A stretch of 64,000 nucleotides of DNA from Pseudonocardia alaniniphila (GTDB lineage: Bacteria > Actinomycetota > Actinomycetes > Mycobacteriales > Pseudonocardiaceae). Both the position numbers and the translations under genes were made by a program. The stretch is taken from contig NZ_JAKXMK010000033.1 in assembly GCF_022524485.1 (NCBI RefSeq), positions 1 through 64,000 on the forward strand, written 5' to 3'. Every line of letters begins with the position of its first letter. The first letter of the stretch is position 1. Positions 1 to 64,000 of the stretch are shown in pieces. Below the pieces are notes generated by a model. It saw only the letters and a program-made list of their open reading frames with translations. It was not told where the DNA came from and ran no database searches.

Positions 1-254
1 GTGAACCACAACCACACCGCGATCCACCACGCGAACACCGACGGCTGAATGATCGCCATCACCGTCACGACAACGGATCCGACCCAGACGACGAACATGA
101 CCGGGTTGCGCAACTGCGTGCGCGGGTCGAGCTTGCGGAACGCCTCCGGCAACGACTCCCACAGTTGCTGGGGGCTGAACGCTCCCGCCTTGACGGCCTG
201 CGGCGCGTGCGACGCCGCTGCGGGAGCCTTTTTCTCCTGAAGTCCGAGGGTCAT
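1..254 (-). CDS. kdpB: KdpB, potassium-transporting ATPase ATP-binding subunit (partial)
   Basis: Only the first 84 codons are in the window; the rest lies beyond position 1. KdpB is the P-type ATPase subunit that powers high-affinity potassium uptake through KdpA. The visible part is a short cytoplasmic tail, an FRKLDPR segment typical of KdpB N-termini, and then a hydrophobic segment (NPVMFVVWVGSVV) that would be the first membrane helix. The ATG at 254-252 overlaps the kdpA stop codon in an ATGA arrangement, so translation is coupled. The catalytic DKTGT loop is not in the window, so the call rests on N-terminal sequence and operon position. Confidence 0.93.
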   Translation of the reverse strand, partial: MTLGLQEKKAPAAASHAPQAVKAGAFSPQQLWESLPEAFRKLDPRTQLRNPVMFVVWVGSVVVTVMAIIQPSVFAWWIAVWLWF

Positions 255-1912
255 GAAAGAGCCTCCGCGATGGGCCCGAGAGCAAGGGCCGGGAAGAAGG
301 TGAGGGCCGCTACGAGGATCAAGGTGCCGCCGACCATCACCGCGAACAGCGTTCCGTCAGTGGGCAACGTGCCTGTGCCGGCCTCCACCCGCTTCTGCTT
401 CGCGAGCGAGCTGGCGAGCACGAGCACGGCGAGGATCGGCACGAACCGGCCGAAGAGCATCGCCAGGCCGAGCGTGACCTGGAAGAAGTCGCTCGTGACC
501 GTGAGGCCGCCGAACGCGCTCCCGTTGTTGTTCGATGCCGATGCGTAGGCGTAGAGCACCTCGGAGAAGCCGTGCGCGCCGTCGTTGCCCAAGGCACCGA
601 GCGTGCTCGGGAGGGCGATGGCCAGGCCGGCCCCGATCAGGACGAGCGCCGGCATCGTGAGCAGCGAGATCGACGCCGCCGTCACCTGCACCCGGCCGAT
701 CTTCTTGCCCAGGTACTCCGGTGTGCGCCCGACCATCAGGCCTGCCAGGAACACCGCGATGATCGCGATGATGAGGATGCTGTAGAGGCCGGTGCCGGTA
801 CCACCGGGCGCCACCTCACCGAGCAGCATGTTGAGGATCGTCAACCCGCCGGCACCGCCGGTGAAGCTGTCGTGCCACGAGTTGACCGCACCGGTCGACG
901 TGCCGGTCGTCGATATCCCGAAGATGATCGAGCTCGGTATCCCGAACCGGACCTCCTTGCCCTCCAAGGCCGCCCCGGCGGCCTGCGCAGCCGGCCCGTT
1001 GGGGTGTGCCTCGGACGCCCAGGCGAGTGCGATGAAGACGAGCCAGACCGCGCCCATGACGGCGACGAGCACCGTGCCCTGCCGGGTGTTGCGGACCATG
1101 GTCCCGAACGTGCGGGTGAGGGCCACCGGGATCACGAGCTCGAGGAAGATCTCGACGAAGTTGCTCAACCCGTTGGGGTTCTCGAACGGGTGGGCGGAGT
1201 TGGCGTTGAAGATGCCGCCGCCGTTCGTGCCCAGCTCCTTGATCGACTCCTGCGACGCCGCGGGCGCCAGCGCGAGCGTGTGCTGTGTGCCGTCGACGGC
1301 GGTGACGTCGACACCGGACTTGAACGACATCACCACGCCCGTGGCGATCAGGATGATCGCGAAGACGAAGGAGATCGGCAGCATCAGCCGGATGACGCAG
1401 CGGGTCAGGTCGACCCAGAAGTTGCCCAGCCGGTCGGTGTTGTAGCGGACGAACCCGCGGATCAGCGCAATTGCGACCACGATGCCGACCGCTGCGGACA
1501 CCACGTTCTGCACGGTCAGGCCGGCCATCTGCACGGTGTTGCCGAGCGTGGTCTCCGGGACGTAGGACTGCCAGTTCGTGTTGGTGACGAACGAGATCGC
1601 GGTGTTGAACGCGACCGCGGCCGGCACCGGATCGTGCCCGAACGCCATCGGGAGGAATGTCTGGAGCCGCTGCAGCAGGTACAGCAGGATCACGCCGACG
1701 AAGGAGAAGCCCAGCCCGCCTGCCGCGTAGGTGCTCCATCGCTGCTCGGCGTTCGGGTCCACCCGGAGTATCCGATACAGGGCCAGCTCGACGCCGGAGT
1801 GCTTGTCGCTCGTGAAGATCCGCGCCATGTAGTCGCCGAGCGGCTTGTACACGATCGCGAGGACCACGAGCAGCGCGACGACCGTGAGGATGCCGGCGAG
1901 AGTGTCGCTCAT
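251..1912 (-). CDS. kdpA: KdpA, potassium-transporting ATPase channel-like subunit
   Basis: A 553-residue polytopic membrane protein, the usual length for KdpA, the potassium-binding subunit of the KdpFABC pump. It has the family's pore-loop segments: GTNGGGIFNANSAHPFENP, the TTGTSTGAVNSWHDS region and SNNNGSAFGGL near the C-terminus. Hydrophobic helices run through the whole chain. The start ATG at 1912 lies 37 nt after the kdpF stop, and the stop overlaps the kdpB start. No sensor kinase or regulator kdpDE is visible; kdpC would lie outside the window. Confidence 0.96.
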   Translation of the reverse strand: MSDTLAGILTVVALLVVLAIVYKPLGDYMARIFTSDKHSGVELALYRILRVDPNAEQRWSTYAAGGLGFSFVGVILLYLLQRLQTFLPMAFGHDPVPAAVAFNTAISFVTNTNWQSYVPETTLGNTVQMAGLTVQNVVSAAVGIVVAIALIRGFVRYNTDRLGNFWVDLTRCVIRLMLPISFVFAIILIATGVVMSFKSGVDVTAVDGTQHTLALAPAASQESIKELGTNGGGIFNANSAHPFENPNGLSNFVEIFLELVIPVALTRTFGTMVRNTRQGTVLVAVMGAVWLVFIALAWASEAHPNGPAAQAAGAALEGKEVRFGIPSSIIFGISTTGTSTGAVNSWHDSFTGGAGGLTILNMLLGEVAPGGTGTGLYSILIIAIIAVFLAGLMVGRTPEYLGKKIGRVQVTAASISLLTMPALVLIGAGLAIALPSTLGALGNDGAHGFSEVLYAYASASNNNGSAFGGLTVTSDFFQVTLGLAMLFGRFVPILAVLVLASSLAKQKRVEAGTGTLPTDGTLFAVMVGGTLILVAALTFFPALALGPIAEALS

Positions 1913-1949
1913 GAATTCACCCCCGCCCGGGGGTTCTCGTCAGTGCGCA

Positions 1950-2042
1950 TCAGAAGCGCTCCGGACGCAGGAGGGCCACGAACAGATAGATGAGCAGGCC
2001 CAGCGCGATGAGCCCGCCGACGATGTATGCGGCGGCGTTCAC
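1950..2042 (-). CDS. kdpF: KdpF, small stabilising subunit of the Kdp pump
   Basis: A 30-residue, almost wholly hydrophobic peptide beginning with GTG. It reads as a single membrane helix (IVGGLIALGLLIYLFVALL) ending in RPERF, which is the classic KdpF pattern. KdpF stabilises the assembled KdpFABC complex in the membrane. The GTG start (2042-2040) overlaps the stop of the upstream 27-codon ORF (GTGA), so the two are probably translated together. It is too short for ordinary ORF cut-offs and was found by reading the reverse strand between kdpA and the upstream ribosome binding site. Confidence 0.9.
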   Translation of the reverse strand: MNAAAYIVGGLIALGLLIYLFVALLRPERF

Positions 2043-2122
2043 AGGGACTCGAGCCCCCTCGCGATAAGGGCGAGGACCGCGAAACCTGCGATCACCAGCA
2101 CCACGTAGGCCAGGTCGGCCAT
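2039..2122 (-). CDS. 27-residue membrane micro-ORF leading the kdp operon
   Basis: This ORF starts with ATG at 2122-2120, behind a good ribosome binding site (GAGGAGAAACG), and encodes one hydrophobic helix (LAYVVLVIAGFAVLALIA) followed by RGLESL. Its TGA overlaps the kdpF GTG start. It is therefore the first gene of the kdp transcript and supplies the only strong ribosome binding site before kdpF. Small leading peptides of this kind occur upstream of kdpF in other actinobacteria as far as I recall. The function is unknown: it may be a second KdpF-like helper or a translational starter for kdpF. Confidence 0.75.
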   Translation of the reverse strand: MADLAYVVLVIAGFAVLALIARGLESL

Positions 2123-2450
2123 CGTTTCTCCTCCACCAGGACACACCGGTCCGCCGAGCCGACGGACCGGTGCGCGAGCATCGTCGGAGTCCGCTGGGCA
2201 TAGCGGACCGCGAACGCCGCGTTGACGCCTTTGGCCTGCGACGTTGACGCGTTCCTGACGCGCTGGTGGTGGCGCTCACGCGCGCGGGAAGAGTGGGCCG
2301 TGCCGGCGCCCCCGACGCATACCGGCACGGCCCGGGCACAACCGGCCGCTAGCTGCGGCGACCGGCCGGAGCTGACCGCACACACCTGGTGGCCACCGCG
2401 CACACGTCATGCCCTGTGTGCGGCGGCCACGAGGTGTGCGCCGTGAGGGT
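2123..2450. promoter_or_regulatory. kdp leader and intergenic region
   Basis: These 328 bp hold no convincing gene. Just upstream of the kdp micro-ORF is a perfect inverted repeat with 10-bp arms at 2144-2153 and 2163-2172 (loop of 9), placed where it could be an operator or a leader hairpin in the kdp transcript. The kdp promoter must lie between this repeat and the terminator-like hairpin at 2295-2333. I could not assign -35 and -10 boxes. Confidence 0.5.
2295..2333 (-). terminator. Hairpin downstream of the HAAS-domain gene
   Basis: A perfect 12-bp inverted repeat (arms 2295-2306 and 2322-2333, loop of 15) lies 118 nt past the stop codon of the leftward gene at 2451-3668 and upstream of the kdp leader. 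There is no T-run, as is common for hairpin terminators in high-GC actinobacteria. Confidence 0.55.
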
Positions 2451-3668
2451 TCAGCCTGTGGGGGTGGGGGGCGCCGTCGGTGGGGTCGGCGGGGTCGGCG
2501 GGGCCGGCGGTGTGGTGGGCGGCGGCACCGTCACCTGGCCGGTGGCCGACGGCGTCTCGGAGGGCACCGCCACCACAAGTGGGCCGGGCGGGATGGTCAC
2601 GCAATCGCCGGTACGGGGGTCGTAGTCCACGGTTCCACGCGGGTACGGGCGGGCCGCGCTCGCCCCGGGCGCCGAGAACCGGTGCTCGTCCTCGCACGAG
2701 GAACTGGTGGTCGTGTCGATCGGGCGCCCGTTCTGGTCGAACAGGTAGACGCCGGTGAGCGGGTTGCCCGCGGCGTCGACGGGCCGGATGTCGAGGATCT
2801 GCCGGTCCATGTCCTGCCACAGGCCCGGTTGCTGGTATCTCTGCACCGAGCCGCTCGACGACGACGAGGAGCCGAACAGAGCGGAGCTGGCCAGCAGCAG
2901 CAGGAGCAGCGCGGCCGCGAGACCGTTCAGCGGGACCACCGCGCAGAGCCAGCGCCGGTCACGACGGGTGCGGTGCCCCAGCCAGATCGACAGCGGCACG
3001 GTCACCAGCGACAGCAGAACCACCAGTGCGAGCTCCGCACCCACCATGATCTCGTCCACCAGCACCGCGGCGACCACTCCCCTGGCGACCCACCACGCGG
3101 GCTGCAGGGCCGCCAGGAAGTCCGTGACGGACCGGGCAGCCGTTCCGGGGGCCGGCATGGCGGCGGCCAGCCGGCGCACCGCCGGAAGAGCGGTCAGCGA
3201 GGGCAGCTCCGGGCCGTCCCTGGTGACGAGCGGGAGCCCGGCGAGGGCGAGGAGCATCCCGAACAGGACGACCTCGGGGGCGCTCCCCGCGACCCCGAGC
3301 ATGATCAGCACGGTGGATGCGACGAGCCCGGCGATCGCGAGCCGTGCCGCACCAGACCTCGACCGCTCCGGCGGCGCTCCGGACGCCGGCGGGTATCCGG
3401 CGGCGGCCCGCAGCTCGCCCGCGTAGGCCGCCGGGGTGCCGAGCCGATCCACCAGCGCGGCAAGGCTCGCCTCGCTCCCCAACTCGGCGGTCAGGTCGGC
3501 GAGGTGCGCGCGGGCGTCGTCGAGGATGTCGGCGAGCTCCGGTGCCGGCAGGTCCGCCAGCGCGGACCGGATACCGGCCAGGTACTCCTCCACCGGCCCG
3601 GCCAGTACCCGAACGTTGGGCACGCTCGCTGTTTCGCTGTGCTTGACGTCATCGTTGCCGCCGGTCAC
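2451..3668 (-). CDS. HAAS-domain (DUF1700-like) membrane protein
   Basis: A 405-residue protein starting at GTG 3668-3666, with GAGGAGG a few bases upstream. Residues about 20-90 form the HAAS-type helical domain (VEEYLAGIRSALADL ... LGTPAAYAGEL) that typically partners PadR regulators. Several hydrophobic helices follow (about 110-280, including ALVVLLSLVTVPLSIWLG and LAAALLLLLLASSALFG). An extracytoplasmic region then ends in a proline/threonine-rich tail. Its neighbour 73 nt upstream encodes a PadR regulator on the same strand, the standard HAAS-PadR pairing. By analogy the pair senses or responds to an envelope signal; the signal cannot be read from the sequence. Confidence 0.8.
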   Translation of the reverse strand: MTGGNDDVKHSETASVPNVRVLAGPVEEYLAGIRSALADLPAPELADILDDARAHLADLTAELGSEASLAALVDRLGTPAAYAGELRAAAGYPPASGAPPERSRSGAARLAIAGLVASTVLIMLGVAGSAPEVVLFGMLLALAGLPLVTRDGPELPSLTALPAVRRLAAAMPAPGTAARSVTDFLAALQPAWWVARGVVAAVLVDEIMVGAELALVVLLSLVTVPLSIWLGHRTRRDRRWLCAVVPLNGLAAALLLLLLASSALFGSSSSSSGSVQRYQQPGLWQDMDRQILDIRPVDAAGNPLTGVYLFDQNGRPIDTTTSSSCEDEHRFSAPGASAARPYPRGTVDYDPRTGDCVTIPPGPLVVAVPSETPSATGQVTVPPPTTPPAPPTPPTPPTAPPTPTG

Positions 3669-3741
3669 GCGACCTCCTCGCTCACGCTCGTCGGCTGCGT
3701 TCGCGCCGGTGCCGACCTGAACGGTGAGCTCTCGAGCTCGC

Positions 3742-4062
3742 TCACGCTGCCCCCACCAGTCCTTCCATCGTCTCGGCGAACGACCGCCAGGTCTTCACCA
3801 GCTCCCGGAGCCGGTCCCGGCCCGGCCCGTTCACGCTGTAGTACTTGCGGTGCGGCCCCTCCTCGCTCGGCACGACGTACGAGGTGAGCAGCCCCGCGTT
3901 GTAGAGCCGGCGCAGCGTTCCGTAGACGGAGGCGTCGCCCACCTCCTGCAGTCCGGCCGCGCGCAGCCCGCGCACCACCTCGTAGCCGTAGCCGTCCGCG
4001 CGGTCCAGCACCGCGAGCACGGCGAGGTCGAGCACCCCCTTGAGCAGTTGGCTCGTGTCCAC
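3742..4062 (-). CDS. PadR-family transcriptional regulator
   Basis: A 106-residue protein with the PadR winged-helix fold. It begins LLKGVLDLAVLAVLDRADGYGYEV and continues with the recognition-helix region SVYGTLRRLYNAGLL and the wing EEGPHRKYYSVNGPGRDRL. The length fits the short PadR-s2 class. It is followed by the HAAS membrane protein, which it probably controls. A perfect inverted repeat at 4125-4148, 62 nt upstream of its start, is the likely operator, so it probably represses itself and its partner. The ligand is unknown. Confidence 0.9.
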   Translation of the reverse strand: MDTSQLLKGVLDLAVLAVLDRADGYGYEVVRGLRAAGLQEVGDASVYGTLRRLYNAGLLTSYVVPSEEGPHRKYYSVNGPGRDRLRELVKTWRSFAETMEGLVGAA

Positions 4063-4124
4063 ACCTCCCCCTCCCCTGGTCGACGCGCCCGGCCGGTCGT
4101 GCGGGCCGGCTTGCGCACGGCACA

Positions 4125-4148
4125 GTACTACGCACCGCGCAGTAGTAC
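4125..4148. promoter_or_regulatory. Candidate PadR operator
   Basis: GTACTAC and GTAGTAC form a perfect 7-bp inverted repeat separated by 10 nt, between the divergently read PadR gene and the gene at 4223. The dyad geometry (arms about one and a half helical turns apart) and its position suit an autoregulated PadR dimer. It could control both directions. Confidence 0.55.
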
Positions 4149-4222
4149 GACAACCGCATGACAGGTGCGTCAGAGCTCGCCTCGGCCACGTCAGGAGGGC
4201 GTCAACGATTCTTCAGCGCCGG

Positions 4223-4687
4223 ATGCCGCGCTGGATCGTCGAAGGCGTGCTCGCACCCCGGCCCACCACAGGCGACACCGCTCCCGCGCAGCCCCTGATG
4301 TCCGGCCCGGTCGGTGGCGTTCTGGGTCTCCCCGCCGGGGCCGTCGCCGCCATCGCCGCGTGGGCGTTCGCCGGCGACCACACGATGGGGCTCGTGTTCG
4401 CCGCCGCGGCGGCCGTCACCCTCGCGGCGATGACCACCACGGTCGGTGCCGTCGTCACCGCGAGCCTCAGCTGGGCCTGCTACGACGGATTCGTCCTCCA
4501 CCGCTTCGGCACCCTCGAAGGCGGCCGGGGCGACCTCATCGCGCTCGGCATCGTCGTGGGAGCAGCCCTTACCGCACGAGCGGCCGCCGCCGTCGTGCAG
4601 CACATACGGACGACGGAAAGTCGACGCGACTACCCTGCGGATGTGCCTCCGGAGGCACGGCCGCGCATCCGGAGCATGACCGGGTAG
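4223..4687 (+). CDS. DUF4118-like membrane protein
   Basis: About 154 residues if the ATG at 4223 is used. An AGGAGGG sits at 4193-4198, which is rather far upstream, so the start is uncertain. The chain has three or four hydrophobic helices (GGVLGLPAGAVAAIAAWAFAG, MGLVFAAAAAVTLAA, LIALGIVVGAALTARAAAAV). The stretch YDGFVLHRFGTLEGG followed by a helix resembles the loop-helix pattern of DUF4118, the four-helix sensor module of KdpD-type kinases. There is no kinase or DNA-binding part, so it is a stand-alone membrane module. It lies 21 nt before corA on the same strand and may share its transcript. Confidence 0.6.
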   Translation: MPRWIVEGVLAPRPTTGDTAPAQPLMSGPVGGVLGLPAGAVAAIAAWAFAGDHTMGLVFAAAAAVTLAAMTTTVGAVVTASLSWACYDGFVLHRFGTLEGGRGDLIALGIVVGAALTARAAAAVVQHIRTTESRRDYPADVPPEARPRIRSMTG

Positions 4688-4708
4688 CCGCACCTGACGG
4701 GAGTACGG

Positions 4709-5743
4709 ATGTCGGTCGTCGACAACGCCATCTACATCGACGGCCGGCGGGCCGTCGATCCGACGTCGCTCGACCACACCTTCGAGGAACTCCGCCAGTG
4801 CCCCGATCAGGGGCGCAGCTTCTGCTGGATCGGGCTCCTGCGGCCGAGCAAGCAGGAGATCGAGGCGGTCGCCGAGGAGTTCGGCCTGCACCCCCTCGCC
4901 GTCGAGGACACCATCACCGCCCACCAGCGGCCGAAGCTGGACCTCTACGGCGATGTCGTGTTCGTGGTGCTGCGCCCCGCCCGGTACGTCGACCCCGTCG
5001 AGGTCGTGGAGATCGGCGAGGTGCACCTGTTCATCGGTCCCGACTTCGTGATCACCGTCCGGCACGCCGAGGAGCCCGACCTCGCCGCGGTCCGCAAGCG
5101 GCTGGAGGGCGACCCGGAGCTCCTCGACAACGGCCCGTACGCCGTGCTCTACGCGGTGCTGGACAAGGTCGTCGACGACTACTTCCCGGTGCTCGACGGC
5201 TTGCAGGACGACATCGACGGCATCGAGGTGCAGGTCTTCGGCGGTGACCCCGGGGTCTCGAAGCGGATCTACCAGCTGAGCCGCGAGGTGATCGAGTTCC
5301 AGCGCGCGGTCGAGCCGTTGCGGGAGGTCTTCGTCGAGCTGCGCGACCGGCTGAAGGCCACGGCGAGCCAGTCCGACCTGGAGCTGCGCCGGTCGCTGCG
5401 TGACGTGTCCGACCACGCCATACGCGTGATGGAGCGCGTCCAGTCCTTCCGCGACCTGCTCTCCAACATCGTCCAGGTCAACGCCGCGCTCGTCGCACAA
5501 CGACAGAACGAGGAGATGGCCCGTCTGACCGAGGCGGGCTTCGACCAGAACGAGCAGGTCAAGCGCATCTCGTCGTGGGCGGCGATCCTCTTCGCCCCCA
5601 CGCTGGTCGCCTCGATCTACGGTATGAACTTCACCCACATGCCCGAGCTCGCGTGGACCTACGGCTACCCGTTCGCGATCGGGCTGATGCTGCTGTGCGG
5701 GATGATCCTCTACACGATCTTCAAACGGGCCGGCTGGCTCTGA
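4709..5743 (+). CDS. corA: CorA-family magnesium/cobalt transporter
   Basis: 344 residues, normal for CorA, the pentameric inner-membrane channel for magnesium and cobalt. The cytoplasmic N-terminal two-thirds has the CorA signature elements (LAVEDTITAHQRPKLDLYGD, a VVDDYFPVLDGLQDDID helix region and a long stalk helix). Two membrane helices lie at about 287-306 and 320-340, and the diagnostic YGMNF motif with G305-M306-N307 is followed by MPEL. The C-terminus ends in the usual basic tail (FKRAGWL). A perfect hairpin follows 17 nt after the stop. Confidence 0.95.
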   Translation: MSVVDNAIYIDGRRAVDPTSLDHTFEELRQCPDQGRSFCWIGLLRPSKQEIEAVAEEFGLHPLAVEDTITAHQRPKLDLYGDVVFVVLRPARYVDPVEVVEIGEVHLFIGPDFVITVRHAEEPDLAAVRKRLEGDPELLDNGPYAVLYAVLDKVVDDYFPVLDGLQDDIDGIEVQVFGGDPGVSKRIYQLSREVIEFQRAVEPLREVFVELRDRLKATASQSDLELRRSLRDVSDHAIRVMERVQSFRDLLSNIVQVNAALVAQRQNEEMARLTEAGFDQNEQVKRISSWAAILFAPTLVASIYGMNFTHMPELAWTYGYPFAIGLMLLCGMILYTIFKRAGWL

Positions 5744-5759
5744 ACCGCCCGTAGGGCCC

Positions 5760-5781
5760 CCGAGTGGCCCGAACCACTCGG
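5760..5781 (+). terminator. Terminator hairpin after corA
   Basis: A perfect 8-bp stem, CCGAGTGG / CCACTCGG, with a 6-nt loop, lies 17 nt past the corA stop codon and 146 nt before lysA. Confidence 0.65.
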
Positions 5782-5926
5782 CGCTATGGCGGCGTCAGGA
5801 CACGGCCGGTGGCCGTCAACGCCGCGGTGACTCCCTGTTCCGTTCGGTCCGATCGCGGGAGAACGGAGACCTCGGCGGTCTGCCGGCCGCCGTCGCCTCC
5901 GGAGACCGCCGGATCTAGGAGAACAG

Positions 5927-7264
5927 GTGACTCTCGCCGATCTCATCCCGTCACTTCGCACGTCGCTCTCATCCCGACTGGCCCCGGGCCTGTGGCCGGA
6001 GACTGCCCGAGCGACGTGTGACGGGCAGCTGCTCGTGGGCGGGGTGGACCTCGCCCAGTTGGCCGCGCAGTTCGGCACGCCCGTCCTGGCCATCGACGCC
6101 ACGGACGTCCGCTCCCGCTGCCGGGCCTACCGGGAGTCGCTCCCGGGAGTGGAGATCGCCTACGCCGCGAAGGCGTTCCTCTGCCGGGCCATGGCCCGGC
6201 TGGTCGACCAGGAAGGCCTGGCGATGGACGTGTGCTCCGGTGGCGAGGTCGCCGTGGCCGCGGCCGCCGGCTTTCCCGGAGCGCGGATGGTGATGCACGG
6301 CAACGTCAAGACCACCGAGGACCTCAAGACGGCCATGGCCACGGGCGTCGGCCGCATCGTGATCGACTCTCTCGAGGAGATCGCCCCGCTGGCAGCCCTC
6401 GTGCCGACCCGCCAGCAGGTGCTGCTGCGGGTCGTCCCCGGGGTCGATGCCGGCACGCACGCCGGGCTCACCACCGGCACCGAGGACCAGAAGTTCGGGC
6501 TCTCCATCGCGACCGGTGCAGCGGCGGAGGCCGTGCGTGGCGTGCTCGCCCGGCCCGAGCTGGAACTGGTCGGCCTGCACTGCCATCTCGGCTCCCAGGT
6601 GCGCTCGATCAGCCGGTACGTGGAGGCCTCGGAGCGCATGGTCGCCTTTCTCGCCGAGATCGCACGCGAGCACGGCATCGAGCTGCCGCAGCTGGACATC
6701 GGCGGCGGCCACGGGGTGGCGTACGCGCCCGAGGAGGAGTCGATGGACCTCGCCGCGTTCGGACGCACCGTGCCGGCCGCGATCGCCGAGGCCTGCCAGT
6801 GGCACGGCCTGCGGATGCCCCGCCTGACCGTCGAGCCCGGCCGGGCGCTCATCGCCCGCGCGGGCGTCACGGTGTACCGGGTCGCGGCCGTCAAGCACGG
6901 GGTGCGCCGCACGTTCGTGGCCGTGGACGGCGGGATGAGCGACAACCCGCGGCCCGCGCTCTACGGCGCGCGCTACCACGTGCGGCGCTTCGGCAGGCCC
7001 GAACGCGTGCCGTCCCGGCCGGTCACGGTCGTCGGACGGCACTGCGAGTCGTCGGACGTGCTCGCCGAGGAGGCAATGCTCCCCGAGGACATCGCTGCGG
7101 GTGATCTCCTTGCCGTGCCCTGCAGCGGCGCGTACCACTCCTCGCTCTCCTCGACCTACAACCAGATCGGCCGGCCGCCGGTCGTCGCGGTGGCCAGTGG
7201 CGCGGCCGTGCCGATGCTGCGCCGGGAGACGTTGGAGGATCTGATGCTGCGCGACGCGGGTTGA
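5927..7264 (+). CDS. lysA: Diaminopimelate decarboxylase
   Basis: A 445-residue fold-type III PLP enzyme of the LysA/ornithine decarboxylase family. It would convert meso-diaminopimelate to L-lysine, the last step of lysine synthesis. The PLP lysine is K82 in YAAKAF. Further family motifs are MHGNVKT, GLHCHLGSQ, the phosphate-binding IGGGHG, VEPGRAL, VDGGMSDNPRPALYG and CESSDVL. It starts at GTG 5927 behind AGGAGAACA. It stands apart from other lysine genes and converges on mutM with only 16 nt between stops. A role with another diamine or D-amino acid substrate is possible, but the VDGGMSDNPRP block favours LysA. Confidence 0.88.
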   Translation: MTLADLIPSLRTSLSSRLAPGLWPETARATCDGQLLVGGVDLAQLAAQFGTPVLAIDATDVRSRCRAYRESLPGVEIAYAAKAFLCRAMARLVDQEGLAMDVCSGGEVAVAAAAGFPGARMVMHGNVKTTEDLKTAMATGVGRIVIDSLEEIAPLAALVPTRQQVLLRVVPGVDAGTHAGLTTGTEDQKFGLSIATGAAAEAVRGVLARPELELVGLHCHLGSQVRSISRYVEASERMVAFLAEIAREHGIELPQLDIGGGHGVAYAPEEESMDLAAFGRTVPAAIAEACQWHGLRMPRLTVEPGRALIARAGVTVYRVAAVKHGVRRTFVAVDGGMSDNPRPALYGARYHVRRFGRPERVPSRPVTVVGRHCESSDVLAEEAMLPEDIAAGDLLAVPCSGAYHSSLSSTYNQIGRPPVVAVASGAAVPMLRRETLEDLMLRDAG

Positions 7265-7280
7265 GGAGCGGTCCGGCGGA

Positions 7281-8162
7281 TCAGGCGTGCGGATGACGCG
7301 GTCGTGGCTGGCAGCGCGGGCAGCTGAACGAGCTGCGGTTCATGAACGGGTCGCGCCGGATGGGCGTGCCGCAGCGGCGGCACGCCCGGTCCTCCTGTCC
7401 GTAGACGTCGAGCGAACGGTCGAAGTAACCGGACGCCCCGTTCACGTTCACGTAGAGCGCGTCGAACGACGTGCCACCGGCCGCGAGCGCCGCCGCCATC
7501 ACCTCGGTGGCGGCGGTGAGCACCTCACGGCCCTGCTTGCGGGTGAGCGCCTCGGTGGGGCGGGCCCAGTGCAGCCGTGCCCGCCAGAGCGCCTCGTCGG
7601 CGTAGATGTTGCCGATGCCCGACACCACCGTCTGGTCCAGCAGCGCGCGCTTGAGCCCGGTGCGCCGCCGCCGGATGGCCGCGACGGCGTCGTCGAGGTC
7701 GAATGCCGGGTCCATCGGGTCGCGGGCGATGTGCGCGATCGGTTCGGGCAGCAGGCCACCCCCGGCCGCAGGCACCAGCGGGTGCACCGACAGGCCGCCG
7801 AACGTCCGCTGGTCGACGAAACGCAGCTCCGTGCCGCCGTCGGCGAAGCGGAACCGGATGCGCAGGTGCTTCTCGTCGGGCCGGTCCTCGACGGTCACGA
7901 GCATCTGCCCGCTCATGCCGAGGTGGGCGAGCACGGCGTCGTCCCCCTCCGCGCCGCCGTCGAGGTCGAGCCACAGGTACTTGCCCCGGCGGCGGACGCC
8001 GGTGATTGCGCGCCCGGCGAGGCGGGCGGCGAAGTCGTCGCCGCCTGCCACGTGCCGACGCACCGCGCGGGGATGGGCGACCGTGACCGCGGCGATCTTG
8101 CGGTCGAGAACGTGGTCGGCGAGGCCGCGACGGACGACCTCGACCTCCGGGAGCTCCGGCAC
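7281..8162 (-). CDS. mutM: Formamidopyrimidine-DNA glycosylase
   Basis: 293 residues beginning MPELPEVE, where Pro2 and Glu3 are the catalytic residues once Met is removed. The enzyme removes oxidised purines such as 8-oxoguanine and nicks the strand. It has the helix-two-turn-helix region ([18 protein letters not shown]) and the C-terminal zinc finger (CRRCG ... SFSCPRC) with the family's R-x-S-F pattern. It is the last gene of the yceD-rpmF-rnc-mutM block and starts 9 nt after the rnc stop. The C-terminal PRPRHPHA extension is short and unremarkable. Confidence 0.97.
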
Positions 8163-8171
8163 GGCCGGGCG

Positions 8172-8900
8172 TCAGGCGGGGCCGGACGCGGCGGGCTCGC
8201 TGCCCGCCGCGGCTTCGGCCGTGAGAGTGCGCCACGCGAGCTCGGCCGCCTTCTGCTCGGCCTCCTTCTTCGTGCGCCCTTCGCCCGACCCGAGCTCTCG
8301 GTTCGCCACGACCGCGGTGGCCGTGAAGATCTTGAGGTGGTCCGGGCCGTCCTCGGCGATCCGGTACTCGGGGACGCCGAGCTCGGCCGCCGCGGTGAGC
8401 TCCTGAAGGCTCGTCTTCCAGTCCAGCCCTGCCCCGAGCAACGGCGCGCTGCGCATCAGACCGTCGAAGAGGCGGTCGACGAGCCCACGGGCCGTCTCGA
8501 GCCCGTGCTCGAGGTACACAGCGCCGATCAGGGCCTCCGTGGCGTCGGCGAGGATGCTCGCCTTCGTGCGCCCACCCGTCAGCTCCTCGCCGCGGCCCAG
8601 GTAGAGGTGCGCACCGAGCCCGCCGTCGCCGAGGGTGGCCGCCACGCCGGCGAGCGCGTGCATGTTGACGACGCTCGCGCGCAGCTTGGCCAGCTGCCCT
8701 TCGGGCAGGTCCGGGTGATCGCAGTAGAGCCGCTCGGTGACGATGATGCTGAGCACGGAGTCGCCGAGGAACTCCAGGCGCTCGTTGGTGGGCAGCCCGC
8801 CGTTCTCGTACGCGTAGGACCGGTGGGTGAGCGCCAGAGTGAGTAGATCGTGGGCGATCTCGACTCCGAGGGACGCGAGAAGGGGCCCGCGGTCCTCCAC
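8172..8900 (-). CDS. rnc: Ribonuclease III
   Basis: A double-strand-specific endoribonuclease that processes rRNA and other transcripts. The signature [12 protein letters not shown] is present with the catalytic acidic residues, and [15 protein letters not shown] supplies the second acidic cluster. The C-terminal double-stranded-RNA-binding domain ends with [16 protein letters not shown]. The frame stays open up to 8999, which would overlap rpmF. I chose the GTG at 8900-8898 (242 residues) because it places five residues before PLLASLG, as in other actinobacterial enzymes. A GTG at 8927 is the alternative start. It is co-oriented with rpmF and mutM. Confidence 0.95.
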
Positions 8901-8958
8901 GGGCCCCTGTAGGCCTCGCGCTACCACTGCGTCGTCGCCGATTCCGTGCTCCCGGCGA

Positions 8959-9141
8959 TCAGGCCGGAGTGACGACCTGGCGGCCGTCATAGGTGCCACA
9001 GGTGGGGCAGGCGACGTGCGGGGGCTTGACGGCCCGGCAGGCGCGGTTCGAGCAGGCGACGAGCGTGGGTGCAGTGGCCTTCCACTGCGACCGGCGCGAG
9101 CGCGTGTTCGACCGCGACATCCGGCGCTTCGGAACAGCCAC
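8959..9141 (-). CDS. rpmF: Ribosomal protein L32
   Basis: A 60-residue protein starting at GTG (9141-9139) with AGGAG upstream. It opens [20 protein letters not shown], the standard L32 start, and carries four cysteines (C30, C35, C45, C48) that bind zinc. This is therefore the zinc-containing (C+) form, not the zinc-free paralogue some actinobacteria switch to under zinc starvation. It sits between yceD and rnc, the usual bacterial order. It is hidden inside a longer open frame, so the start was set by homology. Confidence 0.96.
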
Positions 9142-9169
9142 GGTGAATCTCCTAGCAGTACTCGAGGGA

Positions 9170-9745
9170 TCAGTCTGCGGACAGGCGCTCACGCAGAGCG
9201 GCCCACCGAGGATCCAGTGTCTCATGCCCGTGGCCGGGCGCGAGGTCGGCCCGCTTCTCCCCACAGTCGGGGCAGAGGCCGAGGCAGTCAGGGCTGCACA
9301 GCGGGGCGAGAGGCAGGGCGAGCACGACCGCGTCGCGCACGGTCTGCTCGACGTCGACCATCTCGTCGACGACCCTCGGCAGCTCGTCCTCGTCGGTGGT
9401 CTCGTCGGTGACGCTGTCGGGGTAAGCGAACAGCTCCGAGAGCTCGACGTCGATCTCGTCGGTGAGCGCGTCGAGGCAGCGGGCGCACTCGCCCGTGAGG
9501 GGCGCGTGCACGCTGCCCGAGACGTAGACCCCTTCGGTGACCGACTCGAGCCGGACGTCCAGCTCGATGGGTTCCCCCGCCGGCACGGCGATGGTCTCCA
9601 AGCCGAGCGCGGCTGGGTCCGCCGGAGCCGGGACGGTGCGCTGGTAGCTGCGCATGTTCCCTGGACGCCGCCCGAGCTCACGGGTGCTGAAGACCCAGGG
9701 GCTTGCCGGATCGGGGTGGCCGGGGACGGGGTGGTGCGTACTCAC
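9170..9745 (-). CDS. yceD: YceD family protein (DUF177)
   Basis: 191 residues starting at GTG 9745. It has the family core [13 protein letters not shown] near the N-terminus, the CARCLDAL motif in the middle, an acidic region rich in Asp/Glu, and a C-terminal cysteine cluster ([13 protein letters not shown]) that could bind a metal. YceD proteins are linked to rRNA metabolism and nearly always precede rpmF, as here (28 nt). This gene marks the left edge of the accessory region, which starts just upstream of it. Confidence 0.92.
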
Positions 9746-9799
9746 CCCACCAGAGTAGTAGCCCGCGACGATGCGGGCACCGCGCCGGGAAGTCGTCGG

Positions 9800-10264
9800 T
9801 CAGCCCGGTGTGACCTGGAACTCCGCCGTGCCGTCCCCGGCACGCATGACCTCGATCACGGCGGTGCCGACGGTGGCGCTCGAGCCGGGGGCGATCGTCA
9901 CCGTGGCCCCGTCGGCCGTGAACGTGACACCGGCGTCCTCGACCGCCTCGACTGCGATGACCGGGCTCGAGCCGCAGGAGAACGTGGTGTGCCCGTTCAC
10001 GGTGCTCGAGCGCGAGCTCGTGCCCGAGCTGCTGATCGACGTGCCGCCGGGCGTCACCCTCAGGCGACAGAACCCCGAGGACGCCCGCGGCACGACCGAC
10101 GGCGAGGCGCTCTGTGGGGACGGCGCTGCCTGGCCCGACGCGCCCGGGCGCGACGTGGGCTCACCGGCGATGCTCGTGGTGCAACCCGCAACGACGAGCA
10201 TCGGCAGCGTGACGGCGACCAGCACGGAGCCGAGCACCCGCTGGCGCGTACGGAGGAGCTTCAC
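9800..10264 (-). CDS. Putative lipoprotein
   Basis: 154 residues beginning at GTG 10264. A basic start (KLLRTRQR) and a hydrophobic core lead to a lipobox VVAGC, followed by TTSIAGEPT, a signature common in Pseudonocardiales surface lipoproteins. A Ser/Pro/Ala-rich linker then precedes a small domain with two cysteines (GFCRLR and TFSCGS) that may form a disulfide. It should be anchored on the outer face of the membrane. It lies 54 nt upstream of yceD on the same strand and is divergent from the response regulator gene. The function is unknown. Confidence 0.75.
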   Translation of the reverse strand: MKLLRTRQRVLGSVLVAVTLPMLVVAGCTTSIAGEPTSRPGASGQAAPSPQSASPSVVPRASSGFCRLRVTPGGTSISSSGTSSRSSTVNGHTTFSCGSSPVIAVEAVEDAGVTFTADGATVTIAPGSSATVGTAVIEVMRAGDGTAEFQVTPG

Positions 10265-10377
10265 GGTCCGGATCGTGCCGTTGATCCGGGTTGCTTGGCG
10301 AGCCCTGTGCGACGACCGGCCGTGCGCATGCCGCGACCAGGCTTTTCCGCTCGGTAATCGTCCGGCAGGCTGATCAC

Positions 10378-11046
10378 GTGCGTGTACTTGTGGTCGAGGA
10401 CGACGACGGGGTCGCCGACGCGGTGCTCGAAGCGCTGGCGGCGCACGGGCACACCGCGGTCCGGGCGGCCCGCGCAGCCGAGGTCTGGGGCAACGCCCAC
10501 GACGCGGACGTCGTCCTGCTCGATCTCGGCCTCCCCGACGCCGACGGGCTCGACGTGCTGCGCAGGCTGCGGCGCATCACCTCCACGCCGGTGCTCGTGC
10601 TCACCGCCCGCGGCACCGAGCGGGACGTGGTGCGGGGGCTGCGGCTGGGCGCCGACGACTACGTGGTGAAGCCGGTGCGGTTGCGCGAGCTGCTGGCGCG
10701 CATGGAGGCGGTGGCGCGCAGGGCCCGTGCGGGGCGCGCCGACGACGACGCCCCGGCGGACGTCGTGGAGATCGAGGACCTGCACATCGACCTGGGCGCC
10801 CGGCGGACCACCGTCGGTGGGAACGAGATCACCCTGACCGCGAAGGAGTTCGAGATCCTCGCCGCGCTCGCCCGCAGGCCGGGAGCCGCCGTCAGTCGTC
10901 AGCAACTGCTCGACGAGGTCTGGGGTGACGCCTACCTGGCGGTTTCGCGCTCGCTCGACGTGCACCTCGCGGCGCTGCGGGCCAAGCTCGGGCGCCCCGG
11001 CCTGCTGACGACGATCCGCGGGTTCGGCTTCCGGCTCGGCGGCTGA
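10378..11046 (+). CDS. Two-component response regulator, OmpR/PhoB type
   Basis: 222 residues from GTG 10378. The receiver domain occupies residues 1-115, with the acidic pocket (VVEDDD), the phospho-acceptor D49 (LLDLGLPD), the conserved Thr/Ala region (VLTARG) and K98 in YVVKPV. A winged-helix DNA-binding domain follows (ITLTAKEFEILAALARRPG ... VDEVWG-like helix ... TIRGFGFRL). The kinase gene follows after 9 nt. The pair and the adjacent TAXI lipoprotein resemble TctD/TctE-type systems, in which a solute-binding protein feeds the sensor. Confidence 0.95.
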   Translation: MRVLVVEDDDGVADAVLEALAAHGHTAVRAARAAEVWGNAHDADVVLLDLGLPDADGLDVLRRLRRITSTPVLVLTARGTERDVVRGLRLGADDYVVKPVRLRELLARMEAVARRARAGRADDDAPADVVEIEDLHIDLGARRTTVGGNEITLTAKEFEILAALARRPGAAVSRQQLLDEVWGDAYLAVSRSLDVHLAALRAKLGRPGLLTTIRGFGFRLGG

Positions 11047-11055
11047 GGACAGCCG

Positions 11056-12447
11056 GTGCGCCGTCGCCTGCTGCTGGTCCTCTCGGCCTTCTCGGTAGCC
11101 ACCGTCGCGGCCTTCGCGCTGCCGCTGCTCGACAGCACGGCGGCCGAGCGCACGCAGCGGTTCGTGCTCGCCCGCACCGCCGACATGGACCGCTTCGCCG
11201 CGTACGCCCAGCAGGCGGACCAGGACACGGGCACGGCGCTCGCGGAGGAGGTTCGGGCGCACAGCGTGCTCTACGGCGAAGGGGTCGTGGTCGTGGACCG
11301 GAGCGGCCGTCCGATCGTCGAAGCCGGTCTGGACGTCGACGATCCCGGGGTGCTCGCGGCCGTCGACGCCGCCCTGCGCAACCAGCCGGCCGCCCGGCCG
11401 GAGCGACTCGGGCCGGGGTCCGACGAGCCGGTGCTGTTCGCGCGTCCGGTCGGAACCGGCACGCAGGTGGAAGGTGCGGTCGTATTGCGGGCCTCGCCCG
11501 CCGGGGCCGCGGCCGACATCGCCACCGCCTGGACGGCCATCCTGCTGGGTGCGCTGGCTGCGGCCGTGGCGTTCGCCGCGCTGGCGCTGGTGGTGGCCCG
11601 CTGGGTGCTCCGGCCGGTCGCCGAGCTGGCGGGAGGGGTGCGCGCGGTCGCCGAGGGGCACCCCGGAGCGCACGTGTCGCCGCGCGGCGGCCCGTCGGAG
11701 CTGCGCGAGCTGGCCACGGCGTTCAACCGGATGTCCGACGTCGTCTCCACCAGTGCCGAGCAGCAACGCCGGCTCGTCGCGGACACCTCGCACCAGCTGC
11801 GCAACCCGCTCGCTGCGCTCCGGCTGCGGGTCGACGCCCTGGACGCGCACGTCCCGGACGACGGCCGCCGGACCTACCGCTCGACGCTCGCGGAGGTGGA
11901 GCGGCTGGAGTCGCTCCTCGACGGGATGCTCGACCTCGCCTCGGCGGAGAGCCGGGCCACCGACCTCGCGGCGGGCGACGCCGGCGGCGAGCAGGCGGAC
12001 ATCGGAACGGTCGTGGCCGAGCAGGTCGAGCTGTGGGCACCGGTGGCCGAACGCGCCGGGGTGCGGCTCGTCGTCACCGACGGGCCTGCGGCCGAGGTGG
12101 CGTGCTCCGCGTCGGAGCTGGCCCAGCTGCTCGACGTGCTGCTGGACAACGCCGTGAAGCATGCGGGGGCCACGGCCACCGCCCGGGTCGGCTGGACCGC
12201 GGCCGGGACGCCTGGAGCACGGCGGGTCCGGCTCGAGGTCCGCGACGACGGACCGGGGCTGCCTGCCGAGGATCTCGGCCGCGCCACGCAGCGCTTCTGG
12301 CGTTCGGCGCAGGCGAACGGGAGCCGCGGGTCGGGGCTGGGGCTCGCGATCGCGGAACGCCTCGCGACCGCACGAGGTGGGGCGCTGCGGCTCGCACCCG
12401 CGCCCGGCGGAGGTCTGGCCGTCACCGTGGAGTTGCCGTGCCTGTGA
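11056..12447 (+). CDS. Membrane sensor histidine kinase with HAMP domain
   Basis: 463 residues from GTG 11056. A first membrane helix lies at about 5-25, an extracytoplasmic sensor domain of about 125 residues follows, then a second helix near 150-176 and a HAMP region. The dimerisation/phosphotransfer motif DTSHQLRNPLAALRLR places the phospho-histidine at H246. The ATPase domain shows the N box (LLDNAVKHA, N365), the G1 box (DDGPGLP, D397) and a C-terminal GSGLGLAIA. Its stop codon overlaps the TAXI gene start region, indicating one operon of three genes. Confidence 0.95.
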   Translation: MRRRLLLVLSAFSVATVAAFALPLLDSTAAERTQRFVLARTADMDRFAAYAQQADQDTGTALAEEVRAHSVLYGEGVVVVDRSGRPIVEAGLDVDDPGVLAAVDAALRNQPAARPERLGPGSDEPVLFARPVGTGTQVEGAVVLRASPAGAAADIATAWTAILLGALAAAVAFAALALVVARWVLRPVAELAGGVRAVAEGHPGAHVSPRGGPSELRELATAFNRMSDVVSTSAEQQRRLVADTSHQLRNPLAALRLRVDALDAHVPDDGRRTYRSTLAEVERLESLLDGMLDLASAESRATDLAAGDAGGEQADIGTVVAEQVELWAPVAERAGVRLVVTDGPAAEVACSASELAQLLDVLLDNAVKHAGATATARVGWTAAGTPGARRVRLEVRDDGPGLPAEDLGRATQRFWRSAQANGSRGSGLGLAIAERLATARGGALRLAPAPGGGLAVTVELPCL

Positions 12448-13379
12448 CCCTCTCGCGCCGGACGCTCCTGCGCGCAGCACCGCTGGCTCTGGCGTTCGTC
12501 GCCGCGGGCTGCAGCGGCGACGGAGAGCCGCCGGTCGTGGTGGCCGCAGGCGAGCCCGGAGGCTTCTACGTGGAGTTCGGCGAGCTGCTCGTCCGGCAGT
12601 TGCAGGCCGCCGGGATCTCCGCGCGCGTGATGGAGACGGGGGGCAGCGTCGACAACGCCCGCCACGTCGAGGACGGCACGGCTGCCCTCGGGCTCGCGCT
12701 CAGCGACATCGCCGTGGCCGCCCTGCGGGGCGAGGCGCCGTTCGCCCAGGTGGTGGCCCTGCGGGCGATCGGGCGCGTCTACGAGAACTACATGCAGGTC
12801 GTGGTGCGCGCCGAGGACTCGATCGCGGACGTCGCCGACCTGGCGGGGCGGCAGGTCTCGCTCGGCGCGCTCGGATCCGGCGCCGCCGTGTTCGGCGACC
12901 GGCTGCTCGCCGCGGCAGGGATCACCGCTCCGGTCACCCGGCGGCCGCTGCGCGAGGCCGTCACGGCGCTGGACTCGGGGGCGACGGACGCACTGCTGTG
13001 GTCCGGCGGCGTGCCGACGCCCGCACTCGACGAGCTGGCGGCCCGCCGTCCGATCCGGCTGATCCCGCTGGTCGGGCTCCTGCCGCAGCTGCGCGCCCGC
13101 CACGGGGAGGTCTACGGGCCGGTCGCGGTGCCCGCCGGCGTGTACGGGACGAGCACGCGGGTGCCCACCGTCGGCGTCGCGAACCTCCTCGTCGCGGGTG
13201 CCTCTCTGCCCGACGATGTGGCAGGCGCGGTCGCGCGCACCCTCGTGGGCTCCGCACCCGACCTGGTGCCCTCGGCGGCCCTGGGCACCCAGTACCTGGA
13301 CCAGCGATCGCTCATCGGCACCGGGGACGTCCCGCTGCACCCCGGCGCCGCGGCCGCCTACCGCGACCTGCACGGCTGA
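12438..13379 (+). CDS. TAXI-family solute-binding lipoprotein
   Basis: About 313 residues. The signal peptide starts SRRTLLRAAPLALAF and ends in the lipobox FVAAGC. The mature part matches TAXI-type TRAP solute receptors (VVAAGEPGGFYVEFGELLVRQL ... GGSVDNARHVEDGTAALGLALSD). GTG 12438 was chosen because GGAG lies 5 nt upstream; GTG 12444 is an alternative that overlaps the kinase stop. No TRAP membrane subunit is in the window. With the kinase directly upstream, the protein more likely presents a ligand to the sensor than feeds a transporter, though a distant transporter is possible. Confidence 0.85.
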   Translation: MPVTLSRRTLLRAAPLALAFVAAGCSGDGEPPVVVAAGEPGGFYVEFGELLVRQLQAAGISARVMETGGSVDNARHVEDGTAALGLALSDIAVAALRGEAPFAQVVALRAIGRVYENYMQVVVRAEDSIADVADLAGRQVSLGALGSGAAVFGDRLLAAAGITAPVTRRPLREAVTALDSGATDALLWSGGVPTPALDELAARRPIRLIPLVGLLPQLRARHGEVYGPVAVPAGVYGTSTRVPTVGVANLLVAGASLPDDVAGAVARTLVGSAPDLVPSAALGTQYLDQRSLIGTGDVPLHPGAAAAYRDLHG

Positions 13380-13490
13380 GCGACCAGTCTCCTAAGCGTT
13401 GGTAAAGATCTCATCCGAGGTACTGCTCCACGTTGTGATCGCTTTTACCTTGCCTGCGACACCTCTGGCAGAACGAGGAGCGGGGAGCAG

Positions 13491-14837
13491 ATGACAACGA
13501 CGTCACCGGTAGGAGAGCTCGGTCCACCGGTCGGATTCAAGGCGAAGGTCAAGCAGGTCGGGCCGGGGCTGCTCGCCGCGGCCACCGGTGTGGGTGCGGG
13601 CGACCTGGTCGCCACGATGGTGGCGGGCGCCGAGTACGGGATGGTGCTCCTGTGGGCGGCGGTGCTCGGCACGGGTCTCAAGCTCGCGCTGGCCGAGGGC
13701 GTGGGCCGGTGGCATCTCGCGACCGGCACCACCCTGCTCGACGGGTGGCGCAGGCTCGGGTACTGGGCCACCGTCTTCTTCGGCGCCTACATCATCATCT
13801 GGGGCTTCGTCTACGGCGCCACGGCGATGTCCGCGGTCGGCCTGCCACTCAACGCCCTGTTCGGCGGGCTGCCCGTGCGGTACTGGGCGATGATCGCCGG
13901 TGTCGTCGGCCTCGTTCTCGTGTGGGCGCAGCGCTACCACGTCTTCGAGAAGTTCATGACCGTGCTCGTCCTGATCAAGTTCGTGTCGGTCGTCTCGGTC
14001 GCGCTGCTCGTCTCCCCGAACCTCGGTGAGGTGTTCAGCGGGCTGGTGCCGCGGCTGCCCGAGGGCTCCGTGGTCAACGTGCTCGGCCTGATCGGCGGGG
14101 TCGGCGGCACGATCACGATGGCCGCATACGGCTACTGGATGATCGCCAAGGGCTGGAAGGGCACTCGCTGGCTGTCGATGATGCGGCTGGACAACACCGT
14201 CGGCTACGTCATGACCGGCATCTTCGTGATCGCGATGCTGATCGTCGGCGCGGAGATGCTGCGGGGCCAGAACCTCACGTCGAGCGACTCGGGCCTGCTC
14301 ACCCTCGGCACCGCGCTCGGTGAGACCTACGGCGACTGGGCCCGGATCATGTTCCTCATCGGGTTCCTCGCCGTCACCTCGTCCTCGCTGCTGGGCGTCT
14401 GGAACGGCGTGAGCCTGCTGTTCACCGACTGGACCCGCACGATCCGCCTGCCGCACGGCAGAAAGGCCGAGGCGGAGCTCGAGGCGGCGGAGGCCGAGAC
14501 GGCCACGGACGCCACCACGGACCCGACCGGCACTGCCACCGGGTACGAGGCCGCGGTCGCCGAGCGCAGCCTCCCGTTCCGCGGGTACCTGCTCTGGCTG
14601 ACCATCCCGCCGATGGCGCTGCTCTTCCTCGACAGGCCGTTCGGGCTCACGCTGGTCTACGGGGTGCTCGGCTCGGCGTTCATGCCCTTCCTGGGCATCA
14701 CGCTGATGCTGCTGCTCAACTCCAAGCGGGTCGTGGGCGACGGCCGTTCCGGGTGGGTGTCCAACGTGCTGCTCACCGGGGCGTCGGCGCTGTTCGTCGT
14801 CCTGCTGGTGATCGACCTGATCGATCGCTTCGGCTGA
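13491..14837 (+). CDS. Nramp-related membrane transporter lacking the DPGN motif
   Basis: 448 residues with about eleven membrane helices in the Nramp arrangement. Helix 1 reads GPGLLAAATGVGAGDLVATM where classical Nramp metal transporters have DPGN, and helix 6 (GGTITMAAYGYWMIAKGW) lacks the MPH-type metal-binding motif. An acidic, Ala/Glu-rich loop (KAEAELEAAEAETATDATT) separates the last helices. The family moves divalent cations, but the changed binding site makes the substrate uncertain. AGGAGCGGGGAGCAG precedes the start, and a hairpin follows the stop. Confidence 0.82.
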   Translation: MTTTSPVGELGPPVGFKAKVKQVGPGLLAAATGVGAGDLVATMVAGAEYGMVLLWAAVLGTGLKLALAEGVGRWHLATGTTLLDGWRRLGYWATVFFGAYIIIWGFVYGATAMSAVGLPLNALFGGLPVRYWAMIAGVVGLVLVWAQRYHVFEKFMTVLVLIKFVSVVSVALLVSPNLGEVFSGLVPRLPEGSVVNVLGLIGGVGGTITMAAYGYWMIAKGWKGTRWLSMMRLDNTVGYVMTGIFVIAMLIVGAEMLRGQNLTSSDSGLLTLGTALGETYGDWARIMFLIGFLAVTSSSLLGVWNGVSLLFTDWTRTIRLPHGRKAEAELEAAEAETATDATTDPTGTATGYEAAVAERSLPFRGYLLWLTIPPMALLFLDRPFGLTLVYGVLGSAFMPFLGITLMLLLNSKRVVGDGRSGWVSNVLLTGASALFVVLLVIDLIDRFG

Positions 14838-14845
14838 TCCTCGGC

Positions 14846-14880
14846 GGGGCGCCACGTGCCCGGACGGCACGGGGCGCCCC
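14846..14880 (+). terminator. Terminator hairpin after the Nramp-related gene
   Basis: Outer arms GGGGCGCC (14846-14853) and GGCGCCCC (14873-14880) enclose a second perfect stem, GTGCC / GGCAC (14856-14870). The hairpin starts 8 nt after the stop codon. Confidence 0.65.
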
Positions 14881-14910
14881 GCCTCCACCTGCGGCACGAA
14901 GGGACGGGGT

Positions 14911-16821
14911 GTGGACTCGGTCATCGAGTTCCGGGTGCTGGGACCGCTCGAGGTCGTCCGCGACGGAGTCGTCCTCCGGTTGGGCGCGGGCAAGCTGCGG
15001 GTGGTCCTCGCCGCGCTGCTCCTCCAGGCGAACCGTCCCGTCTCGATCGACGACCTGGTCGACAAGCTGTGGGACGGGGACGCGCCCGGCGACGCCCGCG
15101 GCACCGTCCAGAAGTACGTGATGCGGATCCGGCGCCTGCTCGGGGGCGGCGCCGAGGACTCCGCCGTGCGGACCGAGCCGGACGGCTACCGGATCACGAT
15201 CCCGGCGTGCCGTCTCGACCTCCACCGGTTCTCCTCGCTCGGCGCGCAGGCGGCCCGGGCCGCTGCCGCAGGCGACGACGTCGCCGAGTCCGCGCTGCTG
15301 ACCGACGCGCTCTCGCTGTGGCGTGACGTGCCGCCACTGTCCGATGTCCCGTCCCCGCCCCTGCAGCGCGACGAGGTGGCCGGGTTGGTCGAGCGCTACC
15401 TGCAGGCGCTCGACCGGCGGATCGAGCTCGACCTGGCCCTCGGCCGACACGCCGAGGTGCTCGGCGAACTGGCCGCCCTCGTTCGCCGGTACCCGGAGCG
15501 GGAGCGCTTCTGGGCACACCGCATGCGGGCGCTGCACCGTGCGGGCCGCCAGGGTGAGGCGCTCGCGGCCTACCGCGAGGTCGCGAGCCTGCTGGCCGAG
15601 GAGCTCGGCATCGACCCGGGGGCCGACCTGCGTGCCGCCCACCGTGAGGTCCTCGGCGCGCCTGCCCCTCCCGCGCCCGTCGCGGCGCCCGTGGCGCTTC
15701 CGCCTGCCGCCCGCCCGCCGCGCCAGCTCCCCATGGCCGACTCCGGGTTCGCCGGGCGGGAGGCCGAGCTCGCCGCGATCGTCGACGCTCTCGGGCAGAC
15801 GGGGCCTCGCAGCGGCGCACCGGTCGTGATCACCGGCATGGCCGGAGTCGGCAAGACGGCGCTGGCCGTACGGGCCGCCCATGACGTGGCCGACCGCTTC
15901 CCCGACGGACAGCTGTTCGCCGACCTGCGCGGCCACTCCCCCGCTGCGCCGAGAGCCGTGCCGGACGTGCTGGCACGGTTCGTCCGGACGCTCGGACTGC
16001 CGGCCGACGCGCTGCCGTCCGACGAGGACGAACTGGTGGCCGCGTACCGGTCGCTGCTCGCGGGCCGTCGCATGCTGGTCGTTCTCGACGGCGCGGTGTC
16101 GGCCGAGCAGGTACGGCCGCTGCTGCCCGGGTCCGGGTGCGGAGTCCTCGTCACGAGCCGGGCCGACCTCGCCGGGCTCGCCGTCTCCCCCGGCTCGCAC
16201 CGGATCGTGCTCGACGTCCTGTCCGCTGCCGACGGGCGCGCGTTGCTCGCGGGCGTGCTCGGCGCGCCGCGAGTGGCCGCGGAACCGGCCGCGGCCGACG
16301 AGCTGGTGCAGCTGTGCGGCGGGTCGGCGCTCGCGCTCCGCGTGGCCGCCGCTCAGCTGGTGCTGCACCCGCAGCGCGGGATCGCCGAGCACGTCGAGCG
16401 GCTGAGCGGCGGAGACCTTCTGGCAGCCCTGCGCCTGGACGGCGACGCCGCCACCGACATGGTGGCCGCGCTCGACCTGTCCTACCGCACGCTCGACCCG
16501 GAACACCGGCGGCTTCTGCGGCTGCTCGGCCTGCTCCCCGGCGTGACCGACGAGGGGTTCACCGCGGCGGCAGCGGCCGCCGCCACCGGGATGGGCCGCG
16601 CCGCGGTGGCGGCCGGGCTCGAAGCGCTGGCCGCGGTGAGCCTGCTCGACCGCCGCCCGTGTGCGCGCTACCGCATGCACGTCCTCGTCCGCCGGTACGC
16701 AGCGAGCCAGGCGGAGACCGAGGAGCCCTCGGAAGCACGCGACCGCGCCCACCCGCCCGCCGGCGGCCCCGTCATCGTCGGGCACCCGTTGCCTCGCTTC
16801 GCGCGGATCTCCACCTCCTGA
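14911..16821 (+). CDS. AfsR/SARP-type transcriptional regulator with NB-ARC ATPase domain
   Basis: 636 residues from GTG 14911. Residues 1-95 form an OmpR-type winged helix (VIEFRVLGPLEVVRDG ... VQKYVMRIRRLLG), and about 98-245 form the bacterial transcriptional activator domain typical of SARPs (AYREVASLLAEELGIDPG). An NB-ARC ATPase follows, with Walker A GMAGVGKT (K315), MLVVLDGA and VLVTSR. The chain ends soon after the ATPase and lacks the TPR array of full-length AfsR. It converges on the giant gene, with a strong bidirectional hairpin between them. Its targets are unknown; the giant gene or an unlinked pathway are both possible. Confidence 0.9.
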   Translation: MDSVIEFRVLGPLEVVRDGVVLRLGAGKLRVVLAALLLQANRPVSIDDLVDKLWDGDAPGDARGTVQKYVMRIRRLLGGGAEDSAVRTEPDGYRITIPACRLDLHRFSSLGAQAARAAAAGDDVAESALLTDALSLWRDVPPLSDVPSPPLQRDEVAGLVERYLQALDRRIELDLALGRHAEVLGELAALVRRYPERERFWAHRMRALHRAGRQGEALAAYREVASLLAEELGIDPGADLRAAHREVLGAPAPPAPVAAPVALPPAARPPRQLPMADSGFAGREAELAAIVDALGQTGPRSGAPVVITGMAGVGKTALAVRAAHDVADRFPDGQLFADLRGHSPAAPRAVPDVLARFVRTLGLPADALPSDEDELVAAYRSLLAGRRMLVVLDGAVSAEQVRPLLPGSGCGVLVTSRADLAGLAVSPGSHRIVLDVLSAADGRALLAGVLGAPRVAAEPAAADELVQLCGGSALALRVAAAQLVLHPQRGIAEHVERLSGGDLLAALRLDGDAATDMVAALDLSYRTLDPEHRRLLRLLGLLPGVTDEGFTAAAAAAATGMGRAAVAAGLEALAAVSLLDRRPCARYRMHVLVRRYAASQAETEEPSEARDRAHPPAGGPVIVGHPLPRFARISTS

Positions 16822-16828
16822 TCTCCGC

Positions 16829-16872
16829 GAGATCCGGGTTTCGGCCCCGCGAAGGTCCGAAACCCCGATCTC
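16829..16872. terminator. Bidirectional terminator between the SARP and giant genes
   Basis: A 16-bp stem with one mismatch (arms 16829-16844 and 16857-16872, loop of 12) fills the 63-bp gap between two convergent genes. It begins 8 nt after the SARP stop and ends 12 nt before the giant gene's stop. Confidence 0.8.
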
Positions 16873-16884
16873 GTCGATCATGAC

Positions 16885-19800
16885 TCACGCAGGGCCCCGG
16901 CGCGCCGGCAGCGGGCCGGCCTCTAGCTCGGCGACGGCGTCGAGCCCGGCGAGCACGACCTCACGCGTGGCCGACGTCTCCGTGTTGGTCGGGGCGCCGA
17001 GCAGCACCACGAGCTCCTCGACGGCCGCCCGGTACCGGGGTGCGTCGATGCCCGAGGGATCGGCCAGCTCCGCGAGCAGCCGCCGCGTGTCCTGCGTGAG
17101 GGAGTAGACGGCCTCGGGAGCGCGCCCGGGGGCGCCCCAGTCGATCTCACGGTGTACGAGGTGGCGGCGGTGCAGCACGGCGAGCCGGCCCATGACGCCG
17201 TGTTCCCGCAGCTGCTGCGTCCGGGCCAGCCACGCGGCCGGCACGGGGCGGTCGGCGGTGGCCAGCGCGAGCAGGGTGCCGCGCAACGAGTCCGCGGGGA
17301 CGTGGGGGCCCCGGCCCAGCGGACCGGCTTCCAGCTCCTGAACGGCAGCGAGGGCCTGGATCAGCTCGGGGGTCCTCGGTGAGCCGGGCAGGAGGTTGAC
17401 GTTCTGCGCGAGCAGCGGAGCGAGTCGCTCGGCAGCGGCGCGGTAGTCGGGGTCTGCGATCCGGGCGGGCTCCGCGAGGTCGGCCAGCAGCAACCGGGTC
17501 ACGGCGGGCACGGAGTAGAGCTTGCGACCCGCGGCACCACGACGGATGCGCAGCAGCCCCCAATCGGCCAGCACGTGCAGCCGGTGGCGCATCTGCGGCA
17601 CGGGGAGCATGCCGGTCGCCTCGGTCAGCTCCTCTGCGCCGATCCCATCGGGCGCGGCGGCGACCGCCTCGATCGTCGCCCACACCGAGTCGCCCGGCCT
17701 GTGCAGCCGCTGCGCCGAAAGCGGCCCGCCCGGAAGCGCGCGGATCACGTCGAGGACGTCCGCGAGCTCCCGCGTCCCACGCTGTTCCGGCCGCAGCCCC
17801 GCCGAGCGGGCCAGCAGCTCGGTCAGGTGCGCTGCCGCTACCCGGTAGCCCGGGTCGGTGATCGCCTCGGGATCGTCCAGGTCCTGCAGGAGCCGGCGGG
17901 TGTGCGCAGGCAGCCCGTACCGCCTGAGTGCCGGTCCCCGCGTCCCGCCCGACAGGACGACGACCAGGTCCCACTCGGTGAGCGTGAAGACCCGCCCCCG
18001 CACAGCCGTCTCGGCGGTGCCGGTGGCCGCCGCGACCTCCGCGACCGTCGCCCCGCCGGGCGCATCCAGGGCGTCGAGCGTGGCGCGTAGCGACTCCGGC
18101 CGGGGGCCGAGGCGCTGATCGCGCAGTGGGCTGTAGGGCAGTGCGCGGACCGCTTCCACGGCCTCGGTGACCTTCTGCCGCGACCCCGGGCCGAGTTTCG
18201 CCGCCGGGGTGTTCAGCAGCTCGGCAAGCGCCCGCAACCGAGCCTTGCTCGCCTCCGCGACGAAGGAGGACGGATCGTCCAACGCGGCCAGCAGCCGCCG
18301 CACCGGCTCGGGCAACCGGTACACCCGGCTGCCCGAGCGCGCACCCCGGCCCGCGCCCGACACCCGCTCCACCAGGTCCCACCCCAGCAGGAGCCGCAGC
18401 CGCTGCCGCATCGGCACCATGCCAAGACCCGGCGGCAGGGCGGCCAGCTCCTCTGCCGTGATGCCGGCCTCGCCCGCCGCCCCGATCGCGTCGAGCGTGC
18501 CCCGGTAGGACGTCATCGGCGCAGGGCCGCGCGAGGGCAGCGGGCTCGCGGCGAGAACGCGGATCGCGCCGACCAGCGCCACGAACTCGCTCGCCTGCGC
18601 CGTTCCGGGCTTCAACGGCGCCGGTGAGCCCAGCCGGAGGGCCAGCTCCTCCAGCGCGGCCACGTAGTCGGGTTCCCGCAGCGCCTCCCGACCGTCCACA
18701 TCAGACAGCAGGCGGCGGGTGCGCTCGGGCACCGAGTAGGCGAACCGCGTGGTCGTGTGGTGCCGCGCACCGGCAGGGAGCCGCTCCAGCAGCCCCGCCG
18801 CGTAGAGCGTCGCCAGGCGCTGGCCCAGCACGGTGCTCACGACCCCGGTGACGGCCGCCGCGATCTCGCCGACCGTCATGACGCCGGTCCGGTCCATCAC
18901 GTCGAGCATGTGCCGCACCGAGTTCTCCTGCGTCACCGGTGACGCCGGCAACGGGCTCCCGGGCAGGTTGCGTATCGCCGTGAGGACCGCGTCGGTCCGC
19001 TGCCTCCACCCGTCCCTGCCGCGGTCGATCGGCCTGTCGAGCCGCGCGGCCAGCTCGTCGAGCAGCACCAGGTACCGCGGGTAGGGCTGGAGCGAACGGC
19101 CGTCGACGTCGCGGAGCAATGCACGCGTGTGGCCCGGCAGGCTGTAGCGGTACTCGCGGGACCGGATCCCCGAGGTCGGGTCGATCCATCGATCGACCAG
19201 ACCCCATCGGTGCAGCGCGTGGAGCCTGGTGACGAGGGCCCATGGCCTCCCGGACGTGGCCGCCGCGAGCTGGGCGAGCGTGCCGCCGGCACCGGCGGCG
19301 ATCACGTCGAGCAACTGCCTCGTGCTCACCCTCGGCGCCGCCGGCAACGCACTCTCCGGCAGGTCCCGCACGGCCTGGAGCGCGTCCTCGATCCTCCGGG
19401 TCGCCACCACGCCGACCTGGAGGCTCGCGGGCCGGTCGAACCATCCGGCGAGCGCGTCGAGGGCCGCCCGGTGGGGCCGGTCGAGCACGCTGACCCGGTG
19501 GTCGAGGTCGTGCAGGAGCCGGCGCGTGTGCTCCGGCATCCGGTAGAGCGAGGTCCCGTCGGAGGCGTGCTGCATCTCCAGCAACCCCCAATCGGCGAAC
19601 CGCGCCAGGCGCAGCTTGACCGCACCGGCGTGCTGCCGCGCGAGATCGTCGCCTCCGACGAACCCGCCCGCGGCGGCGACGGCGTCCAGGGTGCCCCGCA
19701 GTGAGGTCTCGCGGGTCACCACCGGGATGCCCGCGGAATCGATCTCGCCGCGGTCGAGCAGCCGGGCGATCGAGTCGATCAGCGCGTCCATCGGGAACCG

Positions 19801-22800
19801 GTCACGGCCCGGGTTGCGCCGCAGCAGCAGGGCGGCACGGTGCAGCGCTTCCCGGTCGTGGGGATCCGCCACGGTGCCCGGGTCACGCAGGGCCGCGAGG
19901 AAGTCCCTCCCGAGCTCCGTCAGCTCGTAGGTGAACTTCGTCCGGCTGGGACTCGCCGACTCCGGGTCGGGCGCGTACCCCCACCCCGGCTCGGCCAGGA
20001 TCAGGAATCCGCCGCCCGTGATGCTCTCGTCCAACCGCTGGACCCGCCGGGTGACCGTCACCATCCGCGGCCCGATCCGGTGCACCGTCGCTCCGCGGAC
20101 GAGATCCGCGCTCGTGCCGAGAACGCGGGCGATCTCGCTGCTCCCCGACCCGGGAACCGCCCCGATCGCGAGCAGCAGATCCAGGTAGCTCACCGGTGGG
20201 GGCTCGTACAGCTCGTGCACCCGCCCATCGGTCTCCAACGGACTTTCGGGGGTCTCCCGCAACCGCGCCACCGACGTGGCCAGCTCTGCCAGCGAGGGCC
20301 TCGACAGCCCTTCGCTCATGAGGAGCTCCGCCAGATCCAGCAGTGCCTCTCGATAGGCGGGCTCGACGATCTCCGCGGGGTCGGTCAGCGCGTCCATCAG
20401 CGCGAGCACCGACGTGCGCAGCAGGTAGCTGTCCCCACCTCCCGCCCTGTGCGTGATCTGGACCAGTCCCAGGGTGGTGAGCCGGCGCGCCGTGTGACGC
20501 ACGCTGCCCACCGGCAGATCGAGCATCCGCGCGAGGCCGACCGTGTTGACGCCGGGAGAACGGCGGACGGCCAGCAGCACGGCCCCGTAGCTGGTCGGCC
20601 CGGGCTCCCACAACCCGCCACGGTCCGCGTCCGGGTGCAGCGGGCTGCCCTCGATCGTCCGCAGCCGGGTCACCACCGCGCCGAGCCGGTCCGCCGCCCC
20701 GTCCGCCGCGGAAGGCACCTGGCGCAGCAGGCCGAGCAGGGCGTCCAGCTCCCGCCGGTAGTCCTGCTCCTCGATCTCGTCCCGGTAGGCGAGATCGCCG
20801 AGCACCCTGCGGACGGGGACGGCGAGCAGGTGCCGGACCCCGTCCTGCACGTCGAGCTGGACCAGGCCCGCCGCCCGCAACACGGAGATCGCCGCGGTCA
20901 CGTCCGACGCGGCACCGCCCGGCAGCGCTGACGACAGCTCTCCCGCGCCGACCCCGGCCGGGGTGGTCCCCACCGTGTGCAGCAGGTCCAGGTAGGTGGG
21001 CGCCCCGGCGCCCGCCTGAACCCCCAGCTCCGGCAGGGCGGTGAGGAGCGTCAGCAGCCGGGCCATCTGATCAGCGGTGCTCTCCTGCCACAGCGCCGGG
21101 CGCGTGGAGAGCACCGCGGCGGTCTCGTCCAGCAGAGCGCGCACCGGCCCGTCCGCAAGGCCGTCCCGGGCGGCCACACGTTCGAGCAGCGCGATCACGC
21201 GGTCCACGGGACCGTAGGTGTCACCGCTCCGGCCTGCCCGCAGCAGCCCCGACGCCACCAGCCGGTCGAGCACCATCCGGGCCTGCTCGGCCGACCCCGG
21301 CAGCACCGTCCGCCGCAGCAGCGCCGATGCCGTGCCCGGGCCGGCCGCCACCTGTGACAGCAGGGTGCGCAGTGCCGGCAGCCGGGTGGCCTCGGCGCGA
21401 TCGAGCCGTTCCGCCGCAGCGATCTCGTCGCGCCGCACCCTCGCGATCGTCACCCGCGCGACGAGCACCGCGTGCTGCACGGCCGCCGCGGACCGGTCGG
21501 GACCGCCGTCGAGGCCGGCAGCGAGATGGGCGTCGAGATCGGCGTCGAGGTCCGGGCTCAGCAGCCGGCCACGGATCAGCCGGTCGATCTCGGCGCGGAC
21601 GTGCCGCAATGTCACGGTCCATCGCCTGCCGTGCACGTCCACCACGCGGACGGCGAGCAGCTCGGCGCGCAGCCGCTCCAGCCCCATCCCCTCCAGTTCG
21701 GACCGCAGCGGCCCCCAGTCCGCGACGATCGTCCCGCCCTCGCGCGACGCCGGCTGCTCCCCCAGCCACAGCGCGAACCTCAGGGCCAGCCACCGTTGCT
21801 CACCCGGCGAGAGCGGGCCGGTCGTGACCCCGTAGCCCACTCGCGGTCGGACCAGGGCGAGCAGGGCGGTCGCCGCCGGCAGCGGCATCGCCTGCGCCGC
21901 GTCCTCGGTGGCCCGCTCCAGGCGTGCCCGCTCCCGGTCGGCCAGCTGCTGTCGCCACGGCTCCGGCAGCAGCACCAGGCGCGCGAGCACCTCCGCGTCG
22001 ACGAAGACCGCTGCCCGCCCCGGCTCCGCGGGGTCCGGTGCCACGAACTCGACCACGGCGAACCGTTGCGGCAGAGCGGCGTTCCACCCCGGCACCGCGT
22101 ACAGCCGCGGCGCGAACTCCGCCCACGCCCCGCCCGGATCCGCCAGTCGGTACGCCCGGTGCTCCCGCCCGACCTCGCGCAGCGAGTCCCGCATCCCGTC
22201 GAGCACATGCAGGACCTGCGCGTACTCGGTGTCGTCCAGCCGGGTGGGCACGCCGGTGTTCCGGACGACGGCGACCGCGCCGCCCGGGGGCGGGCCGCGC
22301 AGCCGTCCCGCCTCGACGAGCCACCGCTGCAGCGCGACCAGCCGGTCTGCAACCGGTCCCGGGTCGTGCAGGGTGAGCAGCCGGGCGTCGGCGAGCGTCT
22401 CCGTGACGACGTCGGCCAGGCCGGCGACCGCTCCCGGCGGGAGGGCGAGCTCGCTATGCCGGACGATCAGCCGCTCGACCCGGGCGAGCCCCCACTGCGC
22501 CGCGGCCGGCGCGGGCCCACCGCGCCAGCGGGCGGGAACCTCACCCTGCTCGCGGCTGGTACCGAGCACGAGGTCGAAGGCATCGTCGATCAACTCGACG
22601 AGCTCGGCCTGCGCCGGCCCGTCCCCGAGCCGACCGGACAACGGTGCGAGCACCGCCAGGAGCTGGTCGAACAGCCGCCGGTGCTCCGACCGGCGCAGAT
22701 CCACTGCCATGGGTAACGGCGCCGGGAGCCGGCCTGCCGCGCTCACGAGCGAGTCGATGAAGCCGGACGGGAGATCGTCGGCGGTGGTGGCCTGCTCCGC

Positions 22801-25800
22801 GCGGGCGGCGAGCAGCGTCCAGAGCCGATCGGTCGCCGTGACGGCCCGTGCCTCGGCGTCGCTGATTCCGGCAGCGAACGGCTCGGGGTGACGTCGGGTG
22901 AGGAACCCGGCGAACGACGCGGCCTCGCGGGCCTGTTCGACGAGTTCGGCGATCTCGCGCGGCCGATCGCCCGTCAGCGCGCCCGCCCTGTCCAGCGCTA
23001 CCCGGGCGCGGTCGAGGCTCCGCTCCGCGGCGGCCGCCAGGGCCGGGCTGTCGCCCCACCGAACCGGCACGACATCCGCGTGCCTTCTCGTCGGAGCCGG
23101 GTCGTCGGGCGACCAGGTCGCGGCGAGGTAGGCGCGGACGGCCGGGGCGCCCACCACCAGCGCCGCCCGGGCCTGCGTGCCGTCCTGGCCGAGGACGCTG
23201 ATCGTGATGCTGTGCGCGACGCCCACGAGCCGCTCATGCACGCCCTGACCAGCGAGGACGGGGCCACCCGAGCTGCCGAGTGCGACCCACGGGCTTCCGG
23301 CGATCACCAGGTCCCACCGGTCGGCCCCGGGTGTGGCGGACCACCGCCCCGGTGCCGCGATCCCACCCGCGACGACGGGCCGCGGCTCCGCCGTCCGGTT
23401 GTCCCAGACCGCGTCGGGTCCGTCCACAGGGAACGACTGGTGCGGCAGGCCGACGAGGGTGACCGGGCTGCCCTCGACCGATGTAGTTCCCGGCACCACC
23501 GGAACGAGCGTGACCTGCGGGTGCTCGTCGGTGCTGATGCGCACCAGCGCGAGGTCGAGATCCGCGACGGAGCCGAGCAGCTCCTCGCGTGGCATGGCGG
23601 CTGCCTCGGCGTCGATGCCCGCCAGCGCGTCGGCGATGCGCCCGGGGGCGGGTGCGGGGAGCACGCTGCCGCTCCAGGCCTGACGGCCCAGCTCCACCCG
23701 CACGCGAACCGCGCCGTCCACCACGTGCCGGTTGGTGAGCACGTCCGCGGTGCCCCCGGCCACACGGACGACCACTCCGGAGCTCCGGCTCCTGCTGATG
23801 ATCTTGTCGGCATGGACCACCGTCATGCTGCTCAGTGCCGCTGGAGGGGCCCCCAGCTCGGGCGCGACGAGCGCGGTGCGGCCGTGGACGTCCACCACGG
23901 ATCGGAACGCGACGGGCCGGGCCGGCAGGTGGGCGCCGACCACCGGGGCCAGCGGGGTGAGATCGGGTAGCGGGGGAAGCTGTGCGTGCGGCAGGCGCTC
24001 GTGCTGGGGCAGGCGGCCGTTGGCCAGCTCCGCGAGCTCGTGCCGCATCAGGGCACGCAGGGCGTCCGGACCGAGCACGCCGGAGCGGAGCGCGGCCAGT
24101 GTGCGGGCGTCCGTGTAGAGCCAGCCGTCCCAGCCGGCGTAGACGACGAGGTCGGCAGGGCCGCTCGCACCGCGGACGGCTTCGCCGAACCCGTCGGCGC
24201 CGCGGATCCCGCGAGCGCCGGAGGCTGCGGCTTCCCCGGGCTCGAACCGGGCGAGACGGTCGAGGCCCGCGGGGTCCACCGCGTCCGTCCACGCCATGCC
24301 GTCGATGACCTGGACGACGATCTCGCGCTCGTCGTCCGGCAGGTCGCGGTGGGAGATCAGCGCAGGGCCGCCGCCCCGATGCCGGGGTGGCGGGCCGCGG
24401 GTGGGGGCGGAGGCGAGAAGGCCGGCGAGCCGGCGGAGAGTGGCCAGCAGTGCCCGCCCGATCGCACGAGGGCCACCGAGCACGGCCGCGACGCCGGCAC
24501 CGACCGCCGCGGCACGGGCCCAGAGCGGCAGCGCGTCGAACGTGGCTCCCGGCGCGATGACGGCGGGCAGGGCCGACGCTCCCGACCGGCCGGGCGGCCC
24601 GTGGGGGTCCCACTCGACCGTGTGGTCGGCCGTGAACAGCCGGATGTGGTCGAACGCGCCGGGGTGGGCGTCGCGCACCCGCTGGAGCACCTGGCCCAGC
24701 TGCTCCGCCGTGACGGGCGAGCGGACCCAGATCACCGCCCGCCCCAGCGGCGTCAGCTCACCTGCCGCCGCGACGGCCCGCTCGGCCAGCCCGTCGTCCG
24801 GCGGCCCGGCCACCGCGCCCACCATCGTGGGGATGCCGTCCACCCAGGTCAGCCCCGACGCGTGCACCTCCACCGCGACGCCGGTCCTGCGCAGCTGCGC
24901 CGCTACCTCGGTCGCCGACACGACACCCGGCTCGGCGACGTCCGGGGCCGCCTCGGGAGCGGCGGGCGCCGGGTGCCGGGGCAGCAGCGGGCGCAACGCC
25001 GAGAGCACCCGTCGGGGATCGACAGCGTGCAGGTCCGGCGTCCATGGATCACCGGCGCCGCGCGCGTCCTGCGGCCGCAGGCTGATCTCCCAGCGGCCCT
25101 GCCCCCACAGGCCGGCGCGCCAGCCGTGAACCTGCACCGGCAGACTCGCCTCGACGAGCGCCCGCAGCTGCCCGTCGCTCGCCAGCCGGAGCTCCCGCTG
25201 CCCGGGCGGCCCGGCCTGGTGAGCCCACGCATCCGCCAGGGCCAGCGCCTGATCGGCGAACACCGGAAGGTGGGCGCCGGGCGGCCGCGGATCGCCGGGA
25301 TACCGCGCGGCGGCGCTGCGTGCGGCTCGCTCCAGGTCCTGCACCAGGGCCTCGGGGAGGCGCCCGGCACGCACCATCTCCTGCACCCGGGACAGCCGAG
25401 CCGCGACCATCCTGTGCAGCACCCCGCCCGGCACCCCGGCCAGCAGCCACTCCCGGAGCCGTCCGACGTGCTCCAGCTGGGCCAGCACGTCCGCGGGCGT
25501 GAGCCGGCCGTAGATCTCCGGGCGCGACCCGATGCGCAGCCCCCGCTCGACCGGACGCGCGTCCCGTCCGATCGGTAGCGACTGGTCGAAGTCGAACGAC
25601 CACACCAGCCCGTCCGCGGTGCGCAGCCGGTCGTCCTCCGTGGCTCGCATCAGATCCGCGTCCTGCAGGAGCCCGGCGAGGACGAACTGGCCCGCCACCT
25701 GGTCCCGCTGCGCTCCGCTCCCCGGCGCATCCAGCTCGACAGCGGTCCCGTCGAGGAACCCGCGCATGACCAGGACGTCCCCGGCCTCCACCACCGTGCT

Positions 25801-28800
25801 GCCGGTCTCGTCGTGGAGATCCTCCGACGCCATCGCCGGCCAGGACGGCGCCGTCGGCACCCCCACCCGCCGGGACAGCTCGGCCCCTGCCACCGCACGC
25901 AGGAGCACCCCCGGGTCGTGCGCCCAGTGCATCGCTGCCATCAGGGCGCCGCCGGCGTCGCGCAGGAGCAGCACCTTCGGCCGCCCGCCCCGGACCGTCT
26001 CCCCCGTCAACCGCCGGACGAACGACGCGCCCTCCAGCCGCCGCAGCGGGATCCCGGGCACATCGGTGACGGCTTCCGTGCCCACGTTCGCGGGATCGCC
26101 GTGGCGCAGGCGAAGCAGCACGTGCTCCTCCAGCGCGACCCGCAGCTCCTCGTCGAGGCCGCGGAGGTGGCCGAACATCTCCGTGTCCGCGAGCACCCGG
26201 CTCCGCTCCCGGTCCAGGACGTACACGACCGCGATCCCGTCCGAGCCGGGCTCACGGGCCAGCTCGGCGTTCAGCCCGTCGACGAGCGCGAAGTCCAGGC
26301 CCTCGGTCACCCACAGACCCCGTGGTCCTGCCACCTCCAGCAGCGACTGCCGCGCCGGGTGCACCGCTCCCCGCTCGTCGAGCGTCCGGACGGCCTCCCG
26401 CACCGCCCTACCCGCTGCACCGTCCGTCGTGTCCACGAACCGGCCCGCCGTCGCACCGCTCGTGCCGATGCCCACGAGATGCACGGGGCCCGCCGCAACG
26501 GTGCGCCTGGCACCCAGCAGCTCCGCGACGATGGCAGCGGCGTCCGCGTCGTGGCCGGCATGTGCTTCTCCGCTCAGGTGATGGCGCACCTCGTGATCGA
26601 CCAGCCGCGCGAACCACTCCGGCCGCAACCGCCCGGCCGCGAGATGATCCGCCACCTCGGTCGCCATCGCCTCCGTCATCACCACCACGCCGGGGGCGGC
26701 CGCGGGCATCGAGGGGTCCCGCCACCCGAACGCCACGAGCCGCTCCAGCACGCCCGCCGACGACTGCGCCGACGACTGGGGCAGCGACGCCGCGTCCAGC
26801 ACCAGCACCGGGGGCGCGTCGGGCGGTCCGCGGGGCATACCCGCGACCACCCGCTCCAGCGGACGCAGGTGATCCGCGACGGTGGGCAGCAGCCGCAGCA
26901 GGTCCCGCCGCTCGCCCTCGGTCAGCCCGCCGATCGCCACCGGACCGCCGTCCGGAGCGCCGGACCGCGCCACGTTCAGCGGGACGACCACGGCGGTCTT
27001 GTCGTCGTGGCCGCCCCTGGCGGTGGCGGCGTCGGCCAGCTGCCGGGCACCGAGCCCGGGGTCACGCAGCGCCGCCGGCGCGTCGATCGCCGCGGCGAGG
27101 TCGGCCGGGGTCGCGAACAGGTCCGACACCCCGTCCGTGACCAGCACCAGCAGCGCCTCACCGGTCACCGCCACCGTCGCGGTTCGCGGTTGCGGCGCCG
27201 GGCTCTCCCCGAGCCAGTGGGTGCTGACCGACGCGGGCCGCCATGGGGCGGATCCCTCGGCGGTCTGGGCGCTGGCCATGTTGTCGTCGGTCGTCAGCAA
27301 CTCGGCGGTGCCGTCCGGGCGCACCAGGTAGGCCCGGCTGTCGCCCACGCCGACCAGCACCACCTCCGTGCCGGTGCCGGTACGGGTCGCGACCGCCGCC
27401 AAGTAGCTGGTCGAGTCGGCGTCGAGGACGTCGGGTGCCGGCGTGGTGGCGCCTGCGGCGGCGGCGTACACGGCCCGGCCGACCTGCAGCCCGGGGGCCG
27501 TCGCCTGCTGCGCGCGGGCCGCCGTGATCCCGGCCTCGACCGCCACCACCGACGCGGGAACCGCCGCGCCCCAGCCGGCCACCTCGTCGGCGACCATCGC
27601 CACCATCCGGCCCGGCGACGTCGCGCCTCGCCAGGCATCGCCGTTCACCCTTCCGGGGCTCCCGGACTCGCTCACCGCACCGAGTGCCCCCGAGCCCTGG
27701 GTGACGGCACGGCGCGACGGAGGTTCGGCAGCGAGCGCAACGACGTCGCTCGCTCCGAGACCGGTCAGTGACTCCACGACCGACTTCTCGCTCTGGCGGT
27801 TCTTCCGGATGACCGCGGCGATCTCGTCGTGCAGCGCCTCCAGCCGCGCGATGCGCGCCGCCAGCAGGTCCCGGGGGTCGAGCGGCGCACCCGCGACCGT
27901 GAACATCGCGCTGTACCAGGGCCCTGTCACGGGCACCCGGCCACCCGCCTGCAGCTCCCGCAACCGTGCCAGCTCCGCCGCCACGTCGACGTAGAGGGAC
28001 CGCTGGATCTCCAGCTCCGCGCGGTAGCGCCCGAGGATCCGCCGGCGGTGGCTGATCTGGTGGCGCTCGCCCCGGGCGGCGAACCACGCCGGAGCTCGCT
28101 CGACGTACTCGCGCACCGGCCGCGGTAGCAACCGGCCTGCGACACGCCAGACCCTGATGAGGCCCGCGCGGACCTTCCGACCCGTGCCCTTGATCATGTC
28201 GAGCTCGTGGACCCGCCCGTCCCGGCGGGTGATCACCACCTTCTGCAACGAGCCGCGGTACTCCATCCAGTTCGGCAGCACGGGGTCCGCCGGCCCTACC
28301 CCGACCCCGAACTGGGTCTGGGAGAGGAAATCGAACGGCTTCCAGGTCCACGGCGACAGGTCGTGGTTCAGCGCCCAGTACTTCAGCCGGCGCATCGGGT
28401 GGAAGCCGATCACCCGCGGCGCCTCCACCGTCTGTTCCAGCGCCCGGCCGGGAACGTCGAAATGCAGGATGAACGGCTCGATCCGGAACCAGCCGCGGAG
28501 GGCGATCAGCAGCCCCACCCGGCCCACCGGGAACGCCCCGAGCACACGGATCTTCTTGGCGGCGGCCTTCGTCAGGGGTTCGGCCTGGTCGAGCACACTG
28601 AGGGCGCCGTAGTTCCCGGTGATCATCTTGATCGACACGTCCAGGAACGCGTCCGCCAATCCCGGCAGCGGCACGGGCACGACGGCCGACGCCCAGATCC
28701 ACTGGCCCCCGGTCGTCGCGGCCCGGTTGTAGATCGAGCGTGCGACGATCTCCCGGATCCGGCTGATCCGCTCCCGCAGCGGCAACCGCCGCCCCTCGAC

Positions 28801-31800
28801 GGGCGCGAGCGAGTCCTTGCGCACCAGCTTGATGTGCAACAGCTGGTAGACCAGCTCCCCGGCCGGACCGAGCCACTCCTGCACCCAGGTCGGGTAGAGG
28901 CGGTGCTCGACGCCGACCTTCAGCCGCTTCGGCTGCGCAGCCGCCTGCTCCAGCACCCACGCAGGCGGCGACCACACGAACCGCAACCCGGACAGCAGCC
29001 CGTCCCACCAGGCGCGCACGCTCCGGCCGACCGAACCCGCACGGGCCCACATCCGCGCCGCGACCGCCCGGGCAGCTGCGGTCATGAACGCCGGCGACCC
29101 GACGGCGGCGCGAACACCGAACCTCGACACGGCCCCCGCGGTGGCCGGTGGACCACGCGCGGGCGCGGTGAGTACCAGCGCCTCGACGGCGGCCACCGCC
29201 GCGTCGACCCGCCCCGCCAACGCCCGCGCCGGCACGGACCCCGAGCCGTCCCGGACCGCGTCCAGCATGCCGCCGAGCCGGTTCAGCTCGCCCGTCAGCG
29301 AGGTGGCCGTGGCGACCTGCACGGCGTCCCACCGCAACCGCGACGCCCCGGCGAGGCGGTTGCTCGCCCCCTGCACCAGCGACCTCATCGCCCCGGCCGC
29401 CCGCCGGTCCCGCAGCTCGGCGAGCCGACGCATCGGCCATCCCGCCCACCGAAGAACGCGGCCGAGCCCCGCGACAACCCACCCCAGCCCGCGCCTCGTC
29501 GCGGCCCGCGCCAGGTCGGCGCGCACGATGCCCGCGCGCCACAACGCCCGTGCTCCTGCTTCGGCCCGCCGCGCATCCAGCAACCCGGCGACGACGGCGG
29601 CGGCATCCTCGTCGTGCCCGCCGTGGATCCGCCCGCTCAGGTGATGCCGCATCTCGTGATCGATCAGCCGCTCGAACCACTCCGGCTGCAACCGCCCGGC
29701 CGCGAGATGGCCCGCGACCTCGGCCGCCATCCCCGCCGTCATCACGACCACGCCGGCAGCAGCCACCGCCACAGCGGGATCGCGCCACCCGAACGCCACG
29801 AGCCGGTCCAGCACACCTGCCGACCCCGCCAGCACCGAGGCACGCACCGCATCGACGTCCAGCACCATCACAGCGGGCGATCCCGGCGGTCCACGCGGCA
29901 TCCCCGCGACCACCCGCTCCAGCGGACGCAGGTGCCCGGCCACCGTCGGCAGCAGCCGCAGCAGGTCCAGCCGCTCGCTCTCGGACAGCCCGCCGATCGC
30001 CACCGGACCCCCGTCCGGAGCGGGGACCGGCCGCTGCCCGTTCAGGGGGACGACGACGGCGGTCTTGTCGTCGCGCCCGCCCAAGGCGGTGGCCGCGGCG
30101 GTGAGCTGCCGGGCAGCCTGCGCGGGATTGCTTAGACCGGCGGACACGTCGATCACCGCGGCGAGGTCGGCCGGGGTCGGGAAGAGGTCCGAGACACCGT
30201 CGGTGACCAGGATCAGCAGACCCGGTCCGGTCACCGACACCGTGGTCGTCCCCGGCTGGGGCGCCGGGCTCTCGCCGAGCCAGCGGGTGCTCACCGACGT
30301 GGGCCGCGACGGTGCCGGGCCCTCGGCGGACTGGGCCGTGGCCATGTTGTCGTCCGTGGTGAGCAGCTCCGCCGTGCCGTCCGACCGCACGAGGTACGCC
30401 CGGCTGTCGCCTACCCCGACCAGCACGACCTCGGTGCCTGTGTCGCTGCGCGTGGCGACCGCGGTCAGGTAGCTGGTCGAGTCCGGGTCCAGGACGTCCG
30501 GGGCGGGTGTGGTGGCGGCAGCGGCCGCGTCGTAGACGGCCCGGCCGACCTGCGGCCCGGGCGCCGTGGGCGACTGCGAGCGGGCGGCGGTGATCCCGGC
30601 CTCGACCGCCACCACCGACGCCGGAACCGCGGCCTGCGAGCCTGCCACCTGGTCGGCGACCATCGCGACCACGCGGCCGGACACCGTCGTCCCCCGCCAG
30701 GCGTCGCCGCTGGCCACGTCGGGGCGCCCGGGCTCCGTCACGGCCCCCAGCGCGCCCGAGCCGACCGCGAGGGCGCGCTGTGTCGGCGCTCCCTCGACCC
30801 GCGCCGGGTCGCCGATGGACACACCGAGCGCCGTCAGCGACTCGACCACCGACTTCTCGAGCTGGCGGTTCTTCCGGATGACCGCGGCGATCTCGTCGCG
30901 CAGCGCCTCCAGCCGCGCGATGCGCGCCGCCAGCAGGTCACGGGGGTCGAGCGGAACACCGGCGACGGTGAACATCGAGCTGTACCACGGCACCGTCACC
31001 GCCACCCGGCCACCGGTCTGCAGCTCCCGCAACCGCGCCAGCTCCGCCGCCACCTCGACGTACAGAGCCCGCTGGATCTCCAGCTCCGCGCGGATCCGCC
31101 CGAGGATCCGCTGCCGGTGACGCACCTGGTGCCGCTCACCCCGCACGGCGAACCGTGCCGGAGTGCCCGCGAGGTGCTCACGGAGCGGCCGCGGCAGCAG
31201 CCGGCCACCGGTGCGCAGCATCGCCATGACCACTCGCCGCAGCCCCTTGCCCGGGTCCTTGATCATGTTGATCGACACGACCTGCCCGTTGCGGCGGTTG
31301 ATCTTCACGCTCTGCAGCGAGCCGCGGTACTCCAGCCAGTTCGGCAACACCGTGCTCGCCGGCCCCACGCCGAGCCCGAACTGGGACTGGGAGATGAAGT
31401 CGAAGACGTTCCAGGTCCAGAGCCCGAGATCGTGGTTCAGCGCCCAGTTAACCACCCGGCGCACCGGGTGGAACCCGACCATCCACGGCGCTCGCGCCGT
31501 CTGCTCCAGCGCCCGGCCGGGCACGTCGAAGTGCAGCAGGAACGGCTCGATCCGGAACGAGCGTCCCACCGCGATCACGAGCGACACCCGGACCACCGGG
31601 AAGGCCCCGAGCACCCTGGTCTTCTTCGTTGTCTTCTGCGACATCTCGGCCTGGTCGAGCACCGTGAGCACGCCGATGTTCCCCGCGCTCACCTTGATCG
31701 ACACGTCGAGCAGCCCGTCCGCCCAGCCCGGCAGCGGCAGCTTCCACACCACGGGCGGCAGGTACACGTGCGGCGCGCCGCCCGTTCCCGCCCGGTTGTA

Positions 31801-34800
31801 GATCGCCCGCGCGACGATCTCCCGGATGCGGCTGATCCGCTCCCGCAGCGTCAACCGCCGCCCCTCGACGGGCGCGAGCTTGTCGCTGCGCACCAGCTTG
31901 ACGTGCAGCAGCTGGTAGACGAACTCCCCGACCGGGCCGAGCCACTCCTGCAACCACGTCGGGTAGAGGCGGTGCTCGACAGCGACCGTCACCCGCTTCG
32001 GCTGCGCAGCCGCCTGCTCCAGCACCCATGCCGGCGGGGACCACACGAACCGCAACCCGGACGTCAGCTCACCCCACCCGGCGCGCACGCTCCGGCCGGC
32101 CGACTCTGCAGCGGCCCGCGTCCGCGCCGCGGCGTCCCGCACGCCCCGGCGTATGTGAGAGAACCGGCCGACTGCCGGAGGTGACGTGCCGGACGCGGTA
32201 GCGCCGGATCGATGCCGGATCTTGTTGCCCGCGACCCGGCGGGGTGATCCCGCCGCGCTCGGACCTGGCGTCCTGACCTGCGCAGGACCAGCACTGGGCG
32301 CCGGCGGCCCGGAACCGGAGCCGCCCGCCTGGGAGGGCCGGGCGGGTCCGGGGGCCTGACCGGAGCCAGGCTGCCGGGGTCCACCACGCGACTCGTAGAT
32401 CGTGGTCACCGAGGCCGGGTGATCCAGCGATCGCCGGTGCTCGGCCACCGCCGGTCCCTCGCTCACCCGCACGAAGCCGGCTGCCAGCACATCAGCCTCG
32501 CTCAGGCGCATGGCCGGGTTCTGTGGGCTCGCCGTGACCACCAGGCGCCCGCCCGGCCCGAGAACCCTGGCCGTTTCCGGGGACACCGGCTGGAACCCGG
32601 ACGGGTTCACCGCGTGAACCTCCGCGAACGTGCTCGACCGGAACGGCAGCCGGGCTGCGTCCGCGATCACGTCGACACCCGGAAGGGCGCGACGATCCAC
32701 GGTGACGCTGCCGGGCACCGGGTCGGCAACTGCGCCGAGGTACAGCCGCTGCCCGCCCGGCCCGACAGGCCCCGGGCCCACCACGGCCGGTGGGGAAACG
32801 CCCGACGCGGTGTCGCCGGGTCGAGGCCGCGGCGCGCTCGCCTCCGTCGAACGAACCGGTTCAGCCGCACCACGACGGCCGCCTGCGACGGGTTCCGGGC
32901 CGGTAGCAGTCGCCGTCCCGGCGCCGTCACCGGACACCGCGGCGGTCCCGGCAGGAGCCGGTGCCGAGGCAGCCTGGGCCGACGGCGCGGGCCGCGGGAG
33001 CTCGGGTGCGACGTGACGCAGGGCAGCCCGCAGGGCGCGCTTGGCAGACCGGCTCCAGTCGAGATGGTGACGCCCGGCGAACTCCCCGATCGCGCGCGCC
33101 GGCCCGCCCGGGCCCGGCAGGTGCCCGGCCTGCAGCAACGTGCGGATCTCCGCCGCACCCACGGCATTCTCGGCGGCGAGCCCGTACAGGTCGGCGAGAA
33201 TCTCGGCAGGCGGGTTCGCCTGCTGGAGCCGATCGAGCTGGTGTCGGGCGGCATCGTCCACGAGAGCCGCCACGGCGTCAGCGGCCGCGCCCGGGGGAAG
33301 GGTCGGCACGAGGCCGTCGAGCCGAGCGAGGGTGCGAGCGAGCTCGCGGGCCTCGTAGCTGTGGCCCACCCCGCCGTCGAGTGCGGCCAGCCGCCGGGAG
33401 AGCCTGCTGACCTCGGTGGCGGTGTGCGAGAGCGTCGGGCTCGTGTCAGTGGCACCCTCCTGGATCGCCATGAGCCGTTCCAGCAGGTAGACGGCCTGGT
33501 CGGCAGAATTGGCGGCCCACACCGCGCCGCCCCAGCGCCGACCGGCGAGCTGGTCGACGGCCTCCGCGCCGCGGGAGAGCCGCGAGAGGGTCTCGGCGGC
33601 ACCGGCGTAGTCACCGGCCGCTGCCTGGTCCCGGGCGAGCGTCACGACGCCGGTCGTCACGCCCAACTGCTGGGCCGCGATTCGATCGAACTCCGCAGAT
33701 GCTGCCTGCGCCCCCTCGGCTGCCCGTGGCTCGACCGCCGGTTCGACGAGATCGCGGTAGTCCTGAAGCGCCTGGGACACCGCGGTCTCCACCCGGCACA
33801 GCTGCGAGCATTCGTCGAGGAGCCTGCTGGTGGCTTCGGCACCGCCGAAGCGAGCGACGGCGCTGCGGGCGGCGGCGAGCTCCTGCCGCAGCCCTTCGAT
33901 CCTTCCGATGGTCGCGTCGACCAGTCCGTCACGCGGGGTCGCAGCGGTATCGATGGCGGTTGCCGACCGTGACAGTGCCAAGGCCGGGGTTGTGCTGTCC
34001 ACCGCCTGGACCACCTCGGTCTCCGGCCCGACCTTGCCTCGCACCACCCCCGTGAGCCGGCGCGCGCCTGCCTTCTCCGCGCGCGCCACAGCTGCATCGA
34101 CGAGGCGGTTCACGGCGCGGGCCGGGAGCGGGGACGTCGAGGCGCCATAGGTCTTCTCGAGCCGGGCGAGCGCCCGCCAGTCGGCGTATCGGGCCAGGAT
34201 CGGGTCGTCGAGGGAGAGCACCTCACCGGCCGAGCCGGGGCTGCCCTGGCGACCGGCCCTGCCGAAACCTTGCCTGGTGGCTCGGAACGACTCGAACGCG
34301 CTGGCCGTGGTGACCCGCAGACCGCCCGCTTCGGTCACGACCCGCTGGGCGGCCAGGTCGACCGGTCCACCCTTGCCCCGGCCGCCGAGAATGATGTCGG
34401 TGCCGCGACCGATGATGTTGGTCGCCACAGTGACGGCGTACGGTCGTCCGGCCGCCGCCACCACCGCGTCCTCGAAGACGATCCGCTCGTCGAGGGCGTT
34501 CAGCACCTGCACCGTCACCCCGCGTTCGCGCAGGATCGCGGCGAACGCCTCGGCCTGGGCAGGCGTGCGCATGATCAGCAGCTCGGGAGCCGGGTTGTCC
34601 TTGCGCATCACCACCTCTGTGGCGAGGGCGTCGTGCAGGGCCCGCTCACTGGCGTACACCTGGCGCTGCCGGACGTTCAGCCGGCTGGGCAGGTTCGGCT
34701 CGATCCGCACCACGTCCATCCGGAAGAGGTTGCGGAACAGGCCGCGCGCCTCCCACGCCGTGCCGGTCATGCCTGCCGCGTTGCGGTAGTTGCGCAGGTA

Positions 34801-37800
34801 CTGCACAACGGTGGCCTGGGCGATGGTCTGCTGCGGGCGTCCGATCGGCAGCTTGTGCTTGGCTTCGAGCGCCTCGTGCAGCCCCTGGCTCCAGCGCTGC
34901 CCGTTCTTCGCCCGGCCGTTCGGGTTGTCCAGGACCTCGATCCGGACGCGATCCGCGATCTTGTAATCCCAGCCCGGCTGCATCCCTTCCGCCCGCTTGG
35001 CGTTGGCCAGGTCGATGCGCTGCTGGTCGGACAACACCTGACCGGTGCGCTGCTCGATGCGGCTCGCCTGCCGGCTGCTGATCGTGACCGGCCGGCCGGT
35101 GCGGACGCTGTACTCGCCTCGCTCCAGACCACGAGCGAGGTCGCGGGCCCAGACCAACTCGGCGCGGCGCGCGCTCGCCTGGACGGCCTCGGCGAGCCGG
35201 TGCGGGCTCGCACCCCAGTCGAGCATGACCATGTCGGCCTCGTCGACCAGGGCGAAGGCGTGCCCACGCTGCACCCGCTCACCGGCGGGCCTGCGCTGGT
35301 CCTCGAGGAAGTCGAAGATCAGGTCGGTGGCCGATCCGACGGTGATGTCGGCCTCGTACGCGCTCCGTGCCCCCGGCGTGCCGCGGCTGCGCAGGCGAAC
35401 GGTGAGGCCGAGCTCGGAGGCGATCCCCTGGTAGGCCGCAACCGTATCTCCGGCCAGCTGTGTGTTGCTGGTCATCACGTGCACGCCGCGACCGTCGGCT
35501 CCCGCAACACGGTTCTCGAAGCCGCGCTTCATCGCCGGGAGCATCCCGGTGAAGGTCTTGCCCTCACCGGTCAACATCTCGACGACGGTGCCGCGCGCCG
35601 TGCCGCCACGCGTCAGCGCGAACCGGATCCGGGTGGACAACCGGCCGCCGCCGTCCATGGCGATGGCACCGGCGAGCTGCACGTCGTGCAGGCGCTTGCC
35701 GTGGGTGAGCCGGATCTGCTCCGCGATCAGGGCGAAGGACTCGACCCTGTTGAGCCGCTCGCCTGCCTCTACGCGTTCACGCAGAGCCTGGATGCTCGCC
35801 TCGTCGGACCACAGCGTCTTGATCGCGCTGATCTCGGGCCGGTAGGCCCGCGTGCTGCGCTCCTTCGTCAGCTCGTGCTTGGCCGCGTCTACTCGTGCCT
35901 GTGCCTCCGTGACGGGTCGGTCGTACCGGGGACGCGCATCCAGAAGCTCCCTGCGACGGCCGTGGTCGGTCGTGCGCGCGAGCTCGTCCTCCAGCCGCGC
36001 CAGGATCTCGGTGCGCGCCGCCTTCGCCGCGCGCAGTTCCTTCGTGGCATCAGCCAGCGTCGTCCTGAGCCCGCGCGGATCAGGAGCCTCCGCGCCGGTC
36101 GGCCGGGCGGACGACGTCTTCTCCTTGCCGCGAACCCACGGCTCGGAACGAGGTGTGGTGTCGTCGGCCGCGCGGACCGGCGGGTCGCCGCTGCGCACCT
36201 TGCCGTCGTGCTTACGTGCCCCCACGGACGACGCCGTGTCGACCGCCCCCGCCTCGTCGGGCGACCGGAGCGGCTCCGGGTCGGGGCCTCTCACAACTGT
36301 GGGGCCGCCACCGTCTCCGACAGGCGTCCTGGGACGACCGCCGCTCGCCGTCGACCCGGTGGGCAGTGCCTGGTCGTTGCTCGGCCGGCCCGGGCCCGAC
36401 GGAGCGGGACGCGGCGATTCGCCAGGTGCTCCTCCGCTGCCCGAGGACCGCGCCGCGGCAGGCGACCCGCCACCGGCGCTCGCCCGCGACGTTCCCGCAC
36501 CGGCACGCGACGGCCCGGGCCCGGCGCCCGACCTCTCACCGCTGATGGCCCGCGAACCCTGCGTCAGCGCGCCCGGCCCGTCGCCGGTCGCGCTTCCCCT
36601 CGCCGACGGCGGTTCACCTGCGTGGCGCTGTACCCACGCCGTCCCGTTCCCGTCCCGGACGATCTCGGTCCGCGGCGTTGCACTGCCGGATGCGCTCTCG
36701 CGGCCGGAACCGGACTCGCTCGCCCGGTGGATGTCGGTCTTCTTGACCCCCAGCTGCCTGGCGAGGGCGGCGGCGGTCATCGGCTTGTCGCCGTTCGCCG
36801 CCAGCGTCGCATCGATGCGCTCGGCCAGCGAGGCGCCGCCCGCGGCCCCGTCGGTCGTCGGTGAGGGGGCCGGCCTGCCGGCGGCTGCTGACGGGGCACC
36901 GCCTGCGGTTGTGCCCGTCTCCGGCGTGGCCGGACCGTGCTGTGCCGCGGGGTTCGCAACACCCGGTGCGGCCGGAGCACCCCGGCCGGCGGCGCCCGGC
37001 GCGTCCGCCACACCGGCCGCCCCACGCTGCCCGGCAGTGCCGACAGCCGCCGCAGCCGTACCGTGCTGACCGGCCGCCTCGGTCACGGCAGCCGGCCCGG
37101 GCCGGCCGGCGTCGGCCGTCGCCGCCGCCACGATCGTGGCGGGCGGCGCGAGCCGACCGGGGCCGTTCGTGCGGGCAGTGGCGCGTGCGGCCTTCTTCGC
37201 GTCCTTCGCTGCGACCTTGGCCGTCACCCTGGCGCGGTGGTCGCGGACGATCTGCAGCGACTCGTCGAGGCCCGCTCGCCTTGTGGCGAGAACCGGGTCG
37301 TCGACCTTCCCCCGGCTGGCCTTCGCGATGCGCACGGTGTGGGCAGCCTCGATCGCCTGGGGGGTCGCGGCGCGGCTGACGCCCAGGTTCTTGTACGCGC
37401 CGGGCATCCTGATCGAACCGACAAGCCCGTGCCGGGCGATCATGCGGGCGGATTCGGCGCTGCGCCCGAGGCCGCCTGCGACGCGCCGCAGGCCCGTGGT
37501 GGCACTGAGCCAGAGCGGAGCGGTTGGCCGGTTCGCGATGGCGCCTGCCAGCGCGCGCATCCCGGCTGCGGTGCTTCCGGCCTGCGCCACCCGCGCCGCC
37601 GGCGCTGTCACGGCACGAACGGCGGCGGAGCCGGCACGCACCGGCAGGCCCACGGCGTAGTACGGAGCCGACGCCAGGTGCACCGGCACGCTCGCGATCT
37701 TGCGCGCGGTCTCGAGCCGACTCGCCCGGTTCTCGAACCGCACCGCGGCGGTTCGCAGAGCCGAGCGCTGCGCCACGGTGGCCGCGGTCCGTGGGAGGTT

Positions 37801-40800
37801 CGCGGCGGTCGCGCGCGCGGCGGCGCCACGGGCTGCCGCCCCGACGGCGCCGCCCCGCAGACCTGCGGCGACGCCGCCGGCAACGATCAGGACCGGGAGG
37901 CCGTCCTCCATCAAGGACTCGACGGGCCGGTCGTGGTAGTCCCGGGACGCGTCACCGTCACCGAACCACCGGTTCCACGAGTTGGTGACCGGGGTGACCA
38001 GCATGCCGCCGGTCAGGGGGTGCAGCCGCGTGTAGTACTCCACATCGGACTCGCCGGTGCGCTGTGGCGGAGCGGCGGAGCGTGTGGGGTCCCGCTCGGA
38101 CAGGAAGGGCGCGAAGGCAGCAGTGCCCGGGGTGAGCGACGCCGCGGTGCCGAGCACGCCTTCGTATTTGATCTTGTTGGCGATCTCGACCCCGCCGCCA
38201 CCGATGACCGTGCCGGGCAGCGTGAGGATCCCCATCCCCAGGGTGACCGCGCCGCGGCCCAGGTTGCGGCCGAAGCTCTCGTGGCCGACGCCGAACTCGC
38301 GGTTGTACTTGCGCACCGCCTCGGACTGCAGCAGCTGCGCGCCTTCGAGCATGAAGCGGAAGAAGCCCCCGACGCTCTTCGGATCCTCCTCGTTCACGAC
38401 GTCCCGGAGCTTGTCCATCTCCGAGTCGGACAGGGTCGACCCGAGATCCTTGATGAGCCCGGCCTGGTTGATCTGCCGGAAGTAGTTGTCCATGGCCTCG
38501 TCGTGGCCGGCCTCGCTCTCCTTGCCGGCGAGCAGCTGGACGGCCTCGTCCGCCGTGCGCGGTGTGCCGGCGAGCCGGGCCACCTCCGTGAGGTCCGCCG
38601 GATCGCCGTAGACCCAGGTGGCGGCCAGGTCCGAGATCTGGTCCGGTGTGTAGTCGCTCCCGTCCTTGTTGACGAACGGGCTGTTCGAGGTCTCCACCAG
38701 TTTCTTAAAGTACGAGTAGCCGGCGGCCGAGCGCATGGCCAGCGCCAGGTCCGGTGCACCGGACGACGGCAGCGCCATGTCGTGCAGCCTGCTGCTGGGG
38801 AGGCGGGGAGCCTCGATGGAGGCGTCGTAGCCCAGACGAGCGGCCTCGCTGAACGCCACCAGCTTCCGTGCCGCCGCGACGTCCGCATCCGTCTTCAGCT
38901 CGGGCAGCGCGTCCACGACGCCCTGGACCGCCTCGAGGTTCGCCTGCGCCACCCGCATGTTGCCGGCGTAGTTCGGGTCGTTCGCCAGGCCCGCGGCCGC
39001 GATGTCGTAGGTGCGCAGTACTTCCTGGGACGCGTCGAGCCTGCCCATGATCGGGCGCTGGTCGTCCTCCAGGTCGCCGGAGAGACGCTCGATCTCCTTG
39101 CGCTCGGCCTCGAGCGCAGCCCGGTTCCCGCCGAGCCCGAGGTTGTAGTTCGTGACCGCCCGCTCGTACGCGTCCTGCCGGCGCTGCAGGGCGTCCTCAC
39201 GGGGCTGCAGCGCGTTCAGGTCACCGATCGCCCGCGCAGACGCCGCCTGCTGGTCCAGGAGCTTGTTCTTCGCCGTGGTCCTGTCCTGATCGGACGGCTT
39301 CCAGCCCGCCTCGTAGGGCCGGCCCAGGAGGGAGGCCACGAGCCGCGGGTCCTCCGCGAGCTGCCGCTCGACGTCCTCGGTCGACGGGCGCTGGGTGCCG
39401 TTGACCTTCATGAGCACTTCCAGCGCGTCGCCGGTCCGCCCGGCCCGCTCCATCGTCTTGGCCGGGAGGCCGTCCACCTTCCGGGCGAGCTCCCGCGCCT
39501 CCGCATGGGTGATCCCGCCTTGCTTGGCCCGCTCGAAGGCCTCGGCCACCGGCGCGAGCTGGTGGTTGCCGGTCTCCGCCATCCATCGGACGTGGCCCTG
39601 TCCGGCGGTGAACCGGAACGCCGCGCGTGCGCGGTCGACGAGCGAGGTGGAGCCGCCGCTCGCGACCGGCCCGATGAAGCCCGGCGGGCGCTGCGGTGGG
39701 CCACCCCGCATCCCGAGCGCAGCCGTGACGTCCTGCGAGGGCTCGACCCACTTCAGCCTGCGCTCGACGGGGTCGGATCCGCTGCAGCCGCCCTCGAACG
39801 TGCCGCCCTTGCCGCCGACACACGACTGACCGCGGTTGTATCCGTCGGCTTCGGAGTAGAGCAGCGCCATCCGGCCGCCCTCGCCCGCTGTCTGGATCCA
39901 GTCCCCGTAGGCGTCGGTGCCCCGGGCGAAGCCGTCGCCCGAGGTGAAGGCGACCGCCCCGCCGCCGCTGCCGTCGGCGTTGCGGAGGAACTGGGCGAAC
40001 TCGACGGCACCCTTCGCGTGGATGTCGATCGAGGCACGCTGCACGTCGCTCTGCCCCTTCCACGGGGCCCCGGTCGCCGTGCAGGAGTCGCCTGCGTTGC
40101 TGATCGAGCAGGTGGCGAGGCCGCCCATCCCGGCCCGGGTGGGCATGTACTCCGCACCCTCGCAGCCCCAGCAGGCGAGCGAGGCGCCCTCGGCCGTGCG
40201 GATCGTGCCGTAGCCGTTGGTGACCTTGATGTATCCGCCCAGCCCTGACGCGTTTCGCGTGAGGATCTCGACGCGATCCGCTGTGCCCGTGCCGCCGACA
40301 CCGAAGAACGTGTCACCCTCGGCCGAGGTGAAGTGGCCCGCGCCGGTGAAGGTGATCCTGGCCGGGTTGCCGTTGCCGTCGCGGCCGGTGATCTCACCCC
40401 AGGCGCCCTCGACGGTCAGGTGGTCCACACCGGCCTTACCCGGCAGCTTCGCTCCCGTGTAGACGCACCCGCCGTTGCAGGTGGACGTGAAGGGCGAGCC
40501 GGCGGGGTTGCTCAGCCGGAAGGTGTTGAGCGGGTTGTCCGACGTCGCCCGCCGGGTGTACCGGACCGTCTCGCCGGTGCGCCCGTTGGTGACGCTTCCG
40601 CTGCCACGGACCCAGCCGCCCCCGTTCCCCTGCACATCCCGGGCCAGGCGGACGCCGTCCGAACCGGTGGCGCTGTCGCGCTTGTCGGACCCGGGATCGG
40701 TCGGCATGGACCCGGAGAAGCCGTCGGCCGGGTCGTAGCCGACCCGCTCACCGCCCTCGACGGACTCGTCCACGCCGTTCTTGCACGGCGCCGGGCAGGT

Positions 40801-43800
40801 GCCCCCTCGAACCTTCTCGCCCTTCGGCTTGATCTTCCACACGACGTTGCCGTCGGCGTCACGCTCGATCTGCACGGCCCGGTCGTCGGGGCCCAGCTCC
40901 TCGATCGGGATGGGCTTCCCGTTCTTGTCGACGGGCTGACCCGAGCCCGGCTGTACATACTTCTCGAAGGAGTTGCCACCGGAGTGCTCGACGCAGCTAC
41001 CGGTGCCGGTGCACCAGCCCCGCCCACCGCCGTTCGGGCCGGGCACCGCTTCGGCGCGCGCACCGCAGGTGCCTCCCGAGGACCCGCCTCCCACGCACTT
41101 GGCGTGGCCCCACGCCTCCCAGTAACCGCCGCGCTCCGGATCCTCGGCGCGGGCGTGCATCTCGGCCTCCGCCGAGAAGCTCGTGGTGCAGTTCGCGGCG
41201 CCGGAGCAGGACGCGGACGCCTGCGCGAAACCCGGTCCCGCGACGGCCTGGGCCGAGACTCCGACACCGCCCCCGCCCATACCGCCACCACCGGAGCCGT
41301 GGGCGTAGGCCTGCGCCTCGCTGTGGCTGCCGTGCGGCCCCTTCCACGAGTCGGATGCGGAGGCCGTGGCCGAGTAGGAGTGGCTGCAGCTGGTGCCGGG
41401 TGTGCCGGTGCACGACGCCGAGGCCTGCGCGAACCCGGGACCCGCGACGGCCCGCGCGCTGACGGCGACCCCACCACCGCCCATACCCCCACCGCCCGAC
41501 CCGCGAGCCGACGCCGATGCCGACGAACCGGCGGCGGAGGCGGATGCCGAGACGGCGGCCGAGTAGGAGTGGCTGCAGGTCGTGCCGGCGGTACCGAGGC
41601 ACGACGCCGAGGCCTGCGCGAAGCCCGGTCCGGCGGCTGCGGCGGCGGTGGTCAGCACCTGGCCCGCGCCGAACGTGCCCCGACCGAAACCGGTGGCCGT
41701 GGCGTGGGCAGCGCCGCCCGCCGAATCGCTGCTGTGGGCCCGGTAGGAGTAGCGGCAACCGGAGCCCGCGCTGCCCTGGCAGGCCGCAGCGGCCATGGCG
41801 AACTCATCGCTGGTCTGAGCCGCCGCGCTGGTGGCGCACCAGCCGCTGCCGGCGCCGCCGGCGGACCCGCAACCGGCGTCGGCGCTGGCCTGGTGGCCGC
41901 CGGTGCTGCTCTGCGCGCTGGACCGGGCGGCGATGCGATGGGTGCACGCCGACCCCTCGGTGCCGGCGCAGCTCGCGGACACCTCGGCGCCGGTCTCGGT
42001 CGCCCCGACCCGGCTGGAGCTGCCGCACATGCCGTTCGGGCCTGCGGTGCAGTCGGTGCGGCTGGATGCGGTGTGAACGGCGTTCCCACCTGCGTAGCGG
42101 GCGTTGCCCTGGGTGTGGGTGGTGCAGCCGGTCCCGGCGCAACTGGCGGTGACCTCGGCGACGTCGCGGGCGGCGAACCCGCCGGTCGCGGACTGGCAGG
42201 CACCTGCCGTCGCGCAGGACCCCGTGGCCAGGGCTCGCACGTTCATCGCGCCGACCGCCTCGGTGCGCGACGAGGTGCTGGTGGCGCAGCCCGTCGCGGT
42301 GCCGTTGTCGCAGGTGGCGCCGACCGAGGCGCTGGTCGTGGCGAACCGGGCGGCCGGGTCGCGATCCGTGCCGACCGTCGCCGACGTGCCGGCGGAGATC
42401 TGAGCCTGGCAGGCGGTGGTGCCGTCGCACCCGGTCTCGCCGTCGGCGCTGCTGCGGCTCTGGCGGCCCTGGGGGCCGGCGCTCACGTCCGCGGTGCCGG
42501 TCATCCGGCCGGTGCATCCGGCCTCCGGGCAGGTCAGCATCGAGCTGGTCTGCCCGCTACCCGAGTAACCCGGGTTCGTCTTCCCGCCCTGCGCCACGCC
42601 CGCGTTCCGGACCACGCCGGCAGTCGCATCGCTGCTGACCGCGCACCCGCTCGCCGCGGACGTGCACGTCGCCTCCGTACTGGAGACGCCGGGCGAGCCC
42701 GAGGTGCGGCCCGTGGTCGTGGCGGTACAGCCCGCGCCTGCGCAGAGCGCGGCCGCGGAGGAATCCGACAACGTCGCCGGGGCGTTCTCGACCGGCTTCG
42801 CCGCCAGTTCGGCTGCGTCGACGGCCGCCTTCTGCGCCGCCTCGGCGACCGTGGCCGCGTCGGTGGCTGCCTTCTTCTGCTCGGTGGTCGCGCCGGGCTC
42901 GGCCGCGACCTGTGCTGCCAGCTCGGCCTGCCGGCGGGCCTCGGTGGCCTGCTGGCCGGCCTGCTCGGCAGCGCTGTTCTGCTGCTCCGCGACGATGTCG
43001 GCCACAACCTGGCCGGACCCCGCACTGGAGCTGGTCTGCGCCTGGCAGGCACTGGGGCCGCCGGCACAGCGTGCAGTCGTGGTGGAGACGCCCTCCGGCG
43101 GCCCCCGGGCCCCACCGGCCCCGGCCAGCGTGCTGGGGCCGTCGCTGCCGGAGGCCGAGCTGCCGGCGGTACTGCGGCAGTCCGCGGCGTTGCCGTCGCA
43201 GTCCAGTGTGGCCGACGCCATCGTCCAACTGGACGCGCCCTGCACCGTCGGCCCACCGGAGTTCGCCGACGAGCCCGGCGCAGTCGGGGCCGGCGGGGTG
43301 GCCGGCTGGTCCTGACCCGGCACCTGGACCGGCTGGTCGTCCGCCGGAGCCTGCTCGTCAGCGGATCCCGTGGTGCCGGAGCTGATCGAGGCGTTCGAGG
43401 TCGAGCGTGCCTGCACCAGCGGAGCGATGACGTTCGCGTCCGGACCCGACGACGCTCCCGAGTTGGTCACCGCCTGGCAGACGCCACCCGACACACCCTC
43501 ACAGGAACCCTCGCTGTACGAGCCGCGTGGGTCGGGCGACACCGACGGGTCCGTGGCGGTCGCAGCGCTCGACACGCGACCTGTGCAGGCCTCCTGTCCC
43601 TCACAGGACAGGGCGGCCCCGGCCGCGGAGGCCGCCGAGGGGCCTGCCGTCAACCGCGCGGTGTTCACCTGCGACCGCTCGGCCGTGACCGGTGCGGCCG
43701 CCTCCCGGCTCGTGGGCCCATTGGCCTGCGGCTGCCCGCTCAGGGCGAGCGCAGCGCCCGAGCCCGTCGACGCGTTCGAGACGGACTGCACATCGCAGCC

Positions 43801-46800
43801 GCCGGTCCCCGCCGTGCAGCTCGCCGTGCCGGTCGACGTCCGCGGCTTCCCGCCCGCGACCGCGCCGTCCCACGCGCTCGAACCGGTGTGGACCGTGCCC
43901 GAGCAATTCACACCCGACGGGCAGACGAGGCTCGCGCTCGACGAGGACGTGGACGTGGGTCCGCTGGTCGGCTGACCCGCCACCGGGCGCCCGGTCGCGG
44001 GGTCGACCACCACGAAGTCGGGGGCCGACGAACCGGACGAGCTGGTCTGCGCGTCGCAGCCGCCACCCGTGACGATGCAGTCCGCACTCGCCGACGATCC
44101 GCGGGAGTGGGGCGACACCGCAGTGTCCCGCGCACTCGTCGACGAGCTCGCGGTTCCCCCGCAGTCACCCGCACCGCCGGAGCACTGAACGGAGGCGCCC
44201 GCGTTCGAGACGCTCACCGGACCCGTCACCGCACCCGCGGCGCCGACCCCGGCAGCGGGCGCCCGGTCGCTCACGGTGGTGTCCGACTGCGCCGAGCACC
44301 CTGCGCCGGCGCCGCGTGCGGTGCAGTTCGACGAGCCCGTGCTGTCGCGCAGCCCGGTGACGTCCCCCGACGCCGAACCGGACGTCGTGCTCGCGGCCGC
44401 GCCCCGGCAGTCCGCACCGGCGCACTCGACCTGCGCACCGGCCCGGCTCGATGCACTCAGCTCCCGAGCCGCCGGCGCAACGGCGCCGACCGTGTCGAAC
44501 CCCGTCCTGGCGGAGCCCGGGGCTGCGCCGTCACTCACATCCGAGACGGACTCGGCGCTGCACGCACCGGCGGACGCCTCGCACGTCGACGAGCCCTTCG
44601 TCTCCCGCACCGGCGCTGCGCCACCCGCGGTCGCGACCGCGCCGGTGACGCGCCCCGTCGTCGCCGTGGTGCCCTTGCCGGAGCACGCCGTGGAGTCCCC
44701 GCAGTCCACCCGCGTGCCCGACGAGCTGGATGCCGTGGCCACGCCATCGGTCAGCACCGCCGGCCGCACAGCGCCGTCGGCGTCCGAGCCGACCCATCGG
44801 TCGTCATACTCCTCGATCGGGTTGTCGATCTCGGTGCTGCTGTTCGCCCCGCACGCCCCACCGGAGACATCGCAGCCGGCCGACCCGGTGCTCGTGCGCG
44901 CCGCACCGTCGCGCAGCCCACTCGCCGTCCCGCCGGTCCTGCTCGCGCCCGTACCGGTGCACCCGGCAGCGCCGTCGCAGTCCACGTCGGCGGTGGCCGC
45001 GCTGCTCCCGCTGACGTCGGCGGTGCCGTCGGCGCGCGACTCGCTGTGCGTGCGGCAACCCCCGCCGGTGGCGGTGCAGTTCGCGGAGGCGTTCGTGGCG
45101 GCCTCCGGCGTGCCGGTCGGCACCGGATCCGCGGCCGCACCCGCAGCCGCGCTCGCGTCACGAGGCCCGGCCTTGCGTCCGGCGTCCGTGCTGCTGGTCG
45201 AACGGCCTGTGCAGGCGGCATCGCAGGTGACCTCGGCACCCGCCACGACCGCGTCACCACCCGAGCGCGCTCCCCGGTGCCCGACGTCCGCGCCGTCCCC
45301 GAGGTCCACCGTGCTCGACGTGCCGCAGCCACTCGCCGACTCGCAGTGCGCCGACCCGCTCCCCTGACCCCGCGACTCACCGCCGGTGGCAACCGGCTCG
45401 GTGCTGACGGCCCGATTCGCACCGGCCCCCCGCCCAGCGGTGGCCGGCTGCGCCTCGTCCCGATCGGACCGGGACCCGGTGCTGCTGCTGTCACACACGC
45501 CGCCGTCGGTGCGGCACTGCGCTTGCGCGCCGGAGGAGTACGCGTAACCGGTCACGTCGCACCGGCCGGTGCACGACGCCGAGGCCGACGTCTTCCGCTC
45601 CGCTCCACCCACGGACTGAGCGTCCATGCCGCTGGGACCCGACGACTCGCTGCGGCACGACCCACCACCCGTGGCGCACGCAGACTCTCCGCCTGCCGAG
45701 CTCGCCCGGCTGCTCAGGCCACACCCGCTCGCATCCCCCGAGCACCTCGCCGACGCCGTGGCCACCTCACCGTCGGCATCGCGATGGGAAACGCTGCTAC
45801 CACAACCCTGATCGGCACCGGACAACGTGCACGACGCCGAGCCCTTCGACTCCCCCGACGAGGTCTGCACCCCACACCCGGACGACACCCCGGCCAACGC
45901 CACACACCGGTCGGAGTCCTTCTGCCCGTCCGCGCCCCGGCTCACCGAACCGCACGCAACGAACACCCCGCTCGACCCGCACCCGGCCGCCGACCCCTCA
46001 CCACGACTCCGGGACGGAACCGCATCCGACACCTCGTTGTCGGTGGCGGCCATCAACTCATCGGTGGCCTCGTACACCTCATCGCGCTGCGCCTCGACCT
46101 TCGCGACGTTCTGCGCGTGCGCCTTCTTCGTGACCGTGCCCGCGGCGACCTTCTTCTCCTCCGCCGCCAGCTGCTTCTCCCGCGCGGTCAACTCGCGGTG
46201 GCCGTCCACGACCTCATCGACCAGCTCAGCCCGCTCCGGCGACAGCTCCGCGCGATCCGCCGCGACCTGCTTCGCCAACTGCTGGTGCTTCTTCTCGTCC
46301 TTCGCATACGCGGCCTTGGTCACCTCACCCGAAGCGACCTTCTTCTTCTCCGCCGCCAACGCCGCCTTGCTCTGATCAACCTTGATCCGGCCCTCGAGCA
46401 CCCGCTCGGTCCGCTCCGCGGAATCGTCGTACTCCTGCCACTGCCCGAACCGGCCCGTCGAATACCGGTCGCCGGCCTCGTCCGAGGGAGGACCACGAGA
46501 CCCCGTCGCCGACAACGTCCGCGACCGCAACGACGCCGCCTCCGCGAGCGCGCCCTCCCGAACCGCCTGGATTGCACGCGCGGCCCGGACGGCGACCGCC
46601 TCATCCGCCGCTGCGCCGGCCTTCTTCTTACCGGCCTTCTCCGCTGTCTTCAGAGCGGCCTTTCCGTCGGCCTGGTCGAGCGCCTTCTCGGCAATCTTCA
46701 CGAGAGCAGCGGTACGACCCGCCTTGTCAGCGGCGGCGCCGGGCACCGTCCCCGCGGTCTCGGCCAGGGCTTTGCGAACCGCAGGTGACGCCTTGTCGAG

Positions 46801-48093
46801 AGCGGCGCGGACGGCCTTCTCGTCGGCAACACCGGATTCCTTGCCGGCAATCTTCGCGAGGTCCTTCGTGGCGGCACGTGCCTTGTCGGCGGCAGTAACG
46901 GGGGTCTTCTCGGTGGCCTTCTTCCCGACGGCCTTCGTGCCGGCGACCGTTGCCAATGCCGCGTCGAGCTCGGCGCCGGCCGTCCTCGTGGCCTGCTTCG
47001 CGGCAACGCCCGTGACGGCGGCGCGCACCTTGTCCGCGATCTTCCGCGTTTCTGCCGCGCCGAGCTTCGTCGCGCGCTGCTCGCCTGCCTTTTCGCCGAG
47101 CGTTGTCAGCGCCTGGCGGGCGATCCGCATGCCGGCCGAATCACCGGTGGTCGCGCGCGCCTTTGCTGCGGCGGAATCCTTGCCGGCCGCGGTGGTCTTC
47201 TTCAGCTTCTCGCGAGTCGCGACAACTGTGGTGTCCCGCCGATCGCTCACGTTCTGCGCCTCGGTGTTCTTCCCACCGGGCGTCGCTCCCGAGCGCGCGG
47301 AGGTCTTCTTCTTCGATTCGGCCTTCTCGGAGTCGGCCTTCTTCGCGGCAGACGTCGTCCGCTTCGCGGGCTCGCCCGACTTCTCGTCATACGACGGGGC
47401 GCTCATCGTCGCCGCGGCCGGCCGGCTGCCGCCCGTGGCACTCGGCTTCTCCGACTTGTCGCTGCGCTTCCCCGACTCGCGCTTCGCAGCCGCCTTCTTA
47501 TCAGCCGACGTCTTCTTCTCCGACGCCGCCTTCTTCTCGGAGGCCTTCTCCGACGCCGCCTTGTTCGCCGACGCCTTGCTCCCGGACGCTACCTTCTCGG
47601 TCGTCTTCTTCTCCGAGCTCGCCTTCTCGGAGGTGGCCTTCTTCTCGCTCGCCGCCTTGGAAGTGGTCTTCTTCTCCGAGGTCTTCGTCTCGGTAACCGC
47701 CTTCTTCCCGGCGGTCGTCTTCTTCTCAGTCGTCGCCTTCTTCTCGGTCGCCGACTTGGTGCCGGTCTTCTTCTCGGTGCTCTTCTTCTCGGTGCTCTTC
47801 TTCTCCGATGCACCGGAATCCGAGCCACCGCTCTTTCCACCTGCGGGCCTGCTGCTACCTCCCTTCAGCACGCCCTGCCCCGCAACCACCGGGACCGCCA
47901 CCGCAGCCGACGCGGGCGAGGCAGCCAGGAAGGCCGCCCCCACCCACAGCACGACGACAGCGCCCGCCAGCCCGAGGACCCAACGCATCACCCACAGCAA
48001 CCGCTCCAGCGGCGACAGTCGCAGCCGCACGACGGCGTCCGAGCGCACGGCGAGGCCAGCAGCCTCACCATCGCGCACAGACACCGGACTCAT
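16885..48093 (-). CDS. Giant multidomain protein, about 10,402 residues
   Basis: One uninterrupted frame of 31.2 kb. The ATG at 48093-48091 is chosen because GGAG lies 8 nt upstream and a membrane segment follows directly; the frame stays open 66 codons further. Residue layout: 38-58 membrane/signal helix ending in an ASA site; about 73-280 Lys/Ser/Thr/Glu low complexity; about 560-690 coiled coil; about 700-2370 Cys-pair repeats; 2370-2750 beta-rich; 2750-3560 helical with hydrophobic stretches; 3567-3625 J-like; 3765-3800 helix-turn-helix; about 4080-4700 SecA-like motor; about 5115-5235 methyltransferase-like; 5333-6177 and 6356-7197 duplicated phosphatase/HExxH module; about 7200-7560 kinase-like; about 8090-8310 trypsin-like protease; 9031-10402 winged-helix-like repeats. 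The mix of many enzyme types in one chain recalls multi-effector or polymorphic-toxin giants, but the overall function is unknown and I assign none. Confidence 0.9.
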   Translation of the reverse strand: MSPVSVRDGEAAGLAVRSDAVVRLRLSPLERLLWVMRWVLGLAGAVVVLWVGAAFLAASPASAAVAVPVVAGQGVLKGGSSRPAGGKSGGSDSGASEKKSTEKKSTEKKTGTKSATEKKATTEKKTTAGKKAVTETKTSEKKTTSKAASEKKATSEKASSEKKTTEKVASGSKASANKAASEKASEKKAASEKKTSADKKAAAKRESGKRSDKSEKPSATGGSRPAAATMSAPSYDEKSGEPAKRTTSAAKKADSEKAESKKKTSARSGATPGGKNTEAQNVSDRRDTTVVATREKLKKTTAAGKDSAAAKARATTGDSAGMRIARQALTTLGEKAGEQRATKLGAAETRKIADKVRAAVTGVAAKQATRTAGAELDAALATVAGTKAVGKKATEKTPVTAADKARAATKDLAKIAGKESGVADEKAVRAALDKASPAVRKALAETAGTVPGAAADKAGRTAALVKIAEKALDQADGKAALKTAEKAGKKKAGAAADEAVAVRAARAIQAVREGALAEAASLRSRTLSATGSRGPPSDEAGDRYSTGRFGQWQEYDDSAERTERVLEGRIKVDQSKAALAAEKKKVASGEVTKAAYAKDEKKHQQLAKQVAADRAELSPERAELVDEVVDGHRELTAREKQLAAEEKKVAAGTVTKKAHAQNVAKVEAQRDEVYEATDELMAATDNEVSDAVPSRSRGEGSAAGCGSSGVFVACGSVSRGADGQKDSDRCVALAGVSSGCGVQTSSGESKGSASCTLSGADQGCGSSVSHRDADGEVATASARCSGDASGCGLSSRASSAGGESACATGGGSCRSESSGPSGMDAQSVGGAERKTSASASCTGRCDVTGYAYSSGAQAQCRTDGGVCDSSSTGSRSDRDEAQPATAGRGAGANRAVSTEPVATGGESRGQGSGSAHCESASGCGTSSTVDLGDGADVGHRGARSGGDAVVAGAEVTCDAACTGRSTSSTDAGRKAGPRDASAAAGAAADPVPTGTPEAATNASANCTATGGGCRTHSESRADGTADVSGSSAATADVDCDGAAGCTGTGASRTGGTASGLRDGAARTSTGSAGCDVSGGACGANSSTEIDNPIEEYDDRWVGSDADGAVRPAVLTDGVATASSSSGTRVDCGDSTACSGKGTTATTGRVTGAVATAGGAAPVRETKGSSTCEASAGACSAESVSDVSDGAAPGSARTGFDTVGAVAPAARELSASSRAGAQVECAGADCRGAAASTTSGSASGDVTGLRDSTGSSNCTARGAGAGCSAQSDTTVSDRAPAAGVGAAGAVTGPVSVSNAGASVQCSGGAGDCGGTASSSTSARDTAVSPHSRGSSASADCIVTGGGCDAQTSSSGSSAPDFVVVDPATGRPVAGQPTSGPTSTSSSSASLVCPSGVNCSGTVHTGSSAWDGAVAGGKPRTSTGTASCTAGTGGCDVQSVSNASTGSGAALALSGQPQANGPTSREAAAPVTAERSQVNTARLTAGPSAASAAGAALSCEGQEACTGRVSSAATATDPSVSPDPRGSYSEGSCEGVSGGVCQAVTNSGASSGPDANVIAPLVQARSTSNASISSGTTGSADEQAPADDQPVQVPGQDQPATPPAPTAPGSSANSGGPTVQGASSWTMASATLDCDGNAADCRSTAGSSASGSDGPSTLAGAGGARGPPEGVSTTTARCAGGPSACQAQTSSSAGSGQVVADIVAEQQNSAAEQAGQQATEARRQAELAAQVAAEPGATTEQKKAATDAATVAEAAQKAAVDAAELAAKPVENAPATLSDSSAAALCAGAGCTATTTGRTSGSPGVSSTEATCTSAASGCAVSSDATAGVVRNAGVAQGGKTNPGYSGSGQTSSMLTCPEAGCTGRMTGTADVSAGPQGRQSRSSADGETGCDGTTACQAQISAGTSATVGTDRDPAARFATTSASVGATCDNGTATGCATSTSSRTEAVGAMNVRALATGSCATAGACQSATGGFAARDVAEVTASCAGTGCTTHTQGNARYAGGNAVHTASSRTDCTAGPNGMCGSSSRVGATETGAEVSASCAGTEGSACTHRIAARSSAQSSTGGHQASADAGCGSAGGAGSGWCATSAAAQTSDEFAMAAAACQGSAGSGCRYSYRAHSSDSAGGAAHATATGFGRGTFGAGQVLTTAAAAAGPGFAQASASCLGTAGTTCSHSYSAAVSASASAAGSSASASARGSGGGGMGGGGVAVSARAVAGPGFAQASASCTGTPGTSCSHSYSATASASDSWKGPHGSHSEAQAYAHGSGGGGMGGGGVGVSAQAVAGPGFAQASASCSGAANCTTSFSAEAEMHARAEDPERGGYWEAWGHAKCVGGGSSGGTCGARAEAVPGPNGGGRGWCTGTGSCVEHSGGNSFEKYVQPGSGQPVDKNGKPIPIEELGPDDRAVQIERDADGNVVWKIKPKGEKVRGGTCPAPCKNGVDESVEGGERVGYDPADGFSGSMPTDPGSDKRDSATGSDGVRLARDVQGNGGGWVRGSGSVTNGRTGETVRYTRRATSDNPLNTFRLSNPAGSPFTSTCNGGCVYTGAKLPGKAGVDHLTVEGAWGEITGRDGNGNPARITFTGAGHFTSAEGDTFFGVGGTGTADRVEILTRNASGLGGYIKVTNGYGTIRTAEGASLACWGCEGAEYMPTRAGMGGLATCSISNAGDSCTATGAPWKGQSDVQRASIDIHAKGAVEFAQFLRNADGSGGGAVAFTSGDGFARGTDAYGDWIQTAGEGGRMALLYSEADGYNRGQSCVGGKGGTFEGGCSGSDPVERRLKWVEPSQDVTAALGMRGGPPQRPPGFIGPVASGGSTSLVDRARAAFRFTAGQGHVRWMAETGNHQLAPVAEAFERAKQGGITHAEARELARKVDGLPAKTMERAGRTGDALEVLMKVNGTQRPSTEDVERQLAEDPRLVASLLGRPYEAGWKPSDQDRTTAKNKLLDQQAASARAIGDLNALQPREDALQRRQDAYERAVTNYNLGLGGNRAALEAERKEIERLSGDLEDDQRPIMGRLDASQEVLRTYDIAAAGLANDPNYAGNMRVAQANLEAVQGVVDALPELKTDADVAAARKLVAFSEAARLGYDASIEAPRLPSSRLHDMALPSSGAPDLALAMRSAAGYSYFKKLVETSNSPFVNKDGSDYTPDQISDLAATWVYGDPADLTEVARLAGTPRTADEAVQLLAGKESEAGHDEAMDNYFRQINQAGLIKDLGSTLSDSEMDKLRDVVNEEDPKSVGGFFRFMLEGAQLLQSEAVRKYNREFGVGHESFGRNLGRGAVTLGMGILTLPGTVIGGGGVEIANKIKYEGVLGTAASLTPGTAAFAPFLSERDPTRSAAPPQRTGESDVEYYTRLHPLTGGMLVTPVTNSWNRWFGDGDASRDYHDRPVESLMEDGLPVLIVAGGVAAGLRGGAVGAAARGAAARATAANLPRTAATVAQRSALRTAAVRFENRASRLETARKIASVPVHLASAPYYAVGLPVRAGSAAVRAVTAPAARVAQAGSTAAGMRALAGAIANRPTAPLWLSATTGLRRVAGGLGRSAESARMIARHGLVGSIRMPGAYKNLGVSRAATPQAIEAAHTVRIAKASRGKVDDPVLATRRAGLDESLQIVRDHRARVTAKVAAKDAKKAARATARTNGPGRLAPPATIVAAATADAGRPGPAAVTEAAGQHGTAAAAVGTAGQRGAAGVADAPGAAGRGAPAAPGVANPAAQHGPATPETGTTAGGAPSAAAGRPAPSPTTDGAAGGASLAERIDATLAANGDKPMTAAALARQLGVKKTDIHRASESGSGRESASGSATPRTEIVRDGNGTAWVQRHAGEPPSARGSATGDGPGALTQGSRAISGERSGAGPGPSRAGAGTSRASAGGGSPAAARSSGSGGAPGESPRPAPSGPGRPSNDQALPTGSTASGGRPRTPVGDGGGPTVVRGPDPEPLRSPDEAGAVDTASSVGARKHDGKVRSGDPPVRAADDTTPRSEPWVRGKEKTSSARPTGAEAPDPRGLRTTLADATKELRAAKAARTEILARLEDELARTTDHGRRRELLDARPRYDRPVTEAQARVDAAKHELTKERSTRAYRPEISAIKTLWSDEASIQALRERVEAGERLNRVESFALIAEQIRLTHGKRLHDVQLAGAIAMDGGGRLSTRIRFALTRGGTARGTVVEMLTGEGKTFTGMLPAMKRGFENRVAGADGRGVHVMTSNTQLAGDTVAAYQGIASELGLTVRLRSRGTPGARSAYEADITVGSATDLIFDFLEDQRRPAGERVQRGHAFALVDEADMVMLDWGASPHRLAEAVQASARRAELVWARDLARGLERGEYSVRTGRPVTISSRQASRIEQRTGQVLSDQQRIDLANAKRAEGMQPGWDYKIADRVRIEVLDNPNGRAKNGQRWSQGLHEALEAKHKLPIGRPQQTIAQATVVQYLRNYRNAAGMTGTAWEARGLFRNLFRMDVVRIEPNLPSRLNVRQRQVYASERALHDALATEVVMRKDNPAPELLIMRTPAQAEAFAAILRERGVTVQVLNALDERIVFEDAVVAAAGRPYAVTVATNIIGRGTDIILGGRGKGGPVDLAAQRVVTEAGGLRVTTASAFESFRATRQGFGRAGRQGSPGSAGEVLSLDDPILARYADWRALARLEKTYGASTSPLPARAVNRLVDAAVARAEKAGARRLTGVVRGKVGPETEVVQAVDSTTPALALSRSATAIDTAATPRDGLVDATIGRIEGLRQELAAARSAVARFGGAEATSRLLDECSQLCRVETAVSQALQDYRDLVEPAVEPRAAEGAQAASAEFDRIAAQQLGVTTGVVTLARDQAAAGDYAGAAETLSRLSRGAEAVDQLAGRRWGGAVWAANSADQAVYLLERLMAIQEGATDTSPTLSHTATEVSRLSRRLAALDGGVGHSYEARELARTLARLDGLVPTLPPGAAADAVAALVDDAARHQLDRLQQANPPAEILADLYGLAAENAVGAAEIRTLLQAGHLPGPGGPARAIGEFAGRHHLDWSRSAKRALRAALRHVAPELPRPAPSAQAASAPAPAGTAAVSGDGAGTATATGPEPVAGGRRGAAEPVRSTEASAPRPRPGDTASGVSPPAVVGPGPVGPGGQRLYLGAVADPVPGSVTVDRRALPGVDVIADAARLPFRSSTFAEVHAVNPSGFQPVSPETARVLGPGGRLVVTASPQNPAMRLSEADVLAAGFVRVSEGPAVAEHRRSLDHPASVTTIYESRGGPRQPGSGQAPGPARPSQAGGSGSGPPAPSAGPAQVRTPGPSAAGSPRRVAGNKIRHRSGATASGTSPPAVGRFSHIRRGVRDAAARTRAAAESAGRSVRAGWGELTSGLRFVWSPPAWVLEQAAAQPKRVTVAVEHRLYPTWLQEWLGPVGEFVYQLLHVKLVRSDKLAPVEGRRLTLRERISRIREIVARAIYNRAGTGGAPHVYLPPVVWKLPLPGWADGLLDVSIKVSAGNIGVLTVLDQAEMSQKTTKKTRVLGAFPVVRVSLVIAVGRSFRIEPFLLHFDVPGRALEQTARAPWMVGFHPVRRVVNWALNHDLGLWTWNVFDFISQSQFGLGVGPASTVLPNWLEYRGSLQSVKINRRNGQVVSINMIKDPGKGLRRVVMAMLRTGGRLLPRPLREHLAGTPARFAVRGERHQVRHRQRILGRIRAELEIQRALYVEVAAELARLRELQTGGRVAVTVPWYSSMFTVAGVPLDPRDLLAARIARLEALRDEIAAVIRKNRQLEKSVVESLTALGVSIGDPARVEGAPTQRALAVGSGALGAVTEPGRPDVASGDAWRGTTVSGRVVAMVADQVAGSQAAVPASVVAVEAGITAARSQSPTAPGPQVGRAVYDAAAAATTPAPDVLDPDSTSYLTAVATRSDTGTEVVLVGVGDSRAYLVRSDGTAELLTTDDNMATAQSAEGPAPSRPTSVSTRWLGESPAPQPGTTTVSVTGPGLLILVTDGVSDLFPTPADLAAVIDVSAGLSNPAQAARQLTAAATALGGRDDKTAVVVPLNGQRPVPAPDGGPVAIGGLSESERLDLLRLLPTVAGHLRPLERVVAGMPRGPPGSPAVMVLDVDAVRASVLAGSAGVLDRLVAFGWRDPAVAVAAAGVVVMTAGMAAEVAGHLAAGRLQPEWFERLIDHEMRHHLSGRIHGGHDEDAAAVVAGLLDARRAEAGARALWRAGIVRADLARAATRRGLGWVVAGLGRVLRWAGWPMRRLAELRDRRAAGAMRSLVQGASNRLAGASRLRWDAVQVATATSLTGELNRLGGMLDAVRDGSGSVPARALAGRVDAAVAAVEALVLTAPARGPPATAGAVSRFGVRAAVGSPAFMTAAARAVAARMWARAGSVGRSVRAWWDGLLSGLRFVWSPPAWVLEQAAAQPKRLKVGVEHRLYPTWVQEWLGPAGELVYQLLHIKLVRKDSLAPVEGRRLPLRERISRIREIVARSIYNRAATTGGQWIWASAVVPVPLPGLADAFLDVSIKMITGNYGALSVLDQAEPLTKAAAKKIRVLGAFPVGRVGLLIALRGWFRIEPFILHFDVPGRALEQTVEAPRVIGFHPMRRLKYWALNHDLSPWTWKPFDFLSQTQFGVGVGPADPVLPNWMEYRGSLQKVVITRRDGRVHELDMIKGTGRKVRAGLIRVWRVAGRLLPRPVREYVERAPAWFAARGERHQISHRRRILGRYRAELEIQRSLYVDVAAELARLRELQAGGRVPVTGPWYSAMFTVAGAPLDPRDLLAARIARLEALHDEIAAVIRKNRQSEKSVVESLTGLGASDVVALAAEPPSRRAVTQGSGALGAVSESGSPGRVNGDAWRGATSPGRMVAMVADEVAGWGAAVPASVVAVEAGITAARAQQATAPGLQVGRAVYAAAAGATTPAPDVLDADSTSYLAAVATRTGTGTEVVLVGVGDSRAYLVRPDGTAELLTTDDNMASAQTAEGSAPWRPASVSTHWLGESPAPQPRTATVAVTGEALLVLVTDGVSDLFATPADLAAAIDAPAALRDPGLGARQLADAATARGGHDDKTAVVVPLNVARSGAPDGGPVAIGGLTEGERRDLLRLLPTVADHLRPLERVVAGMPRGPPDAPPVLVLDAASLPQSSAQSSAGVLERLVAFGWRDPSMPAAAPGVVVMTEAMATEVADHLAAGRLRPEWFARLVDHEVRHHLSGEAHAGHDADAAAIVAELLGARRTVAAGPVHLVGIGTSGATAGRFVDTTDGAAGRAVREAVRTLDERGAVHPARQSLLEVAGPRGLWVTEGLDFALVDGLNAELAREPGSDGIAVVYVLDRERSRVLADTEMFGHLRGLDEELRVALEEHVLLRLRHGDPANVGTEAVTDVPGIPLRRLEGASFVRRLTGETVRGGRPKVLLLRDAGGALMAAMHWAHDPGVLLRAVAGAELSRRVGVPTAPSWPAMASEDLHDETGSTVVEAGDVLVMRGFLDGTAVELDAPGSGAQRDQVAGQFVLAGLLQDADLMRATEDDRLRTADGLVWSFDFDQSLPIGRDARPVERGLRIGSRPEIYGRLTPADVLAQLEHVGRLREWLLAGVPGGVLHRMVAARLSRVQEMVRAGRLPEALVQDLERAARSAAARYPGDPRPPGAHLPVFADQALALADAWAHQAGPPGQRELRLASDGQLRALVEASLPVQVHGWRAGLWGQGRWEISLRPQDARGAGDPWTPDLHAVDPRRVLSALRPLLPRHPAPAAPEAAPDVAEPGVVSATEVAAQLRRTGVAVEVHASGLTWVDGIPTMVGAVAGPPDDGLAERAVAAAGELTPLGRAVIWVRSPVTAEQLGQVLQRVRDAHPGAFDHIRLFTADHTVEWDPHGPPGRSGASALPAVIAPGATFDALPLWARAAAVGAGVAAVLGGPRAIGRALLATLRRLAGLLASAPTRGPPPRHRGGGPALISHRDLPDDEREIVVQVIDGMAWTDAVDPAGLDRLARFEPGEAAASGARGIRGADGFGEAVRGASGPADLVVYAGWDGWLYTDARTLAALRSGVLGPDALRALMRHELAELANGRLPQHERLPHAQLPPLPDLTPLAPVVGAHLPARPVAFRSVVDVHGRTALVAPELGAPPAALSSMTVVHADKIISRSRSSGVVVRVAGGTADVLTNRHVVDGAVRVRVELGRQAWSGSVLPAPAPGRIADALAGIDAEAAAMPREELLGSVADLDLALVRISTDEHPQVTLVPVVPGTTSVEGSPVTLVGLPHQSFPVDGPDAVWDNRTAEPRPVVAGGIAAPGRWSATPGADRWDLVIAGSPWVALGSSGGPVLAGQGVHERLVGVAHSITISVLGQDGTQARAALVVGAPAVRAYLAATWSPDDPAPTRRHADVVPVRWGDSPALAAAAERSLDRARVALDRAGALTGDRPREIAELVEQAREAASFAGFLTRRHPEPFAAGISDAEARAVTATDRLWTLLAARAEQATTADDLPSGFIDSLVSAAGRLPAPLPMAVDLRRSEHRRLFDQLLAVLAPLSGRLGDGPAQAELVELIDDAFDLVLGTSREQGEVPARWRGGPAPAAAQWGLARVERLIVRHSELALPPGAVAGLADVVTETLADARLLTLHDPGPVADRLVALQRWLVEAGRLRGPPPGGAVAVVRNTGVPTRLDDTEYAQVLHVLDGMRDSLREVGREHRAYRLADPGGAWAEFAPRLYAVPGWNAALPQRFAVVEFVAPDPAEPGRAAVFVDAEVLARLVLLPEPWRQQLADRERARLERATEDAAQAMPLPAATALLALVRPRVGYGVTTGPLSPGEQRWLALRFALWLGEQPASREGGTIVADWGPLRSELEGMGLERLRAELLAVRVVDVHGRRWTVTLRHVRAEIDRLIRGRLLSPDLDADLDAHLAAGLDGGPDRSAAAVQHAVLVARVTIARVRRDEIAAAERLDRAEATRLPALRTLLSQVAAGPGTASALLRRTVLPGSAEQARMVLDRLVASGLLRAGRSGDTYGPVDRVIALLERVAARDGLADGPVRALLDETAAVLSTRPALWQESTADQMARLLTLLTALPELGVQAGAGAPTYLDLLHTVGTTPAGVGAGELSSALPGGAASDVTAAISVLRAAGLVQLDVQDGVRHLLAVPVRRVLGDLAYRDEIEEQDYRRELDALLGLLRQVPSAADGAADRLGAVVTRLRTIEGSPLHPDADRGGLWEPGPTSYGAVLLAVRRSPGVNTVGLARMLDLPVGSVRHTARRLTTLGLVQITHRAGGGDSYLLRTSVLALMDALTDPAEIVEPAYREALLDLAELLMSEGLSRPSLAELATSVARLRETPESPLETDGRVHELYEPPPVSYLDLLLAIGAVPGSGSSEIARVLGTSADLVRGATVHRIGPRMVTVTRRVQRLDESITGGGFLILAEPGWGYAPDPESASPSRTKFTYELTELGRDFLAALRDPGTVADPHDREALHRAALLLRRNPGRDRFPMDALIDSIARLLDRGEIDSAGIPVVTRETSLRGTLDAVAAAGGFVGGDDLARQHAGAVKLRLARFADWGLLEMQHASDGTSLYRMPEHTRRLLHDLDHRVSVLDRPHRAALDALAGWFDRPASLQVGVVATRRIEDALQAVRDLPESALPAAPRVSTRQLLDVIAAGAGGTLAQLAAATSGRPWALVTRLHALHRWGLVDRWIDPTSGIRSREYRYSLPGHTRALLRDVDGRSLQPYPRYLVLLDELAARLDRPIDRGRDGWRQRTDAVLTAIRNLPGSPLPASPVTQENSVRHMLDVMDRTGVMTVGEIAAAVTGVVSTVLGQRLATLYAAGLLERLPAGARHHTTTRFAYSVPERTRRLLSDVDGREALREPDYVAALEELALRLGSPAPLKPGTAQASEFVALVGAIRVLAASPLPSRGPAPMTSYRGTLDAIGAAGEAGITAEELAALPPGLGMVPMRQRLRLLLGWDLVERVSGAGRGARSGSRVYRLPEPVRRLLAALDDPSSFVAEASKARLRALAELLNTPAAKLGPGSRQKVTEAVEAVRALPYSPLRDQRLGPRPESLRATLDALDAPGGATVAEVAAATGTAETAVRGRVFTLTEWDLVVVLSGGTRGPALRRYGLPAHTRRLLQDLDDPEAITDPGYRVAAAHLTELLARSAGLRPEQRGTRELADVLDVIRALPGGPLSAQRLHRPGDSVWATIEAVAAAPDGIGAEELTEATGMLPVPQMRHRLHVLADWGLLRIRRGAAGRKLYSVPAVTRLLLADLAEPARIADPDYRAAAERLAPLLAQNVNLLPGSPRTPELIQALAAVQELEAGPLGRGPHVPADSLRGTLLALATADRPVPAAWLARTQQLREHGVMGRLAVLHRRHLVHREIDWGAPGRAPEAVYSLTQDTRRLLAELADPSGIDAPRYRAAVEELVVLLGAPTNTETSATREVVLAGLDAVAELEAGPLPARRGPA
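16888..21003 (-). repeat. C-terminal array of about ten winged-helix-like repeats
   Basis: Residues 9031-10402 of the giant protein break into about ten units averaging 135-137 residues. The last seven (from residue 9463) are clearest. Each starts like SLRGTLDAVAAAGG and has a helix-turn-helix-like pattern ending in a WGLLE or WDLVE strand. A YR-x-P-x-x-TRRLL-x-DLD stretch and a PxYRAALxxLAxxL helix follow, and each unit ends near AVRxLPxSPLPA. The fold assignment as MarR/ArsR-like winged helices is inferred from the pattern. Sequence divergence between units is high, so they are old repeats. Confidence 0.75.
23200..23870 (-). other. Trypsin-like serine protease domain within the giant protein
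   Basis: An S1/HtrA-like triad is present in the correct order: H8123 in LTNRHVVDGA, D8180 in DLALVRI and S8275 in GSSGGPVL. The spacings (57 and 95 residues) suit a compact trypsin-like fold. No PDZ domain follows. The domain edges are approximate. Confidence 0.8.
26503..32097 (-). repeat. Tandem duplication of an 840-residue enzymatic module
   Basis: Copy 1 covers residues 5333-6177 (29566-32097) and copy 2 covers 6356-7197 (26503-29028), with a 179-residue linker between. Each copy has an unknown domain of about 480 residues starting GLRFVWSPPAWVLEQ, then a PP2C-like phosphatase, then a short domain with HExxH. The period is 1,021-1,023 residues throughout. Some DNA is nearly identical between copies, for example 27793-27870 against 30862-30939, offset 3,069 nt. 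This points to recent duplication or gene conversion. Confidence 0.88.
33990..35860 (-). other. SecA-like ATPase motor domain within the giant protein
   Basis: Residues about 4080-4700 carry the SecA motif set in order: Walker A MLTGEGKT (4173-4180), Walker B LVDEADMVMLD (from 4282), MTGTA (4442), TNIIGRGTDIILGG (from 4558) and GRAGRQGSPG (from 4611). The gap of about 160 residues between Walker B and MTGTA is the size of the preprotein-crosslinking insertion of SecA. The C-terminal scaffold is shortened. The motifs indicate an active ATPase. Confidence 0.85.
40985..45995 (-). repeat. Cys-pair, Ser/Gly-rich repeat region of the giant protein
   Basis: Residues about 700-2370 consist of short units with a cysteine pair spaced about 4-8 residues apart, such as SCTGTPGTSCSHSYS or CAGADCRGAAASTTSG, separated by Ser/Thr/Gly/Ala-rich spacers. 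Towards the end (41200-41640) three longer units share GPGFAQASASC and GSGGGGMGGGGV. An Ala/Glu-rich helix of about 80 residues interrupts the array near 42750-43010. The paired cysteines suggest many local disulfides in an extracytoplasmic stalk, which is an inference. Confidence 0.8.
47260..47870 (-). repeat. Lys/Ser/Thr/Glu low-complexity tract of the giant protein
   Basis: Directly after the N-terminal membrane segment the protein is built of short SEKK, TEKK and AAEKK-type motifs. In the DNA this appears as recurring TTCTTCTCGG-type words on the + strand, with close direct repeats at 47763-47812. The stretch is strongly basic and likely unstructured, comparable to cell-wall-spanning or polyanion-binding tails. 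The neighbouring protein at 52540-54852 ends in a similar tail. Confidence 0.75.
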
Positions 48094-48780
48094 GACGGAA
48101 GCTCCAGACGACTCGCCGGACGAATCGGGACAAGGTGACAGAACCGAGTGGCAGTCACGGACACGGCCCGCGGACCACCACGGAGACATGCAGGGACATG
48201 CAGAACGACGGGCTCCGCACGTCGCGCCTGAGGCAGCGACCCACAACCGGACGGTCGAACTCACGCCCAGCAGCCCTTGCGACCCCGCCACCCGGCCCGT
48301 TGCGTTACGTCAGCAACCAGCGAGGACAGCGCCACAGCCCCGACCTTGACGATCAAGGCGAACATCAGGTTAACAGAAACCCTCCGAAGTTGACCAGATC
48401 GATGACGGGAGTTCATCTCCGGCGGGGGTGGCAACACCTCGTCGACGGCTACGCAGGGTGACGCTCACGCCTGGTTCCGCGAGCCGGCTCGGCGAGCCTC
48501 CGGACTACCGCGTCCGTGCGGCAGGCGGCCCAGGGCGCCTCGGACGAGCTGAGCACAACAACAGGTGCTCGATCCGCCCGACAGTCCCCCGCGAACGGCG
48601 GACTTCGGAGCCGGGATCGGCGCCCCGGGACAACGCCGATCCGGCGGAACGACAATTGTTCCGGAGCCACGCAGGGCAGTCGGCGGCCCGCGCATCCACC
48701 GATCCGTGGGACACCTCATCAGGGTCTGTCGGGCTGTTCCGTCCTTTGAAATATTGCCGTGGCCAGCCCTGGGAGGCCCG
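48094..48780. promoter_or_regulatory. Divergent promoter region of the giant and propeller genes
   Basis: These 687 bp separate two divergent genes and contain no convincing ORF. The stretch 48340-48420 is AT-rich for this genome and includes an inverted repeat CCTTGA-CGA-TCAAGG (48344-48358). Nearer the rightward gene lie a perfect 9-bp hairpin (48614-48622 / 48634-48642) and a dyad CGGAAC-N7-GTTCCG (48645-48663). The rightward gene has a strong GGGAGG ribosome binding site. Exact promoters could not be fixed. Confidence 0.5.
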
Positions 48781-50817
48781 ATGACCAGCACCACGACAGT
48801 GTCCGGACCGGTCGACGATGTGGGCACGAGCGCCCAGAACTGGTCGATGGTCAGTGATGTCACCGCGCAGAATCGTGCATGGACCGGAGCCGTTCCCGCA
48901 CTCATTCGGTTCCACGGGGTGCTCTACCTCTTCTATCGGGGTACGTCCGACCGCGGAACGGTGTACTACTGCACCTCGCGTGATGGGTCCCGGTGGTCGG
49001 CGCGGATCAGGATGATCGAGCGGCCCGGTGAAGCGCAGGCTGCCGCCGAGGTGGTGCCGATCGTCTTCCAGGACGCGTTGTACGTGTTCTTCCGCGACAA
49101 GACCGATCCCGGCATGATCAAGGTCTGTCACACCGTGGACGGGCACGAATGGTCACCGCTCTCCACGATCACCACGCAGGCCGCGCGCAGTTCGAGCAGA
49201 CCCGTCCCGATGGAGCACGGCGGCTCGCTGTACGTCTTCTACCGCGGCGACAGCGCCACGAGAGGGCTGCGAATCTGTGTGAGCAGCACCGGCTCGGCCT
49301 GGACCGCCCCCGTGGATCTCGAACACATGACCGGAACGATGGCGGACGCGCCGGTTCCGGTGGTGCACGGCGATCGCCTTGTGGTGGCATTCCGCCCCGG
49401 CCAGTCTCCCGCCACCCTGCTCACTCTCGTCAGCGACAACAGTGCCGGATGGCGTTACGGCGGGACGATCACCAGCGCGTCCTTCGACACCGCCTCGAAT
49501 CCCGCGCTGATCAGCTACCGGGGAATGCTCTATGCGTTCTACACCGATCACGTGGACGAGGGCGCGTTGCTGGTGGCCCAGAGCCTCGACGGGCTCGCCT
49601 GGTACGGGTGGAGATCGATCAACGGCCACAACCGCAGCCGCGAGACGCCGGTACCCGCTGTGCACGACGACGGGCTGTTCCTGTTCTTCCGGGACGAATC
49701 GGACCCGACCCTGATCAACGTCTGCACGAAGAACGACAACGACAGTTGGAACAGGTACACGTCGATCTCCGCGCGTAACCACGCCGCCGCCGACGGCGCG
49801 CTGCAGGTGGTTTCCGACGAGTTCGGCATCGATGTCGGTTTCCGCTCCACGGACCACGACGGCACCGGTCTCGCCACATTCCATGCCACCACGCCCGAGT
49901 GGTGGTCCCCCCGGCTCATCGACGTGCCCGCCGCCGTGGCCGCGGTGTCCCCGACCGGTGTCTTCAAACACTGCGTCGTAGGTGACGTCACCCAGAACAC
50001 CTACGACCGCATCCGGGCGATCCTGCCCTACCGCGACTGGTTCCTGCTGCCGCGCCACCGCGCGCTCGAGGCCCGCGGCCAGATGGACATCGCCGACCGC
50101 GACCGTGACCGGGAGGCCCGGGCCGTCACCCTGCCCGAGGACGGGCTGAACCATCCGGGCGGCGGTCAGGTGATCGGCGACTACCTCGCCCTGTCACTCG
50201 AGGGCACAGGCGGGCGCCACGGTTGCGTCCGCTTCTACGATCTCTCCGCCCTGACCGACACCACGGAGCCGGCTCTGCTGGACCTGCGGGTCGACGTCGG
50301 ACGGGCCGTGAACGCCGTAGGCATCACCGACGTCGGGTCGGGGGCGAACCGGCACTACGTGATCGCCGTGTACGGCGAGGGCGAGGTGTCGGTGTACGAG
50401 TCGAACCCGCTGCCGCTCGCCGACCCGCGGTGCCGCTTCACGTTCCGCTTCTCCTGCCGGACGACCGGACAACCGGCACCCGATCACATCTCCCTGCTCA
50501 CCGACATCCACGGCGACGTGTGGTTGCTCGGCCTCGGCTCGCACGAGTCGGCGGGGCCCACGGACTCGTCGCCGATCCGCTTCGAGGACTGGGTGACGCT
50601 CTACAAGCTCGATCTGGCGGGCCGGCACATGGCGCTCTGGAGCAGGGAGCTGGTGCGCGTGCAGGCACCCGAGCGTTTCCTGATCCACTTCCGGTTCGGC
50701 GCGGGCCTGGAAGTGAACGACCCCGGTTCGGTGCGCCTGTTCGCCTCCGATCGCAACGTCGACAGCGCGAACCGGAACTGGCGGTTGGCCTACAACGAGT
50801 TCGGGCCGCGCGTCTGA
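48781..50817 (+). CDS. Double beta-propeller protein with Asp-box (sialidase-like) repeats
   Basis: A 750-residue protein. The N-terminal 380 residues contain about six blades with strands such as LYVFYRG or LYAFYTD, each followed by an Asp-box-like turn (TSRDGSRWS, TVDGHEWS, SLDGLAWYGW), as in sialidase-superfamily propellers. The C-terminal half (about 400-750) looks like a second propeller (VIGDYLALSLEG, HYVIAVYGEGEVSVYE). No signal peptide or catalytic sialidase arginine triad is apparent, so it is probably a binding or scaffold protein. It is divergent from the giant gene and converges on a MinD-like ATPase with 13 nt between stops. The function is unknown. Confidence 0.65.
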   Translation: MTSTTTVSGPVDDVGTSAQNWSMVSDVTAQNRAWTGAVPALIRFHGVLYLFYRGTSDRGTVYYCTSRDGSRWSARIRMIERPGEAQAAAEVVPIVFQDALYVFFRDKTDPGMIKVCHTVDGHEWSPLSTITTQAARSSSRPVPMEHGGSLYVFYRGDSATRGLRICVSSTGSAWTAPVDLEHMTGTMADAPVPVVHGDRLVVAFRPGQSPATLLTLVSDNSAGWRYGGTITSASFDTASNPALISYRGMLYAFYTDHVDEGALLVAQSLDGLAWYGWRSINGHNRSRETPVPAVHDDGLFLFFRDESDPTLINVCTKNDNDSWNRYTSISARNHAAADGALQVVSDEFGIDVGFRSTDHDGTGLATFHATTPEWWSPRLIDVPAAVAAVSPTGVFKHCVVGDVTQNTYDRIRAILPYRDWFLLPRHRALEARGQMDIADRDRDREARAVTLPEDGLNHPGGGQVIGDYLALSLEGTGGRHGCVRFYDLSALTDTTEPALLDLRVDVGRAVNAVGITDVGSGANRHYVIAVYGEGEVSVYESNPLPLADPRCRFTFRFSCRTTGQPAPDHISLLTDIHGDVWLLGLGSHESAGPTDSSPIRFEDWVTLYKLDLAGRHMALWSRELVRVQAPERFLIHFRFGAGLEVNDPGSVRLFASDRNVDSANRNWRLAYNEFGPRV

Positions 50818-50830
50818 CGGTTGCCGCTGG

Positions 50831-51982
50831 TCACCGTGATCGGGGATCGGCTGCCACAGGATCGGCAGGCGCGGGCTCGCGGGGATTCGCGGTGCCGAAG
50901 TCGTCGGCCACGAGTGCGGTGAGCTCGAGAACAGCGTCGACGGTGCTGCGACGTAGTGCATCCATGTCGATCCGGCCGCCGGTGGCGAGATGCGGGTCGT
51001 GGGGCAGATCGATCACGGCCCGGCAGCGCGCCGCGAAGTGCGCGCGCAGCCGGGTGGTGTCCACCTCCTTGCTCGTGCGGTCGCCGGCGAGCGCCACGAC
51101 GGCGTTGCCGACGAGGTCGCGGTGGCCGTGCGCCACCAGCCAGTCGAGCGTCTTGCTGGCCCGGCTGGCGCTGTCGAGCGTGAGCGCGCCCACCACCACC
51201 AGGGTGTCGGTCCGCGCGAGGATCCCGTCCATCGCCGAGTGCAGGATGCCGGTGCCGGAGTCGGTGACGACGATGTTGTAGAAGCGCCGGAGCACGCGGC
51301 ACACCTGCTCGTACTCCGCGCGGTTGAAGGCCTCGCTCCGGGCGGGATCCTGCTCCGAGGCCAGCACCTGCAGCCGGCCCGCGAGACTCGTGAACCGGGC
51401 GACGTCCGGAAGCGCCCGCACGCCGTCGATGTGCTCGATCAGCTCGCGCACCGTGACGCCGGGCTCGCCGGTCAGGCGGTCGGCGAGCGTTCCCGCGTCG
51501 GGATCGGCATCGAGCGCGACGACGCGGTCGCCTCGGTGCTCGGCGAGCGTCAGACCGAGCAGGGCCGCGACCGTCGTCTTGCCCACCCCACCCTTGATGG
51601 AGGAGACCGCGATCTGGTGCGGCCCGTCCAGTGGCCGGCGGATGCGCAGCGTCAGGCCCTGCCGGTGGCGTTCGGCAGGGCCGGCGCCAGGATTGATCAC
51701 CCCGCCGCTGAGGGTGTGAACCGCCCGCCTCCAGCCTGCGGTGGGTGGGTCGGAGCGGCGCCGGACGATCGTGTCGTCCGTCAGTTGCGCCGCGCTCCCA
51801 GCGGTGCGCTCGTCCGCAGCCGGACCCTCTCCCGGACCGCTCGGGGTGCGGGCGGGCTCGACCACCGGCTCCTCGGACGATGACGGCTCGTTCCCGGCCT
51901 CGGTGTGTGGCAACGGCTCCGGATCGGCCGGCACGTCCGGCGCATGATCGGTGTCCGATGACACGAAGGCTCGCTTGGGCAT
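50831..51982 (-). CDS. MinD/EspI-like ATPase, copy 1
   Basis: 383 residues. A charged, disordered N-terminus leads to a conserved GWRRAVHTLSGGVINPG segment, then a ParA/MinD ATPase with deviant Walker A KGGVGKTT (K130-T137), LDADPDAGTLADRL, and FYNIVVTDSGTGILHSAMDG as the Walker B/switch region. The domain ends PHDPHLATGGRI. This subfamily matches the MinD-like proteins found with ESX/type VII loci (EspI type), but no WXG100, EccC or other ESX gene is in the window. A palindrome CGGTGATCACCG lies about 123 nt upstream of the start. It is one of three paralogues here. Confidence 0.85.
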   Translation of the reverse strand: MPKRAFVSSDTDHAPDVPADPEPLPHTEAGNEPSSSEEPVVEPARTPSGPGEGPAADERTAGSAAQLTDDTIVRRRSDPPTAGWRRAVHTLSGGVINPGAGPAERHRQGLTLRIRRPLDGPHQIAVSSIKGGVGKTTVAALLGLTLAEHRGDRVVALDADPDAGTLADRLTGEPGVTVRELIEHIDGVRALPDVARFTSLAGRLQVLASEQDPARSEAFNRAEYEQVCRVLRRFYNIVVTDSGTGILHSAMDGILARTDTLVVVGALTLDSASRASKTLDWLVAHGHRDLVGNAVVALAGDRTSKEVDTTRLRAHFAARCRAVIDLPHDPHLATGGRIDMDALRRSTVDAVLELTALVADDFGTANPREPAPADPVAADPRSR

Positions 51983-52539
51983 GTTCCCCCCACCTGCACG
52001 GCGACGGCCGATGCTGGAACCGGACAGTCGGCCGGATGCTACGAGATCGAGAGATCCCGCATGATCACCGCCGACGGGATCCTACGCACGTTCGCTCAGC
52101 AGACGGTGATCACCGGGAGAACCATCCGTACACCCTCGTACGTTCAGAAATCGCAATATATCCGGGGATCATGGCCCAATCCGGGCATATCATGATCATG
52201 TGGATGGTCGGCGCGTAACGCCGAAGGGCGATCGCGGCGATGAGTGATCGGTTGCGGTTCGGGCTCGCCGGTCATTGCGCGCTCACCCCGGCACACCGAC
52301 GACGGCACGGCCGTCGCGGCATCGTGCTGGCATCGGCGTGGCAATACCGTCGGCCACACTCGCGATCATGGGGCGTCGTGTGCTGGGAGGGCCACAGCGA
52401 GGCCTGCGTGTGCAGTGGTGGAGATGCAAGGGGGCAGGCGCGCTTGCGGGTTGTGCCCGGAAGTGTTCCGGCCGCCGGCTGGGCGACACGGTGAGACGCG
52501 TGAGCATCGCGCAGGCGTGAACTCGCCAGGGGGGACGAC
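51983..52539. promoter_or_regulatory. Divergent intergenic region between MinD-like copy 1 and the zinc-motif protein
   Basis: No convincing gene was found in these 557 bp; the short open frames lack ribosome binding sites and family-like sequence. The region holds the perfect palindrome CGGTGATCACCG (52105-52116) and an AT-rich patch at 52145-52200 containing the 10-bp palindrome CATGATCATG (52191-52200). The patch is a plausible site for one or both divergent promoters. Confidence 0.5.
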
Positions 52540-54852
52540 ATGACCGAGGAGCCGACCGCCTGCGCCCTACCCGGGTGCAGCGCCACGATCGAACAGCCGC
52601 AGGACGGCGGGCCGCCCCGGCGCTACTGCTCGCCCGCCCACCGGGCGGCCGCACGCAAGCAACGCCACGTGGCCGCCCAGACCGAGGCCGAGGAAGCAGG
52701 CCCGGCAGCACCCGCGGCCCTGACCGTCCCTACGGCACCGGCAGAGTCGACCGAGCCGGCAGCGGCCGAGCCTCTTCCACCGAGTCGCCCCTCCGCGAAG
52801 CCGTGGAGCGCTGCCGCCAGCTGGCTGATCACACCGACGCCGGCGCCACCGCCACGACCCGTCCGCCCGGCGGGGGAGAACCGCGGCACCGCGCGGAGCG
52901 CCGGTGAGCGCAAGCGCGCCGCCGTGCTGCTACGTCAGCGAGCAGTCGCGAGCATCGCGGTCGCGAGCCTGATCGCCGGAGGCGGCGGGTACCTGCTGAC
53001 GCAGACGCCGGTTCCGGTCGCCCCACCGCCGCCTCCGCCCGCCGCACCCCAGCCCTCGGCGGACCCTGCGCAGTGGGCAGCCAGGGCAGAGATCGTTCTC
53101 GCCTCGATCAACAAGCAGCTCGACACGGTCGCGGTCACCGAGGCGAGCTGGAACCGGCTCCCCGAGGCTCAGCGCGCCGGACAACCGGCCGCACTCCAAG
53201 CCCTCCAGGAGCGCAAGGCGCTGCTGGAGCAGCAGCGCGCCACACTGCAGTCGCAGATCAGCGCGTTCCGCTCCCTGCCGGACGTCACCACCGACCTCAC
53301 CACCGCCCAGGCGCAGCTCGACGCCGTGGAACGGGCGCTCCGCACGGCCCCACCGGAACCGGCCAGCCCCGACCAGGCCGAGACCATCCGCACCCTCGCG
53401 GCCCAACGCGACGTGCATCGCCAGCAGCGCGACTACAACTCCCAGGAGCTCGAGGTCCTGCGCCACGGCGTCGACGAGGCGGTCTCCGCACCACTCCCGG
53501 ACGCGAGCGACCACACCACGTCGATTGCGCAGCAGGTCATCGCGCTGATCGAGAAGCGGCCCGACCCGAAGCCGCGGGCGCAGAAACCGCAGCAGGAGCT
53601 GGCGATCGCTCCCCGCCGGGAGAGCACACGCGAGGAGCGGAACACCGTGAGCTCCACGGCCCCGCCCGACCCGTCCCGGCCGAAGGCCGACGGACGCTCC
53701 ACCACCGACCTGGCCATGGCGTTGCGCGGCAACAACGGTGCCGGCAACGGTGCGCAGGGTGGGGCGACGAACGTCGCAGCGAGCGCGGTCCGCACGGGTG
53801 GTGCGGTGCTCCGTACCGCAGGCGACGTCGTGGACACCGCCCGGCAGGTCGTCACCGGCCGGTCCGACTCCGACCGGGAGCCCGGCGCCGACAGGCAGTC
53901 CGGCTCCCGCGACCGCAACGAGCAGTCCTCCGAACGCGTACGGCCGGTCAGCAACGTCGTCGACACCGTCACCGGATCACTGCTGGGCCGCTCCGACGAG
54001 CGCCGCGGTTCGTCGGAGAGCGGCTCGTCGAACCGGTCCGACTCCGGCAACCGCTCCGACTCCGACCGGAAGCCCAGCACCGACAGGCAGTCCGGCTCCA
54101 GCGACCGCAACGAGCAGTCCTCCGAACGCGTCCGGCCGGTCAGCAACGTCGTCGACACAGTGACCGGATCACTGCTCGGCCGCGGCAGCGAGCGGCGCAC
54201 GTCGTCGGAGAGCGGCTCGTCCAAGGGGTCCACGCCCGCCGGCAAGGCCGAGCGCAGTCAGAGCGGCAACGCCCGCACCCCCACGAGCTCCTCGGCGTCG
54301 CGCGGCGATCGGCAGCAGACATCCGCACGGTCGACGGCCGGCAAGCAGCAGCCGAAGGAGAACACGCCGCGCGGCAAGGCGGAGCGCCTCAAGGACCGCG
54401 TGGGCACGGCCCTCGGAAATGCAGGACGGGTGCTCGACCCTGGGCAGGCGCGGGGCGGCTCGAAGGAAGGCAAGTCCGGCTCCGAGGGCGCACGCGCCGG
54501 GAACGACCGCTCGGCCGCGAAGGGCGAGGGGCGCGGCACGGCCACACGCAACAACGCTGCCGGTGGCAGCAGGTCCGGCTCGTCCACCGACTCCGGCTCC
54601 ACCGGCCGGGCCACGTCACCGTCCAAGTCCTCGTCCACCTCGAAGAGCGGTGGCAGCACGGCCGGAAGCAAGAAGAGCAGCACGACCACGAGCCCCGGCA
54701 CCAAGACGGCGCGCAACAAGAAGAGCACCAAGACCGGCCCGAGCAGCGGCAACACCGCGTCGAGGAGCACCAGCGGCGGCAGCAAGAGCGACGCCGGGAA
54801 GAGCAGCTCGGGCGGGTCGTCCAAGTCGGGCGGGTCCGGAGCCAAGAAGTAG
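52540..54852 (+). CDS. Zinc-motif, single-membrane-helix, coiled-coil protein with Ser/Lys/Gly-rich tail
   Basis: A 770-residue protein behind an AGGGGGGAC ribosome binding site. Residues 8-35 hold Cys/His spacing (CALPGC ... RRYCSPAHR) like a small zinc finger. A Pro/Ala-rich linker leads to one membrane helix at about 135-156. After it come a Pro stretch, a Gln/Glu-rich coiled coil (about 180-320), two direct repeats sharing RNEQSSERVRPVSNVVDTVTG, and a tail of about 200 residues rich in Ser, Lys, Gly and Thr. The likely topology is a cytoplasmic zinc head with a long extracytoplasmic tail. The tail resembles the basic tract of the giant protein. The function is unknown. Confidence 0.7.
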   Translation: MTEEPTACALPGCSATIEQPQDGGPPRRYCSPAHRAAARKQRHVAAQTEAEEAGPAAPAALTVPTAPAESTEPAAAEPLPPSRPSAKPWSAAASWLITPTPAPPPRPVRPAGENRGTARSAGERKRAAVLLRQRAVASIAVASLIAGGGGYLLTQTPVPVAPPPPPPAAPQPSADPAQWAARAEIVLASINKQLDTVAVTEASWNRLPEAQRAGQPAALQALQERKALLEQQRATLQSQISAFRSLPDVTTDLTTAQAQLDAVERALRTAPPEPASPDQAETIRTLAAQRDVHRQQRDYNSQELEVLRHGVDEAVSAPLPDASDHTTSIAQQVIALIEKRPDPKPRAQKPQQELAIAPRRESTREERNTVSSTAPPDPSRPKADGRSTTDLAMALRGNNGAGNGAQGGATNVAASAVRTGGAVLRTAGDVVDTARQVVTGRSDSDREPGADRQSGSRDRNEQSSERVRPVSNVVDTVTGSLLGRSDERRGSSESGSSNRSDSGNRSDSDRKPSTDRQSGSSDRNEQSSERVRPVSNVVDTVTGSLLGRGSERRTSSESGSSKGSTPAGKAERSQSGNARTPTSSSASRGDRQQTSARSTAGKQQPKENTPRGKAERLKDRVGTALGNAGRVLDPGQARGGSKEGKSGSEGARAGNDRSAAKGEGRGTATRNNAAGGSRSGSSTDSGSTGRATSPSKSSSTSKSGGSTAGSKKSSTTTSPGTKTARNKKSTKTGPSSGNTASRSTSGGSKSDAGKSSSGGSSKSGGSGAKK
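53870..54183 (+). repeat. Direct repeat pair within the zinc-motif protein
   Basis: Two copies of about 120 bp (53870-53991 and 54062-54183) are offset by 192 nt, exactly 64 codons, and share nearly all bases. Both encode RNEQSSERVRPVSNVVDTVTG. The in-frame offset shows a coding-level duplication that could vary in copy number between strains. Confidence 0.8.
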
Positions 54853-54879
54853 TCGTCGGCCATGAGCTGATCGACCCGG

Positions 54880-54924
54880 CGGTGCCGGGACGTGCCGGGT
54901 CTCCCTGCGGCACGACCGGCACCG
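54880..54924. terminator. Bidirectional terminator between convergent genes
   Basis: A perfect outer stem CGGTGCCGG / CCGGCACCG (54880-54888 and 54916-54924) encloses a perfect inner stem CGTGCCG / CGGCACG (54891-54897 and 54908-54914). It lies between the stops of the zinc-motif gene and MinD-like copy 2. Confidence 0.75.
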
Positions 54925-55021
54925 TCGCCATGTCAGCACTGTGGCGAACGACGGCTGCCCGGAGGCTTGCAGCGCCTGCCGCAGCCGGACGGCTCGGGTA
55001 GGCGCCGACGAACCGGGCTGC

Positions 55022-56110
55022 TCAACCGAGGCTCGGCACCTGCTCCGGAGCGACCTCCGCACGCGGGACTCGCGGGCCGAAGCCGTCGGCGAGCAGCGCG
55101 GCGAGATGCAGGAAGGCGTCGTGCGTGGCCGGCCGCAGCCGGGCGAGCTCGATACGACCGCCGGTGGCGAGGTGGGGGTCGTGGGGCACCTCGACCACCT
55201 CGCGGCAGCGGGCCTCGAAATGGCCCCTGACGCGCTTGAGGTCGACCTCCTTGCTCATGCGGTCGCAGCTCAGCACCACCACGGAGTCGGCCACCTGCGG
55301 GCCGTGGCCGTGCGCGATCAGCCAGTCGAGCGTCTTGCTCGCCCGGCTCGCACCGTCGACCGTGGGGGCGCCCACGATCACCAGGCTGTCGGCCAGCGCG
55401 AGCGTGCCCTCCATCGCGGAGTGCACGAGGCCGGTGCCCGAGTCGGTGATCACCACGTTGTAGAAGCGGGTGATCACCTCGCAGACCTGCTCGTACTCGG
55501 TGCGGTTGAACGCCTCGCTCATCGCGGGGTCCTGTTCGGACGCGAGCACCTGCAGCCGGCCCGCGAGGCTCGTGTACCGAGCGACGTCGGTGAGCGAGTG
55601 GGTGGCGGCGATGTTGTCGAGCAAGCTGCGGACCGTCACCGCGGTCTCGGTCGTCAGCCGATCGGCCAGCGTGCCGGCGTCGGGGTTCGCGTCGAGCGCG
55701 ATCACCCGGTCGCCGCGGTTCTCGGCGAGCACGAGCCCGAGGCACGCCGACACCGTGGTCTTGCCGACCCCGCCCTTCAGTGAGCTGACAGCGATCTGGT
55801 GCGAGCCGGGAAGCGGACGCCGGATCCGGCGCAGCTGGTCCTGGCGCCGGCGTTCGGCGGCCCCGACGCCCGGGTTCACGAGCCCTCCGGTGATCGTGTA
55901 GAGCGCAGCGCGCCACCCGTGCTGCGGGCGGTCGCTGCGGAAACGCACGATCGAGTCCTCGGTGAGCTCGGCGGCGCTGCCTGCGTCGGGCCGGGAGCGG
56001 TTGGGCCGGTCGGCCGCCGGCTCCGGCCCCACCGGGGCGCTCACCGGCTCGGGGTCGTCGGACGACGCCTCCGGCCGATCGCCTGCGACCGTCTCGTTCG
56101 GCTGTGTCAT
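55022..56110 (-). CDS. MinD/EspI-like ATPase, copy 2
   Basis: 362 residues from ATG 56110. It has the same plan as copy 1: an acidic, disordered N-terminus, then GWRAALYTITGGLVNPG, Walker A KGGVGKTT starting at K112, LDANPDAGTLADRL, FYNVVITDSGTGLVHSAMEG and the ending PHDPHLATGGRIELARLRP. Position two of the LDANPD motif is Asn where copy 1 has Asp, and the same holds in copy 3, so copies 2 and 3 look closer to each other. A perfect 14-bp palindrome (56212-56225) lies about 100 nt upstream. Proteins of this group are expected at the membrane-cytoplasm boundary, but no partner is proven here. Confidence 0.86.
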   Translation of the reverse strand: MTQPNETVAGDRPEASSDDPEPVSAPVGPEPAADRPNRSRPDAGSAAELTEDSIVRFRSDRPQHGWRAALYTITGGLVNPGVGAAERRRQDQLRRIRRPLPGSHQIAVSSLKGGVGKTTVSACLGLVLAENRGDRVIALDANPDAGTLADRLTTETAVTVRSLLDNIAATHSLTDVARYTSLAGRLQVLASEQDPAMSEAFNRTEYEQVCEVITRFYNVVITDSGTGLVHSAMEGTLALADSLVIVGAPTVDGASRASKTLDWLIAHGHGPQVADSVVVLSCDRMSKEVDLKRVRGHFEARCREVVEVPHDPHLATGGRIELARLRPATHDAFLHLAALLADGFGPRVPRAEVAPEQVPSLG

Positions 56111-56211
56111 GCCCGCTCCGCCCCCGGATGCGCGCCTGTGGCGGCGCTCCGATCGCCGTGTGCGGCAGCCGCCGCGATGGTGCTCTCCCGGCTGCTCACC
56201 GCCACCATTCC

Positions 56212-56225
56212 CCCGTGATCACGGG
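56212..56225. promoter_or_regulatory. 14-bp perfect palindrome upstream of MinD-like copy 2
   Basis: CCCGTGATCACGGG is a perfect palindrome in the gap between copies 3 and 2, partly abutting the copy 3 terminator hairpin. Related dyads stand upstream of the other two copies, so it is a candidate shared operator. Confidence 0.45.
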
Positions 56226-56245
56226 CCCGCGCCCGAAACGCGGGC
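56225..56245 (-). terminator. Terminator hairpin after MinD-like copy 3
   Basis: A perfect 7-bp stem GCCCGCG / CGCGGGC with a 7-nt loop, 19 nt past the copy 3 stop, suggests that copies 3 and 2 are at least partly separate transcripts. Confidence 0.5.
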
Positions 56246-56264
56246 AGGGTACCGCTCCAGATGA

Positions 56265-57398
56265 TCACTGCGGGCCGGCGGTGGCGTCCGGCGATGTCAC
56301 GAACCGGTCGGCCATGAGCGCGGCCAGGCGGTAGGCCGCGTGCCGTGTGGAGGGGCGCAGCCGGGCCAGCTCGACCCGGCCGCCCGTGGCGAGGTGTGGG
56401 TCGTGCGGAAGCTCGACGACGGCCCGGCAACGGGTCGTGAAGTGCTCGCTGATGCGGGCGCGGTCGACCTCGGCGCTGACCCGGTCGCACGACAGCACCA
56501 CCACGGCCTCGGACGCCAGCTCGGCGTGGCCGTGCGCGTGCAGCCAGTCGAGGGTCTTACTCGCGCGGCCCGCCCCGTCCACCGTGGGCGCGCCGACGAC
56601 GATGATGCTGTCGGCGAGCTTGAGGGTGCCCTCCATCGCGGAGTGCACGAGCCCGGTGCCCGAGTCGGTGATGATGATGTTGAAGAAGCGGTCGAGCAGC
56701 TCGCAGATCGCCTCGTACTCCTCGCGGTTGAACGCGTCGCTCGATGCGGGGTCCTGCTCCGAGGCGAGCACCTGTAGTCGGCCGGCAAGGCTCGTGTAGC
56801 GCGACACCTCGGTCCAGGAGTGGATGCGGGCGATGTCACGCAGCAACTCCCGGACCGTCACCGACGACTCGCCGGTGAGGCGGTCGGCCAACGTGCCGGC
56901 ATCGGGGTTCGCGTCGAGCACGATCACCCGGTCGCCCCGGTTCTCCGCCATGACGAGGCCGAGCAGCGTGGCGACCGTGGTCTTCCCGACGCCACCCTTG
57001 ATCGACGTCACCGCGATGCGGTGCGACTGCAGCAGCGGATGGCGGATGCGGTGCAACTGGTCGCGCCACTGCACCTCGGCAGGGCTCGGGCCGGGGTTCA
57101 CCAGGCCGCCGGTGGCCCGCAGCACCGCACGGCGCCAACCGGAAGCGGGCTCGTCGGGCCGGGCCCGCAGGATCGTCTCGGAGCTCAGCTCCCCTGCCGT
57201 GCCCGGTGTGCCGTCCTGCTGCTGCGAGGTGATCGGGGACCGATCTCCTGTCGAGCCCACTGCACCCACGTGTTCTCCCGGCCCTTCCGGACCTGCGTGC
57301 CGCCGGTCGGTCGTCGTGGCCCCCGGACGGGGTTCCAGCCGGTACCCGTACCGCTCCCACCACACGGACGGGTCGGGTTCGACGGGGCGGCTCGCCAC
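56265..57398 (-). CDS. MinD/EspI-like ATPase, copy 3
   Basis: 377 residues starting at GTG 57398 (ASRPVEPDPSVWWERYGY). The N-terminus differs from the other copies, but from GWRRAVLRATGGLVNPGPSPAE onward it follows the same pattern. Walker A KGGVGKTT begins at K134, followed by LDANPDAGTLADRL, FFNIIITDSGTGLVHSAMEG and PHDPHLATGGRVELARLRP. A dyad CGGTGA-CGA-TCACCG (57414-57428) lies 16 nt upstream of the start, where a bound protein would block initiation. It sits 81 nt downstream of the sepIVA stop on the same strand. Confidence 0.85.
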   Translation of the reverse strand: MASRPVEPDPSVWWERYGYRLEPRPGATTTDRRHAGPEGPGEHVGAVGSTGDRSPITSQQQDGTPGTAGELSSETILRARPDEPASGWRRAVLRATGGLVNPGPSPAEVQWRDQLHRIRHPLLQSHRIAVTSIKGGVGKTTVATLLGLVMAENRGDRVIVLDANPDAGTLADRLTGESSVTVRELLRDIARIHSWTEVSRYTSLAGRLQVLASEQDPASSDAFNREEYEAICELLDRFFNIIITDSGTGLVHSAMEGTLKLADSIIVVGAPTVDGAGRASKTLDWLHAHGHAELASEAVVVLSCDRVSAEVDRARISEHFTTRCRAVVELPHDPHLATGGRVELARLRPSTRHAAYRLAALMADRFVTSPDATAGPQ

Positions 57399-57413
57399 CC
57401 GCAGAGGGTAACG

Positions 57414-57428
57414 CGGTGACGATCACCG
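57414..57428. promoter_or_regulatory. Dyad immediately upstream of MinD-like copy 3
   Basis: CGGTGA and TCACCG form a perfect 6-bp inverted repeat around CGA. It resembles the CGGTGATCACCG palindrome upstream of copy 1 with three bases inserted at the centre. Confidence 0.4.
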
Positions 57429-57479
57429 TCCAGCCGAAAGTGACCGAGTGGTGATCCGTTCGGCCGTATCCGCTGTGGG

Positions 57480-58235
57480 CTATTCGATGAGGTCCATGCC
57501 GGTGCCCGAGCGGCCGTTCGACAGTCCCGTCGGAGCGCCGCTCGGGGGGCCGCCGCGCCACATCTGGGTGCGGCCGCGGGAGACCGTACGCAAGGCCTTG
57601 GTAAGGGTGTCCTCGAACTCCGCGAGCTTTGCGTCGACGTAGCCGTCGCACTCCTGGCGCAGCCGATCCACCTCGCTGTCGGCCTCGTCGACGATCCGGG
57701 CCGCCTCGGCGTTGGCCGCGCGCACCACCTCGGTCTGCGACACCAGCCGGGCCTGCTCGGCCTGTCCGTCCGCGACGTAACGGTCATGGGCGGCACGGCC
57801 GGCGTGGGCGAGCCGGTCGGCATCGATCTGGGCCCGGTCGGTCAGCTCGGTGTACTGGCGGCGTCCGTCGGTGACGGCCCGCTCGGCGTCGTGCCGGGCC
57901 TTCGCGAGGAGCTGTTCGGCCTCCGCGCGCGCCTCGGCGACCATGCGCTCGGCCTCGGACTGCGCCTCGGCGAGCATCTCCTCGGCGTCGGTCTGCGCGG
58001 TCGACCGCGTCTGCTCGGCCTCCTGCGCCGCGTCGTCCACCAGCTCGTCACGGCGGTCGAGCACATCCTGGGCGTCGTCCAGTTCACCGGGTAACGCCTC
58101 GCGGACGTCGTCGAGCAGCTCGAGCACGTCACCACGAGGTACGACGCAGTTCGAGGTCATCGGGACACCCCGAGCCTCCTCGACCAGCGTGACCAGCGCG
58201 TCGAGCGATTCGAAGACCCGGTACACGCTGGGCAT
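57480..58235 (-). CDS. sepIVA: DivIVA-domain septation protein SepIVA
   Basis: 251 residues that begin MPSVYRVFESLDALVTLVEEARGVPMT and then become a long Ala/Glu/Arg coiled coil (about 45-225), ending in a short Gly/Pro-rich tail. This matches the actinobacterial DivIVA-like protein SepIVA (the Rv2927c family), which acts in septation and envelope synthesis in mycobacteria. It stands just downstream of coaD, as in related genomes. It marks the right edge of the accessory region: the genes past its stop are the MinD-like ATPases, not yceD. Confidence 0.88.
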   Translation of the reverse strand: MPSVYRVFESLDALVTLVEEARGVPMTSNCVVPRGDVLELLDDVREALPGELDDAQDVLDRRDELVDDAAQEAEQTRSTAQTDAEEMLAEAQSEAERMVAEARAEAEQLLAKARHDAERAVTDGRRQYTELTDRAQIDADRLAHAGRAAHDRYVADGQAEQARLVSQTEVVRAANAEAARIVDEADSEVDRLRQECDGYVDAKLAEFEDTLTKALRTVSRGRTQMWRGGPPSGAPTGLSNGRSGTGMDLIE

Positions 58236-58302
58236 CCTCTCACCGCGGCAGCCCGTGCCGCGTCATTCCGAGCACCCGCGTGTCAAGTTCCGAACGGGTG
58301 AC

Positions 58303-58785
58303 TCAAGCTCGTTCGGCGATCCGTTCGAGCAGGTGGCGGTGCACCGACTCCGGCAGAAGGTGCGCGACGTCGCCACCGTACGTCGCCACTTCCTTGACGA
58401 GCGAGCTGGACACGAAGCTGTAGTCGGGGCTCGTGGACATGAAGAGCGTGTCCACGCCGGACAGGCGCTTGTTCATCTGCGCCATCTGCAGCTCGTAGTC
58501 GAAGTCGGTGACCACACGCAGGCCCTTGACGATGGCCTGGATGTCGTTCTCCTTGCAGTAGTCCACCAGCAGACCGTGGAACGAGGCGACACGGACGTTC
58601 GGGTACGGGGCGACGATCTCGCGGAGCAACGCCATCCGCTCGTCGACGGTGAACAGGCTCTTCTTGTTCTTGTTGATCAGCACGGCGACGACGACCTCGT
58701 CGAACAGGGCAGCTGTCCGGCCGATCACATCGAGATGCCCGTTCGTCGGGGGATCGAACGAACCGGGGCACACGGCACGCGTCAT
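58303..58785 (-). CDS. coaD: Phosphopantetheine adenylyltransferase
   Basis: 160 residues, typical for bacterial PPAT, which transfers AMP from ATP to 4'-phosphopantetheine in coenzyme A synthesis. The nucleotidyltransferase start [16 protein letters not shown] carries the T/HxGH motif, and later [20 protein letters not shown] and the SSSLVKEVA motif near the C-terminus are diagnostic. It follows rsmD with 24 nt between them on the same strand, the standard pairing. Confidence 0.97.
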
Positions 58786-58809
58786 CTCGGCATCCTCACA
58801 ATGCGGACG

Positions 58810-59361
58810 CTACCGGAGGCCGACGTGCAGTGCCGTCTCTCCGTAATGGCGCTCACGAACACCGCGCAGCGGCTCGGGCCACGGGAACGAACCCGAGCGC
58901 GCCGAGCGCTCCACCACCACGGTGGCCTCCTCCGCCAGCCAGCCGTGCGCAGCGGCCGCTGCGAGCCAGCCCGCGACCTCGCTGTCCGGGACGTCGTAGG
59001 GCGGATCGACGAGGACGACGTCGTAGGCGCGATCGGCGGTCGTGGCCAGGACCGACGCCGCCGACGCCGCGCGCACCACCGCACCCGGGAGCCCGAGGGC
59101 GTCGATGTTGCGGCGCAGCACGGTGGCCGCGCGCCGGTCCGACTCGACGAACAGCGCGTGCGCCGCACCGCGCGAGAGCGCCTCGAGCCCGAGGGCACCC
59201 GACCCGGCGCACAGGTCGAGCACGGCCGCGCCGTCGAGTCCCGGGTCGTTCTCCAGCGCGCTGAACAGCGCTTCGCGAACCCGGTCCGACGTGGGGCGGG
59301 TGCCCTTGGCCGGCACCGCGAGGCGGCGCCCTCCGGCGACTCCGGCGATCACCCGTGTCAT
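58810..59361 (-). CDS. rsmD: 16S rRNA (guanine(966)-N(2))-methyltransferase
   Basis: 183 residues of a Rossmann-fold SAM methyltransferase that modifies G966 of 16S rRNA. It has the N-terminal GVAGGRRLAVPAKGTRPTSDRVREALF stretch (key part GTRPTSDRVREA), the SAM loop LDLCAGSGALGLEAL and the catalytic DPPY motif in VLVDPPYDVP. It lies 16 nt after pyc and before coaD on the same strand. Confidence 0.96.
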   Translation of the reverse strand: MTRVIAGVAGGRRLAVPAKGTRPTSDRVREALFSALENDPGLDGAAVLDLCAGSGALGLEALSRGAAHALFVESDRRAATVLRRNIDALGLPGAVVRAASAASVLATTADRAYDVVLVDPPYDVPDSEVAGWLAAAAAHGWLAEEATVVVERSARSGSFPWPEPLRGVRERHYGETALHVGLR

Positions 59362-59377
59362 GCGGCTCCGCCGTGCC

Positions 59378-62300
59378 TCACGACAGCTCCAGCAGCAGGT
59401 CGCCGCCCTCGACCTGCTGGACCTGCCCGATGGCGAGCCGGGCCACCGTGCCCGACCGGTGGGCGGTGATCGACGCCTCCATCTTCATCGCCTCGATGGT
59501 GGCCACCGTCTGGCCCGACTCCACGGTGTCGCCCTCGGCCACCGCGAGCGTCACGACGCCGGCGAACGGCGCGGCGACGTGCTGCGGGTTGGAGCGATCG
59601 GCCTTCTCCGCCGCCTTGACGGCACTGTCCACCGACAGATCGCGTACCGATACGGGGCGCAGCTGACCGTTGAGGGTGGCCAGCACCGTGCGGATACCGC
59701 GCTCGTCGGCCTCGGAGATCGCCTCCAGCTCGATCAGCAGCGTCACGCCGGGCTCCAGCTCTGCCTTGTGCTCGATGTCGGACTCGAGGCCGTAGAGGAA
59801 GTCCTTGGTGGACAGCACCGACGTGTCGCCGTAGGCCTCCTGGTGGGCCACGTACTCCTTTGCAGGCGCGGGGAACAGCAGCCGGTTGAGCGTGGCGCGG
59901 CGATCGTCGCGCAGCCCGCGGCGGTCCTCGATCGTCAGCTCGGCCGAGTCCGACTCCTCGCTGCGGCCCTCCAGCGCCCGCGAACGGAACGGCTCGGGCC
60001 AGCCGCCGGGAGGGTCGCCCAGCTCTCCGCGCAGGAACCCGATGACCGAGTCGGGCACGTCGAACTCGCCCGGGTCGGCCTCGAAGTCCTTCGGCTGCAC
60101 CCCGGCCCCGACGAGGTGCAGCGCGAGGTCGCCCACCACCTTCGACGAGGGCGTCACCTTGACCAGCCGCCCGAGCATCCGGTCCGCGGCGGCGTAGCAG
60201 TCCTCGATCAGCTCGAACCGGTCGCCGAGCCCGAGCGCGATCGCCTGCTGGCGCAGGTTCGACAGCTGCCCGCCGGGGATCTCGTGGTGGTAGACGCGCC
60301 CGGTGGGCGACGGCAGCGCGGCCTCGAACGGCGCGTAGACCTTGCGCACGGCCTCCCAGTACGGCTCCAGGTCTCCCACCGCGGTGAGCGAGAGCCCGGT
60401 GGGACGGTCGGTGTGGTCGGTGGCCGCCACCAGCGCCGAGAGCGAGGGCTGGCTCGTCGTCCCGGCCATGCTCGCCACAGCCGCGTCCACGGCGTCGACC
60501 CCGGCGTCGATCGCCGCCACGAGGGTGGCCAGCTGGCCACCTGCCGTGTCGTGCGTGTGCAGGTGGACGGGCAGGTCGAAACGTTCGCGCAGGGCCGTGA
60601 CGAGCTTGCGTGCCGCGGGCGGGCGCAGCAGCCCGGCCATGTCCTTGATCGCGAGGATGTGAGCGCCCGCATCGACCGCCTGCTCGGCCAGCCGCAGGTA
60701 GTAGTCCAGGGTGTAGAGCCTCTCGTCCGGATCCGAGAGATCGGCCGTGTAACAGAGCGCCACCTCGGCCACGGCGGTGCCGGTGCCTCGGACCGCCTCG
60801 ATCGCCGGGCGCATCTGCTCCACGTCGTTGAGCGCGTCGAAGATCCGGAAGATGTCCATGCCGGTGCGCGCCGCCTCCTCGACGAAGGCATCGGTCACCT
60901 CGACCGGGTAGGGCGTGTAGCCCACGGTGTTGCGGCCCCGCAGCAGCATCTGCGTGCAGATGTTGGGCACCGCCTCGCTGATCGCCGCGAGCCGCTCCCA
61001 CGGGTCCTCCGCGAGGAACCGCAGCGCCACGTCGTACGTGGCGCCGCCCCAGCACTCCAGGCTGAACATCTCCGGAACGGTCCGCGCCACGTACGGGGCG
61101 ACCGCCAGGAGGTCGCGGCTGCGCACCCGCGTGGCCAGGAGCGACTGGTGGGCGTCGCGGAAGGTGGTGTCGGTGACGGCGACGTTCTGCTGCGCGCGCA
61201 GCCGCTCGGCGAACCGCTGCGGACCCAGCTCTCGCAACAGCTGCCGTGAGCCGTCGGGCGCGGGCGCCTCCAGGTCGCAGAACGGCAGCTTGTCCACCGG
61301 CTCGACGACCTTGGGCCGCGGCCCGTTCGGCCGGTTGACCGTGGTCTCGGCGAGATAGGTGAGCAGGCGGGTGCCGCGGTCGGCAGGCTGGCGTGCGGTG
61401 AGCAGCTCGGGGCGTTGCTCGATAAAGCTCGTGGTGACGCGCCCCGCCTGGAAGTCCGGATCACTCAGCACCGCGGCGAGGAACGGGATGTTCGTGGAGA
61501 CGCCCCGGATGCGGAACTCCGCCACCGCCCGCTGCGCTCGGCGTACCGCGATGGGGAACGTGCGACCCCGGCAGGTGAGCTTCACCAGCATCGAGTCGAA
61601 GTGGGCGCTGACCTCCGCACCCGTGTGCGTGGTGCCGCCGTCCAGACGCACGCCTGCGCCGCCGGGCGAGCGGTAGGCGCCGATCACGCCCGTGTCGGGA
61701 CGGAAGCCGTTGGCAGGGTCCTCCGTGGTGATCCGGCACTGCAGCGCCGCGCCGCGCAGGACGATGTTCTCCTGCGCCATGTTCAGCTCGGCGAGTGTCA
61801 CCCCGGAGGCGATCCGCAGCTGCGCGATCACGAGGTCACGGTCGGTGACCTCCTCGGTGACGGTGTGCTCCACCTGGATGCGCGGGTTCATCTCGATGAA
61901 GACGTGGTTGCCGCGCTCGTCGAGCAGGAACTCGACCGTGCCCGCGTTGATGTATCCGATGTGACGGGCGAACGCCACGGCGTCGGCGCAGATCCGGTCG
62001 CGCAGCTCCGGGTCGAGGTTGGGCGCAGGCGCGATCTCGATGACCTTCTGGTGGCGCCGCTGCACCGAACAGTCGCGCTCGTAGAGGTGCACGACCTCGC
62101 CCGTGGCGTCGGCGAGGATCTGCACCTCGATGTGGCGCGGGTTCACCACCGCCTGCTCCAGGAAGACCGTGGCATCCCCGAACGCCGACTCGGCCTCCCG
62201 CATCGCTGCCTCGATGGCCTCGCGCAGCTCGCCGGGCTCCATCACGCGGCGCATCCCGCGGCCGCCGCCACCCGCCACCGCCTTGACGAAGACCGGGAAC

Positions 62301-62755
62301 CCGATCTCCTCGGCCGCCGCGACGAGCGTGTCGACGTCGTCGGAGGGTTCGGACGAATCGAGCACCGCCACCCCTGCCTCGCGGGCGGCGGCGACGGCGC
62401 GGGCCTTGTTGCCCGTCAGGTGCAGCACGCTCGGCGGCGGCCCGACGAACGTGATGCCGGCGCGCTCGCACGCCTCGGCGAGATCGGGGTTCTCCGACAG
62501 GAAGCCATAGCCCGGGTAGATGGCGTCGGCCCCGGCCCGGCGCGCGGCGTTGATGACCTCGTCCACCGACAGGTAGGCGCGGACCGGATGGCCCGGTTCG
62601 CCGATCTGGTACGACTCGTCGGCCTTGGCACGGTGCAGAGAGTTGCGGTCTTCGTACGGGAAGATCGCGACGGTCGAGATGCCGAGCTCATAAGCCGCCC
62701 TGAACGCCCGGATCGCGATTTCTCCCCGGTTCGCGACGAGCACCTTGCTGAACAC
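59378..62755 (-). CDS. pyc: Pyruvate carboxylase
   Basis: About 1,125 residues from the GTG at 62755-62753, which has GGGAGG 8 nt upstream and yields the classic start FSKVLVANRGEIAIRAF. The frame is open 26 codons further, but that part is not family-like. Order: biotin carboxylase domain with ATP-grasp (GGGGRGMRRV, EMNPRIQVEHTVTEEVT), carboxyltransferase TIM barrel (DTTFRDAHQSLLATR, HTHDTAGG), the PYC-specific domain, and a C-terminal biotinyl domain with the biotinylated lysine K1091 in EAMKMEA. It carboxylates pyruvate to oxaloacetate and replenishes the TCA cycle. All expected motifs are intact. Confidence 0.97.
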   Translation of the reverse strand: MFSKVLVANRGEIAIRAFRAAYELGISTVAIFPYEDRNSLHRAKADESYQIGEPGHPVRAYLSVDEVINAARRAGADAIYPGYGFLSENPDLAEACERAGITFVGPPPSVLHLTGNKARAVAAAREAGVAVLDSSEPSDDVDTLVAAAEEIGFPVFVKAVAGGGGRGMRRVMEPGELREAIEAAMREAESAFGDATVFLEQAVVNPRHIEVQILADATGEVVHLYERDCSVQRRHQKVIEIAPAPNLDPELRDRICADAVAFARHIGYINAGTVEFLLDERGNHVFIEMNPRIQVEHTVTEEVTDRDLVIAQLRIASGVTLAELNMAQENIVLRGAALQCRITTEDPANGFRPDTGVIGAYRSPGGAGVRLDGGTTHTGAEVSAHFDSMLVKLTCRGRTFPIAVRRAQRAVAEFRIRGVSTNIPFLAAVLSDPDFQAGRVTTSFIEQRPELLTARQPADRGTRLLTYLAETTVNRPNGPRPKVVEPVDKLPFCDLEAPAPDGSRQLLRELGPQRFAERLRAQQNVAVTDTTFRDAHQSLLATRVRSRDLLAVAPYVARTVPEMFSLECWGGATYDVALRFLAEDPWERLAAISEAVPNICTQMLLRGRNTVGYTPYPVEVTDAFVEEAARTGMDIFRIFDALNDVEQMRPAIEAVRGTGTAVAEVALCYTADLSDPDERLYTLDYYLRLAEQAVDAGAHILAIKDMAGLLRPPAARKLVTALRERFDLPVHLHTHDTAGGQLATLVAAIDAGVDAVDAAVASMAGTTSQPSLSALVAATDHTDRPTGLSLTAVGDLEPYWEAVRKVYAPFEAALPSPTGRVYHHEIPGGQLSNLRQQAIALGLGDRFELIEDCYAAADRMLGRLVKVTPSSKVVGDLALHLVGAGVQPKDFEADPGEFDVPDSVIGFLRGELGDPPGGWPEPFRSRALEGRSEESDSAELTIEDRRGLRDDRRATLNRLLFPAPAKEYVAHQEAYGDTSVLSTKDFLYGLESDIEHKAELEPGVTLLIELEAISEADERGIRTVLATLNGQLRPVSVRDLSVDSAVKAAEKADRSNPQHVAAPFAGVVTLAVAEGDTVESGQTVATIEAMKMEASITAHRSGTVARLAIGQVQQVEGGDLLLELS

Positions 62756-62935
62756 GGCAACGCCTCCCTGCTGATCGGTGGTGCGAAGCCGAACGGTACC
62801 TGTGGGCACTCGATCGGACCCTGCGAACGGCACTGTGCTTCGGTACTAAGGAGAGGTGCGACACCATCTGGACTCCGTGGCCGTCGCCTCGGGTAGAGAT
62901 GCGTCGCCGTTCGTGACGACGAAGGGTGCGACGTG

Positions 62936-63772
62936 ATGCCACGAGTCCGGCCGGGGCAGTCCGCGGCGTTCGCGGAAGGACGTCGACTGCGGGAGCAGGC
63001 AGAGAGGCGCAGGCGGCGCCACGGCGGACGTCATCCCCGATCGCCGTGGCTGCTGTTGTTCGCTGTGCCCGTCATCGCCGGCGGGGCGGGTGCGCTCGCT
63101 ATGGCGACGATATTCAGCATCATCGTGCTGGGTGTGGCGATCGTCGCGGGCTCGGCGCCGCTGCTCGTGGCGGGTGCGCTCACCTTCGTCGCCGTGCACC
63201 GCAGCAGGCGCCACGCGGCCCTGCGCCACCGGAGCGTGTCCGTGCCCACGCCGCCGCCCCCCGCGCGGCCGGTACGCCGGCCCGACCTCGAGTGGGGGAA
63301 GGTCCGCAACCGGTTCCACGCCTTGCGGTCCGCGTACGCCGCGTTCGAGTGCGACCCCATGGAGGTGCTGCGGCTGCCCGCGCTCGCCGACGTGTCGGTG
63401 CCGAGCACCGCGCGGTTCGTCGACGCCTTCGCCGAGGCCCAGGCCCTCGACACCGACCGGTTCCCGCCCGCCTCGCACGCCGCCGCGTTCGAGGCCGCCG
63501 TCGATCGGGCCGAACGCGCATGGCAGGCCGCCCGTGAGGCAGCCCAACGCATCCGGCTCTCGGGGCTGTCCCCCGCCGAGCGCGCCACCGTGGAACGCGT
63601 GATCAAGCTGCTCACCACCGCTCGCGACTCCGACAGCGACCCCGAGCGGCTCGCCGCCTACTCCCGCGCCCGCTCGGAGCTCGCCAAGCTCGACCGCGCC
63701 GGGGTGATCCACCTTCCCCCGACGGCCGCGGCTGCACTGGACGCCGCGGCACGAGGAGCGCTCCCCGGCTGA
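62936..63772 (+). CDS. Membrane protein of unknown function
   Basis: 278 residues from ATG 62936 (a GTG directly before it could also serve). A basic, Arg-rich N-terminus is followed by two adjacent membrane helices at about 42-62 and 64-88 (LLLFAVPVIAGGAGALAM and FSIIVLGVAIVAGSAPLLVAGALTFVAV). A soluble, mostly helical C-terminal domain of about 180 residues has no motif I recognise. It is divergent from pyc and converges on the recG remnant. Position beside pyc suggests a lineage-conserved gene. Confidence 0.7.
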   Translation: MPRVRPGQSAAFAEGRRLREQAERRRRRHGGRHPRSPWLLLFAVPVIAGGAGALAMATIFSIIVLGVAIVAGSAPLLVAGALTFVAVHRSRRHAALRHRSVSVPTPPPPARPVRRPDLEWGKVRNRFHALRSAYAAFECDPMEVLRLPALADVSVPSTARFVDAFAEAQALDTDRFPPASHAAAFEAAVDRAERAWQAAREAAQRIRLSGLSPAERATVERVIKLLTTARDSDSDPERLAAYSRARSELAKLDRAGVIHLPPTAAAALDAAARGALPG

Positions 63773-63811
63773 CTCCCGCGACCGCGGTGCACGAACGGCC
63801 CGGCAGTCCGA

Positions 63812-63846
63812 CGGCCCCGCACGAGCGGGCCGCTCGTGCGGGGCCG
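63812..63846. terminator. Bidirectional terminator hairpin
   Basis: A perfect 15-bp stem (arms 63812-63826 and 63832-63846) with a 5-nt loop sits between two convergent genes. It is the strongest hairpin in the window. Confidence 0.85.
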
Positions 63847-63853
63847 AGCCGCG

Positions 63854-64000
63854 TCAGACCTTGTCGAGATAGGCGGCGCGCTCCTCGTCGCCCACGGTCT
63901 CGCCGACGAGCGCGGCGAGTCCGGGGTGGTCGCGGAGACCTGGGTCGTCGGCCACGATGTCGGCCGCATAGACCTGTGCCTTCGCGATGATCTCCTCGTG
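63854..64000 (-). CDS. recG: C-terminal end of a protein, probably ATP-dependent DNA helicase RecG (partial)
   Basis: The last 48 codons of a leftward gene that begins beyond the window. The visible end reads EEIIAKAQVYAADIVADDPGL ... HPGLAALVG ... AAYLDKV. The pattern of an acidic DDPxLxxHPxLAxLV tail fits the C-terminus of actinobacterial RecG, and recG lies upstream of pyc in related genomes as I recall. No helicase motif is visible, so the name depends on this tail and on gene order. Confidence 0.55.
   Translation of the reverse strand, partial: HEEIIAKAQVYAADIVADDPGLRDHPGLAALVGETVGDEERAAYLDKV

Follow-up and report, generated by a model that had tools for sequence, protein, structure and literature searches.

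The closest known kind of protein to the one described here is the SecA-bearing giant of Omnitrophota, a type marked by a very long single frame with a divergent SecA domain and by many transmembrane segments. West-Roberts et al. in 2023 are said to have found divergent SecA DEAD domains in most giant genes, and proteins of more than 30,000 residues in some Actinobacteria. According to excerpts of published reports, single giant genes reach 85,800 codons (PMC12057145), one MAG survey counted 19 proteins of more than 40,000 residues, from Omnitrophota and Oscillospiraceae (PMC13104272), and giant proteins have been proposed as weapons, coats or adhesins (PMC10066038, PMC12057145). In the literature searched, giant bacterial genes are best documented in uncultured Omnitrophota, where testing is hard. 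The giants analyzed here belong to Pseudonocardia, a cultured actinobacterial genus. With polymorphic toxin systems, as an excerpt of Zhang et al. 2012 (PMC3482391) presents them, they share a conserved N-terminal part and exchangeable C-terminal modules; the same excerpt mentions actinobacterial giant proteins uniting several toxin domains. The Pseudonocardia giants differ from these toxins in that no immunity gene was found, and in their SecA-like motor, a payload of thousands of residues and another set of modules. A further point of comparison is CdiA, a protein of Gram-negative bacteria that delivers its toxin half on contact. For CdiA, an excerpt describes a rod outside the cell and arrested secretion of the toxin half (PMC9086364).

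An earlier, sequence-only reading had claimed a single intact gene in the 64,000-nt stretch of DNA from the soil actinobacterium Pseudonocardia alaniniphila that was analyzed as a whole (the window), and a minus-strand frame of that size without internal stop is indeed present (Table 1). Read from its first GTG the frame occupies positions 16885-48291 (minus strand, 10,468 codons), and residues are numbered from this GTG, not from the ATG at residue 67. The chance of so long a frame, estimated from base composition, is about 10^-70. In bins of 500 codons, GC at the third codon position never falls below 0.83 (20 of 20 bins), and two internal payload copies differ by a dN of 0.18 and a dS of 0.40. 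It is extremely improbable that the gene is decaying or is an artefact, whether an assembly fusion or a frame held open by base composition. High GC does yield long shadow frames (the longest on the opposite strand has 2,151 codons), but a chance frame or a fusion was rejected on the coding bias in every bin and the many relatives, and dN below dS speaks against this rival too. Nor is this an assembly accident, since the window sits within a 105,542-bp contig and motor-bearing giant frames occur in 16 of 62 genomes of the genus.

Translation may well start at the ATG of residue 67, as had been proposed. GGAG lies 8 nt upstream, and in relatives G004 and G010 and in the second giant of the P. 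alaniniphila genome no ATG or GTG of the frame precedes the homologous Met; the evidence for this start is good but falls short of proof, because the alignment with G010 extends somewhat further upstream. Of the strong terminator claimed earlier, the GC-rich hairpin after the stop codon stands (-39.2 kcal/mol over 77 nt), but a pattern scan requiring a T-run found no terminator in the window. A promoter scan of the window gave no sites, and tRNA and Rfam scans gave no matches.

Table 1. Features of the giant gene and its 3' flank in the window (residues numbered from the first GTG).
Feature	Position	Strand	Basis or remark
Complete giant gene	16885..48093	-	10,402 codons counted from the ATG, which is residue 67 in the longest frame
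N-terminal residues 67-132, conserved, with a hydrophobic stretch resembling a signal peptide	47896..48093	-	alignment of relatives
Low-complexity linker rich in Lys, Ser and Glu, and an Ala-rich stretch, residues 133-590	46522..47895	-	sequence
Conserved segment, residues 590-760	46012..46524	-	coiled-coil-looking, a guess from sequence
Cys-rich stalk, residues 760-2450	40942..46014	-	paired cysteines
Gly-rich domain with last cysteine pairs, residues 2450-2880	39652..40944	-	beta-looking, a guess from sequence
Helical chassis domain, residues 2880-3330	38302..39654	-	comparison of relatives; model helical but poor overall
LPSSG, form of the conserved LPS[T/S]G-like loop, residues 3174-3178	38758..38772	-	alignment (3180 if numbered from the stop)
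Region holding two hydrophobic segments, both weak, residues 3330-3640	37372..38304	-	comparison of relatives
J-domain-like segment without visible HPD motif, residues 3630-3720	37132..37404	-	comparison of relatives
Short helix-turn-helix-like segment, residues 3820-3860	36712..36834	-	HTH_IclR E 0.024, below cut-off
SecA-like motor, residues 4060-4770	33982..36114	-	GEGKT at 4242, DEAD at 4350, GRAGRQG at 4677
Post-motor region, holding C4828 and C4832, the sole late Cys pair	32962..33984	-	comparison of relatives
Methyltransferase-like segment (unproven)	32362..32784	-	NCBIfam E 0.02
Module M1, copy 1	31147..32031	-	module scan
PP2C-like phosphatase, copy 1	30043..30723	-	module scan, alignment
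HExxxH module, copy 1	29578..29994	-	module scan, alignment
Module M1, copy 2	28078..28962	-	module scan
PP2C-like phosphatase, copy 2	26977..27657	-	NCBIfam, module scan, alignment
HExxxH module, copy 2	26515..26931	-	module scan, alignment
Kinase-fold module	25312..26055	-	fold prediction, alignment
Module M4	23932..24375	-	module scan, alignment
Trypsin-like serine protease, catalytic triad present	23107..23868	-	Pfam, alignment
Modules M7 and M5	21847..23079	-	module scan
Eleven winged-helix-like repeats, residues 9024-10468	16888..21222	-	Pfam, module scan
GC-rich hairpin between stop codon and convergent neighbour	16822..16884	-	possible terminator without U-run

The gene belongs to a giant family that is apparently undescribed. 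The 16 genomes noted above hold 47 frames with SecA-like motors, each no shorter than 3,000 codons, and a model of the stalk matches 23 of the 62. The P. alaniniphila genome encodes a second giant elsewhere, which shares this N-terminus and has a frame of 8,477 codons. Titin has fewer than 40,000 residues and is thus shorter than the largest member found, whose frame in P. eucalypti counts 58,239 codons. This frame occurs in a named culture-collection strain (DSM 45351), and therefore its expression, location and function are testable. Within the taxonomic family of P. alaniniphila the search for relatives matched 8 of 297 genomes, namely its own, six of Pseudonocardia and one of another genus; draws from the phylum (1 of 396) and the order (1 of 397) matched only the P. 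alaniniphila genome itself, and absence elsewhere is weak evidence because only 2-3 candidates were scored per genome. The statement that no named family has this domain order held for the literature searched, but the protein has many relatives in the genus and SecA-bearing giant genes are known elsewhere. Where an excerpt of PMC10232511 uses "giant gene" in connection with Pseudonocardia, polyketide synthase genes are meant.

The N-terminal chassis comprises a signal segment, a cysteine-paired stalk and a helical/hydrophobic region, in an order conserved across the family. Residues 73-150 share 55-66% identity with three relatives (T0, T1 and T18). The N-terminal membrane segment reported earlier is the hydrophobic stretch of residues 105-123 (KD 2.42), which is followed by an AxA-type site. 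Residues 1-3000 match no Pfam family at E 0.1, FHA-type stalk repeats included, and the VENN pretoxin motif is absent from the window protein and present in one of 21 giants (T17); with neither VENN nor an FHA family in the window protein, a CdiA-like identity was rejected. Two relatives, T5 and T6, are without a recognisable stalk. For the helical/hydrophobic region, structure prediction gave a poor model (mean pLDDT 64.3, pTM 0.39). Residues 3630-3720, beyond it, may resemble a J-domain.

Between the stalk and the hydrophobic region lies a short conserved loop, for which 23 sequences were compared: domain matches in 17 of 21 giants (T2 at only E 0.2) and six distinct genes, the latter being seven matches among ten extra loci of which two are one gene. 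The loop reads LPSTG in 12, LPSSG in 4, another LPSxG in 2, MPSTG in 1 and LPS[ST] followed by M or L in 3, and is missing in 1. It might be a sortase-type cut site, and the P. alaniniphila genome has three sortase matches. This reading is disfavoured because 3 of 23 sequences no longer have the G and about 170 residues separate the loop from the first hydrophobic segment; it remains a lead. The loop could also be a cut site in a polyprotein, a chain divided into many proteins by its own trypsin-like or other proteases. The window protein does carry a serine protease with its triad, and aspartyl protease matches occur in a relative giant, but the lost G and the one sequence without the motif weigh against such processing, which we regard as very doubtful.

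The secretion-type motor recognized in the sequence-only reading was supported by profile searches (Pfam SecA_DEAD, 2.6e-44; NCBIfam SecA, 7e-83; solved SecA structures, 1.4e-128). Walker A, Walker B, TGT and Arg-finger residues are shared with SecA, and the key residues are invariant in the 11 motors aligned. Unlike SecA, the motor is embedded in a giant chain. PF01043, the preprotein cross-linking domain, matches over positions 70-110 of 110 only (E 4.7e-5). The NCBIfam match ends at position 617 of 814, which we take to be near the start of the helical scaffold, and the rest of SecA is not recognised. Because the match stops there, a full scaffold with two-helix finger and wing was unrecognised in the window motor at the level of sequence. 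In a SecA tree 14 giant motors are separate from the three SecA1 rows that were its only outside sequences. A recognisable motor follows the chassis in 14 of the 20 giants compared; none is seen in T3, T6, T12, T15 and T17, whose frames range from 4,101 to 17,592 codons, or in the second P. alaniniphila giant. T11 is cut by a contig end.

A new finding is the segregation of cysteine between stalk pairs and a cysteine-poor tail. Ninety cysteines at residues 771-2836 form 45 pairs, spaced 3-12 within and 15-102 between pairs, and the last 7,628 residues, counted from residue 2841 as set by the last stalk pair, contain 2 against 69 expected. The tails of 20 giants, their start set by a cysteine-density rule that favours low counts near the border, contain 107 in 269,084 residues (0.40 per 1000) against 2,446 expected from a baseline of 463 in 50,942 (9.09 per 1000) in 131 nearby non-giant genes, chosen by a GC rule within the same stretches as the giants. 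Most of the 107 (91) are no more than 100 residues from another cysteine and are mostly paired. Avoidance of near-stop codons is disfavoured as a cause, because all other residues lie between 0.77 and 1.44 of baseline and Trp rises (1.44), Tyr being only mildly reduced (0.81). As a control within one fold, the best 30 of 153 MFS matches in P. eucalypti, all stand-alone, contain cysteine without exception (7.6 per 1000), against none in the three MFS matches listed inside giants. By itself, export would not lead one to expect the depletion, since eight crudely chosen exported-looking proteins carry 7.7 per 1000. So strict a partition is a strong and simple clue to the destination of a chain, and one that can be checked in any other giant family.

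This partition bears on one alternative, a membrane-anchored signalling hub whose stalk would serve as a sensor or adhesin on the outside while the motor, kinase, phosphatases and winged helices worked within the cytosol of the producer. The kinase fold, PP2C-like and winged-helix modules are of cytosolic type, the stretch following the second hydrophobic segment carries a net positive charge in 6 of 7 rows, and six relatives show no recognisable motor that could carry the tail out. However, the near-absence of cysteine from the tails has no parallel in the genes nearby, whether for soluble proteins (9.47 per 1000) or for membrane proteins (6.22 per 1000), and payload content differs from giant to giant; we consider the hub unlikely.

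Judged by its sequence, the C-terminal half is put together from modules that recur in shuffled order and are of PP2C-like, trypsin-like, HExxxH, winged-helix and kinase-fold type. Among the 14 motor-bearing giants, slice pairs agreed in order in 14,653 cases against 252 in the chassis and in 39,474 against 20,063 in the payload, counts that are descriptive only because slices overlap. For the module scan giants were cut into pieces as targets, uncut giants having yielded little. A Pfam profile search, a check suggested in the sequence-only reading, covered 9,990 of the 10,468 residues of the window protein and matched SecA_DEAD and Trypsin_2. The phosphatases of that reading correspond to two PP2C-like domains, weak in Pfam and NCBIfam yet present as 15 copies in 11 of 21 giants (14 aligned), and its protease to the Trypsin_2 match (4.6e-10), whose catalytic H, D and S do not vary among the 7 of its 9 copies that were aligned. 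Its DNA-binding-like repeats are the winged-helix-like repeats, and its methyltransferase was not established, the segment having matches in none of the 20 other giants. Fourteen giants hold 60 copies of the HExxxH module; the 15 aligned copies share conserved H, E, H, H and HD, and the module matches nothing in Pfam better than E 0.028. It is not called an HExxH zincin because of its HExxxH spacing, further His and HD. Module M4 has 27 copies in 12 giants (14 aligned), and M1 has 4 copies in 3 giants.

The kinase-like region noted earlier has no kinase match in Pfam, but its predicted fold (pLDDT 88.8) matches kinases, and two kinase aspartates are present in the 14 copies aligned of 15. The likeness to H. 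pylori CtkA, PI4KII-alpha and actin-fragmin kinase is one of predicted fold only, at 9% identity and without a match at sequence level. Profile searches of the PDB with the HExxxH and kinase modules gave nothing better than E 0.19. Genus-wide, 37 of 40 matches to the kinase module lie inside frames of at least 3,000 codons. At the C-terminus of the window protein Pfam recognises winged helices and no toxin domain; one relative giant ends in an HNH nuclease domain, and the payload of the 58,239-codon giant holds MFS, TauE and cation efflux transporter modules. No condensation, adenylation, ketosynthase or carrier domain was listed at E 0.1 in the residues scanned, and an NRPS or PKS was rejected.

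That the protein is a multi-effector or surface giant, as suggested earlier, is still the best reading but an inference, as are export, self-propulsion and delivery. We tentatively favour an envelope-associated single-chain delivery protein, an exported, polymorphic, multi-effector giant whose payload would be pushed out by its own SecA-like domain; other outcomes together carry more weight. The signal segment would send the N-terminal half outside the producer, where paired cysteines would form disulphides and a rigid stalk; the hydrophobic region would hold the chain at the membrane, and the SecA-like ATPase would drive in cis the passage of the following 5,000 or more residues. By analogy with CdiA, an outside rod and arrested secretion might precede delivery on contact. 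A travelling payload would have to remain unfolded without wrong disulphides, which may be why it lacks cysteine. The phosphatases, kinase, proteases and DNA-binding-like repeats would act outside the producer, most likely in or on another cell, and their variation from strain to strain would match that of polymorphic effectors. Where a relative has no recognisable motor, the task of exporting the tail would fall to the SecA of the host.

Consistent with delivery are the conserved chassis order set against a varying payload order, the cysteine-poor tails, the invariant key residues, the concentration of the kinase module in giants, the HNH end of one giant and dN below dS. Against it, the motor is not universal, T5 and T6 show no stalk, there is no immunity-like partner, transporter modules fit injected toxins poorly, exported-looking proteins are not cysteine-poor, the SecA match stops at about position 617, charges leave the topology ambiguous, favouring a cytosolic side both after the second hydrophobic segment (6 of 7 rows) and ahead of the first (5 of 7 rows), and a kinase fold and winged helices would also fit a cytosolic C-terminal half. 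A more specific version, in which a wall-associated disulphide stalk, a membrane-held middle and the protein's own motor would spool a cysteine-free multi-effector payload into a neighbour, we think quite improbable. If the motor does serve its own chain, a secretion system would be contained in one polypeptide, and if this one-gene machine is real, such giants would take up about 9-10% of the P. eucalypti genome.

The comparison with Omnitrophota giants, made by description only, sets against them a defined chassis that can be aligned, a stalk of paired cysteines and a shuffled enzyme payload with almost no cysteine. Both kinds have a very long single frame and a divergent SecA domain, and this gross plan would suit a predation or adhesion coat, a giant extracellular protein binding and degrading the surfaces of other cells. 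The proposals of weapons, coats or adhesins cited above, from excerpts, point the same way, as do the many hydrophobic segments of some relatives (177 in the 58,239-codon frame). The window protein, however, has only three stretches at KD of at least 1.7, and no carbohydrate-binding, glycosidase or adhesion family is among the Pfam matches listed for its 9,990 scanned residues or for about 90,700 payload residues of three relatives (25 of 26 families in one listing). We think a coat unlikely.

The neighbours of the giant are ordinary, with no immunity-like partner among them. The helical/hydrophobic chassis region has no match in plasmids or viral contigs, and an origin from either was rejected. 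Of the 52 neighbour genes that were compared, the only ones to recur are four in a response-regulator group and one further pair. The gene downstream is a convergent BTAD/NB-ARC regulator.

The minus-strand frame that runs from 48291 to 16885 of the window is free of stops, and by codon-position GC its whole length is coding. The sequence-only reading had called it a giant gene, and the gene is real. We place its start at the ATG at 48093 (residue 67 in longest-frame numbering), because GGAG lies upstream of it and because the homologous methionine is the first possible ATG or GTG start in three relatives, namely giants of the genomes G004 and G010 and a second giant of the same genome. The window is located within a contig of 105,542 bp, and the gene neighbourhood is ordinary. 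A predicted gene in the window contains a 192-bp tandem duplication.

Location of the features discussed in the text
Feature	Location	Strand	Remarks
Neighbourhood	window 251-16821		KdpA, CorA, decarboxylase, response regulator, histidine kinase, NRAMP-like transporter, BTAD/NB-ARC regulator
BTAD/NB-ARC regulator	downstream of the giant		convergent; strong hairpin in between
Divergent gene	upstream of the giant		no family assignment
Gene with duplication	window 52924-54852	plus	no family assignment
Tandem duplication	window 53859-54221		90% match
LPSTG-like loop	window 38758-38772 (residues 3174-3178)	minus	about 880 residues ahead of the motor
Second giant, same genome	G000:C39:285623-311053 (L090-L092)		frame of 8,477 codons; N-terminus and stalk as in the window giant

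Sub-regions of this giant were compared with 19 other giants. Where the parts are recognisable, the chassis keeps one order: signal segment, linker, conserved helical-looking segment, cysteine-rich stalk, beta-looking domain, helical domain, hydrophobic region, SecA-like motor and post-motor region. The modules of the C-terminal tail are shuffled. Seventeen of the 20 giants, window included, have a recognisable stalk; the exceptions are T5, T6 and T11, the last of these truncated by a contig end. In the second giant of the same genome, part of the stalk shares 61% identity with that of the window giant. The key residues of the ATPase motifs are kept in the 11 motor rows aligned, and the SecA match stops about where the helical scaffold begins. 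Most of the giants have a recognisable motor, but not all do (14/20, window included): in five giants (T3, T6, T12, T15 and T17) none was found at E 1 in the sub-region comparison or by profile search, and the second giant of the same genome likewise has no recognisable motor, profile search included.

The most telling observation, absent from the sequence-only reading, is the partition of cysteines. The window giant has 90 cysteines at residues 771-2836, which form 45 pairs; partners are 3-12 residues apart and neighbouring pairs 15-102. Past residue 2840 there are 2 cysteines in 7,628 residues, whereas 131 neighbouring genes would predict 69 (Poisson P ~2e-27). The tails of 20 giants together have 107 cysteines over 269,084 residues, where 2,446 would be expected; of these 107, 91 have another cysteine at most 100 residues away. 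No other residue deviates like cysteine (observed to baseline ratios of 0.77 to 1.44). In the second giant of the same genome the final pair is at 3553/3557, with none beyond. The best 30 of 153 MFS matches in P. eucalypti are all stand-alone proteins and each contains cysteine; the three MFS domains inside giants among the matches listed have none.

We propose that the stalk would be exported, that the hydrophobic region would act as a membrane stop, and that the tail would be exported in turn, powered by the SecA-like motor of the same chain in giants having one, and may act on other cells. The giants without a recognisable motor weigh against a model that requires one. Net charge is positive after the second weak hydrophobic segment in 6 of 7 rows and before the first in 5 of 7; with both flanks positive, the charges do not settle the topology. 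In our reading of the cysteine partition, the tail must follow the same oxidising route as the stalk, and an unpaired cysteine in the tail would be harmful there. Citing earlier work, PMC9974433 gives an even number of cysteines for about 60% of exported proteins in Actinobacteria such as A. oris and C. diphtheriae. However, eight ordinary exported-looking proteins from the same stretches have 7.7 cysteines per 1000 and are not cysteine-poor, which counts against a simple reading. The nearest working analogy is CdiA, whose toxin half is described in PMC9086364 as held back by secretion arrest; none of the CdiA hallmarks tested was found in the window giant. The LPS[T/S]G-like loop is a candidate extra element of the mechanism. 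Of 23 chassis sequences, 22 carry it in some form at the equivalent site, its stretch has a pLDDT under 50 in the structure model, and the window's genome has three sortase matches. The loop may instead be structural, since three of the 23 sequences have lost its G.

SecA-bearing giants are known from Omnitrophota, where they were reportedly described in a 2023 bioRxiv study that PMC12057145 and PMC13104272 cite. A Velamenicoccus giant frame of 39,678 residues is noted as having peptide support (PMC10066038), and multi-toxin giants of actinobacteria are mentioned in PMC3482391. Among the papers listed by searches of published, mainly non-subscription journals, none dealing with giant genes in Pseudonocardia was found. 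We group the window giant with the giant SecA-bearing proteins, a kind already known; it is not filed under SecA, CdiA or polymorphic toxin systems because it departs from each in a tested feature.

With the motor alignment as query, matches in frames of at least 3,000 codons occur in 16 of 62 genus genomes, with 47 such frames among the matches listed; the stalk alignment has matches in 23 of the 62. P. eucalypti has at least 16 giant frames of 4,101 to 58,239 codons, two of which are truncated at a contig end, and together they make up about 923 kb of a genome of about 9.6 Mb; sequences were retrieved for 13 of the 16. Fourteen are crowded on one contig (JACHMT010000003.1, 1-1053233), including those of 58,239 and 40,947 codons. 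In the longest, 114 of 116 bins pass the coding-bias line and two are barely below it (GC3 0.76 and 0.77 vs 0.78). Beyond the genus, the chassis turned up in a single further genus of the family, and 395 other phylum genomes gave no match, with only 2-3 candidates scored per genome in both searches. Contamination estimates are raised (7-8%) in several giant-rich genomes (the window's own, G004, G009, G010 and G011). Surplus SecA-like copies may inflate them, but this is only a thought, because genomes without a stalk match also have raised estimates (G001, 7; G740, 9). Frames of 1,745-2,818 codons in six genomes (G292, G010, G021, G004, G011 and G009) align with the stalk model over its first ~200 positions only, and small stalk-like proteins free of payload may exist.
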